From the NCBI GenBank assembly GCA_004295245.1, contig REAR01000086.1:1-39433 (forward strand): 39,433 nucleotides of DNA, given 5' to 3'. The DNA is from Sphingobacteriales bacterium. Its GTDB lineage: Bacteria > Bacteroidota > Bacteroidia > Chitinophagales > Chitinophagaceae. This document shows positions 1 through 39,433 of this stretch, one piece after another; positions within the stretch are counted from its first letter, which is position 1, and every line of letters begins with the position of its first letter. The notes beneath the pieces are model-generated. The model was not told where the DNA came from. It did no database searches and saw only the letters and a list, made by a program, of their open reading frames with translations. The translations under genes and the position numbers were made by a program.

Positions 1-1233
1 ACTAATGAAAGAATGCGCATAAACAGCAGTGGTAATGTTGGTATTGGAGCCACTTCTTTTAATGGTACGGCGCCAGAAAAATTATTAGTAGATGCAGGTA
101 CTACAACATCTTATAATGTAATCAGCGGAAAAGGCTCTATTAATAGTTATCTGCAATTAAATATTCAAAATAACAGTTCCGGAACCGGAGCTAGCTCAGA
201 TGTGGTGGCTACTGCTAACAACGGTTCAGAGAGCAGCAACTTTGTAAACATGGGTATTAACGGAGGAGGTAATACAAGCTCCGGTGTATTGGGCGGTGCT
301 AATACCGCTTATTTATACAGCACAGGTAATGATTTTTCTATTGGCAATGGAACGAACGACGCAGAATTAAAATTTTTTACTACCACCAGCAGCACTAATA
401 CAGAAAGAATGCGGATAGAAGGTACCACCGGTAATGTGGCTATAGGCACCACTTCTTTTAATGGCACGGCACCAGAAAAATTATTGGTAGATGCAGGTAC
501 CACTACTTCTTATAATGTAATCAGCGGAAAAGGCTCTATTAATAGTTACCTGCAATTAAATATTCAAAACAGCAGTTCCGGAACCGGAGCTAGCTCAGAC
601 GTGGTGGCTACTGCAAACAACGGCTCTGAGTCTGCCAACTTTGTAAATATGGGTATTAATGGTGGCGGTAATACCAGTACCGGTGTAATAGGTGGCGCAA
701 ACACTGCTTATTTATATGCAACCGGTAACGATTTTGCCATTGGTAATGCCACTTCTGCCAAAGACCTTGTCTTTTTTACCGGAGGAACGGGTGCTTCTAA
801 TGAAAGAGTACGTGTTACTTCTTCCGCCATTCAGCCTGGTTCAGATAATGCAATTTCTAATGGCACTTCTTCTAGAAGATGGAGCGTTGTTTATGCAGCT
901 AATGGCACTATACAAACTTCTGATTTACGGTTGAAGAAAAATATTAAGAAAAATATTCTTCCACTTTCGTACGGCTTAAAAGAAGTGATGCAAATGCAGC
1001 CAGTTAGTTACGACTGGAAGGATAACACCGGTTCTCATAAAATTGGGTTGATAGCGCAAGAAGTTAAAAAAATTGTACCCGAAGTAGTGGTAGGCGATGA
1101 AACAAAAGAAAACCTGGGTATGAACTATGCAGAGTTGGTACCGGTATTAATAAATTCTGTAAAAGAATTAAAAACAGAAATTACTGAATTGCAAAAACAA
1201 ATTGCCGAATTAAAAAAACAAACAAAAAAATAA
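1..1233 (+). CDS. Peptidase S74 (tail-fibre-like) protein, 5' partial
   Basis: The reading frame is open from base 1. The residues before the first ATG (T-N-E-R) match the repeated TERMRI/NERVRV context, so the true start lies upstream of the window. The body has GNVGIG-type fibre repeats and two tandem 133-residue units, about codons 11-143 and 144-260. The C-terminus is a peptidase S74 intramolecular chaperone domain with the motif TSDLRLKKNI. In characterised phage members the Ser-Lys pair of this motif, here Ser307/Lys312 counted from base 1, drives autocleavage after trimer folding. GLIAQEVKKIVPEVV and NYAELVPVLINSVKEL are typical S74 blocks, and the protein ends in a short Lys/Gln-rich coiled coil. 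The next two genes encode relatives with Sec signal peptides, so this is probably a secreted surface fibre rather than a virion part. The ligand is unknown. Confidence 0.85.
   Translation, partial: TNERMRINSSGNVGIGATSFNGTAPEKLLVDAGTTTSYNVISGKGSINSYLQLNIQNNSSGTGASSDVVATANNGSESSNFVNMGINGGGNTSSGVLGGANTAYLYSTGNDFSIGNGTNDAELKFFTTTSSTNTERMRIEGTTGNVAIGTTSFNGTAPEKLLVDAGTTTSYNVISGKGSINSYLQLNIQNSSSGTGASSDVVATANNGSESANFVNMGINGGGNTSTGVIGGANTAYLYATGNDFAIGNATSAKDLVFFTGGTGASNERVRVTSSAIQPGSDNAISNGTSSRRWSVVYAANGTIQTSDLRLKKNIKKNILPLSYGLKEVMQMQPVSYDWKDNTGSHKIGLIAQEVKKIVPEVVVGDETKENLGMNYAELVPVLINSVKELKTEITELQKQIAELKKQTKK
31..780 (+). repeat. Tandem 399-bp in-frame duplication inside the first S74 gene
   Basis: The unit starting at base 31 recurs at base 430, an offset of 399 bp or 133 codons. 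The first ~200 bp of the two units are nearly identical, with mostly third-position changes; later parts diverge. The second unit runs into the S74 domain around base 780. A single equivalent unit (PEKLLVD...SYNVISG...YLQLNI) occurs in each of the next two genes, so the first gene has gained a copy. Confidence 0.85.
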
Positions 1234-1267
1234 AAATTTCTTTCAAGTTTCCAGCTATAGTTTTTTA

Positions 1268-1392
1268 TAGCAGCAGCGTTGCGTCGCAAGCACTTTAACA
1301 GCAGTGCTAATGGCAACAAAAAATGCCGCCACCTGCACTACCGATGAACGGATTGCGACGCAACAATGCTGCCATAGTTTATACGGCTGGAA
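1268..1392. repeat. Palindromic intergenic element, copy 1
   Basis: The left core GTTGCGTCGCA (1278-1288) is mirrored by TGCGACGCAAC (1354-1364), with flanking AGCAGC/GCTGC also mirrored. The arms are separated by 65 nt. The right half contains GATGAACGGATTGCGACGC, which recurs almost unchanged at 8594. The element fills most of the gap between two S74 genes. Confidence 0.75.
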
Positions 1393-1425
1393 TTAAATAA
1401 ATAATAAACCCCCAATATCTGTATT

Positions 1426-3180
1426 ATGAAAAACCTGGTCTTTACCTTATTAGCAAGTACGGTTGTGGTTACAAGTAGCCATGCACAATTAGGTGTTGGT
1501 ACCACCAGCCCTAACTCTATGTTAGATGTGCGTGGTTCTTTTGCAGCCAACTATAGAACTGTTACCGGCACCACCACCATTGCAGCTACAGATAACACAG
1601 TAGTGTTTACTGGAACTTCAGCAGCTACATTAACATTACCCACCGCAATTGGTATTGATGGAAGAGTTTACTGGATTAAAAACGCCAGTACTACTTCGCC
1701 CACACCTACATTAACCATCAGTACTACATCTTCTCAAACAATTGATGGCAACCCAAACTGGGCAATGGATGAGCCTAACGAAAGCATACGTGTGGTGAGT
1801 GATGGTAGTAATTGGTATGTACTAAACCAGGATGTGCCGGTGGCAAAAACAAGTACAACCGGTGGTGCGTGGTTAGAAGGTGGTAACCGGGTTACTGCAG
1901 CAAAAAATATAGGCACTATTACCAACTATAGCCTTCCGTTTATTACCAATAATCTGGAGCGCATGCGGCTGACAACCGGTGGCTTTTTAGGATTGGGTAC
2001 TACCTCACCATCAGGTCGTTTTCACGCAGTGAGTGAAAGCTCTGAGAGCGGGGATGATTATATTTTTGATGATTATGGAGCAGGCATTTCGCAAGGTTTT
2101 TATTTTACAAAATCAAGAGGCACCGTAGCGTCTCCTTCTAATCTTGCACAAAATGACGCAATTGGTTGGATACGTTTTGTGCCGCGTTATAATGGTTCTT
2201 TAGGTTTTAGTGCAGTTTCTTCAATGGAAGCCTACTATCGTGGCGATGGTACTACGGCACTAACCGACCTGCGCTTTTATACCAGTGGTAGCGAAAGACT
2301 GCGTATTAATGAAACTGGTAATGTAGGTATTGGTTCATCCTCATTTAATAGTACGAACCCCGAAAAATTATTAGTAGATGTTGGATCAACTGGTTCTTAT
2401 AACGTAATCAGTGGGCGGGGTAACTTAAATAATTATTTGCAATTGAATATTCAAAACCGCTCTAATGGTACCAGTGCCAGTAGTGATATAGTAGCTACAG
2501 CCAACAATGGCAATGAGAGTTCTAATTATATTGATATGGGTATTAACTCTGGAGGATACAGTAATGCCGGCTTGCCTATTTTGGATGGAATTAATACGGC
2601 TTACTTGTATGCCACCGGCCGTAATTTTTTTATAGGCAATGGTACCGCCAGCAGAGATCTTGTTTTTTTTACCAATGGTTTTCAGAACTCAGATGAGAAA
2701 ATGAGAATTTTAAGTGGGGGTAATGTTGGTATTGGTGTTACCGCACCGGCAGATAAATTATCTGTGGCGGGAATTGCAGCCCCATCTGCAGATAATACGT
2801 ACACACTTGGTAAAAGTGCCTTACGTTGGAGTGCTGTTTATGCAGCTAACGGAACCATACAAACCTCTGATGCACGTTTAAAAACAAATATACTGCCGCT
2901 TCAATATGGGCTTAAAGAAGTATTGCAACTTGCCCCGGTTTCTTATAACTGGATTGATAGCAGCATGCCGGATACTAAAATAGGTTTGATTGCACAAGAA
3001 GTGAAAGATATTATACCAGAAGTAGTGGTAGGTGATGAGAGTAAAGAAAACCTGGGTATGAATTATGCAGAATTGGTACCTGTATTAATAAATGCGGTAA
3101 AAGAACAGCAAGAGCAAATAGATGCCATTGAAAAGAAAATAACTGCTGCTAAAAAAACAGCTAAAAAGAAACGTAATTAA
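1426..3180 (+). CDS. Exported peptidase S74 (tail-fibre-like) protein
   Basis: This is a 584-residue protein with a Sec signal peptide: a lysine, a hydrophobic stretch, then SSHA-Q at about residue 21. GVGTTSP follows, then a domain of about 90 residues shared with the next gene (TLTLPTA...GRVYWIKNAS...VSDGSNWYV). Several VGIG-type fibre repeats come next, then the PEKLLVD...YLQLNI unit and a C-terminal S74 chaperone with TSDARLKTNI (Ser481/Lys486 by position) and GLIAQEVKDIIPEVV. The tail is a Lys-rich coiled coil. S74 domains normally trimerise beta-helical fibres and are then released by self-cleavage. The signal peptide points to a cell-surface or secreted fibre. There is no T9SS sorting domain, so its route across the outer membrane is unclear. 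Confidence 0.85.
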   Translation: MKNLVFTLLASTVVVTSSHAQLGVGTTSPNSMLDVRGSFAANYRTVTGTTTIAATDNTVVFTGTSAATLTLPTAIGIDGRVYWIKNASTTSPTPTLTISTTSSQTIDGNPNWAMDEPNESIRVVSDGSNWYVLNQDVPVAKTSTTGGAWLEGGNRVTAAKNIGTITNYSLPFITNNLERMRLTTGGFLGLGTTSPSGRFHAVSESSESGDDYIFDDYGAGISQGFYFTKSRGTVASPSNLAQNDAIGWIRFVPRYNGSLGFSAVSSMEAYYRGDGTTALTDLRFYTSGSERLRINETGNVGIGSSSFNSTNPEKLLVDVGSTGSYNVISGRGNLNNYLQLNIQNRSNGTSASSDIVATANNGNESSNYIDMGINSGGYSNAGLPILDGINTAYLYATGRNFFIGNGTASRDLVFFTNGFQNSDEKMRILSGGNVGIGVTAPADKLSVAGIAAPSADNTYTLGKSALRWSAVYAANGTIQTSDARLKTNILPLQYGLKEVLQLAPVSYNWIDSSMPDTKIGLIAQEVKDIIPEVVVGDESKENLGMNYAELVPVLINAVKEQQEQIDAIEKKITAAKKTAKKKRN

Positions 3181-3201
3181 TTAACCGATAAAAGCAACAA
3201 T

Positions 3202-4926
3202 ATGATACTGAAACAATATTATGTTTTTTTATGCTTGCTGGTATCGGTAAGCGGTTATGCACAGGTAGGCGTGGGTACTGCAACACCAGCTTCTGGTTTT
3301 GAAATTGAGGGAGCCGTAGCCATGAGCATCCGAAGCTTTACTGCTGGCACTACTGCTGATATAAATGATCAGGTTTTGGTATTTACAGGCACCACTGCTG
3401 CTACCTTAACGCTTCCAACAGCGGCAGGTGCAGATGGCCGTGTATACTGGATTAAAAATGCCAGTAGCAGTTTGCCGGTTCCGGTACTTACAGTGGCAAC
3501 CACCTCGTCTCAAACAATTGATGCGCAGAGTAACTGGTTATTAGATGAGCCTTATGAAGTGGTGCGTTTGGTAAGTGATGGTACTAACTGGAAAGTTGTA
3601 AATCAAAATACCGCCGTTAGGAAAACATCTACTACGGGCACTGCATGGCTGCAGGGTGGTAACAATTTAAAGACAGCAAAATTTGTAGGAGCGATAGAAA
3701 ATTATGCATTGGGTTTTATAACAAATAATATAGAACAAATGCGTATTAATAATGCGGGGCTTTTAGGTATGGGTACTACTAGCCCATCTGGTAGATGGCA
3801 TATGGTAAATGATAATGATGATGCTGCCAATGATTACTATATGGATGATTATGGAACTACAACACAGGGCTTTTTTATAAGAAAATCAAGAGGAAGTGTT
3901 GCAATACCGGGGGATTTACAAAATGGTGATTTGATAAGCCAGTTTAGATTTACCGGAAGATATAATGGAAGCGTTACAAATGCTACGGGTTCTGGTATTG
4001 ACGCTTATTATACAGGCAATGGAACTACGAGTAATACAGATTTACGAATGTATACTTCAAACGCAGAAGCAATGATTTTAAACCCCGCTGGTTATGTAGG
4101 CATTGGCACCAGTAGTTTTTCTGGTACAAATACTGAGAAATTGCTCGTAGATGCAGGATCCAGTTCTTCCTACAACGTAATTAGTGGAAAAGGCGAACTG
4201 GATAATTATCTGCAATTGAATATTAAAAACTCAAATAGTGGTACAACGGCTAGTCAAGATCTTGTGGCTACAGCCAATAACGGAACCGAATCTGTTAACT
4301 ATATTGACATGGGTATAAATTCTGGTGGTTATAGCAGTACACTCATTCCGATATTGGATGGTGTGAATGAAGCTTATTTATTTTCAACGGGTAATGATTT
4401 AAAAATAGGGAATGCATCGGCTACCTACGATTTAGGTTTTTTTACCAATGGTTTTGCCACCACTAATGAGCGCCTGCGTGTAACTGCTGGGGGCAATGTG
4501 GGTATTGGCATTACCTCGCCTGCAGATAAACTTTCTGTTGCTGGTATTATGGCTCCTTCTGCAGACAATACATATACTATCGGTTCTTCTACCAATCGCT
4601 GGAGTGCTGTTTATGCTACCAATGGTACCATTCAAACTTCAGATGCCAGATTGAAAAAAAATATTACTCCCCTTAAGTATGGTATTAAAGAATTGCAGCA
4701 ATTACAAGCGGTTACTTATAGCTGGCTGCTGCAACCTGAACAAAAAAATAAAATTGGCCTAATTGCGCAGCAGGTACAACAAATAATACCTGAAGTGGTA
4801 GTAGGTAATGCAGCAAAAGATAAACTTGGAATGAACTACGCAGAACTGATACCTGTTTTAATAAACACATTAAAGCAACAGCAACTTCAATTAGAACATC
4901 TTAGAAAACAGGCAGCAGCCTTATAA
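3202..4926 (+). CDS. Exported peptidase S74 (tail-fibre-like) protein
   Basis: This 574-residue paralogue starts 21 bp after the previous stop, so the two are probably co-transcribed. The N-terminus is a signal peptide ending SGYA-Q, followed by GVGTATP. It shares the TLTLPTAAGADGRVYWIKNA domain, the fibre repeats and the PEKLLVD...SYNVISGKG unit with its neighbours. The C-terminal S74 domain keeps TSDARLKKNI (Ser480/Lys485) and GLIAQQVQQIIPEVV, then a Gln/Leu-rich coiled coil. Like its neighbour it is probably a trimeric surface fibre with a self-cleaving chaperone. The target it binds cannot be read from the sequence. Confidence 0.85.
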   Translation: MILKQYYVFLCLLVSVSGYAQVGVGTATPASGFEIEGAVAMSIRSFTAGTTADINDQVLVFTGTTAATLTLPTAAGADGRVYWIKNASSSLPVPVLTVATTSSQTIDAQSNWLLDEPYEVVRLVSDGTNWKVVNQNTAVRKTSTTGTAWLQGGNNLKTAKFVGAIENYALGFITNNIEQMRINNAGLLGMGTTSPSGRWHMVNDNDDAANDYYMDDYGTTTQGFFIRKSRGSVAIPGDLQNGDLISQFRFTGRYNGSVTNATGSGIDAYYTGNGTTSNTDLRMYTSNAEAMILNPAGYVGIGTSSFSGTNTEKLLVDAGSSSSYNVISGKGELDNYLQLNIKNSNSGTTASQDLVATANNGTESVNYIDMGINSGGYSSTLIPILDGVNEAYLFSTGNDLKIGNASATYDLGFFTNGFATTNERLRVTAGGNVGIGITSPADKLSVAGIMAPSADNTYTIGSSTNRWSAVYATNGTIQTSDARLKKNITPLKYGIKELQQLQAVTYSWLLQPEQKNKIGLIAQQVQQIIPEVVVGNAAKDKLGMNYAELIPVLINTLKQQQLQLEHLRKQAAAL

Positions 4927-4963
4927 ATTTAAGACATTGTCTTATCCAATTAAACCAGACAAA

Positions 4964-6382
4964 ATGAAAAACGCTAAACTTATTTTTACTGCCTTTTTAT
5001 TATTAAATAGTATAAGCATGCTTGCTCAAACCGATGTGCAAAATTCCGGCACACTTTATATTTCAGGAAGCAGTGATGTGGTGTATATAACCGGCGGTTT
5101 TACTAACACGAGTAGTGGAGCGCTTACAAACAATGGAAGCTTGTATGTGAGACAAACATTAACCAATGGCCAAGCCTCAATGGCAACAGGTACCGGTACT
5201 TTGTATTTAAATGGTACCAGTGCACAGTCAGTTGCAGGCACACAACCTTTTAAAACGTATGATCTGGTTACTAATAACTCTTCTGGGTTTACTTTAAATA
5301 ATAACCTTAGTGTTGCCAATGCGCACACATTTACAAGTGGGGTAATTGCAAGTTCTTCTACACCAAACTATCTTATTTATGAAGCTGGTTCTTCCTATTC
5401 AGGTGCAGCAGATAGCCGCCACGTTAGTGGGTGGGTTAAAAAAATAGGCACTACAGACTTTACATTTCCCGTAGGTAATGGCACTTATCTAAGAACTATC
5501 GCCATTGCCAATCTTTCCGGAAGCTCTGAGTTTAATTGTAAACACAACGGAAGTACACAAAACCAATCAAATATCTTATGGCCGTTAACAGTAGTAGATG
5601 CTTATGAATATTGGAATATGCCCCAGGTGAGTGGCGGTACCGCTGACGTAACACTAAACTGGGATAATAGCAAAGTAACGTTTCCTAATTTCACCATTGC
5701 AGATATCAGGGTAACACAATATGAAGGCATCTGGACGGGTCGCGGCGGCACCGCTTCTGGAAATGCCACCACAACCGGTACTATTACGGCAACAGGGGTG
5801 AGTAATTTTGGCGAGTTTACTTTTGGTAGTTTGTCGTTTGCTATTCCATTACGCTTTATCAGTATTACTGGTCAGCGTAAAAACAATTCTAATAATATTG
5901 AGTGGAAGGTAGCTGAGACAGAAGATATTACTCATTTTGTGGTGGAACGCAGTGGCAACGGAACGCAATTTGCTGCTATTGGTACAGTAGCGTCTCAAAG
6001 AAATTTAAGTACCTATTTGTTTAAAGACGATGCAGCATTAACTGGTACTAACTGGTACCGAATTGCAGGCATCAATCAATCGGGTGCTAAAATTTATTCA
6101 AGAGTAGTACCTATTGCCGCTAACGGAAGAAATGTGGATATGTATGTTGTTAATAACCCTGTAAAACAAACTATACGCATTAGCGCCGGAGACAATAATA
6201 AAGGTAATTATGAATACGGTATTTATAATACTTCTGGTCAGCTGTTACAAAAAGGGCAATTAACAGTAGGTGGTGCAGGCATCTATAATATTACATTACA
6301 AGCTGCAGTTAAGCCCGGTATATATGTACTGGATGTAAGAAGTAGTACTGCTCAGTTTACAGAAAGAATCATAATAGAATAA
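4964..6382 (+). CDS. T9SS cargo protein with C-terminal sorting domain
   Basis: I chose the ATG at 4964 over an upstream TTG because it directly precedes a signal peptide (MKNAKLIFTAF...SMLAQ). This gives 472 residues. The N-terminal half is rich in Ser/Thr/Gly/Asn with beta-repeat character (GTLYISG, GTLYLNGTS), as in adhesin-like proteins. The last ~80 residues form a type A T9SS sorting domain: a V-N-N-P-V start, GIYNTSGQLL, then GIYVLDV and a terminal RIIIE. Such domains direct export through the type IX secretion system and surface attachment or release. The gene lies 37 bp after the S74 genes and just before a strong terminator, so it closes that operon and may work with the fibres. No enzymatic motif is visible. 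Confidence 0.8.
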   Translation: MKNAKLIFTAFLLLNSISMLAQTDVQNSGTLYISGSSDVVYITGGFTNTSSGALTNNGSLYVRQTLTNGQASMATGTGTLYLNGTSAQSVAGTQPFKTYDLVTNNSSGFTLNNNLSVANAHTFTSGVIASSSTPNYLIYEAGSSYSGAADSRHVSGWVKKIGTTDFTFPVGNGTYLRTIAIANLSGSSEFNCKHNGSTQNQSNILWPLTVVDAYEYWNMPQVSGGTADVTLNWDNSKVTFPNFTIADIRVTQYEGIWTGRGGTASGNATTTGTITATGVSNFGEFTFGSLSFAIPLRFISITGQRKNNSNNIEWKVAETEDITHFVVERSGNGTQFAAIGTVASQRNLSTYLFKDDAALTGTNWYRIAGINQSGAKIYSRVVPIAANGRNVDMYVVNNPVKQTIRISAGDNNKGNYEYGIYNTSGQLLQKGQLTVGGAGIYNITLQAAVKPGIYVLDVRSSTAQFTERIIIE

Positions 6383-6400
6383 ATCGTTTTTAATTTAGGT

Positions 6401-6434
6401 AAAGGTCTCCACCTTCGGGTGGAGACCTTTTTTA
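6401..6434 (+). terminator. Rho-independent terminator, UUCG tetraloop
   Basis: A perfect 13-bp stem (6401-6413 with 6418-6430) closes on TTCG and runs into a T-tract. It ends the S74/T9SS operon. The A-rich 5' side could allow some bidirectional activity. Confidence 0.93.
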
Positions 6435-6550
6435 TTATACAGTTATTGGTTTATACATACAATTAGGCAGAATAGTTCTGTTCCTTTTTTAGTAATTTTA
6501 ATTTTTAAACGAAAGAAAATTTCGGTTTTGATTAATGATAAAAACCAGAT

Positions 6551-7429
6551 ATGAAAATTGGAATCTATAGCCGGTTGTTAGATTGGGAACAAAAAACAGA
6601 AGTACAGCTTTTTTTTGATGAGTTAGTAAAACAAAAATTTGAACCAGTTATCTATGCTCCTTTTTTTGAGCAAATTATTGATCATATAAAATTGCCTGCT
6701 AACCTTTCTACCTTTGCCAATGCCAACGATTTGGATGATAGTATAGAGTTTTTAGTAAGTATGGGTGGAGACGGTACTTTACTCGATACCGTATCATTAG
6801 TTAGAGATAAGAACATACCTGTTATGGGCATTAATTTCGGCCGTCTTGGTTTTTTGGCCAATATCAGTAAAAAAGAAGTAGCCATTGCACTAGAGGGAAT
6901 GGTAAAAAGAAGCATTGTGGTAGATAAGCGGTCTTTAATTCATCTGGATACCTCAGAACATATTTTTGGAGAGGTGCCCTATGCTTTAAATGAGTTTGCC
7001 ATTCATAAAACTGACACTTCTCCTATGATTAAGATTCATACCTATCTAAACGGCGATTTCTTAAACACTTATTGGGCAGATGGACTGATTGTAAGTACAC
7101 CTACTGGTTCTACCGGCTATTCTTTAAGTTGCAATGGGCCTATCGTTTTTCCGGAGAGTGGCAGTTTTGTTATTACACCCGTAGCCCCGCATAACTTAAA
7201 TGTACGCCCCATCATAGTGCCCGACAATAATGTAATTTCTTTTGAGGTTGAGGGCAGAACAGATGACTTTATTTGCGCATTAGATAGCCGCCGGCATGTG
7301 GTAAAGAAAAATCTGCAACTGGCAGTTAAAAGAGAGGCATTTACCATGAGTCTGGTTCGGCTGAATGAAAACAATTTTTTAAAAACCCTGAGAGATAAGC
7401 TGATGTGGGGTTTAGACAGCCGTAACTAA
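6551..7429 (+). CDS. nadK: NAD kinase
   Basis: This 292-residue protein has the usual length for the family. It phosphorylates NAD to NADP using ATP in the cytoplasm. The diagnostic motifs are present: GGDGT at residues 72-76, followed by GINFGRLGFL, and the conserved TPTGSTGYSLSCNGP block that binds NAD. No signal peptide is seen and the ATG at 6551 gives the expected family N-terminus. It is followed by a DUF6089/PorG-like gene, an order seen in other Bacteroidota. Confidence 0.96.
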   Translation: MKIGIYSRLLDWEQKTEVQLFFDELVKQKFEPVIYAPFFEQIIDHIKLPANLSTFANANDLDDSIEFLVSMGGDGTLLDTVSLVRDKNIPVMGINFGRLGFLANISKKEVAIALEGMVKRSIVVDKRSLIHLDTSEHIFGEVPYALNEFAIHKTDTSPMIKIHTYLNGDFLNTYWADGLIVSTPTGSTGYSLSCNGPIVFPESGSFVITPVAPHNLNVRPIIVPDNNVISFEVEGRTDDFICALDSRRHVVKKNLQLAVKREAFTMSLVRLNENNFLKTLRDKLMWGLDSRN

Positions 7430-7521
7430 GAATGTTAAATTTTTACAAACAAGCAGGCTGCACAATAAAAGAAAAGCCCCATTATTACGTTATCCAATAA
7501 TTAATTTCCTATTTTGCAACT

Positions 7522-8379
7522 ATGTTAAAGAAACTTTTATCCTTGATTGCCGCTTTTTTGGTGCTGGTTACAGCCACCGCTCAAAAAGAAAGCTTTGTAC
7601 ACCAGGGTGAGTTTGGTTTAAGTGCAGGTGCTGCACATTACTTTGGTGACTTAAATACAAAAGCCCGTCTTAACAGACCTAAAATGGCCATTGGCGCCTT
7701 CTTCCGAAAACAGTTTGGTAATTATGTAGCATTAAGAGTTGCAGCAAACTATGCACAATTGGGTTATTCTGATGTTTACAATACACATAACGAATATCAG
7801 TTACGCCGCAACCTTAGCTTTAATACCAATGTATGGGAGCTGGCAGTTATGGGAGATTTCAACTTCTTTCGTTTTGAACCAGGCACATTAGATTATGCAT
7901 TCACTCCTTACGTTTCTATTGGTGTAAGCGCCTTTAGCTATGATCCTTATGCTTATTATCAGGGTCAGAAAGTTTTCTTGAGACCTTTGGGTACAGAAGG
8001 TCAGGGTTTAGCAGGCTTCGACGCACCTTATGGTTCAATGGCTTTTGCCATTCCTTTTGGAGTAGGTATAAAATATAATATCAACGAAAAGGTGAATATT
8101 GGTTTTGAAGTAATTCACAGATTTACAAATACCGATTATCTGGATGATGTAAGCAATAAATATGTAGACCCAGCACTGTTTCCGAAATTACCAGATGGCT
8201 CTGCATCATTAGCAGAATTGTTAAGTGATAGAAGTGGAGAAACAGGCCCCGATAAAATTGGCTTTGTAAATGGGGTAGCAAGGCAACGTGGTTTTCCAAA
8301 ACAAAAAGACCAATTTTTAACTGCTCAGGTAACGCTATCATTCAACTTATCTTCGTACCGTTGCCCCACAGCTAATTAA
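7522..8379 (+). CDS. DUF6089/PorG-like outer-membrane beta-barrel protein
   Basis: This 285-residue protein has a clear signal peptide (MLKKLL...TATA-Q). The mature part begins GEFGLSAGAAHYFGDLN and alternates hydrophobic and aromatic beta-strands, ending in a strand of the form TLSFNL. This matches the DUF6089 family, which includes the T9SS component PorG; my assignment rests on the opening motif and gene order. In related genomes I recall nadK, a DUF6089 gene, isoprenyl transferase and bamA lying together. Here the DUF6089 gene is followed instead by a terminator, a repeat element and FG-GAP genes. The role is structural at the outer membrane; a link to protein secretion is inference. Confidence 0.75.
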   Translation: MLKKLLSLIAAFLVLVTATAQKESFVHQGEFGLSAGAAHYFGDLNTKARLNRPKMAIGAFFRKQFGNYVALRVAANYAQLGYSDVYNTHNEYQLRRNLSFNTNVWELAVMGDFNFFRFEPGTLDYAFTPYVSIGVSAFSYDPYAYYQGQKVFLRPLGTEGQGLAGFDAPYGSMAFAIPFGVGIKYNINEKVNIGFEVIHRFTNTDYLDDVSNKYVDPALFPKLPDGSASLAELLSDRSGETGPDKIGFVNGVARQRGFPKQKDQFLTAQVTLSFNLSSYRCPTAN

Positions 8380-8404
8380 TAGATAAAATAATTTAAAATA
8401 CACA

Positions 8405-8431
8405 CGCCGCTTTTATAGCGGCGCTTTTTTT
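8405..8431 (+). terminator. Rho-independent terminator
   Basis: CGCCGC (8405-8410) pairs with GCGGCG (8418-8423) across a 7-nt loop, followed by C and seven T. It sits 25 bp after the DUF6089 stop. Its T-tract runs directly into the GTAACCAGC edge of a palindromic repeat element. Confidence 0.9.
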
Positions 8432-8647
8432 GTAACCAGCTAATGTACTTATGGCAACATCGTTGCTACGCTCAGTTCAACCACAGTGCCAATGGCATCA
8501 ATAGTTGCAAACGTTTGCAACTTACCGGCCAAACAATCTTGCCTTGTGTGCAGCTAATTTGCTTTCTTTGTTGGCTTAATCGTAATAACAAATGATGAAC
8601 GGATTGCGACGCAACAATGCCACACCGGAGTTACCAAAGCTGGTATC
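8432..8647. repeat. Palindromic intergenic element, copy 2, overlapping a gene start
   Basis: The left edge is GTAACCAGC (8432-8440), with left arm CATCGTTGCTACGCTCAGTT at about 8458-8477. The right arm is GATGAACGGATTGCGACGC from 8594, with right edge AGCTGGTA near 8639. The left arm is a variant of the core in which GTCGCACAC reads TACGCTCAG. The right arm and right edge lie inside the coding region that starts at 8592. A perfect 20-bp palindrome sits between the arms. Confidence 0.7.
8503..8522. promoter_or_regulatory. Perfect 20-bp palindrome, LacI-family-type operator
   Basis: The sequence agttgcaaacgtttgcaact is a perfect inverted repeat with a central CG, the usual symmetry of LacI-family operators. 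It lies 70-89 bp upstream of the FG-GAP lipoprotein start. A related GTTTGCAAAC palindrome is found upstream of the LacI gene of this window (29864-29873). Confidence 0.7.
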
Positions 8648-11600
8648 CTATTTAAAACATCGGGTTATTTTTTGTTGTGGTTTATTATGCATGCTAAATA
8701 TGGCTTGTAATAATAGCGGCGCAACTGCAGATGCTAACGCACTGTTTACTTTGATGGATAATACAGGCATTGGGTTTACCAATACAATTACCAATACCAA
8801 AGACTTTAATATTTTCAGCTACCGAAATTTTTATAATGGAGGCGGCACCGCAATTGGCGACATTAATAATGATGGCCTGGCAGATGTTTTTTTTACAGCC
8901 AATATGAGCAGTAATAAACTATATGTAAACAAAGGCAACTGGCAGTTTGAAGATGTTTCTGAAAAAGCAGGTATTACTGAAACTAATAAATGGAGCACGG
9001 GTGTTGTAATGGTTGATATTAATAATGATGGCTGGTTAGATATTTATGTTTGTAATGCAGGCTTTCAAAAAGACATGCCGCAAGAAAATGCATTGTTTAT
9101 TAATAACCACGATTTGACGTTTACAGATAAAGCGAAAGAATATGGGCTGGCTGATGCCGGCTATACCACTCATGCCGCTTTTTTTGATTATGATATGGAT
9201 GGCGATCTGGATTGCTATATTCTTAACAACAGTTTTATACCGGTTAATACATTAAACTATTCTAACAAAAGAGAACTGCGTGCAGAAGACTGGCCAGTAG
9301 CTGATTTTTTAAAGGGTGGCGGAGACCACCTGATGCGGAATGATGGCGGCACATTTACCGATGTAAGTAAAGCTGCTGGTATTTATGGTAGCCTGATTGG
9401 TTTTGGGCTAGGAGTAACTGTTGGTGATGTAAATAATGACGGCTATCCGGATATTTATGTGAGCAACGATTTTTTTGAGAGAGATTATTTGTATATAAAT
9501 CAAAAAAACGGAACGTTTACCGAAGAGCTGGAGCAACGCATGCAACACATCAGTCATTCTTCTATGGGTGCAGATATGGCCGATATAAATAACGATGGCC
9601 ACCCCGATATTTTTGTAACAGAAATGCTGCCAGGAGATGATTACAGGCTTAAAACCACCACCTCCTTTGAAAGTGTGGATATACAACGCCTGAAAGTGAA
9701 GTCGGGTTTTTATAACCAGTTTATGCAAAACACCCTGCAGATAAACAACCAGAACGGAGAATTTGTAGAGACGGCTTTTTACAGCGGAGTAGCCGCTACA
9801 GACTGGAGTTGGGGTGGGTTAATTTTTGATGCTGATAATGATGGACAGAATGATTTATACGTGTGTAACGGCATTAGTAATGATGTAACCGATCAGGATT
9901 TTATTGACTTTTTTGCAAACGATGTGGTGCAAAAAATGGTAATGACCGGAGAGAAGGAAGAGATAGAAAATATTATTCAGAAAATGCCTTCTCAAAAAAT
10001 TGCCAACCGCGTTTTTAGAAACAAAGGTGGTTTGCAATTTGAAGATGTTGGTAAAGCATGGGGCTTTTCAACGCCATCGTTTTCTAATGGAGCCGCTTAC
10101 GGAGATTTGGATAATGATGGAGACCTGGATCTGGTGGTGAATAATCTTAACCAGCAATCTTTTATCTATAAAAACAACAGCCGGGAAAAAAATAATAACA
10201 ACTACATTGGCTTTTCTTTAAAAGGCAGCGCTGCTAATACATTGGCTATTGGTAGTATGGTAAAAATATATGTTGGTAACCAGGTTTTAAATCGTGAGTT
10301 AATACCTACCCGCGGCTTTCAATCGTCAATAGATTATAAAATTATTGTGGGGCTGGGTAAACAGTTTGTAGATTCTGTAGTAATTGTATGGCCCAATAAA
10401 ACTTATACCAGCATACAAAAGCCCGCCATTAATAAAGTTAATATTATTGCACAGCCGCCAGATGCAAAGCCTTATAATTTTACTGGCACACCAATAACAA
10501 CTTTACTATCTGTAAGTACAACAACTTTTGACAAGCATACAGAGGATGATTTTATAGATTCTTATTACGATAGAAATATTCCTATGATGCTGAGCCACGA
10601 AGGACCAGCAATAGCCGTATCAGATGTAAATAAAGATGGGCTGGACGATATTTTTATTGGCGGCGCCAGTCGGCAGGCTGCACAGCTATACTTGCAAACA
10701 GCTACTGGTTTTTTAAAGAAAACAATACCCGCTTTTGATACCAATGCTATTGCAGAAGATGTAGCGGCTGCTTTTTTTGATTGTGATGGCGACGGCGATT
10801 TGGATTTAATAACAGGTAGTGGTGGTAATAACAGAGATAGTGGCAGTGCAGAGTTGCAAAACCATTTATACCGTAACGATGGCAAAGCAAATTTTACTGA
10901 AATAGTAAGTGCTTTACCACACACTACTGCAAATACTAGTGTAATAGCCCCACATGATTTTGATGGCGATGGCGATATAGATGTTTTTATAGGTAGCAGA
11001 AGTTTTCCGCTTAATTACGGGCCCACGCCGCTTAGTTTTATTTGGGTAAACAATGGTAAAGGAAATTTTTCTGAGCTGGCTGCTGCCAATTATACAGCAT
11101 TACGTACTGTGGGTTTAGTAACCAGTGCCACCTGGGCCGATATAAATGGAGATGCTATAAAAGAGTTGATTGTTGTGGGAGAATGGATGGCCCCCCAAAT
11201 TTTTACGTATAAAAATAATCAGTTTGTAGCCTTAACAACAGGTTTAGAAAATTTACAAGGCTGGTGGCAAGCTGTAGCAGCCGCCGATTTGGATGGCGAT
11301 GGCGATACCGATTTTGTATTGGGTAATATGGGCGAGAATACTTATCTGCAACCCAATGCCACTAACCCTGTAAAAATGTGGATGAATGATTTTGATGGTA
11401 ACGGGGCACCAGAAAAAATCATCAGCCGTACTATTGATGGGCAGGATATGCCTGTATTTTTGAAAAGAGATTTAACAGAGCAGGTGGTATCGTTAAAAAA
11501 AGAAAACCTGAAGCATGTAGATTTTGCAAAAAAACCAATTCAACAATTGTTTAACGCCGCCGCTATGAAAAATGTGCAGGTAAAAACATTTAATTACAAT

Positions 11601-11972
11601 AGCAGTTGTATTGCAATTAATAATGGAAAGGGTGGGTTTACTGTAACTCCATTACCTGTAATGGTGCAGTTATCCAGTGTAAATGCTATAAAAATTGCAG
11701 ATGTAAATAACGATGGCAAACCAGATATTGTAGCGGGTGGTAATAAGTTAAGCTGGTTGCCGCAGTTTTGTCGGTTAGATGCTAGCTTAGGCCATGTATT
11801 AATTAATAAAGGCAGTAATAATTTTGAGTGGCTGCCCAACCAGCAAAGCGGTTTACAACTGCGTGGAGAAATAAAGCATATTGAACTGGTAAAACGTTCA
11901 AGAAATAATGCACTCTTATTTGTGCGTAATAATGAAGTGCCGGTTATGTACCAGTTGCAATTAAAAAAATAG
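8592..11972 (+). CDS. FG-GAP/VCBS-repeat lipoprotein with ASPIC/UnbV domain
   Basis: This protein has up to 1126 residues. A lipoprotein signal is visible (VIFCCGLLCMLNMA-C, Cys39). Many DxNxDGxxD calcium-binding loops of FG-GAP/VCBS beta-propellers follow (DINNDGLADV, DINNDGWLDI, DVNNDGYPDI). An ASPIC/UnbV-type domain lies at about residues 535-620 (IGFSLKGSAANTLAIG, RGFQSS, VVIVWPN), then more FG-GAP repeats. Such proteins are common beside SusCD systems and are thought to act at the cell surface, but their substrate is not established. The only in-frame starts (8592, 8595 and a TTG at 8604) all lie inside a palindromic repeat, so the first ~18 residues are repeat-encoded. A LacI-type operator lies just upstream. 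Confidence 0.88.
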   Translation: MMNGLRRNNATPELPKLVSYLKHRVIFCCGLLCMLNMACNNSGATADANALFTLMDNTGIGFTNTITNTKDFNIFSYRNFYNGGGTAIGDINNDGLADVFFTANMSSNKLYVNKGNWQFEDVSEKAGITETNKWSTGVVMVDINNDGWLDIYVCNAGFQKDMPQENALFINNHDLTFTDKAKEYGLADAGYTTHAAFFDYDMDGDLDCYILNNSFIPVNTLNYSNKRELRAEDWPVADFLKGGGDHLMRNDGGTFTDVSKAAGIYGSLIGFGLGVTVGDVNNDGYPDIYVSNDFFERDYLYINQKNGTFTEELEQRMQHISHSSMGADMADINNDGHPDIFVTEMLPGDDYRLKTTTSFESVDIQRLKVKSGFYNQFMQNTLQINNQNGEFVETAFYSGVAATDWSWGGLIFDADNDGQNDLYVCNGISNDVTDQDFIDFFANDVVQKMVMTGEKEEIENIIQKMPSQKIANRVFRNKGGLQFEDVGKAWGFSTPSFSNGAAYGDLDNDGDLDLVVNNLNQQSFIYKNNSREKNNNNYIGFSLKGSAANTLAIGSMVKIYVGNQVLNRELIPTRGFQSSIDYKIIVGLGKQFVDSVVIVWPNKTYTSIQKPAINKVNIIAQPPDAKPYNFTGTPITTLLSVSTTTFDKHTEDDFIDSYYDRNIPMMLSHEGPAIAVSDVNKDGLDDIFIGGASRQAAQLYLQTATGFLKKTIPAFDTNAIAEDVAAAFFDCDGDGDLDLITGSGGNNRDSGSAELQNHLYRNDGKANFTEIVSALPHTTANTSVIAPHDFDGDGDIDVFIGSRSFPLNYGPTPLSFIWVNNGKGNFSELAAANYTALRTVGLVTSATWADINGDAIKELIVVGEWMAPQIFTYKNNQFVALTTGLENLQGWWQAVAAADLDGDGDTDFVLGNMGENTYLQPNATNPVKMWMNDFDGNGAPEKIISRTIDGQDMPVFLKRDLTEQVVSLKKENLKHVDFAKKPIQQLFNAAAMKNVQVKTFNYNSSCIAINNGKGGFTVTPLPVMVQLSSVNAIKIADVNNDGKPDIVAGGNKLSWLPQFCRLDASLGHVLINKGSNNFEWLPNQQSGLQLRGEIKHIELVKRSRNNALLFVRNNEVPVMYQLQLKK

Positions 11973-11978
11973 TTTTTT

Positions 11979-12084
11979 GTTGCCAGCAGCAGTACTGCTA
12001 TTAAACATCGTTGCGTCGCACACTTGTACTGCAGTTGCAGTGTGCGACGCAACAGTGCCCGGTTAATGCACCACTGCTGGTAAC
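11979..12084. repeat. Palindromic intergenic element, copy 3 (best complete copy)
   Basis: This compact copy defines the family. The outer arms GTTGCCAGCAG (11979-11989) and CTGCTGGTAAC (12074-12084) match at 10 of 11 positions. The inner arms GTTGCGTCGCACACT (12010-12024) and its exact complement (12039-12053) form a perfect 15-bp stem around a 14-nt loop. It fills the space between two paralogous genes and would fold into a long hairpin in RNA. Confidence 0.9.
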
Positions 12085-12103
12085 CCAATATTGAAATTCT
12101 AAA

Positions 12104-15100
12104 ATGAGGCATTTAAAAAATTATTTGGGCTGTTTATTATTGTTAGTGTGGCTGGTTGGGTGTAAGCAACCGCCTGCAGTGCCGGTATTGTTTGAAGTAT
12201 TGGAAAGCAGCACTACAGGCATCAACTTTACCAACAAGCTTAGCCCCACACCATCTTTTAACATGTTTAAGTACATGTATTTTTATAATGGTGCCGGTAT
12301 TGGTGCCGCCGATTTTAATAAAGATGGTTTACCCGATTTATTTTTTGCGGCCAACCAGAGTGCTAATAAATTATACCTGAATGATGGAGCATTGCATTTT
12401 AAAGATATTACTGAAACAAGCGGTATAACAAACGATGGCGGATGGAGTACCGGTGTTTCTATAATAGATATTAATAACGATGGCTTGCTTGATATTTATG
12501 TTTGCCGCGTTGGAAATTTTCAGCAACTGCAAAGTAAAAATCAATTGTGGGTATGCACGGGTATTACAAAAGATAGTATTCCGCAATTTAAAGAAGCAGC
12601 TGCTGAATATGGCCTTGCATTTTCAGGCTTTAGTACACAGGCTGCTTTTTTAGATTATGATTTGGATGGAGACCTGGATATGTACTTGCTGAACCACTCA
12701 CTTCGCTTTAACGGAACTTTTGAGCCAAGAGCTGCTTATGCCAATACATATGACTCGCTGGCTGGCGACCGCTTTTATAGAAATGATGGTAATACGTTTA
12801 CAGATATTACCCGCAAGGTGGGTATTAACAGCTCAATAATTGGTTATGGCCTGGGTATTTGTGTAGCCGATATTAATTTAGATGGCTACCCTGATATTTA
12901 TATTGGCAACGATTTTCATGAAAACGATTATCTCTATATTAATCAACGTAACGGCAGTTTTAAAGATGAGTTAACCAATGCGATGATGCATACCAGCCAG
13001 TTTTCAATGGGTGTGGATGTGGCAGATGTTAACAATGATGCGCAACCAGAAATTATTTCTATGGACATGTTGCCGGAAGACCCATATATATTGAAACGGA
13101 GTTTAGGCGAAGATGCTTTTGATATTTTTAGTTTTAAAATACGGCATGGATATAATTACCAGTATGCACGCAATACCTTGCAATACAATAATGGTAATGG
13201 GTTGTTTAGTGAGCTGGGTTTGTATGCCGGCGTATATGCAACCGACTGGAGCTGGGCACCGCTGTGGTTAGACTTTGACAACGATGGTCTGAAAGATTTG
13301 TTTATTTCTAATGGCATACCTAAGCGGCTGAACGATATTGATTATGTAAACTACGCTTCTAATGATGAGCTGCAACAAAAAATAAGAGAAAATAAATTAC
13401 AGGATAATGATTTTGCATTAATTGAAAAATTTCCGCAGATAAAACTGCGGAATAAGTTTTTTATCAATACCGGTAATTTAAAATTTAGTGATGCGGCAGC
13501 ATCTATAAAAAACGATAAAGAAACCTTTTCAAACGGTACGGTGGCGGCAGATTTTGATAATGATGGCGACATTGATATTGTTGTAAATAATATTGATGAC
13601 CCCGTTTTAGTATATAAAAATAATAGTAGCAGCAATACCTCAAAAGAGTTTATAAAACTGCAGCTAAAAGGTACAGCAGCAAATACACAGGCGTTGGGTG
13701 CTAAAGTGGTGGCATATACAAAAGCTGGTATCAGAACTTATGAAAAATGGCCCGTGCACGGTTTTCAATCTTCTATGGAAGCGCCGGTACATATTGGTGT
13801 AAAAAATACCTTGGTAGATTCTATATTGGTGATATGGCCCGATAACAGTTACGAGAAATTGCAGCCTGCTGCAGGTTTGGTAACCAATGTGGCGTATAAA
13901 AGCAATTTACCGGTGTTTAATTATACACGTCTCCAAAAACCAATTGAAGCAACAAATGCATTCAGCATTAGTAATACAACCGGGTTAAATTATTTGCATA
14001 CCGAAAACGATTTTGTAGAGTTTGATCGGGAGCAGCTATTGCCTTTTATGCTATCTAAAGAAGGACCTGGCGTTGCAGTGGCAGATATTAATCATGATGG
14101 GTTGGAAGATGTATTTATCGGCTCATCAAAAACATATAAACCCGCAGTCTTTTTACAAACCAGTAATGGCAGCTTTATAAAATCAATACAACCATCGCTT
14201 CAAGCAGATAGTATGTATGAAGAAGTAAGCGCTTGCTGGGCCGATGTAAATAATGATACACATCCTGATTTAATTGTTGCCAGCGGTGGTAATGAATATT
14301 ATGGAAAAGATGAGCACATGATGCCCCGCCTTTTTTTAAATGATGGTAAAGGCAATCTTTCTTTAAAGCAAGCGGCTTTTACTAATTTTTATTTAACTGC
14401 CAGCACAGTTGCTGCGCAGGATATTAACGGCGATGGTAAAATTGATTTATTTATTGGTGCCCGTTCCGTGCCTTGGAAGTATGGAGAACTGCCGCATTCC
14501 TATTTCTTACTAAATGATGGGCAAGGAAATTTTAAAGATGCCACAGCTACACTGTGTAAAGAACAGGAAATACATGGCTTTGTAAAAAACGCTCAATGGG
14601 CCGATTTGGATAAAGATGGGGATGCTGATTTGTTACTGGCTTTAGAGTGGGATGGTATTGTAGCCTATATTAATAATAAGGGTAGGTTTGCCCGCAAACA
14701 ACTTACTGCCGAAAGTGGGTGGTGGAATTTTGCAACTCCCTTTGATATAGATAATGACGGCGATCTTGATATTATTGCCGGCAACTTAGGTTTAAACAGC
14801 AGATTACAAGCCAGCAAAGAACAACCGGTGCATTTATATGTGAACGATTTTGATGGAAATGGTACTAAAGAACAGGTGCTAACTTATTTTCTTAATAACC
14901 GGGAACTTCCATTTGCTAACAAAGCAGAATTAGAAAAGCAGTTGCCCATTTTAAAAAAGAAATACCTGTATGCAGAAGACTTTGCTAAAGCCAGTTTAAA
15001 AGATATGTTTGGCAGCAATAAGTTAAACGAAGCTGAACTGCTTACCGCTAATTATTTTGCCAATACTATTTTTATAAACAATGGTAAAATGAATTACACA

Positions 15101-15418
15101 GCCGTTGCCATGCCGTGGCAGGCACAATTAACCTCATTAAAAGACGCAGTAATAATAAATGCTAATAACGATGCACTACCAGATATTTTAATTGCCGGAA
15201 ATTTTTATGAGAATAATATACAAATGGGCCGTTACGATGCCAGCTATGGTAACGTACTTATTAATAAAGGCAATGCCCAGTTTACCTGTGTGCCGCTAAA
15301 TGGTATGCTTGTTAAAGGGCAGGTACGGCATATACAGCCCATTATGGTTGGAGGCAAACCAAACTGGTTATTGGTGCGTAATAACGATAGCAGCTTACTG
15401 CTGCAGCAAAGCCATTAG
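12104..15418 (+). CDS. FG-GAP/VCBS-repeat lipoprotein with ASPIC/UnbV domain, paralogue
   Basis: This 1104-residue protein has a standard lipoprotein signal (CLLLLVWLVG-C, Cys20). It has the same architecture as the preceding gene: FG-GAP calcium loops (DFNKDGLPDL, DINNDGLLDI, DINLDGYPDI), an ASPIC/UnbV-type block at about residues 512-600 (IKLQLKGTAANTQALG, HGFQSS), then further repeats. Both share the internal phrases GVYATDWSW/GVAATDWSW and LPFMLSKEGP/IPMMLSHEGP, so they arose by duplication. A palindromic element separates them, so co-transcription is uncertain. Its likely place is the outer-membrane surface, in glycan or protein binding; the partner is unknown. Confidence 0.9.
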   Translation: MRHLKNYLGCLLLLVWLVGCKQPPAVPVLFEVLESSTTGINFTNKLSPTPSFNMFKYMYFYNGAGIGAADFNKDGLPDLFFAANQSANKLYLNDGALHFKDITETSGITNDGGWSTGVSIIDINNDGLLDIYVCRVGNFQQLQSKNQLWVCTGITKDSIPQFKEAAAEYGLAFSGFSTQAAFLDYDLDGDLDMYLLNHSLRFNGTFEPRAAYANTYDSLAGDRFYRNDGNTFTDITRKVGINSSIIGYGLGICVADINLDGYPDIYIGNDFHENDYLYINQRNGSFKDELTNAMMHTSQFSMGVDVADVNNDAQPEIISMDMLPEDPYILKRSLGEDAFDIFSFKIRHGYNYQYARNTLQYNNGNGLFSELGLYAGVYATDWSWAPLWLDFDNDGLKDLFISNGIPKRLNDIDYVNYASNDELQQKIRENKLQDNDFALIEKFPQIKLRNKFFINTGNLKFSDAAASIKNDKETFSNGTVAADFDNDGDIDIVVNNIDDPVLVYKNNSSSNTSKEFIKLQLKGTAANTQALGAKVVAYTKAGIRTYEKWPVHGFQSSMEAPVHIGVKNTLVDSILVIWPDNSYEKLQPAAGLVTNVAYKSNLPVFNYTRLQKPIEATNAFSISNTTGLNYLHTENDFVEFDREQLLPFMLSKEGPGVAVADINHDGLEDVFIGSSKTYKPAVFLQTSNGSFIKSIQPSLQADSMYEEVSACWADVNNDTHPDLIVASGGNEYYGKDEHMMPRLFLNDGKGNLSLKQAAFTNFYLTASTVAAQDINGDGKIDLFIGARSVPWKYGELPHSYFLLNDGQGNFKDATATLCKEQEIHGFVKNAQWADLDKDGDADLLLALEWDGIVAYINNKGRFARKQLTAESGWWNFATPFDIDNDGDLDIIAGNLGLNSRLQASKEQPVHLYVNDFDGNGTKEQVLTYFLNNRELPFANKAELEKQLPILKKKYLYAEDFAKASLKDMFGSNKLNEAELLTANYFANTIFINNGKMNYTAVAMPWQAQLTSLKDAVIINANNDALPDILIAGNFYENNIQMGRYDASYGNVLINKGNAQFTCVPLNGMLVKGQVRHIQPIMVGGKPNWLLVRNNDSSLLLQQSH

Positions 15419-15423
15419 TTATA

Positions 15424-15523
15424 AGCCAGCTGTGTAACTACATTCAACATCGTTGTGTCACTCACTGCAGCAGCAGTATGAAATTGTGCAAATAAAGCAT
15501 AGCAGCATTACTGCTGGTAACAA
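15424..15523. repeat. Palindromic intergenic element, degenerate copy 4
   Basis: The left edge (AGCCAGC) and a decayed left core (CATCGTTGTGTCACTCACTG from 15449) are present, and the right edge CTGCTGGTAACAA (15511-15523) is intact. The right core is no longer recognisable. The element lies between convergent genes. Confidence 0.55.
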
Positions 15524-15527
15524 TAAA

Positions 15528-17838
<2,311 letters not shown>

Positions 17839-17993
17839 AAAAAATTTCCGCAAAAAAAAGATGTATCTCAGAACCAAAAAATAGTCAACAAAATTTTTCC
17901 ATCTGGTTTTTTTGGCAAAGATTTGTGTACTTATTACACATCGACAACGATGTAGTTGCCTTATACTTCAATCAAAACTTAAAAACGATTGTT
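17839..17993 (+). promoter_or_regulatory. Upstream region of the first susC
   Basis: This is AT-rich leader sequence with A- and T-runs. The closest match to the Bacteroidota -7 element TAnnTTTG is AAGATTTG near 17918, without a convincing -33 TTTG. No operator palindrome was seen. It must hold the promoter of the susCDEF operon, but I cannot place it firmly. Confidence 0.35.
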
Positions 17994-20963
17994 ATGCTGA
18001 TGAGAAAGTTATTGCAGCGAATGCTCAGTTTTGTGCTGTGCTTTTCATTGCTTCTTCCCGCTGCGTTTTCACAAACAAAAATTATTACCGGTAAAATTAC
18101 CGATGGCAAAGACGGCGCACCTGTAGCTGGGGCCACGGTTACACCCAAGGGTAAAACTACCGGCATTGCTACCGATGCGGCGGGTGATTTTAAAATTACA
18201 GTAGCCAATGATGTTACTGTTTTAGTAGTTACCTCTGTTGGTTACAGTCGCCAGGAAGTTACAATAGCCGGTACCACAGTAAATGTTGTATTAGCCGCCA
18301 GTTCAAACAACTTGAACGAAGTAGTGGTGGTAGGATATGGCACCCAGCGTAAAAAAGATTTAACAGGGGCAGTTACCTCGGTATCATCAAAAGATTTTGT
18401 AAAAGGTGCTTTACAAACACCAGAGCAGCTGATTGCTGGTAAAGTAGCTGGTGTACAAATTACTACGAATAGTGGTGCACCGGGTGCAGGCAGCCGTATC
18501 CGCATTCGCGGTGGTGCTTCTTTAAATGCCAGCAACGACCCCCTGATTGTAATTGATGGGGTACCGGTGGACAATGCAAATGTGGCTGGTGCAGTAAACC
18601 CGTTAAACCTAATTAACCCCAACGATATTGAAAACTTTACCATATTAAAAGACCCATCGGCTGCAGCCATTTATGGTTCAAGAGCTTCTAATGGGGTAAT
18701 TTTAATTACTACTAAAAAGGGTAAAAAAGGAAAAGTAAAATTGAATTTTAACTTGCAAGGCTTTTTACAGCAACCTGCTAATAAAGTAGATATTTTAAGT
18801 GCAGATGAACTGAGCACAATTGTAAAAGCAAAGGGCACTAGTTCTGATGTTTCTAAATTGGGTAGTGTAAGCACAGATTGGCAGGATGAAATTTACAAAA
18901 ATGCATTTGGGCAAGATTTAAATTTAAGTGCCAGCGGTGCGGTATTAGATGGTAAGTTGCCATTTCGTATTTCAGGTGGCTTCTTAAACCAGGATGGTAT
19001 TTTGCGCACAGATAACTTTAAGCGCCTAACCGGAGCTATTAACTTAAGCCCCCGTTTCTTAAAAGAGAAATTGAAAGTAGACCTGAATTTTAAGATTGCT
19101 AAAACAAGCAATCATTTTGCAGATGGTGGTGCAATTGGTAATGCTGTTTCTTTTGACCCAACAAAACCAGTACGCTCTACCAGCAACCGTTATGGTGGTT
19201 ATTGGGAGTGGCTGGACCCAGATGGGTTACCTACACAATTATCTAACAGAAACCCTGTTGGTTTATTAAATTTCAGAGATAATAATAGCGATGTTACCCG
19301 TATGATTGGTAATATTCAATTAGACTACCAATTACCTTTTATAAAAGGCTTACGTGCTAACCTGAACCTTGGTTTTGATAAACAGGATGGTGAAGGAACT
19401 ACTAAAACCAGCGATAGTGCTGCATCTCAATACCGCAGACAAGGATCTAATAATTATTATAAGCAAGGCCGAGAAAACAAGCTGTTAGATGCTTATTTGA
19501 ATTATACAAAAGATATTAAGTCTATTAATAGTCGCATTGATGTAATGGCGGGTTATGGCTATCAAGATTTTAAATACCTTGATTATTTCTATGCAGATTA
19601 TCGTTACAATGGCGTGGATGTTGTGCCGGGCAGTACGCCTAATTTTGCAACCTCAGATGCTGGATACACCTTGATTTCTTATTATGGCCGTTTAAATTAT
19701 ACACTTGCCAATAAGTATATATTAACGGTTAATGGACGTACAGACGGTTCTTCAAGATTTGCAAAAAATAACCGTTGGGGTTTCTTTCCTTCAGCAGCAT
19801 TGGCATGGAGAGTAAGTGAGGAAGATTTTTTGAAAAATTCAAAAGTAGTATCAGACCTTAAATTCAGAGTAGGATATGGTATAACCGGGCAGCAGGATAT
19901 TGGACCTTTATATGGTTATTTAACCAGCTATTCTTTAAGTAATAACCAGGCTTTGTACCAATTTGGTAACGAGTATGTGAACTTGCTGCGCCCTGCAGCT
20001 TACGATCCGGATTTGCGTTGGGAAACGACAAAGAACCTGAACGTAGGTATTGATTTTGGTTTTATTGATAACCGCATCAGCGGTACCATTGAGGCTTTCA
20101 ATCGTAAAACAGAAGATTTGTTAAGCGTGGTGCCTATTCCGGCTTTATCAAATTTCTCAAACCAGTTATTTACCAATGTAGGTAATATAGAAAGCAGGGG
20201 TTTAGAGTTTTCTTTAAACACGGTGCCTGTGCAACGCAGAGATTTAGAATGGAACTTAGGATTTAATATTACCTATGTGAGTCCAGAGATTACCAATCTG
20301 TTGGTAAATCAAGATCCTAATTTTACCGGTATTGCAGTGGGTGGTATTGCCGGTGGTACAGGTAATACCATTCAACGCCACATTCTCGGCCAGCGTCCTT
20401 CTTCTTTTTATGTTTATCAGCAGATTTATGATGCCAACAATAAACCTATTGAAGGTTTGTATGAAGATTTGAACCGTGATGGTATTATTAATGAAAAAGA
20501 CCTTCGCATTTTTAAAAACCCAGAAGCAAATGTGTTTATTGGTATAAACAGTAGTGTTACGTACAAGAAGTTTACCGGTGGATTTGTAATGCGTGGTAGT
20601 TTTGGTAATTATAATTACAACAACTTTCAGTCTAATACAGGGGTATTGCGTGCTTTAATTAACCCATTAGGGTTTATTGCTAATGGCTCTACTAATTATT
20701 TAGAAACAGGGTTTAGCAACAATCAATATTTCTCTGATTATTATGTGCAGAATGCATCTTTCCTGCGCATGGATAATATTAGCCTTGGTTATGACATGGG
20801 TGAGGTATTTAAAAATGCCCATCTGCGCTTATCCGCCAATGTGCAGAATGCATTTATTATTACAAAGTACAAGGGATTAGATCCGGAGTTAAATGGCGGT
20901 ATTGATAATACCATTTATCCGCGTCCCCGCACATTTGTAATTGGAGCTAATTTAGATTTTTAA
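17994..20963 (+). CDS. susC: SusC/RagA-family TonB-dependent receptor
   Basis: I prefer the ATG at 17994 (or 18000) because the signal peptide MRKLLQRMLSFVLC...AFSQ begins there; the upstream in-frame extension is not signal-like. It has about 989 residues. Order: a carboxypeptidase-D-like regulatory domain (ITGKITDGKDGAPVAGATV), the SusC-typical box NLNEVVVVGYGTQRKKDLTG, a plug with IRIRGGASLNASNDPLIVIDG, and a long barrel ending in a terminal strand (FVIGANLDF). SusC forms the outer-membrane channel that imports oligosaccharides with TonB energy, capped by its SusD partner. The susD gene starts 20 bp downstream. The SusE/F and GH13 neighbours suggest alpha-glucan as substrate. Confidence 0.95.
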   Translation: MLMRKLLQRMLSFVLCFSLLLPAAFSQTKIITGKITDGKDGAPVAGATVTPKGKTTGIATDAAGDFKITVANDVTVLVVTSVGYSRQEVTIAGTTVNVVLAASSNNLNEVVVVGYGTQRKKDLTGAVTSVSSKDFVKGALQTPEQLIAGKVAGVQITTNSGAPGAGSRIRIRGGASLNASNDPLIVIDGVPVDNANVAGAVNPLNLINPNDIENFTILKDPSAAAIYGSRASNGVILITTKKGKKGKVKLNFNLQGFLQQPANKVDILSADELSTIVKAKGTSSDVSKLGSVSTDWQDEIYKNAFGQDLNLSASGAVLDGKLPFRISGGFLNQDGILRTDNFKRLTGAINLSPRFLKEKLKVDLNFKIAKTSNHFADGGAIGNAVSFDPTKPVRSTSNRYGGYWEWLDPDGLPTQLSNRNPVGLLNFRDNNSDVTRMIGNIQLDYQLPFIKGLRANLNLGFDKQDGEGTTKTSDSAASQYRRQGSNNYYKQGRENKLLDAYLNYTKDIKSINSRIDVMAGYGYQDFKYLDYFYADYRYNGVDVVPGSTPNFATSDAGYTLISYYGRLNYTLANKYILTVNGRTDGSSRFAKNNRWGFFPSAALAWRVSEEDFLKNSKVVSDLKFRVGYGITGQQDIGPLYGYLTSYSLSNNQALYQFGNEYVNLLRPAAYDPDLRWETTKNLNVGIDFGFIDNRISGTIEAFNRKTEDLLSVVPIPALSNFSNQLFTNVGNIESRGLEFSLNTVPVQRRDLEWNLGFNITYVSPEITNLLVNQDPNFTGIAVGGIAGGTGNTIQRHILGQRPSSFYVYQQIYDANNKPIEGLYEDLNRDGIINEKDLRIFKNPEANVFIGINSSVTYKKFTGGFVMRGSFGNYNYNNFQSNTGVLRALINPLGFIANGSTNYLETGFSNNQYFSDYYVQNASFLRMDNISLGYDMGEVFKNAHLRLSANVQNAFIITKYKGLDPELNGGIDNTIYPRPRTFVIGANLDF

Positions 20964-20983
20964 AATATTAAAGATTGAAACAT

Positions 20984-22567
20984 ATGAAACGAATAGCATT
21001 ATTCTTAACCTTGGCAATAGTAAGTACCTGTGTACTTACCTCTTGCCACAAAGATTTGGATAAGCTGCCACCTAATACACTTGCACCCAACCAGGTTTAT
21101 AAAGACGAAGCTGGTTATAAGCAGGTATTGGCAAAAGTATATGGAAGTATGGCCTTAACAGGTAATACCGGCCCTGCAGGTTCTGGAGATGTAGCCGGAA
21201 TAGATGAAGGTACTTCAGACTTTTTACGCTTATTCTGGAAAGCGCAAGAGTTGTCTACAGACGAGGCCATTGTAGCATGGAATGACCCGGGGATTCAAGA
21301 TTTTCATAACATGAACTGGAGTAGTAATAACCCAATGCTGATTGGTTTATATGGAAGGTGTATGTATATTATTACACTGTGTAACGAATTTTTAAGAGAA
21401 AGTACAGCCGATAAAGTTACCAGCCGTGGCATTACCGGCACAGCTGCCACTAATATTGCTGCCATGCGTGCAGAAGCAAGATTTGTACGTGCTTTTCAAT
21501 ATTGGGTGTTGATGGATTTATATGCAAACCCTGGCTTTGCCACAGATGCAGATGCTATTGGTAAGTTTAATCCTAAGCAAACCAATCGCACAGAGTTATT
21601 TGCTTTTATAGAAACAGAATTGAAGGCGATAGAAACTGATTTGCCTGCGGCAAAAGCAAATGCTTATGGCCGTGCAGATAAAGCTGCTGCATGGGCATTA
21701 CTTTCACGCATGTACTTAAATGCAAAAGTTTATATTAACCAGGATAAGTACACCGATGCAATTACTTATTCTAAAAAAGTAATTGACATAAGTGGTTATT
21801 CTTTGCTTTCAGATTATCGCTGGTTATTATTAGCAGATAATAATGTAAACAACAACGAGTTTATTTTTACTTTAAACTACGATGGTGTTAAAACCAAAAA
21901 TTTTGGAGGCACTACTTTTATGGTAAATGCTTCTGTAGGTGGCGATATGGATCGGAATGTTTCTGGCTTAGGTGGATGGGGCGGTATACGTACTACAAAA
22001 AACCTGCCTCAGCAATTTCCGGATGTAAATGGTAATACCGATAAAAGAGCACAATTCTTTTCAGCCCATAATCTGGAGATTAATAATATTTCTGAATTTA
22101 AAGATGGCTATGGTGTAACCAAATACCGTAATCGTACCCGCAGCGGTGGTTTTGGTGCAGATCCAGATAAAACATTTGCTGATGTGGACTTCCCTGTTTT
22201 TCGATTAGCAGAAATGTACCTTAATTACGCAGAAGCAGTTAAGCGGGGCGGTTCAGGCGGTTCCGAAGCACAAGCTATAATTTATATAAATAACCTGCGC
22301 TTACGTGCCTATGGCAATGCAACAGGTAATATAGGTTCTTACGACCTGCCCTTTGTTTTAAATGAACGTGCCCGTGAATTGTATTGGGAAGGTTTGAGAA
22401 GAACGGATCTGGTGCGTTTTGGTCAGTTTACTGAAGCAGCTTATTTATGGCCTTGGAAAGGAGGCGTAAAAGATGGTCGTGCAGTAGAAGATTTCCGTAA
22501 AATTTATCCGATACCTGCACCTGAAGTGGCTGCTAACCCCAACCTGGTACAAAACCCCGGTTATTAA
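20984..22567 (+). CDS. susD: SusD/RagB-family glycan-binding lipoprotein
   Basis: The ATG at 20984 is chosen over a TTG at 20975 because it starts a clean lipoprotein signal (VSTCVLTS-C, Cys21). This gives 527 residues. It has the SusD fold signatures: an N-terminal LDKLPPNTLAPNQVYKDEAG, TPR-like helices with AEARFVRAFQYWVLMDLYANPG, and the C-terminal blocks NERARELYWEGLRRTDLVRFG and YPIPAPEVAANPNLVQNPGY. It forms the lid over SusC and binds the sugar outside the cell. It sits between susC and susE in an evident operon. Confidence 0.95.
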   Translation: MKRIALFLTLAIVSTCVLTSCHKDLDKLPPNTLAPNQVYKDEAGYKQVLAKVYGSMALTGNTGPAGSGDVAGIDEGTSDFLRLFWKAQELSTDEAIVAWNDPGIQDFHNMNWSSNNPMLIGLYGRCMYIITLCNEFLRESTADKVTSRGITGTAATNIAAMRAEARFVRAFQYWVLMDLYANPGFATDADAIGKFNPKQTNRTELFAFIETELKAIETDLPAAKANAYGRADKAAAWALLSRMYLNAKVYINQDKYTDAITYSKKVIDISGYSLLSDYRWLLLADNNVNNNEFIFTLNYDGVKTKNFGGTTFMVNASVGGDMDRNVSGLGGWGGIRTTKNLPQQFPDVNGNTDKRAQFFSAHNLEINNISEFKDGYGVTKYRNRTRSGGFGADPDKTFADVDFPVFRLAEMYLNYAEAVKRGGSGGSEAQAIIYINNLRLRAYGNATGNIGSYDLPFVLNERARELYWEGLRRTDLVRFGQFTEAAYLWPWKGGVKDGRAVEDFRKIYPIPAPEVAANPNLVQNPGY

Positions 22568-22590
22568 TTAAAAAATTTAATTTATAGGTT

Positions 22591-23436
22591 ATGAAACAAT
22601 TAATAAAAATCTGCTGTTTAATGGCCCTTGTTGCAGTGGCTTGTAAAAAACAGGAAAACAAAATATATCTGGAAGGTGGCACAGCACCGGTACTGGCTGC
22701 CAGTACCACCACGGTTAGTCTTATACCTGGTCAGGAATCAAATACGGCGTTGGTATTAAACTGGACCAACCCTAATTATTTTCTTACTACTGGTACCAGC
22801 TCTCATAACGTTACTTATGTTTTTGAGATGGATACCGCAGGTGCTAATTTCAACAGCAAATCAAAATACACCACGCAATACACTAGCGAGCTTTCTAAAA
22901 GTTTTACAGTGGGAGAGCTGAATGCTATTTTAGGAAACTCTATGTTGCTTACGTTGGGCCGCCCATACAGTTTAGATATACGCATTACATCTGCCATTAA
23001 GCCAGATAATATTTCAAGTACTGATTTGTTTGCAGCCAAACTTAGTTCTAATGTAATACGGGTTACAGCCACACCATTTGCACCCCCACCCAAAGTAGCA
23101 ATACCAACTGCTGGCACACTCTGGGTGGTAGGCGATGCTGTAAACTCTGGCTGGCAAAACCCACTACCTGCTCCTTTCGATGTTAATCAGAAGTTTACCA
23201 AACTATCTAATACAGTGTATGAGTTAACAGTGCCTCTAAAAAATACGGGTGCTTATAAACTAATACAAGAGCAGGGTAACTGGGGCACACAGTATAAATT
23301 CTTAACTGGGTCTGCGCTGGGTGGTACTTTTGAAAAAAGAGATGCCGATCCTGGCTTTCCTGCTCCAGCTGAAGCAGGCAATTACAAGCTTACTTTCAAT
23401 TTTCAAACCGGCAACTTTACTGCGGTTAAGCAATAA
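22591..23436 (+). CDS. susE: SusE-like outer-membrane glucan-binding lipoprotein
   Basis: This 281-residue lipoprotein (ALVAVA-C, Cys18) has an N-terminal SusE-type Ig-like domain (LVLNWTNPNY...VTYVFEMDTAG...RPYSLDIRITS). One C-terminal starch-binding module follows (TLWVVGDAVNSGWQNPLPAP ... GNWGTQYKFL ... YKLTFNFQTGNFTAV). SusE and SusF in Bacteroides hold starch at the surface without cutting it. The gene starts 23 bp after susD and is followed 22 bp later by a paralogue. Confidence 0.88.
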   Translation: MKQLIKICCLMALVAVACKKQENKIYLEGGTAPVLAASTTTVSLIPGQESNTALVLNWTNPNYFLTTGTSSHNVTYVFEMDTAGANFNSKSKYTTQYTSELSKSFTVGELNAILGNSMLLTLGRPYSLDIRITSAIKPDNISSTDLFAAKLSSNVIRVTATPFAPPPKVAIPTAGTLWVVGDAVNSGWQNPLPAPFDVNQKFTKLSNTVYELTVPLKNTGAYKLIQEQGNWGTQYKFLTGSALGGTFEKRDADPGFPAPAEAGNYKLTFNFQTGNFTAVKQ

Positions 23437-23458
23437 CTAATACTTAAAAGAAAGCTAT

Positions 23459-24616
23459 ATGAAACTGATAAATAAAATATACGCTATCGCATTGCTTGCC
23501 TTAGTTTGTTTTGCTGCAGCCTGCGATAAAAAAAATGAACTGCCATTTTATGAAAATGGTACTGCTGTTGTGTTAACTGCTTCTGCTACTACTGTGGCAC
23601 CAGCACCCGCCGACTCTAACAATACTTCTTTAAAACTTAGCTGGACCAGCCCTGAATACAAAACAGATGAGGCTACAGTAAAGTATATCATAGAAGTAGA
23701 TTCCGCCGGCCGTAACTTTTCTAAGGCAATTAGTAAAACAATTACCGGTAAGCTGGAGTATGCGTTTGTAGCAAAAGAATTAAACGCCATACTGCTTGGG
23801 TTTGGTTTTAACTTTAACGTTGCCTATGATATTAATGTAAGAGTAACTTCTTCTTACGGCAATAATAATGAGCAATACAAAAGCAATGTACTTACCATAA
23901 AAGCCACTCCGTATAAAATACCTCCAAAAGTGGCTATCCCCGGCAGTGGTAAATTATTTATTGTAGGCGATGCTTCGCAGGGTGGTTGGAATAACCCGGT
24001 GCCTGTGCCCACACAAGAGTTGAGCCGTATTGATGAAACTACTTTTGGTGGTATCTTTCAATTAAACGGGGGTAAAGAATATTTAATTCTGCCTGTTAAC
24101 GGAAGCTGGGATAATAAATATGTTATTGCCAATAAAAGTGCAGTGGGTGCCAGTGCCTCCGGAGATTTCTCTGCATCTACTGGTCCCGGCGATAATTTTC
24201 CGGCACCTGCAACTAACGGGTTGTATAAAATTATTTTAGATTTTCAGACCGGTAAATACGATGTAACTGCGTTTACACAACAACATGGGTTGCCCACAAA
24301 TTTATTTATTGTTGGCGGTGCCACACCCGGTGGTTGGAACAATCCGGTGCCAGTACCTGCACAGCAATTAAGCCGTGTTAACAGCACCCAATGGCAATTA
24401 ACACTGGCGTTAAAGAAAAACGAGAAATACCTTTTCTTACCAGAAAATGGTAGCTGGGGTAAAAAATTTGGTGTAGAAGATGATGGAGTACCAGGCGTTA
24501 AACTGGGTGGTAAACTGGCCCCCGAAGGCAAAGATATTCCAGCGCCAGATGAAGATGCTTCTTACAAAATTGTTTTTGATCTGGTTAACAATTCTTACAA
24601 GTTAACCAAGCAATAA
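23459..24616 (+). CDS. SusE/SusF-like lipoprotein with two starch-binding modules
   Basis: This 385-residue lipoprotein (LVCFAAA-C, Cys22) starts with the same Ig-like domain as its neighbour (LKLSWTSPEY...KYIIEVDSAG). It then carries two tandem binding modules, each starting LFIVG and containing GGWNNPVPVP and NGSW (about residues 163-275 and 280-385). The extra module makes it resemble SusF, which has more binding sites than SusE. It is the last gene before a strong terminator, so the operon reads susC-D-E-E/F. Glucan binding is inferred from family and context. Confidence 0.86.
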   Translation: MKLINKIYAIALLALVCFAAACDKKNELPFYENGTAVVLTASATTVAPAPADSNNTSLKLSWTSPEYKTDEATVKYIIEVDSAGRNFSKAISKTITGKLEYAFVAKELNAILLGFGFNFNVAYDINVRVTSSYGNNNEQYKSNVLTIKATPYKIPPKVAIPGSGKLFIVGDASQGGWNNPVPVPTQELSRIDETTFGGIFQLNGGKEYLILPVNGSWDNKYVIANKSAVGASASGDFSASTGPGDNFPAPATNGLYKIILDFQTGKYDVTAFTQQHGLPTNLFIVGGATPGGWNNPVPVPAQQLSRVNSTQWQLTLALKKNEKYLFLPENGSWGKKFGVEDDGVPGVKLGGKLAPEGKDIPAPDEDASYKIVFDLVNNSYKLTKQ

Positions 24617-24622
24617 ATAATT

Positions 24623-24669
24623 AAAAACCGGGTAGGTGCTGCATACAGTGGCATCTTCCCGGTTTTTTT
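24623..24669 (+). terminator. Rho-independent terminator of the susCDEF operon
   Basis: AAAAACCGGG (24623-24632) pairs with CCCGGTTTTT (24658-24667), and the T-run continues. An inner AGGTGC/GCATCT pairing extends the stem. It lies 7 bp after the stop, so the downstream GH13 gene probably has its own promoter. Confidence 0.9.
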
Positions 24670-24671
24670 AT

Positions 24672-24999
24672 GTAGCCAACTGCACCACCTTGGGCAGCTG
24701 TTGTTGCCACGCTCGGTTCATCGGTAGTACTTATAGCAACAAATACCGGCAACGAGCACATAATTCTAACTTTTTTTCAGTTCACAGCTTTCGTTTTTTA
24801 CAATCTGTACCCTTATTTTACATTCAAAGGGCGGTTGTATAAAATAAATACACCTGCCATCGTTATAGTAGCAGGCAGGTAAGCGTATTACTATTGTTAT
24901 AATAGCAGCATTGTTTTTGCAGTAAGCAGCCTGGCTATATTATACCGCTGCAGTGTGCGACGCAACAACTGCTGAAATAAGCACCCAAGCCGGTATAAC
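24672..24999. repeat. Palindromic intergenic element, copy 6, with 230-nt interior
   Basis: The left edge GTAGCCA (24672-24678) and left arm GTTGTTGCCACGCTCGGTTC (24700-24719) are mirrored by a right core GTGTGCGACGCAAC (24953-24966) and right edge AGCCGGTATAAC (24988-24999). The interior holds a small hairpin (24852-24858 with 24874-24880) and AT-rich sequence that may contain the GH13 promoter. This accounts for most of the 462-bp gap before the GH13 gene; I see no gene in it. Confidence 0.65.
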
Positions 25000-25078
25000 A
25001 AAAAAAACGGCACGTAAGCCCTGCCAAAAAAATTGTTCAAAAAAAAGTATGAGTAACTTGTACAACAAATTATTTTCT

Positions 25079-27979
25079 ATGAAAAAATTAGCGTTAACCG
25101 CAGTCTTTATTGTATGCGGCGTGTGTATGGCTGCTGCGCAGTTACTTACAGTTACTCCTACCTTTCCCAGAGATACTACTTCTATTTCTATTATTACCGA
25201 TTGTACTAAGGGTAACCAGGGCTTATTAAGCTATGCAGATGTGAACGATGTATATGTACACGTTGGGGTTATTACCAACCTTAGTACGGGCCCAACCGAT
25301 TGGAAATATGTAAAGTTTACCAATTTTAATGCACCTAACCCTGCGGCTAAAGCAGAAAATATCAGCGCCAATAAATACCGATATATTATTACCCGCATCA
25401 GAGATTTTTTTGGGGTGCCTGCGGGAGAAACTATTAAGAAGGTAACTTTTTTGTTACGCAACGGTGCTGGCACAGTAGTACAAAGAAATATTGATGGCAG
25501 TGATATGTATATTGATGTGTATGACCCTGCCGTGGTGAATACTAAGTTTATAGAGCCTTTTATGCAGCCTAAATTTGTGCCCATGCCAGAACCTATTACA
25601 AAAAGTGTGGGCGATAATATTAATATATTTTATTTAAGCTCTCAAACAGGCGATTTACGCATTTACTTTAATGGTACTGCGGTAGCTTTTTCTCCGGCTT
25701 CTAACAGCATTAGTATTGCACCATTAATTACTGCAAGCGGTAACCAACAAATAATAGGAGAAGCTGTGGTGGGGGCAATCACAAAAAGAGATACTATCAG
25801 TTTTTATGTAGCACCGCCTACTAATATTTTTCCGTTGCCGGCAGGCGTAAGAGATGGTATTAATTATGAAAGTGGCGATACTTCGGCAATACTGGTATTA
25901 AGGGCTCCGGCAAAATCGAGAGTGAACGTTTTGGGAGATTTTAATAACTGGACCGAACAGGCCAGTTATCAAATGAATAAAACTCCTGATGGAAAATTCT
26001 TTTGGTTGCGCCTAACCGGTTTAACACCAGCTACAGAATATGGTTATCAGTATTTGGTAGATGGCAGTATTAAAATCGGAGACCCATACACACAAAAAGT
26101 ATTAGACCCCAACAATGATGGTTTTATAAGCAGCACAACATACCCGGGGTTAAAGCCATACCCCACTGGTAAAACATCGGGCATAGTAAGTGTATTACAA
26201 ACCAACGAACCGGGGTATACCTGGCAGGTAAATACGTTTAACCGGCCCGATAAAAGAGGATTGGTAATGTACGAACTGCTGCTGAGGGATTTTGTAGAGG
26301 CACATGATTGGAAAACACTGAAAGATACCCTTAGCTATTTAAAAACATTGGGCATTAATGCCATACATGTTATGCCGTTTAATGAGTTTGAAGGTAATTT
26401 AAGCTGGGGCTACAACCCTAATTACTACTTTGCACCAGACAAATATTACGGCCCTAAAAACTCGCTAAAAGCTTTTATTGATGAGTGCCATAAAAGTGGT
26501 ATTGCCGTAATAATGGATATGGTGCTAAACCACTCTTTTGGCACATCGCCAATGGTGCAATTATATTTTGATGGTGGTTTAAACAGACCGGCTTCCAATA
26601 ACCCGTGGTTTAACCCAACGGCAAGACATGCTTTTAATGTGGGCTATGATATGAACCATGAAAGTGCCGATACTAAATATTTTTTTAACCGTGTAACAGA
26701 GTTTTGGTTAAAAGAGTATAAACTGGATGGCTTTCGCTTTGATTTAAGTAAAGGGTTTACACAAACACAAACCTGCGATGGCAATGGTGATAATTGCAAT
26801 GTAAATAACTGGGGTAATTATGATGCATCGCGTATTGCTATTTGGAAGCGATACTATGATTCGTTACAGATATATGGCCCCGGTTCTTATGTTATTTTAG
26901 AACATTTTGCCGCTAATAACGAAGAAATAGAATTAAGCGATTATGGCATGATGCTTTGGGGCAACTTGAATTATAACTTTAGTGAAGGTGCTATGGGCTA
27001 TACTGCCAATTCAAATTTTGAAGGTGCCCTGCACACTGTGCGTGGTTGGAGCAAACCCCACCTGATTGCTTATATGGAAAGCCATGATGAAGAAAGAATG
27101 ATGTATAAGAATATAAACTTTGGTAATAGTGCAGGTGGCTATAGCACCAAAAATTTAAATACGGGCTTACGTAGAAATGAAATGGCGGCAGCTTATTTAT
27201 TTATGATGCCAGGGCCAAAACTCATTTGGCAGTTTGGTGAGTTGGGATACGATTATTCTATAAACACATGCCCTAACGGTACCGTTAATAATAGTTGCCG
27301 TACCGATAGCAAGCCTATTAAATGGGATTATAAACAGGTTACAGAAAGAATGCGTCTGTATGAGGTATATGCAGCATTAATCAAATTAAGACAACACCCT
27401 TTGTTCAAAGATGCGTTTACGGGCAACAGGGTAGACAGAAGTTTATCAGGCGCATTCAAGTGGTTAAAAGTTACAACAGACACTTCAAACATATTGGTGG
27501 TGGGTAATTTTGATGTTAGTAATACAACCGGTACCGTAACTTTTCAAAACACGGGTACCTGGTATGATTATTTGACTGGAGAAACAATTACCGCTACCGG
27601 TGCTGCTCAAAGTATTTTTCTACAACCCGGAGAGTATCATGTTTACGTAAACAGAAACGTAACCAACGTAATAACAACACCAGTAACAGATCTTGTTTTT
27701 GCATCAGGTAAAATCAAACTTAGCACTTACCCTAACCCAATAATTAATAATGCAGCAGTTATAGAATATGAAATACCTGAAAATGGAACCGTAAGTCTAA
27801 GCATTACCAATTTAGCAGGGCAGCAAGTAGGTGCAGCGCATTACGGATACAAACTTAAAGGTGTTTATAGAGAGAATCTTAGTACTTTGCCAAAAAATAA
27901 GTTAGCCAGCGGCATTTATTTATTACACTTGCAGTTTGCTAATAAAACTTTAACTCAAAAACTGGTCATTACCAATTAA
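25079..27979 (+). CDS. Secreted GH13 alpha-amylase-family glycoside hydrolase with T9SS sorting domain
   Basis: The ATG at 25079 starts a signal peptide (MKKLALTAVFIVCG...AAAQ). The frame is open further upstream from a GTG at 24953, but that part is repeat-derived. It has 966 residues. Domains: an N-terminal DUF4961-like region (TFPRDTTSISI...CTKGNQGL), a CBM48-like E-set at about 280-345 (VLGDFNNW), and a GH13 barrel. Catalytic regions seen: DMVLNH (Asp480), DGFRFD (nucleophile Asp555), ILEHF (acid/base Glu608) and SHDEE (Asp670). The final ~80 residues are a T9SS sorting domain (YPNPIINNA...GIYLLHLQF...KLVITN). It probably cuts starch, glycogen or maltodextrin outside the cell and supplies the SusCD transporters. 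The exact bond specificity is open. Confidence 0.9.
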   Translation: MKKLALTAVFIVCGVCMAAAQLLTVTPTFPRDTTSISIITDCTKGNQGLLSYADVNDVYVHVGVITNLSTGPTDWKYVKFTNFNAPNPAAKAENISANKYRYIITRIRDFFGVPAGETIKKVTFLLRNGAGTVVQRNIDGSDMYIDVYDPAVVNTKFIEPFMQPKFVPMPEPITKSVGDNINIFYLSSQTGDLRIYFNGTAVAFSPASNSISIAPLITASGNQQIIGEAVVGAITKRDTISFYVAPPTNIFPLPAGVRDGINYESGDTSAILVLRAPAKSRVNVLGDFNNWTEQASYQMNKTPDGKFFWLRLTGLTPATEYGYQYLVDGSIKIGDPYTQKVLDPNNDGFISSTTYPGLKPYPTGKTSGIVSVLQTNEPGYTWQVNTFNRPDKRGLVMYELLLRDFVEAHDWKTLKDTLSYLKTLGINAIHVMPFNEFEGNLSWGYNPNYYFAPDKYYGPKNSLKAFIDECHKSGIAVIMDMVLNHSFGTSPMVQLYFDGGLNRPASNNPWFNPTARHAFNVGYDMNHESADTKYFFNRVTEFWLKEYKLDGFRFDLSKGFTQTQTCDGNGDNCNVNNWGNYDASRIAIWKRYYDSLQIYGPGSYVILEHFAANNEEIELSDYGMMLWGNLNYNFSEGAMGYTANSNFEGALHTVRGWSKPHLIAYMESHDEERMMYKNINFGNSAGGYSTKNLNTGLRRNEMAAAYLFMMPGPKLIWQFGELGYDYSINTCPNGTVNNSCRTDSKPIKWDYKQVTERMRLYEVYAALIKLRQHPLFKDAFTGNRVDRSLSGAFKWLKVTTDTSNILVVGNFDVSNTTGTVTFQNTGTWYDYLTGETITATGAAQSIFLQPGEYHVYVNRNVTNVITTPVTDLVFASGKIKLSTYPNPIINNAAVIEYEIPENGTVSLSITNLAGQQVGAAHYGYKLKGVYRENLSTLPKNKLASGIYLLHLQFANKTLTQKLVITN

Positions 27980-28002
27980 CCCAACCACGGATTGTAGTAA
28001 CT

Positions 28003-28716
28003 ATGGGAACAGCCAACCAAAAAACTATTCAGCAGATACAGTCAGAAAACAGCGATTTTTTTAGGATTGCCTTTTCTGTTGACTGTGTAATATTCGGGTT
28101 TCATAAAAATGAATTGAATGTACTATTGCTGAAATCTGATTTGGAAGAGTTTAAAGACAAATGGTCTTTATTGGGTGATTTGGTGCGTACCGATGAAAAT
28201 CTGGATGACGCACCTTATCGCATTCTTCAAGAAAGAACAGGCTTAAAGGATGTTTTTTTAGAACAGGTGAGCACTTTTGGAGATATTGACCGTCACCCTG
28301 CCGGACGAGTAATAACTACAGTGTATTATTCCCTTATAAATGTAAAAGATCATCTCCTACGGTTACAGCATCACGAGCTTTCATGGTTTCCGGTAACCAA
28401 AATGCCACAATTAGCATTTGATCATTATAAAATACTGCAAACCTGTATTAAAAAATTGCAGGATAAAATAGATAAAGAGCCCGTTGTTTTTAATTTATTA
28501 CCAGAAAAATTCTCGCTAAGAGAACTACAAAATTTATACGAAGCCATCTTAGATACAAAACTGGACAGAAGAAATTTCAGAAAGAAACTTTTTTTAATGG
28601 ATTGGTTGGAGGATGCAAAAGAAATGGAGCAAGATGTTCCGCATCGTCCAGGAAAGTTGTATCATTATCGTGCTAGTACAACAAAACCTGCAACAGCACA
28701 AACCCTTGTTCAATAA
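28003..28716 (+). CDS. NrtR-family (Nudix-like) transcriptional regulator, probable sugar sensor
   Basis: This 237-residue protein starts 23 bp after the GH13 stop, so it is probably in the same transcript. An N-terminal Nudix-like domain (VDCVIFGFHKNELNVLLLK) is followed by a C-terminal winged helix (FSLRELQNLYEAILDTKLDR, then NFRKKLFLMDWL). The Nudix box has decayed: the segment from GDLVRT to ILQERTGL lacks the RE..EE acidic set needed for hydrolysis. That fits NrtR-type proteins that bind a ligand instead of cleaving it. In Bacteroidota, members such as AraR respond to sugars, so a glucan-derived effector is plausible here. Confidence 0.85.
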   Translation: MGTANQKTIQQIQSENSDFFRIAFSVDCVIFGFHKNELNVLLLKSDLEEFKDKWSLLGDLVRTDENLDDAPYRILQERTGLKDVFLEQVSTFGDIDRHPAGRVITTVYYSLINVKDHLLRLQHHELSWFPVTKMPQLAFDHYKILQTCIKKLQDKIDKEPVVFNLLPEKFSLRELQNLYEAILDTKLDRRNFRKKLFLMDWLEDAKEMEQDVPHRPGKLYHYRASTTKPATAQTLVQ

Positions 28717-28724
28717 TAGTATTT

Positions 28725-28780
28725 GGCCAGCAGCAACAAGCATAGCAACATTGTTGCGTCGCACACTTCAGCTACAGTAA
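28725..28780. repeat. Palindromic element family, solitary left half
   Basis: The left edge GGCCAGCAG (28725-28733) and left core GTTGCGTCGCACACT (28753-28767) are present, with no matching right arm nearby. It lies between the convergent NrtR and LacI genes. The next unpaired right half is at about 38528-38582. Confidence 0.7.
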
Positions 28781-28797
28781 TTAATACAGCAATATAA

Positions 28798-29796
28798 TTA
28801 AAGAGAGCCGCCCTCAACAAAACGTGCCCTGATAGTTAATTCCTGTGCAAATGTTTTTCCGCTTTGGTAATCCATCATTCTTTTAAAAGCCAGTTTTCCC
28901 AAATCAATACCACTTGTTACAACATGTGTTATTTCAGGGCTAAAAAGCGTTGGTAAAAAACCATTACTAATTGCAATTACCGAAATATCTTTTGGAACTT
29001 TTAATTCTGTTTGATAAATGGCTTTCATAACACCCGTTAAAATTTCATCACTCATGCAAAAAATAACTTCTGGCCGTTGCATGTTATTAGATAGGTATTG
29101 AAGTGTTTTATGTGTAGCTTCTTCACTAGAGTTAGCATGTGTTATTTCCAAATTAATTTGTTCATTACTGTTTTCAAGCGTTTCTTTAAAAACCTGCTCT
29201 CTTTTTTTGGTAATGGAAAGATCTATATTACCTAATACAGCAAGAACTTTTCTTTTATTACTTTTCAGGATAGCATTGGCAGAAATGATAGTAGCTTCAG
29301 CATCGGCAGAACAAATTTTATTACAAGCCTCAAAATCTGGCACTTTATCGCAAAATATAATGGGCGTTCCTGTTTCTTCCAGTTGTAGAAAAGGTTTTAT
29401 TTCTTTTGTGTGCGAAGTAAGTGCAACAAATACACCGGCTACCCGGTTCATACGGCACAATTTTAAATTTTCTAATTCTGTTTCAGCATTATTAGCAGAT
29501 TGTAAAATAAGCAGCATATAATTTAACCGCCGGGCTTCTTCTTCAATTGCTGCAATAAAAGAGTGGTAAAAAAAATTTGAAATTTCAGGCACAATCACCC
29601 CAAGAATATTACTTTTATTAGTTCGTAAATTTATAGCATAAGTATTCGGTTCGTAATCCATTAAAGCTGCCAGTTCTTTTACCTTTTTTTTAGTTTCATC
29701 AGAAATATCAGGATGATTTTTAAGAGCTCTTGAAACTGTTGATATACTTATATTGAGCGTTTTCGAAAGATTTTTTAAAGTTGCTTTCTGCTTCAT
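28798..29796 (-). CDS. LacI-family transcriptional regulator
   Basis: The chosen start (ATG at 29794-29796) gives 332 residues beginning MKQKATLKNLSKTL. That places the helix-turn-helix right at the N-terminus, as usual (ISISTVSRALKNHPDISDET). A longer in-frame start adds residues unlike the family. The rest is a periplasmic-binding-protein-like effector domain (NILGVIVPEISNFFYHSFI, PIIFCDKVPDF, FCMSDEILTGVM, PKDISVIAIS). It is divergent from the second susC and probably senses a sugar and represses or activates this locus. Palindromic GTTTGCAAAC sequence upstream suggests autoregulation. Confidence 0.93.
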   Translation of the reverse strand: MKQKATLKNLSKTLNISISTVSRALKNHPDISDETKKKVKELAALMDYEPNTYAINLRTNKSNILGVIVPEISNFFYHSFIAAIEEEARRLNYMLLILQSANNAETELENLKLCRMNRVAGVFVALTSHTKEIKPFLQLEETGTPIIFCDKVPDFEACNKICSADAEATIISANAILKSNKRKVLAVLGNIDLSITKKREQVFKETLENSNEQINLEITHANSSEEATHKTLQYLSNNMQRPEVIFCMSDEILTGVMKAIYQTELKVPKDISVIAISNGFLPTLFSPEITHVVTSGIDLGKLAFKRMMDYQSGKTFAQELTIRARFVEGGSL

Positions 29797-29840
29797 TGTA
29801 GTACTGTTTATCTGTAAAAATAAATTATCCACAGCAAACA

Positions 29841-29873
29841 TTTGCGAAAACAATTGCGAAATTGTTTGCAAAC
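29841..29873. promoter_or_regulatory. Operator-like palindromes upstream of the LacI gene
   Basis: GTTTGCAAAC (29864-29873) is a perfect palindrome. It overlaps a second symmetric stretch, AAACAATT (29848-29855) with AATTGTTT (29860-29867). TTTGCGAAA at 29841 and TTGCGAAAT at 29854 are near-repeats. The cluster lies 45-77 bp upstream of the chosen LacI start, a position that fits autoregulation. It resembles the palindrome at 8503-8522. Confidence 0.6.
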
Positions 29874-30184
29874 TTCAGAATGGTTAAAGAAAGCAATACT
29901 TATTAAATATAAATAATTGATAAATAGTATTTTATAGCAATGCTCCAGTATGAAATTGCAACATCATAATAATACTCAACTACTGTAATTTTAAGCAGCA
30001 TTACTATTATACAATTTGTCAAAGCTATGGCTGTGTTTTTTTGTGACGAATAAAGAAGGTTTTGACTTGCCTTTTATAGTAAAAGAATTAATATTTTTTT
30101 AACTCTTTTATTAAATTTGTATAATTGCGTATCGAAAACACTTTGTTTTAGTCACTACATTGATAAACAACCTAAACATTGATT
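29874..30184 (+). promoter_or_regulatory. Divergent lacI-susC intergenic region with a -7 promoter element
   Basis: TAAATTTG at 30112-30119 is an exact match to the Bacteroidota sigma-ABfr -7 consensus TAnnTTTG, about 65 bp upstream of the susC ATG. No clear -33 TTTG is at the proper distance. The rest is AT-rich and shows no gene. None of the palindromic repeat elements occur here. Confidence 0.5.
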
Positions 30185-33157
30185 ATGAACCAACGACGCT
30201 TGCTTATGAGGTTTGTCTTGCCTCTGATGCTGCTATTCTCCTTCCAGCTTATGCTGGCTCAAGACAGAGTTATAACCGGAAAAGTTACTGATTCAAAAGA
30301 TGGATCTCCAATTGTTGGAGCTTCTGTTATTCCTAAAGGTACTACCAGAGGTACTTCTACTGGCGCAGACGGCTCATACCGTATCACAGTAGGTGCTAAT
30401 GTAAATACTTTAGTAATTACATCTGTTGGGTTCGGTAAATTAGAAGTTGACATTGCTGGTAAAACAGCAGTAGATGCAGCTTTAGCTCCAACTGGAAGCA
30501 ATCTAAATGAGATTGTGGTTGTGGGTTATGGTTCTGCACGCAAAAAAGATTTAACCGGATCTGTTGCCTCAATTAAGGCAAAAGATTTTAATGGTGGTAT
30601 TGTTAATGCTCCAGACCAATTAATTCAAGGTAAAGTGGCTGGTGTTCAAATCATTAATAATACAGGTGCTCCAGGTGGTGCTACTACAGTAAGAATCAGA
30701 GGTGTTTCATCACTTCGTGGTGGTAACTCTCCCTTATTTGTAGTTGATGGAGTTCCTTTATCTGGTAGCACTGGTGCTCCTGGTTTTGGTACTGCATTAG
30801 GTGGTGCTCCAGGAAACAACCCACTGAACTTTATCAATCCAAATGATATTGCTTCTATGGATGTTTTAAAAGACGCTTCCGCTACTGCAATCTATGGTAG
30901 CCGTGGTGCAAATGGTGTAGTTATAATTACAACCAAAAGAGGTCAATCTGGTGCTCCTAGAATTGAATTTAATACTTCAGTAGGAGTTAGTTCAATTTTA
31001 AAGAAACTGGAAGTTATGAATGCTGCTGAATATAAAGCTGCGTTAACTTCATATGGATTGACTAGTGGTAACTATGGTAGTGATGTTGATGCTATGGATG
31101 CAATTTTACGCACTGGTATCAGCAGCAACTACAATCTGGCTATTACAGGTGGTAATGAAAACGGTCGTTACCGTATCTCTGGTGGTTATCAAGATCAGCA
31201 GGGTATCGTTAAGCAATCAGGTTTCAAAAAGTATACTGGTTCAATTGTAGGTTCATATAAGTTTTTTGAAAGTAAACGTTTTTCTGTTGATTATTCATTA
31301 ACTACTACACACACTACTACTTTAGGAGCACCTATTTCTAACAACGCTGGTTTTCAGGGTAGCTTAGTGGGTACAGCATTGCAATGGAATCCAACCCACC
31401 CGTTGAGAAAAACAGATGGCTCTATTTATGTAACACCACAATTTGGTAACTCTTCAATCAATCCTTTAGCGTTATTAGAAGCATTTGACTCAAGAGGTAA
31501 CTTAACTACAATCTTAGGTAGCATTTCTCCAAGCTTTAAAATCACTAATGATTTAGAGTATAAGATGTTGTATAGTGTTAATTACAGCACTGGTAACCAA
31601 AAATATGAATTGAAAAATTGGATTAATATTCAAGGTGTTGAAGGTAATGGCCAGGCTGGTATTCAAAATCAGGTTAGCATTGATCAGCAGTTCACTCATA
31701 CATTAAATTACAATAAGAATTTTGGTAATTTAAATTTATCAGCTGTTGCTGGTTACGAATACCTGAAATTCAATAGCAATGGTGCTGGTACTTTTGGTAA
31801 CAAATTTGTTGATTATCCTGGTTTGCATTACTATGACTATATGCAAAACATACCATCAGCTAATTTATCTACTTACTCTTTCAGAAGCCCAATTGCTGAA
31901 TTACAATCATATTTTGGCCGTGTTAACTTTAACTATAAAGACAAGTTTTTATTAACTGGTACCTTCCGTGTAGATGGTTCTACTCGTTTTGGTGCTAATA
32001 ATAAATACGGCTATTTCCCTTCAGTTGGTGCTGCTTGGAATATCAACAATGAGGATTTCATGAAAGACAGCAAAGTATTTGATGTATTGAAATTGCGTGT
32101 AGGTTGGGGTCAAACAGGTAACCAAGAGTTTACCCGTAACGACGCTGCTTTACGTGTAGTTAGTATTGGAAATGGAAGCAACCTTATTAATGACAACTAT
32201 GCTAATCCAGATTTGAAATGGGAAACTAATACCACTTCAAACATTGGCTTAGACTTCGGATTCATGAATAGCAGATTTACTGGTAGCATTGATGTTTACA
32301 ATCGTGTTACTACAGATCCTATCTTCCAGTTAGATGTTACACAACCTGGTCCAAGCGGTGCCCGTTATTTTACTAACCTGCCTGGTAAAGTAACCAACAC
32401 AGGTGTTGAGATTACTTTAAATGGTGCAATTGTAAAAAATAAAGACTTCGTTTGGAACTTAGGTACTAACGTAGCTTTCCAGAAGAACAAGCTTACTGAT
32501 TTAATTGGAGCTTATTCTACAGGTGCCTTAAATGGTCAGGGTAGTTCTGGTGCTACTGTACAACGTTTGGTAAGCGGCCAGCCATTAAATGTGTATTACC
32601 TGAGAAGATTTGAAGGTCTTGACAAAACTTCAGGGCAGAGCATTTATACAGATGATGGTAACACATTATACTATTCTGGTTCACCAAACCCAACTATGCT
32701 ATTAGGCATCACAACTGATGTTTCTTATAAGAATTTCGGATTTGTGTTGAACATGAACGGTGCTTTTGGCCACTATTTGTTCAATGAAACTAACATGAAC
32801 GTAGTTCCTATTGGTAACTTAGGCACTAGAAATATTGCTAAGTCTCTGGTAGGTGGTGCGGTTAAAGAGGCAATCTCTAACCCAATTGCTCCATCAACAC
32901 GTTTCTTAGAAAAAGGTAATTACCTGAAAGCAGCAAACGCAACAGTTACTTACAGAATTGGAAACATTGGAAAAGTTATTAAAGGTGCTACATTAAGCCT
33001 TACCGGACAGAACCTGTTTGTTATCACAAAATACAGCGGTTTCGATCCAGAAGTTAACGTAGATAAAAATGTAGGTGGTATTCCATCAGCAGGTATCGAA
33101 TATATTCCTTACCCAAGCGCAAGAAATATACTTTTAGGTGTGAGATTTGAATTTTAA
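30185..33157 (+). CDS. susC: SusC/RagA-family TonB-dependent receptor, second copy
   Basis: The ATG at 30185 begins a signal peptide (MNQRRLLMRFVLP...MLAQ) and is preferred to a TTG six bases upstream. It has about 990 residues. The layout is the same as the first SusC: a regulatory domain (ITGKVTDSKDGSPIVGASV), LNEIVVVGYGSARKKDLTGS, a plug with VRIRGVSSLRGGNSPLFVVD, and a barrel ending NILLGVRFEF. Its codon use differs from its neighbours, with GGT, GCT, CCA/CCT, ATC and AAC favoured and few GGC/GGG/CCG, as in highly expressed genes. It probably imports an oligosaccharide related to the GH13 products, under control of the divergent LacI protein. Confidence 0.95.
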   Translation: MNQRRLLMRFVLPLMLLFSFQLMLAQDRVITGKVTDSKDGSPIVGASVIPKGTTRGTSTGADGSYRITVGANVNTLVITSVGFGKLEVDIAGKTAVDAALAPTGSNLNEIVVVGYGSARKKDLTGSVASIKAKDFNGGIVNAPDQLIQGKVAGVQIINNTGAPGGATTVRIRGVSSLRGGNSPLFVVDGVPLSGSTGAPGFGTALGGAPGNNPLNFINPNDIASMDVLKDASATAIYGSRGANGVVIITTKRGQSGAPRIEFNTSVGVSSILKKLEVMNAAEYKAALTSYGLTSGNYGSDVDAMDAILRTGISSNYNLAITGGNENGRYRISGGYQDQQGIVKQSGFKKYTGSIVGSYKFFESKRFSVDYSLTTTHTTTLGAPISNNAGFQGSLVGTALQWNPTHPLRKTDGSIYVTPQFGNSSINPLALLEAFDSRGNLTTILGSISPSFKITNDLEYKMLYSVNYSTGNQKYELKNWINIQGVEGNGQAGIQNQVSIDQQFTHTLNYNKNFGNLNLSAVAGYEYLKFNSNGAGTFGNKFVDYPGLHYYDYMQNIPSANLSTYSFRSPIAELQSYFGRVNFNYKDKFLLTGTFRVDGSTRFGANNKYGYFPSVGAAWNINNEDFMKDSKVFDVLKLRVGWGQTGNQEFTRNDAALRVVSIGNGSNLINDNYANPDLKWETNTTSNIGLDFGFMNSRFTGSIDVYNRVTTDPIFQLDVTQPGPSGARYFTNLPGKVTNTGVEITLNGAIVKNKDFVWNLGTNVAFQKNKLTDLIGAYSTGALNGQGSSGATVQRLVSGQPLNVYYLRRFEGLDKTSGQSIYTDDGNTLYYSGSPNPTMLLGITTDVSYKNFGFVLNMNGAFGHYLFNETNMNVVPIGNLGTRNIAKSLVGGAVKEAISNPIAPSTRFLEKGNYLKAANATVTYRIGNIGKVIKGATLSLTGQNLFVITKYSGFDPEVNVDKNVGGIPSAGIEYIPYPSARNILLGVRFEF

Positions 33158-33177
33158 TAACGATTAAATTTATAAAT

Positions 33178-34695
33178 ATGAAAATGATACGATTTTTCAT
33201 GTTGGCGCTGGTTCTTGTTTTCCAAATGGCTTGTACTAAGTTGGAACAAAAATTAGGCTCAACTATCGACTTTGACAATGCCCAGGCAACGGGTCTATTG
33301 CAAAGTGCTTACGAATCTTTAAATACCCCCATTCAAGATCAGTCTCGTTTTTGGGCGGCTCAGGAACATACATCTGATGAGGCCATCGGACCCACAAGAG
33401 GACCAGACTGGGATGACAACGGTGTTTGGAGAGTTTTACACGCACATACTTGGAATGCAGATCATACATTCCTGAGAGATACTTACCGTGAGTTGCTGCA
33501 AACTCAGTTTGCTGCATCAAGTGTACTGGCTAAAACCCCTACTACAGTTCAAGCTGCTGAAGCCCGTTTCCTTAGAGCTTTCTCTATGTTCTGCATATTA
33601 GACGGCTGGGATCAGGTGCCTTACAGAGAGGACTTAACAGACTTAGCAAAACTTCCAAAAACATTAAAAGGAACAGAAGCAGTTAACTTCATCATCTCAG
33701 AATTAAATGCAATCATTAATGACCTGCCAACATCTCCTGTTACAAGAGCTAACAAAGATGCAGCACGTGCTTTATTAATGAAATGTTATCTTAATAAAGG
33801 TGTTTATGCTAACAGAGCAAATCCAACATTTGCAGCTGCAGACTTAAACCAAGTTGTTACAATTGCAGATCAAATTATCAACAGTGGTAATTATGGTTTA
33901 ACAAGTAGCTACTTTGATACTTTTGCTCCTGACAACAGCAGCAATGCATCTAAAAACGACGAGTTAATTTACGCCTTAGAAAATACACCTGGTGTTAGAG
34001 GCGGTAACATGCGTTCTCGTTGGTTCTGTACTTTGCACTACAATAACAACCCAAGCGGTTGGAATGGTTTCACTACTTTATCTGATTTCTATGATAAGTT
34101 TGAAGCTACTGACAAACGCCGTGGCGGTTCTTACACTGGTTTAACCAATGTAAGTGGTTTAAATGCTGGTTTATTAGTAGGTCAGCAATTTGATCAGAAT
34201 GGTGTAGCATTAAAAGACAGAAAAAATAATCCGTTAGCGTTTACCAGAGAAGTTAAACTGAAAGAAACTGGTAACGATTTAGAAGTTACAGGTATTCGTG
34301 TAATTAAATATCCGATAGATTATGTTAGTGGCGATCAAAGCACTAATGAGTATGTAATCTTAAGATATGCCGATGTATTGTTAATGAAAGCAGAAGCTTT
34401 ATTACGTGTAAACGCTTCTAATGAGCCAGCAGCACGTACTATTGTTAATAATATTCGTACACATGCTAGCCGCGGTGCCACTGCTCTTACCACTCTTACT
34501 CTAAATAATTTATTAGATGAAAGAGGAAGAGAAATGTACTGGGAAGGTTGGAGAAGAAACGATCTGGTTCGTTTTGGAAAATACCTGGCTGCTTGGCAAG
34601 AAAAAGCGGCTTCAGGTCCAGAAAGATTATTGTTCCCTATTCCTAATGAGCAATTATCTGTTAACCCGAATCTGACTCAGAACACTGGTTATTAA
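33178..34695 (+). CDS. susD: SusD/RagB-family lipoprotein, second copy
   Basis: This 505-residue lipoprotein (LVFQMA-C, Cys19) starts 20 bp after the second susC. SusD features are the TPR-like AEARFLRAFSMFCILDGWDQVP, the DERGREMYWEGWRRNDLVRFG block, and the C-terminal FPIPNEQLSVNPNLTQNTGY. It shares the codon bias of its susC partner. No SusE-like gene follows; a terminator comes right after, so this is a minimal two-gene import unit. Confidence 0.95.
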   Translation: MKMIRFFMLALVLVFQMACTKLEQKLGSTIDFDNAQATGLLQSAYESLNTPIQDQSRFWAAQEHTSDEAIGPTRGPDWDDNGVWRVLHAHTWNADHTFLRDTYRELLQTQFAASSVLAKTPTTVQAAEARFLRAFSMFCILDGWDQVPYREDLTDLAKLPKTLKGTEAVNFIISELNAIINDLPTSPVTRANKDAARALLMKCYLNKGVYANRANPTFAAADLNQVVTIADQIINSGNYGLTSSYFDTFAPDNSSNASKNDELIYALENTPGVRGGNMRSRWFCTLHYNNNPSGWNGFTTLSDFYDKFEATDKRRGGSYTGLTNVSGLNAGLLVGQQFDQNGVALKDRKNNPLAFTREVKLKETGNDLEVTGIRVIKYPIDYVSGDQSTNEYVILRYADVLLMKAEALLRVNASNEPAARTIVNNIRTHASRGATALTTLTLNNLLDERGREMYWEGWRRNDLVRFGKYLAAWQEKAASGPERLLFPIPNEQLSVNPNLTQNTGY

Positions 34696-34718
34696 TCTTA
34701 GCATCGCTAAATATTCAG

Positions 34719-34755
34719 GAAGGTCATCTTAGTAAGATGGCCTTCTTTATTTTTA
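34719..34755 (+). terminator. Rho-independent terminator of the second susCD operon
   Basis: GAAGGTCATCTT (34719-34730) pairs with AAGATGGCCTTC (34734-34745) with one G-T pair across a 3-nt loop, followed by TTTATTTTTAT. It starts about 24 bp after the susD stop. Confidence 0.88.
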
Positions 34756-34820
34756 TACCAGCAATATCAAAAACCTCATCCGCAGTTGCGACGCTCCGTT
34801 CATCTGTTGTGCAAAGCTCA
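34755..34820. repeat. Palindromic element family, left half upstream of the amidase gene
   Basis: The edge ATACCAGC (34755-34762) and arm GTTGCGACGCTCCGTTCATC (34785-34804) are in left orientation. The matching right half lies beyond the amidase gene at 35792-35851. Confidence 0.6.
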
Positions 34821-34889
34821 TCACTTCTCTTTAAAGTGCTTCATTATCTAAGGCCGTATTTATTTTGTAGCTTTCCATAAATATTTTTA

Positions 34890-35702
34890 ATGAAGCAACT
34901 ATTTTTATACCTGTTCATTATTATTATTGGCTCAATGCAATTCTCCTGCAGCCCAAAGCCATATAAGGCTACTAATAAAATATACAAAAAGCAGGTAAAA
35001 GAGTATGCAAGGCGCTTAGCAAAGTACCCCCTAACAGATTCTGTTTTTAATGCGCCATATTTTGCAGGCACTACCAATCTTTCTATGCGCAAGCCTAATT
35101 ATGTAATTATACATCACACTGCGCAAAACAGTTGCGATCAAACTTTAAAAACCTTTACACTTCCCCGCACACAAGTAAGTGCCCACTATGTAATTTGCAA
35201 AAATGGCACTGTGTTTCATATGCTAAATGATTATTTAAGAGCCCACCATGCTGGTATCAGCAAATGGGGTACTACTACAGATATTAATTCTTCTTCTATC
35301 GGTATTGAGCTGGACAATAATGGTTTTGAAAACTTTGACGAGCGACAGCTGCAAAGCTTAACAGTACTGCTGCAACAATTAAAAAAGGCATATGCAATAC
35401 CTGCAGCAAATTTCATAGGCCATGGCGATATTGCACCTACGCGTAAAAACGATCCAAACTGGCGTTTCCCATGGAAGCAATTAAGTGAAAATGGCTTTGG
35501 TAATTGGTACGAGGATACCACAGGCATACAAATGCCAGTACATTTTAGCCCACTGCAAGCATTAAGAACTATAGGTTACGATACAAAAGACAGTGCTGCT
35601 GCAATGCATTCTTTTAAACGTCACTGGTTACAAGATTCTGCAACAGGCGCTACTGATGCTCAATTAAAAGTATTGTATATGGTTAGCAGAAAGTATTTTT
35701 AG
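34890..35702 (+). CDS. N-acetylmuramoyl-L-alanine amidase (AmpD-like) lipoprotein
   Basis: This 270-residue lipoprotein (SMQFS-C, Cys20) has an Amidase_2 domain that cleaves the bond between N-acetylmuramic acid and L-alanine in peptidoglycan. By comparison with AmpD and T7 lysozyme, the zinc ligands are His75 (YVIIHHTAQN), His178 and Asp188 (GHGDIAPTRKNDP). A lipid anchor suggests a role at the outer membrane facing the periplasm, in cell-wall turnover or recycling. It has no evident link to glucan use. The gene is flanked by inverted halves of the palindromic element (34755-34820 and 35792-35851). Confidence 0.9.
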   Translation: MKQLFLYLFIIIIGSMQFSCSPKPYKATNKIYKKQVKEYARRLAKYPLTDSVFNAPYFAGTTNLSMRKPNYVIIHHTAQNSCDQTLKTFTLPRTQVSAHYVICKNGTVFHMLNDYLRAHHAGISKWGTTTDINSSSIGIELDNNGFENFDERQLQSLTVLLQQLKKAYAIPAANFIGHGDIAPTRKNDPNWRFPWKQLSENGFGNWYEDTTGIQMPVHFSPLQALRTIGYDTKDSAAAMHSFKRHWLQDSATGATDAQLKVLYMVSRKYF

Positions 35703-35791
35703 TGGCTTATTTTTAAGGTTACATTATTAAGTTTGCAGAATCAACTATTGATATTTTTTCTTACAACTGCTTATTTAACCTGCATCCTATA

Positions 35792-35851
35792 TGCACTGCA
35801 GATGAACTGAGCGTAGCAACGATGCTGAACTATGCGATACCACTGGCTAAC
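35792..35851. repeat. Palindromic element family, right half downstream of the amidase gene
   Basis: GATGAACTGAGCGTAGCAAC (35801-35820), then GATGCTG, and the right edge CTGGCTAAC (35843-35851). It is the mirror image of the left half at 34755 and nearly the complement of the arm at 8458-8477. Confidence 0.65.
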
Positions 35852-35890
35852 TAATAATTGCTATGCCTTTGTTACTTAAATAAAATAATA

Positions 35891-38512
35891 ATGACAGCTG
35901 AACATAAAAGGTTACAAGAAAATGCACAGAAACCAGTGCCATTGGAAAAATGGGGCCCTTATTTGAGTGAACGGCAATGGGGCACCGTGCGGGAAGATTA
36001 CGGGCATTATGGCGATGCATGGGGTTATTTTCCGTTTGAACATGCACATTACAGAACGTATCTGTGGGGCGAAGATGGCATAGCCGGTATGTGTGATTAT
36101 TTACAAGATCTGTGTTTTGGAGTGGCGGTATGGAATGGAAAGGATGCACTTATTAAAGAGCGTTTATTTGGCGTTGGTAATTATAAAGGCAATCATGGAG
36201 AAGATGTGAAGGAGTTGTATTATTATCTGGATAATATTCCGTCTCATTATTACATGCAGTATTTATACAAGTATCCGCAAACAGCTTTTCCATATAAAAA
36301 ATTGTATGAAGAAAATGCCAAACGCAGTCGGCAAGAACCAGAATATGAAATATTAGACACTAACGCATTTAAAGACAACCGGTATTTTGATGTATTGGTT
36401 ACTTATGCAAAAGAATCATCTAACGATATTTTTATTAGAATAGATGTTACCAACCGCTACAACCGTGCTGCAGACATACATTTATTACCTACTCTTTGGT
36501 TTGCTAATAAATGGAGTGTTGATAAGGATGCCGCAAAACCTGTTATTGTTTGGGAAGATAGTAACTGTGTTAAGACCTATCATAAAAATGCGGGCAACTA
36601 TTATTTTTATTTTGAACAGCCAAGGCATAGTTGGTTTACAGACAATGAAACCAACTATGAGAAGTTTAACAGCACCCCCAACACTTCTGTTTTTGTAAAA
36701 GACGCATTTCATGATGCGCTGCTGCACGATAAACATCGGAAAGAATTGACAGAAAGAAAACAGGGTACCAAGTTTTCGCCCGTGTATAAATTGCATGTGC
36801 ATGCCGGCGAAACAAAAACAATTTATTGCAGGCTTACAGATACAGAACAAGAAGAACCATTTTATAATGAGTTTAAAAATATTTTTACCACCCGCAAGCG
36901 GGAAGCGGATGAGTTTTACAATGCTATCAACAAAAAAGAAATTACTACTGAATTAAAAAAGATAAACCGGCAAGCCTATGCTGGTTTATTATGGAGCAAA
37001 CAATACTATCGCTTTGATGTAGAAAAATGGATTACCGGAACCGATGGTATTACACCGGCTAACAACGGAAAAATACATGGCCGCAATAACGATTGGAAGC
37101 ACCTGAAGAATGAAGATATTATTTGCATGCCAGATAAATGGGAATATCCGTGGTACGCTGCCTGGGATTTGGCTTTTCAGTGTGTGGCCATGGCCGCAAT
37201 AGACCCGGTGTTTGCCAAGCACCAGCTGCTGTTAATAATGCGGGAGTGGTATATGAAGCCCGATGGACAGTTACCTGCTTATGAATGGAACTTTAGCGAT
37301 GTAAACCCACCCGTGCATGCCATGGCGGCATGGTGGGTATATAAAATAGAAAAGCAACAGAAAGGCGTAGGAGATGTTCGCTTTCTTAAAAAAATATTTC
37401 AAAAGCTTATCATCAATTTTACGTGGTGGATAAACCGGAAAGATGATAATGGTAATAATCTTTTTCAGGGGGGCTTTCTTGGGTTGGATAATATTGGTGT
37501 GTTTAACCGCAGCCATCATATACCTGGCAACCTGCGCTTAGAACAGGCAGATGGCACTTCTTGGATGGGCATGTATGCTTTAAATATGATGGATATTGCC
37601 ATGGAAATTGCCATACACGATGATGCTTTTGAAGATACCGCCACCCGTTTTTTTGAACACTTTGTTTTAATTGCGGAAGCATTGAATGAGCAGCATCTTT
37701 GGAACGAAGAGGATAAGTTTTTTTATGATGTGCTTTGCCTGAACGATGGCACTACTAAACCGCTGCAAATAAAATCTGCGGTGGGGTTAACTGGTCTCTA
37801 TGCGGTAAGCACTATTAATAAGAACGTATTAAAGCAGCTTAAAGATTTTAATAAACGCATTACCTGGTTTGAAAACTACCGTAAAGAAAACCACCTGTTC
37901 TGGCCCAATGAAGACAAGAGTGATAGCGACGAAATGTTATTATCACTGGTACCCAAAGAAAAACTCATTCCTATTTTGCAGCGCTTGTTAGATGAAGATG
38001 AATTTCTTTCCATTGCAGGCATACGGGCTTTATCAAAAGCACATGAAAAAATACCGTATTCAGTAACTATTGATGGGCACGAGTATTCCATTCGTTACGA
38101 GCCCGGCGATTCTACTTCAGATATGTTTGGTGGTAACAGTAACTGGCGTGGCCCTGTATGGATGCCGGTTAATTTTTTAATTATCCAATCCATTCGCCGC
38201 TTTGGTATGTTTTACGATGATAGTTTGAAGGTAGAATACCCACGCGGTTCTGGCGTGCAGCTAAACCTGCAACAGGTAGCCGATAAATTATCTGAACGCA
38301 TTATTAATTTATTTGTACGCAACAGTAACGGAGAGCGCCGTTGTTATGAAGATTATAATTGGTTTTACCAGCAACCCGGCAACGAAGAGCTGATTTTATT
38401 TTACGAATATTTTCATGGCGATAGCGGAAAAGGGTTAGGCGCCAACCACCAAACAGGGTGGACGGCCTTAGTGGCGCAACTAATAAGCGAGTACAATGAA
38501 CCGAAACCTTAG
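35891..38512 (+). CDS. GH63-like glucosidase (MGH1-like fold)
   Basis: The ATG at 35891 gives MTAEHKRLQENAQ, the usual start of this bacterial glucosidase family; an upstream in-frame ATG at 35858 adds an unrelated segment. It has 873 residues. Family blocks are WGPYLSERQWGTVREDY, RLFGVGNYKGNHGEDVKELY, PTLWFANKWS, the (alpha/alpha)6-barrel segment PDGQLPAYEWNFSDVNPPVH, and the C-terminal NSNWRGPVWMPVNFL and GANHQTGW. No signal peptide is seen, so it is probably cytoplasmic. GH63 enzymes are inverting alpha-glucosidases. Here it could finish degradation of imported oligosaccharides, but the substrate is inferred only from context. Confidence 0.88.
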   Translation: MTAEHKRLQENAQKPVPLEKWGPYLSERQWGTVREDYGHYGDAWGYFPFEHAHYRTYLWGEDGIAGMCDYLQDLCFGVAVWNGKDALIKERLFGVGNYKGNHGEDVKELYYYLDNIPSHYYMQYLYKYPQTAFPYKKLYEENAKRSRQEPEYEILDTNAFKDNRYFDVLVTYAKESSNDIFIRIDVTNRYNRAADIHLLPTLWFANKWSVDKDAAKPVIVWEDSNCVKTYHKNAGNYYFYFEQPRHSWFTDNETNYEKFNSTPNTSVFVKDAFHDALLHDKHRKELTERKQGTKFSPVYKLHVHAGETKTIYCRLTDTEQEEPFYNEFKNIFTTRKREADEFYNAINKKEITTELKKINRQAYAGLLWSKQYYRFDVEKWITGTDGITPANNGKIHGRNNDWKHLKNEDIICMPDKWEYPWYAAWDLAFQCVAMAAIDPVFAKHQLLLIMREWYMKPDGQLPAYEWNFSDVNPPVHAMAAWWVYKIEKQQKGVGDVRFLKKIFQKLIINFTWWINRKDDNGNNLFQGGFLGLDNIGVFNRSHHIPGNLRLEQADGTSWMGMYALNMMDIAMEIAIHDDAFEDTATRFFEHFVLIAEALNEQHLWNEEDKFFYDVLCLNDGTTKPLQIKSAVGLTGLYAVSTINKNVLKQLKDFNKRITWFENYRKENHLFWPNEDKSDSDEMLLSLVPKEKLIPILQRLLDEDEFLSIAGIRALSKAHEKIPYSVTIDGHEYSIRYEPGDSTSDMFGGNSNWRGPVWMPVNFLIIQSIRRFGMFYDDSLKVEYPRGSGVQLNLQQVADKLSERIINLFVRNSNGERRCYEDYNWFYQQPGNEELILFYEYFHGDSGKGLGANHQTGWTALVAQLISEYNEPKP

Positions 38513-38527
38513 CTGCTTTGTATACTA

Positions 38528-38582
38528 CCGATAAACGGATTGCGACGCAACGATGCCGCTATATAATCTAAAGCTGGTAATA
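38528..38582. repeat. Palindromic element family, right half
   Basis: CCGATAAACGGATTGCGACG, followed by CAACGATGCCGC, nearly repeats the sequences at 1341 and 8594. The right edge AGCTGGTAA is at 38572-38580. Confidence 0.7.
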
Positions 38583-38584
38583 TA

Positions 38585-38640
38585 GTTACCGGCATTTGTA
38601 CGCTGCTCAGCAGTTGTTGCGTCGCACACTTGTGCTACAC
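38585..38640. repeat. Palindromic element family, left half
   Basis: The core GTTGCGTCGCACACT (38616-38630) is followed by TGTGCTACAC. It directly abuts the preceding right half, back to back, in front of the DUF72 gene. No second arm is seen before that gene starts. Confidence 0.65.
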
Positions 38641-38693
38641 AATATAAATGAGCAAAGTGTTGGTATGCTGCAAATTTTTAAAATAATATAAGT

Positions 38694-39433
38694 ATGGAAT
38701 TTGGCCGTGTTAATGAAGCTTTATTAAATGCTATTGATTTTAATTTGCCGCCAGAGCCTGCCTATAACCAACAAATACTTAGCGGTAAAAAAAACGATAC
38801 AGCAAAGCTATACCTTGGTTGTGCCAAATGGGGCCGGCCAGAATGGGTAGGAAAAATTTATCCGCACAAAACAAAAGAGAAAGATTTTTTACAACACTAT
38901 GTGCAGCATTATAACAGCATAGAACTAAACGCTACTCATTACAAAGTGTATGGCGAAGCAGGCATTCGGAAATGGGCAGAAAAAGCAACCGGTACCAATT
39001 TTAAATTTTGTCCTAAACTATACAAGGGCATTACACACCGTGGTAGTTTAAAAGGAAAAGATTTTATTACCAATGAATTTTTCAGAGGCATTGTTGAGTT
39101 TAAGCAGCATCTGGGATCCATTTTTATACAAGTAAGCGATACCTTTTCTACCAAACGCAAACAAGAGTTGTTTGATTACTTAGCCACACTGCCAAAAGAC
39201 CTTGAGTTTTTTATTGAAGTACGCCACCCCGATTGGTTTGCTAAAGAAAAAGAACAAAGCGACTTACTGAATTTTTTAACCAGCAACAATATGGGTTTTG
39301 TAATTACAGATACTGCCGGCCGCAGAGACTGTGCACACATGCACCTAACCATACCCAAAGCATTTATCCGTTATGTAGGCAATAGTTTGCATGCTACCGA
39401 TTACACCCGCTGCAATGCATGGATAGACCGTAT
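38694..39433 (+). CDS. DUF72 (YecE-like) TIM-barrel protein, 3' partial
   Basis: The frame starts at ATG 38694 and stays open to the window end (246 full codons). It contains LYLGCAKWGRPEWVGKIYP, HYNSIELNATHYKVYG, NFKFCPKLYKGITHR and LEFFIEVRHPDWF, the typical order of DUF72 proteins. These are widespread cytoplasmic TIM-barrel proteins without a settled biochemical role. Downstream of a palindromic element it is probably transcribed alone. The C-terminus lies outside the window. Confidence 0.88.
   Translation, partial: MEFGRVNEALLNAIDFNLPPEPAYNQQILSGKKNDTAKLYLGCAKWGRPEWVGKIYPHKTKEKDFLQHYVQHYNSIELNATHYKVYGEAGIRKWAEKATGTNFKFCPKLYKGITHRGSLKGKDFITNEFFRGIVEFKQHLGSIFIQVSDTFSTKRKQELFDYLATLPKDLEFFIEVRHPDWFAKEKEQSDLLNFLTSNNMGFVITDTAGRRDCAHMHLTIPKAFIRYVGNSLHATDYTRCNAWIDR

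Follow-up and report, generated by a model that had tools for sequence, protein, structure and literature searches.

A putative REPIN-like repeat family of Chitinophagaceae-type bacteria and the relative orientation of its neighbouring arms

Known REP-like families and the arms of the window

The closest described systems are the REPINs or BIMEs of Pseudomonas fluorescens SBW25 with their RAYT (TnpAREP), which, in the available sections of that study, are described as high-copy and intergenic, with inverted doublets at preferred spacings and no deviation of next-neighbour distance beyond 200 bp (PMC3116915). In Bacteroidetes, TnpAREP subclass 2.6 (RAYT group 5) is described, in the accessible part of its source, with REPs that lack GT[AG]G and have weak structure, copies of which occur elsewhere in the genome (PMC6006769). 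CGTC-tagged repeats have also been reported in Bacteroidetes; facing dimers dominate among them, head-to-tail arrangements are negligible and, according to the accessible part of the report, no dedicated transposase is known (PMC3733652).

A preliminary description of the window, the whole stretch of 39,433 nucleotides that was analysed, had listed 11 places with palindromic elements of one dispersed family. Arms of such a family were found at all 11, with 16 arms by profile (Table 1), and a 15-mer searched with up to three mismatches gives 12 matches in the window against 0.68 expected, a number reached by 0 of 100 shuffles. The arm is a directional unit of about 60 nt, in which a T-run and an ACC(A/G)GC box are followed by about 20 weakly constrained bases and a core of 15-16 nt, and it stands between genes either alone or as part of a facing pair. 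Where two sequence types had been distinguished, at least four core types are present: A, GTTGCGTCGCAC[ACT]CT; B, GTTGC[TCG]ACGCTC[AGC]GT; C, GTTGTGTCACTCACT; and D, GTTGCGTCGCAATCC. The outer edges proposed earlier correspond to the conserved T-run plus ACC(A/G)GC, in a looser form than claimed, the exact GTAACCAGCAG occurring once only (17652). A conserved GT[AG]G foot is absent among 115 arms, in which the left box reads GTAACC, GTAGCC, GTTACC or others and GTAG is a variant only. Mean identity between arms is about 53%, and the core identity of 85-96% among type A arms is inflated, because the type is itself defined by 12 of those 19 bases. The T-run is equally strong whichever way the genes run (5.6 and 5.7 T per 10 nt on average, against 3.1 in the intergenic background), and its interpretation as a terminator relic was therefore rejected. 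The literature search did not find the core sequence in print, only GTTGCGTCGCA appearing among the matches listed, under unrelated titles, and no named family has been matched, as was the case in the preliminary description.

Table 1. Arms of the repeat family in the window, with their cores, core types and profile scores.
Element	Extent	Strand	Core	Core type	Profile score (bits)	Remark
Facing pair, first arm	1238..1404 (arm 1238-1297)	. (arm +)	1278-1292	D-like	24.4
Second arm of 1238..1404	1345-1404	-	1350-1364	D	32.9
Facing pair, first arm	8422..8655	. (arm +)	8462-8476	B	34.4
Second arm of 8422..8655		-	8601-8615	D	30.9
Facing pair, first arm	11970..12093	. (arm +)	12010-12024	A	54.8	best copy
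Second arm of 11970..12093		-	12039-12053	A	52.7
Solo arm	15412..15471	+	15452-15466	C (GTTGTGTCACTCACT)	27.7
Facing pair, first arm	17643..17847	. (arm +)	17683-17697	A	55.1
Second arm of 17643..17847		-	17793-17807	A	55.7
Facing pair, first arm	24663..25006	. (arm +)	24703-24717	B	32.7	249-nt core spacing
Second arm of 24663..25006		-	24952-24966	A	59.0
Solo arm	28713..28772	+	28753-28767	A	36.6
Solo arm	34745..34804	+	34785-34799	B	31.8
Solo arm	35801..35860	-	35806-35820	B	29.7
Arm	38532..38591	-	38537-38551	D	22.9	back to back with 38576..38635
Arm	38576..38635	+	38616-38630	A	51.7

The earlier view of the elements as palindromes holds for the pairs and fails for the single arms, which do not fold. 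The best copy contains the perfect 15-bp stem reported for it (12010-12024 / 12039-12053) and its pair folds as DNA with z -4.7; the pair sits between two same-direction genes, with its T-run directly behind the TAG that ends the upstream gene. The piece 1248-1397 of the first pair forms one hairpin (z -5.8), and the piece 17643-17792, which ends before the second arm of its pair, gives z +1.7. An intrinsic-terminator-like hairpin at about 8406-8431 precedes the pair 8422..8655. Close dimers have a mean z of -7.3 in genome G000 (n = 22, 95% below -2) and of -3.6 in G180 (n = 30, 63% below -2). For solo arms, folded over 80 nt with RNA parameters (up to 60 per genome), no hairpin was found (mean z -0.42 in G000 and 0.10 in G180, with 8% and 3% below -2), and DNA folding of six arms from the window gave none either (z -1.2 to 1.3). 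RNAalifold, applied to 162 aligned arms, found no consensus RNA structure, and Rfam gave 0 matches at the gathering score in five sources (119,433 bases).

The earlier assignment to a REP/BIME- or MITE-like family is supported in so far as the architecture is REP/BIME-like (high copy, intergenic, facing pairs) and two inverted units fold together, as in a REPIN or BIME. Two REP hallmarks fail, the folding of the single unit and the conservation of GTAG. In the available sections on SBW25, the REPINs resemble the present family in being high-copy, intergenic, inverted doublets with somewhat more diverged singlets (here only slightly), whereas the present arms are not hairpins, do not conserve GTAG and follow a kb-scale orientation rule; doublets are mostly mixed in type in G180 (50 of 63 A/C-typed pairs) and rarely mixed in SBW25 (PMC3116915). 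Compared by description only, and with the accessible part of the source, the arms are similar to the REPs of TnpAREP subclass 2.6 in their Bacteroidetes host, the missing GT[AG]G and the weak structure (PMC6006769). With the CGTC-tagged repeats, as the accessible part of that report presents them, they share the prevailing facing dimers and a CGTC within core types A and D (TGTC in type C); unlike in those repeats, where CGTC lies by an 8-9 bp stem with a 4-5 nt loop, no such stem follows the tag, single arms form no hairpin and type B has no CGTC (PMC3733652).

Copy number, placement and pairing

A genome-wide count, as suggested in the preliminary description, gave 439 exact copies of the 15-mer in the 3.37-Mb genome against 0 of the reversed control, and a looser pattern gave 802 against 7. 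Arms were counted with profiles built for each genome from its own arms, in samples of 546 of 3371 kb (G000), 500 of 5528 kb (G180), 400 kb (G059), 160 kb (G188) and 140 kb (G103), from which totals of about 1,250 in G000 and 3,000 in G180 are extrapolated. The family was found in Chitinophagaceae-type genomes, whereas a set of 39 genomes from other families gave none with it. Amplification is patchy: congeners differ widely (10 against 700 copies, 12 against 279; 20- to 70-fold between some), and most of 394 family genomes have counts near the control, as judged by eye on table rows. Copies with a damaged core are few. Counted without the profile, 130 sites of G000 match the closest core type exactly, 58 differ from it at one base and 17 at two (0, 0 and 1 in the reversed null), and the 32 sites with three mismatches are near the null of 27; the other four genomes resemble G000 in this rarity. 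In orthologous gaps of G188 and G246, arms are present in one genome and absent from the other, and 100-200 nt gaps come with the arms. At orthologous sites of G026, G161 and G229 (80-90% identical), the core is intact in five of eight comparisons (four type A, one type B) and altered or broken in three.

The intergenic placement was borne out, as only nine of 162 arms lie inside ORFs from crude longest-ORF calls; 11 of 115 arms listed within ORFs are all within about 120 nt of the ORF end, a zone in which the start codon is not certain. A preference for gene orientation is not clear (50/47/33/29 across four gap settings). Sense arms often begin right behind a stop codon, with the core 33-42 nt after it in 33 genes, and some begin behind a terminator-like hairpin.

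Facing pairs contain 21-49% of the arms in the five genomes (78/202, 132/270, 30/141, 30/82, 32/66). A facing partner within 300 nt is present for 42% of arms in G000 and 49% in G180, a back-to-back partner for 2% and 4%, and a same-direction partner for 0-1%. Some pairs are alike across 130-180 nt with the interior included, which argues that these pairs were copied as whole units. Solo arms are slightly more diverged than dimer arms in all five genomes (mean core mismatches 0.56/0.35, 0.43/0.23, 0.25/0.17, 0.87/0.70 and 0.53/0.28, solo/dimer); with 12 of 19 core bases fixed by class, the notion that both are equally conserved was withdrawn on these mismatch counts. Solo arms were also considered as half-decayed pairs, which is doubtful: in a partner scan by the left part (>8 bits), G000 showed a weak excess (59 of 121 facing, against 42 and 32 in controls) and G180 none (21 of 137, against 26 and 30), and no decayed partner was found beside most solo arms.

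The link between the arms and RAYT genes is weak. In G059 and G103, pattern search and inspection by eye place a type C arm just before the RAYT start codon, imperfect in both genomes, with one extra base in G103 and split by an insert of more than 100 nt in G059; the profile reported neither arm, and no arm precedes the third RAYT homologue, that of G012. The G059 and G103 RAYTs have Y[LI]HNNP and WQ motifs, compatible with subclass 2.6 and also 2.4 as characterised in the accessible part of the source (PMC6006769), and an HUH motif that starts with S, not N. The RAYT model NF047646 matches 320 of the 394 family genomes, whether their copy number is low or high. Neither PF01797 nor NF047646 has a match in G026, which is 100% complete and contains 264 pattern copies, and the RAYT search in the window's own genome gave an IS200-like match only. 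The view that G180 has no RAYT (PF01797, 0 matches) was dropped, as NF047646 gives five matches.

Relative orientation of neighbouring arms

What is new here is a kb-scale orientation rule for solo arms, which was first noticed in two genomes and then tested in three further ones. In the five genomes together, 143 of 155 pairs of solo arms 320-2000 nt apart are opposite (93 facing and 50 back to back) and 12 have the same orientation, against 284 opposite and 296 same among 580 pairs at 3-8 kb; both counts omit 250-300 kb of G180, a tandem gene array. All genomes agree, with same-orientation pairs at 320-2000 nt of 0/29, 6/58, 2/30, 3/23 and 1/15. Arms taken by plain pattern, without profile or omissions, give 13 same and 90 opposite near, 221 and 201 far. 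Among all arm pairs, the same-orientation fraction is 1/144 below 150 nt, 2/31 at 150-320 nt, 0/21 at 320-700 nt, 2/33 at 0.7-1 kb, 17/79 at 1-1.5 kb, 24/89 at 1.5-2 kb and 46/116 at 2-2.5 kb, and 49-51% beyond. Since arm pairs are not independent, binomial p-values are a guide only and orientation shuffles were used, of which 0 of 2000 were as low as observed, in G000 and in G180. In the window, the arm 35801..35860 is opposite to the arm 1.0 kb upstream.

Same-strand arms rarely coexist within about 2 kb, whereas facing and back-to-back arms are both tolerated. Units with a dimer are depleted near each other (solo-dimer 15 per kb near against 70 far, dimer-dimer 1.8 against 12.6), and a unit pair containing a dimer always includes a same-strand arm pair. 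When all arms are counted, facing and back-to-back arrangements are about equally frequent at 1-2.5 kb (92 and 105), and facing arms around genes are random in type (21 same, 21 different); gene-bracketing cassettes were rejected on these counts. Core similarity has no visible influence on the rule: same/opposite counts for 14-15, 10-13 and fewer core matches are 1/10, 0/38 and 1/4 at 320-1000 nt and 8/24, 8/32 and 1/6 at 1-1.5 kb, small counts with an uneven far baseline (56%, 45% and 53% same).

Proposed excision and rival explanations

Okazaki fragments have a scale of 1-2 kb. We tentatively regard the arms as a REPIN-like family of Chitinophagaceae-type bacteria, non-autonomous and very high in copy number, with strand-specific excision between same-strand arms, with a probability of roughly 0.45. 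Strand-specific excision of single-stranded DNA (HUH/RAYT-like) fits, because the bias towards opposite orientation goes together with tolerance of both facing and back-to-back arms. A single-strand nuclease or transposase, possibly a Bacteroidota-type RAYT-like HUH enzyme or a similar one, would recognise the arms on each DNA strand separately. Two same-strand arms in one single-stranded stretch of the lagging-strand template would be treated as ends and the DNA between them, genes included, would be lost; opposite-strand arms, facing or back to back, would be spared, and the facing pair would be the copying unit. That the map records ongoing or recent strand-specific excision, with a 1-2 kb same-strand exclusion zone set by the exposed lagging-strand length and with non-hairpin ends recognised single-stranded, is a more doubtful proposition. 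A rule acting at the time of insertion would yield an identical map, and the excess of facing over back-to-back solo pairs at 320-2000 nt (93 to 50) is not predicted by excision. Moreover, with single arms unfolded, the hairpin recognised by known Y1 enzymes is missing. No RAYT was detected in G026 and an IS200-like one only in the window's genome, which also speaks against the scheme, and a RAYT-like enzyme is no more than a candidate for it.

Instead of mobile ends, the arms could be sites, maintained by selection, to which a protein with a chromosome-organising or regulatory role binds, and they would alternate because the protein requires it. The rarity of damaged cores without use of a profile, flanks of 40 nt left of the core that are only 38-51% identical among type A arms, and the five intact orthologous cores are in its favour, but the three altered or broken ones, the fold differences between congeners with most genomes near the control, the 100-200 nt gaps that arrive with arms, and the copying of whole pairs with their interior make it rather unlikely. 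RecA-independent slippage, or else homologous recombination between direct repeats, is an improbable cause for the loss of same-direction arms: the missing class does consist of direct repeats and its deficit decays with distance, but core identity has no visible effect in the small counts available and arms average only about 53% identity. A MITE of a DDE transposon, whose terminal inverted repeats the facing arms would be, is quite improbable. Facing pairs with T-runs outside resemble inverted ends and are copied as units, but such an element predicts a purge of facing arms around genes and tolerance of same-direction ones, and the reverse is observed, so that the orientation rule disfavours the MITE-like half (DDE/TIR kind) of the earlier assignment. 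Genes inside +- spans of 0.4-3.2 kb look by eye like ordinary host genes, and no transposase was recognised by eye among the ORFs of such spans in G000 and G180.

An RNA element, either a terminator or a transcript stabiliser, would agree with the sense arms right behind stop codons or terminator-like hairpins and with the folding of pairs, which could act as the RNA hairpins that had been proposed; given unfolded single arms, no consensus structure or Rfam match and no clear gene-orientation preference, it is very unlikely. The short fixed core with several dialects, the T-rich flanking block and the inverted pairs resemble DNA uptake sequences (DUS/USS). Known DNA uptake sequences are common inside genes, against nine of 162 arms in crude ORFs here, and with the 60-nt context and the copying of pairs as units this origin is hardly credible.

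For the question of how REP-like sequences spread and at what cost, the orientation-and-distance rule, seen in five genomes, offers a test that tells strand-specific single-strand excision apart from duplex transposition. A genome sequence is all that it requires, and it is applicable to the REPs of E. coli and Pseudomonas. If strand-specific excision is true, the exclusion zone would impose an alternating orientation on hundreds of repeats in the chromosome and the reach of the enzyme would be readable from sequence alone, and the repeats would shape gene order by barring neighbouring same-strand copies.

The repeat family in the window and in related genomes

Arms of a single family are present at all 11 places for which the preliminary description had proposed a dispersed family, and the profile detected 16 arms in the window, which is contig C176 of a genome of 3.37 Mb in 269 contigs (G000). 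Among the 80 of 398 relatives kept for the NAD-kinase encoded in the window, most records are named Chitinophagaceae or other Bacteroidota, with a top identity of 76%. The exact 15-mer core occurs 439 times genome-wide in G000 (reversed control: 0), and the pattern GTTGCNNCGCNCNNT occurs 802 times (control: 7). Of the 99 genomes searched, 27 contain the exact core; all 27 belong to the same family as the window, and the 39 genomes from other families of the order have no copy. Counts of a loose pattern over 394 family genomes ranged from background up to 1296, and congeners differed in their copies (12 versus 279; 10 versus 700). Arms were counted with per-genome profiles at a threshold of 12 bits, with the reversed sequence as null.

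Arm counts, arms in facing pairs and the top loose-pattern counts in five genomes
Genome	Sequence searched	Arms	Null	Arms in facing pairs <320 nt	Loose-pattern copies
G000 (window's own)	~0.54 Mb	202	0	78/202	802
G180 (closed genome)	500 kb	270	0	132/270	1296
G059	400 kb	141	0	30/141	869
G188	160 kb	82	0	30/82	1059
G103	140 kb	66	1	32/66	974

In 115 arms from 386 kb, the parts of an arm follow in this order: a T-run (about -40 to -32), a box near ACC(A/G)GC (-28 to -23), some 20 bases under weak constraint, a CA(T/G)(C/T)-like stretch, the core, which comes in at least four types (A, B, C and D), and TCAGC or TGTAC. Bases 6 and 13 of the type B core covary (T/A, C/G, G/C) in 14 copies, and one further copy (locus L104) violates this. 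Sense arms show a distance peak 33-42 nt behind the stop codon, and at least six T in the first 9 nt were found in 51% of 33 genes with an arm at this distance versus 7% of 123 arm-less genes. The T-run is part of the arm: its strength is the same behind upstream genes of the opposite direction, and it commonly stands, by eye, on both outer ends of facing pairs. In a variant in G000, which adjoins solo arms at four loci (L071, L097, L069, L103), the bases before the core are swapped for the perfect hairpin TCCCGAAACTTCGGGA, and TTGCGTCGCA comes after it.

Facing pairs and the age of the arms

Among pattern-found arms, 42% in G000 and 49% in G180 are faced by another arm at no more than 300 nt, as opposed to 2% and 4% with a back-to-back neighbour and 0-1% with a same-direction one; by profile, 21-49% of arms lie in facing pairs over five genomes. 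In G180, A is paired with C in 50 of the 63 A/C-typed facing pairs, and spacings of 49 and 56 nt are favoured. Folding of close facing pairs is stronger than that of shuffled sequences (z < -2 in 95% of pairs in G000 and 63% in G180), whereas single arms show no folding beyond shuffles. Some pairs are similar over 130-180 nt, interior included, so that pairs must have been copied as units. In Chitinophagaceae-type genomes, then, these repeats make up an inverted-pair family that is REPIN-like; of the REP/BIME-like character first suggested, the inverted pairs stand, and two REP hallmarks, the arm hairpin and the GTAG foot, fail.

The interiors of some G000 pairs belong to small repeat families of their own (AAGTCGGCAAGACCGAAAGTC-like and GATTTGAAATTTCTGATTTGAAATTT-like; L105 2259 and 5251, L083 7956, L097 16866). 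In G180, paralogous permease-like genes of ~2.4 kb each form a tandem array (~254-297 kb), and a facing arm pair lies between many of them; locus L312 (260-280 kb) holds seven full-length ORFs of ~800 aa, permease-like by eye. In the window, an arm pair separates two adjacent paralogues of >1100 aa (8592-15418) with many D-x-N-x-D-G repeats (FG-GAP-like, by eye), and positions 1-4926 encode three large repeat-type proteins, paralogous to one another.

In a profile-independent count, sites were sorted by how many mismatches separate them from the nearest core type. At 0, 1, 2 and 3 mismatches, 130, 58, 17 and 32 sites were counted in G000 versus 0, 0, 1 and 27 in the reversed sequence, with similar distributions in the four other genomes, so few cores are damaged; among type A arms, identity over the 40 nt to the left of the core is 38-51%. 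In each of the five genomes, core mismatches are slightly more frequent in solo than in paired arms. In three related genomes including G026, 80-90% identical over the compared pieces, each of four G026 arms examined is matched in both other genomes by an arm, or what is left of one, at the corresponding site; of these eight comparisons, four keep a type A core, one shows a type B core, and in three the core is altered. Comparison of G188 with G246 (~70% identical) shows arms in both at some positions; at several gaps just one of the two species has arms, usually together with an additional 100-200 nt of sequence.

Candidate RAYT enzymes

The RAYTs of G180, Y1 (HUH) transposases of the kind linked to REPs, were overlooked by model PF01797, and NF047646 gave five matches. 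Since NF047646 matches 320 of the 394 family genomes, RAYT presence is hardly informative. NF047646 has no match in G026, a genome with 264 pattern copies, and in G000 the searches detected only an IS200-like protein. Three of the four RAYT-like ORFs in the loci examined are close homologues. In two of them, a sense-oriented type C arm lies upstream of the start codon; the G103 arm contains one extra base, and the G059 arm is split by an insert; the nearest arm pieces are ~70 nt from the start codons, and the profile reported neither arm. The G012 homologue has no arm upstream, and downstream of the fourth, divergent ORF (G180) arms lie at 326 and 600 nt. By their motifs, the G059 and G103 proteins are compatible with Bacteroidetes TnpAREP subclass 2.6 (or 2.4), whose 2.6 REPs have been described as atypical: they lack GT[AG]G and are weakly structured (PMC6006769). 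Judged from these sequences, a connection between RAYTs and the arm family is only suggestive.

Another repeat family adjoins the G059 RAYT gene (L228 5600-6230), with tandem-like copies containing caaatggtctaagtatg and ctggcgcaagtatgc; by eye it is unrelated to the arms and probably belongs to that RAYT or another element. Strong GCCCACGGTTTTAACCGTGGG-type hairpins beside the sole detected Y1 gene of G000, the IS200-like one (contig C141, L088 5690-5820), also look unrelated to the arms.

Orientation of neighbouring arms

Consecutive solo arms alternate, with the same orientation in 21 cases versus 43.2 expected (sd 4.7) in G000 and 20 versus 54.3 (sd 5.2) in G180; none of 2000 orientation shuffles gave a count this low. 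This alternation stems from distance: same-direction pairs are nearly absent below 1 kb and reach one half only beyond 2.5 kb. With the G180 tandem array (250-300 kb) left out, solo arms 320-2000 nt apart are 12 same versus 143 opposite (93 facing, 50 back to back), and those 3-8 kb apart 296 versus 284; for pattern-found arms with nothing omitted, the counts are 13 versus 90 near and 221 versus 201 far. Dimers, having an arm in each direction, are likewise depleted near other units. Among all arms, facing exceeds back to back at 320-1000 nt (43 versus 9), and the two are even at 1-2.5 kb (92 versus 105). At a distance of 1-2 kb, consecutive arms with one gene between them point opposite ways in 13/13 (G000) and 31/36 (G180) cases, and those with two genes between them in 6/7 and 10/12.

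On small counts, no weakening of the rule is seen between arms with differing cores. Something therefore seems to act on all arms alike, strand by strand, within a range of 1-2 kb. Homologous slippage could also remove same-direction arms, but it should depend on identity. A duplex DDE transposase, if it made the pattern, would take facing arms as its ends and purge these, not the same-direction arms. The pattern would be explained by an enzyme that is strand-specific and needs single-stranded DNA, since it could cut only same-strand arms within one single-stranded stretch, and the lagging-strand template exposes about 1-2 kb. We infer that excision, not a constraint on where arms insert, produced the orientation rule. 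Single-stranded DNA of the lagging strand is the substrate of IS200/IS605 and TnpAREP enzymes (PMC6006769), and REP dimers in head-to-tail arrangement are known to be rare (PMC3733652). A narrow literature check found no earlier report of a strand-wise exclusion zone, which is the new, testable part of the finding.

Follow-up and report, generated by a model that had tools for sequence, protein, structure and literature searches.

A repeat arm as the probable source of the start codon of an ASPIC/UnbV lipoprotein gene separated from its SusC-SusD operon in a member of the Chitinophagaceae

REPs are mostly intergenic, often arranged as inverted pairs and often located less than 20 bp from the 3′ ends of genes (Di Nocera et al., 2013, PMC3733652). 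A minority of them occurs in frame inside ORFs, NH2 termini included, and many of the NH2-terminal cases are regarded as misannotation (PMC3733652). In Acinetobacter, the 113-bp IS-derived MITEAba12 supplies an MQQS start to neighboring genes (PMC6382973). The Rickettsia palindromic elements (Ogata et al., 2000, 2002), as described in the review PMC10969869, are about 150 bp long, encode a conserved peptide and are found in frame in unrelated genes. Intragenic REPs, Rickettsia palindromic elements and the 5′ fusions of MITEAba12 are thus already known, and the locus described here is a new case from the Bacteroidota. Literature searches for such repeats in Chitinophagaceae and for REPs supplying starts or signal peptides yielded nothing closer than these three sources (PMC3733652, PMC6382973, PMC10969869).

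The locus was found in a stretch of 39,433 nucleotides, called the window in the following, which is contig C176 of a draft genome of 3.37 Mb in 269 contigs. It comprises a two-arm inverted repeat at about 8433–8645, followed by two paralogous lipoprotein genes, UnbV1 and UnbV2. The features referred to below are:

7522–8379, + strand: DUF6089 gene, which in relatives precedes uppS, not UnbV1
8405–8423, + strand: terminator-like hairpin of the upstream DUF6089 gene, immediately 5′ of the element
8433–8501, + strand: left arm, with the outer end TAACCAGC at 8433–8440 and the core GTTGCTACGCT
8594–8645, − strand: right arm, with the inner end GATGAACGG, the core TTGCGACGCAA at 8604–8614 and the outer end GCTGGTA
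8592–8606, + strand: the sole standard in-frame starts, ATG8592, ATG8595 and TTG8604, preceded by an in-frame TAA at 8586
8592–11972, + strand: UnbV1, an FG-GAP/ASPIC-UnbV lipoprotein gene of 1126 aa, with the lipid Cys39 at 8706–8708
8652–8654, + strand: codon 21 of UnbV1, TTA, followed by AAA CAT CGG and placed 18 residues before the Cys; judged by ortholog distances, most likely the site of a lost start
12104–15418, + strand: UnbV2, paralog of UnbV1, with its own ATG and an ordinary signal peptide
30179–34695, + strand: SusC (30179–33157) and SusD (33178–34695), the latter being the counterpart of the gene upstream of UnbV1 in relatives
34757–34820, + strand: weak arm of the same repeat past the SusD stop, on the other side of the split operon

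The repeat belongs to an abundant family. The window contains 23 matches to the motif TTGCGWCGCA, with 3.2 expected, and a BLAST search with 8440–8660 as query returned 41 places in the whole genome, with pieces 79–100% identical. A strict pattern matched the whole genome 455 times, and its reversed control matched nowhere. The same pattern was found 175 times in G005, a genome of the same taxonomic family, and in small numbers in nine further genomes of that family; the two same-genus genomes had no match to it. A 431 kb sample of the own genome (the window and L061–L080) contained 140 repeat cores, and a profile HMM detected 555 arms in a 1.6 Mb sample amounting to about half of the genome. 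Searches of Rfam and of phage records yielded no match for the repeat. From outside to inside, the arm consensus consists of a T-rich stretch, (T)ACCAGC, about 20 variable bases and GCATCGTTGCGTCGCA, followed by CACTTCAGC in the major or AATCCGTTCATC in the minor type. The position of 150 of 167 arms was intergenic; in the 431 kb sample, the arms behind stop codons turn their T-rich ACCAGC end toward the gene.

In being high-copy, dispersed, mostly intergenic and arranged in inverted pairs, the arms resemble REPs and REPIN-BIME structures. Like REPs (PMC3733652), they are short, palindromic and close to the 3′ ends of flanking ORFs: of the 94 arms facing a gene 3′ end, 56 lie within 20 nt of it, the median distance being 12 nt. 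However, the arms described here are about 50–60 nt long and possess neither a clear outer hairpin nor the terminal GTAG or CGTC tag, unpaired and shared by more than 90% of the members in most REP families; the inner GTAG-like positions are conserved to 45–59%, and CGTC is found only in the central quasi-palindrome. The repeat is therefore named only REP/MITE-like. Its core TTGCGWCGCAA is palindromic and pairs of arms could form long stems, while stems at the outer ends are hardly more frequent than in shuffled sequences. Inverted ends, TAACCAGC...GCTGGTA, are present at the element. The genome contains one Y1_Tnp gene, near a contig end and with an arm nearby, but arms flank many genes.

Several functions and origins considered for the arms were set aside. 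A role as terminators was not favored, given the position of the T run, which precedes the arm when seen from the gene end, the opposite of an intrinsic terminator. An outer hairpin (GTTACC..GGTAAC) was dropped because of its frequency, hardly above that in shuffles, and a promoter inside the element because there were weak matches only. RAYT-driven mobility also seems unlikely, as there is one Y1 transposase and the Y1_Tnp counts in relatives are not linked to the arm counts.

Read on the + strand, the right arm corresponds to codons 2–18 of UnbV1. An earlier note, made from the letters of this DNA, had claimed that all in-frame starts of the gene fall within the right arm and that the repeat supplies the start and first ~18 codons. 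The frame is closed on its 5′ side by TAA8586, and upstream of the hydrophobic segment VIFCCGLLCML and of Cys39 the only in-frame ATG, GTG or TTG codons are those at 8592, 8595 and 8604. None of these three codons is found in frame between the element edge and the signal segment, and the start must consequently lie within the element, at ATG8592, ATG8595, TTG8604 or the near-cognate CTG8640; as far as sequence can tell, every usable start of UnbV1 is thus part of the repeat. This elimination supports the view that the element would give UnbV1 its start and first ~18 codons, and the claim is further strengthened by the start positions of orthologs and by comparable genes elsewhere in this genome. 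The first part of the earlier statement has to be refined. A word exactly common to another copy begins at 8594 (GATGAACGGATTGCGACGCAACAATGCCA), which places ATG8595 and TTG8604 in the arm proper, as stated, while ATG8592, on the arm's inner border, remains between the left and right arms. The profile HMM puts the left arm at 8426–8466 and the right arm at 8652–8601. On the other side, AGCTGGTA at 8638–8645 marks the right edge of the element, which accordingly coincides with the end of codon 18 (GTA), in agreement with the proposal that the edge falls just before the hydrophobic segment. The peptide predicted as a repeat-encoded N-terminus is also encoded by other copies, for example at C254:43767 (92% over 13 residues). 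The paralog UnbV2 opens directly with its own signal peptide (MRHLKNYLGCLLLLVWLVGC), as had been noted, about 20 nt past a further copy of the element.

Comparison with homologs places the ancestral start elsewhere. The ATG nearest to the lipid Cys lies 13–25 residues upstream of it at 91 of 104 homologous loci, with a mode of 17–19 and N-termini unrelated in sequence. UnbV1 has its Cys at residue 39, with the edge of the element 20 residues upstream. The orthologs thus start closer to the Cys. No ortholog sharing the N-terminus of UnbV1 but lacking the repeat was found, nor any sign of initiation at a non-standard codon after 8640, the two findings that would have contradicted the earlier note. 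The ortholog distances, most often 16–19 residues, would put the ancestral start at codons 20–23 of UnbV1, just past the element edge, and their mode at codons 20–22; at the site matching codon 21 many relatives have ATG AAA or ATG CGN. To judge from these distances, codon 21 is most likely the site of the lost start. It had been suggested that the element took the place of the original start region; this is less certain, as the ancestral position would lie just downstream of the element. Decay of the old start beside the element, after the new one had taken over, appears at least as likely.

The surroundings of the element point to a rearrangement. SusD is located directly upstream of the UnbV1 ortholog in 68 of 80 relatives, and more relatives, among them the same-genus G001, also show this arrangement. 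The best match of the relatives' SusD in the 1.6 Mb of the own genome that were searched is the window at 33178–34692 (55–64% identity in the examples listed). Taken together, this indicates that an ancestral SusC-SusD-UnbV1-UnbV2 order was split here; the two blocks, SusC-SusD at 30179–34695 and the UnbV pair at 8592–15418, now lie about 15–18 kb apart in the window. Gene family and ancestral order are those of the SusC-SusD-linked ASPIC/UnbV lipoprotein clusters of Bacteroidota, but here the cluster is split and its first lipoprotein gene appears to have a repeat-made start. The upstream side is broken as well. In 10 of 17 relatives inspected, nadK-DUF6089 is followed by uppS, recognized by the motif HIAIIMDG in the stretch examined; of the other seven loci, five show an ORF whose size and position would suit uppS, one reaches a contig end and one has a different gene. 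The own uppS is found at C212:15069–15836 behind a dnaN-like gene, and an arm separates the two. Since both conserved neighborhoods are broken at 8433–8645, the element marks the new joint between them. This joint, read from gene order, goes beyond what the earlier note could see. The presence of arms at all three broken joints was rejected as evidence for a mechanism, because 51–65% of the tandem or convergent gene junctions of at least 60 nt carry an arm anyway; it is therefore no proof that the repeat caused the rearrangement.

From these comparisons we consider it likely that a rearrangement joint at a repeat copy cost UnbV1 its old start and that the repeat arm now supplies it. A genome rearrangement would have cut the UnbV1-UnbV2 pair from the ancestral SusC-SusD operon and put it behind nadK-DUF6089, the joint being formed by one copy of the REP/MITE-like inverted repeat, which is abundant and mostly intergenic. 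At this joint UnbV1 would have lost its operon leader, and the old start codon may have been cut off or may have decayed later. The arm abutting the signal-peptide coding region would happen to be open in frame, with ATG8592 and ATG8595 (and TTG8604), and translation starting there would add an n-region encoded by the repeat (MMNGLRRNNATPELPKLV, or the same less one residue), which signal peptidase II would strip along with the signal. The peptide stretch MNGLRRNNATPELPK would belong to initiation at 8592 or 8595. We infer translation and processing of UnbV1 as well as this order of events. A search of 300 nt yielded no convincing promoter, just two 8/10 matches to the Bacteroidota consensus; given these weak matches and the terminator-like hairpin of the DUF6089 gene, transcription from within the element is what we infer for UnbV1.

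Alternatively, UnbV1 might be a young pseudogene that lost its start by the rearrangement, the open frame through the arm being accidental and without a useful product. Operon promoter and leader are indeed gone, codon 21 reads TTA where relatives have ATG, and about half of the arms offer some start in any given frame (ATG, GTG or TTG; on average 0.58 per frame, range 0.50–0.74, compared to 0.39 for random DNA). However, the frame is intact over 1126 codons, 3.4 kb without a stop or frameshift, and the product is 61–62% identical to its best orthologs over the full length; moreover, the arm-started gene on contig C105 described below is truncated and UnbV1 is not. The pseudogene explanation is therefore regarded as unlikely. 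Slightly less probable still is a start at the near-cognate CTG8640, at the edge of the element, which would yield MVSYLKHRVIFCCGLLCMLNMAC, leave the upstream ATGs idle and still place the start in the element. The predicted n-region from ATG8592 is unusually long (~24 residues), and CTG8640 would result in a signal of ordinary length, with 22 residues to the Cys and thus inside the ortholog range of 13–25. Against this, two ATGs in an A/T-rich context lie in frame 45–48 nt upstream, and initiation at CTG is rare in bacteria.

A false assembly join at 8433–8645 is very improbable. It might be suspected in a draft of 269 contigs with a high-copy repeat, all the more since the joint links neighborhoods that are separate in relatives. 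Yet in the 1.6 Mb searched, exact words that the element shares with other places measure at most 32 nt, and those of the right arm together with its junction at most 29 nt, which would not suffice to confuse ordinary assembly at high k. In addition, the SusC-SusD counterpart is complete and keeps its own downstream gene; uppS, in turn, is located inside another contig behind dnaN, so that both ancestral joints are independently absent.

Other repeat-coded protein segments were sought in the same half of the genome (1.6 Mb), with genes defined by ORF calls only. In three further genes, an arm immediately precedes the signal-peptide core. In an SBP_bac_5 lipoprotein gene on C123 (L182:2611–4320), the arm is in frame between the start and the signal segment, and its orthologs, at most 70% identical, lack the extra arm residues. 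An exported Sortilin/BNR protein on C46 (L270, minus strand near 1217) has an N-terminal region made of arm DNA, its start being uncertain. The third gene, on C105 (L289:6411–7907), encodes an exported protein which we take to be M1-peptidase-like, Pfam giving no match; its likeliest start, ATGCTGGTA, is the arm edge, and it is truncated in comparison to its orthologs. Most other arms overlapping predicted N-termini were discarded, as judged by eye, because an ordinary ATG follows 3′ of the arm. Orthologs of the M1-peptidase-like protein in several relatives (L313–L318) have no ATG near the signal peptide and seemingly use GTG or TTG.

UnbV1 resembles the 5′ fusions of MITEAba12 (PMC6382973), where outward reading likewise gives the neighboring gene its start and first residues; there, four residues are supplied, whereas here it would be about 18, from an unrelated repeat and at a rearrangement joint. 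Unlike the NH2-terminal REPs held to be misannotated (PMC3733652), UnbV1 has no ATG, GTG or TTG downstream before its signal segment. An internal in-frame insertion relative to an empty homolog, as in Rickettsia, was found only in a polysaccharide flippase-like gene (C254:10836–12143, in L061), where a 17-codon in-frame arm is missing from the homolog of the same-genus G001; UnbV1 is an N-terminal case, not an internal one. The flippase insert resembles the Rickettsia palindromic elements of that review (PMC10969869) in being a palindromic repeat in frame within a coding gene; those elements code for a conserved peptide, whereas the reading frame of the arms described here varies from gene to gene.

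All four N-terminal cases in this half of the genome, UnbV1 and the genes on C123, C46 and C105, encode exported proteins, which suggests that N-termini made by the repeat persist in proteins that have this end cleaved off. As start donors the arms are only mildly above random DNA, so that chance together with tolerance of the n-region suffices for such fusions. That the arms repeatedly serve as ready-made cassettes of start and n-region for exported proteins in this lineage, able to rescue genes cut from operons, is rather doubtful; rescue would be possible because the repeat-coded residues leave with the signal peptide. If true, such fusions would be a recurrent route for tolerating genome rearrangement. 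UnbV1 would provide a worked example, with orthologs and both ancestral neighborhoods known, of an abundant bacterial repeat being incorporated into a protein, and would show how an open start can be retained by a gene displaced from its operon. Among known repeat-coded N-termini it stands out by its length and the documented operon split. For annotation, it is relevant that repeat-made starts are easily overlooked or trimmed wrongly.

A further observation concerns the minor arm type (ATTGCGACGCAA), which accounts for 36 of 504 arms overall but for three of the five arms located in coding sequence.
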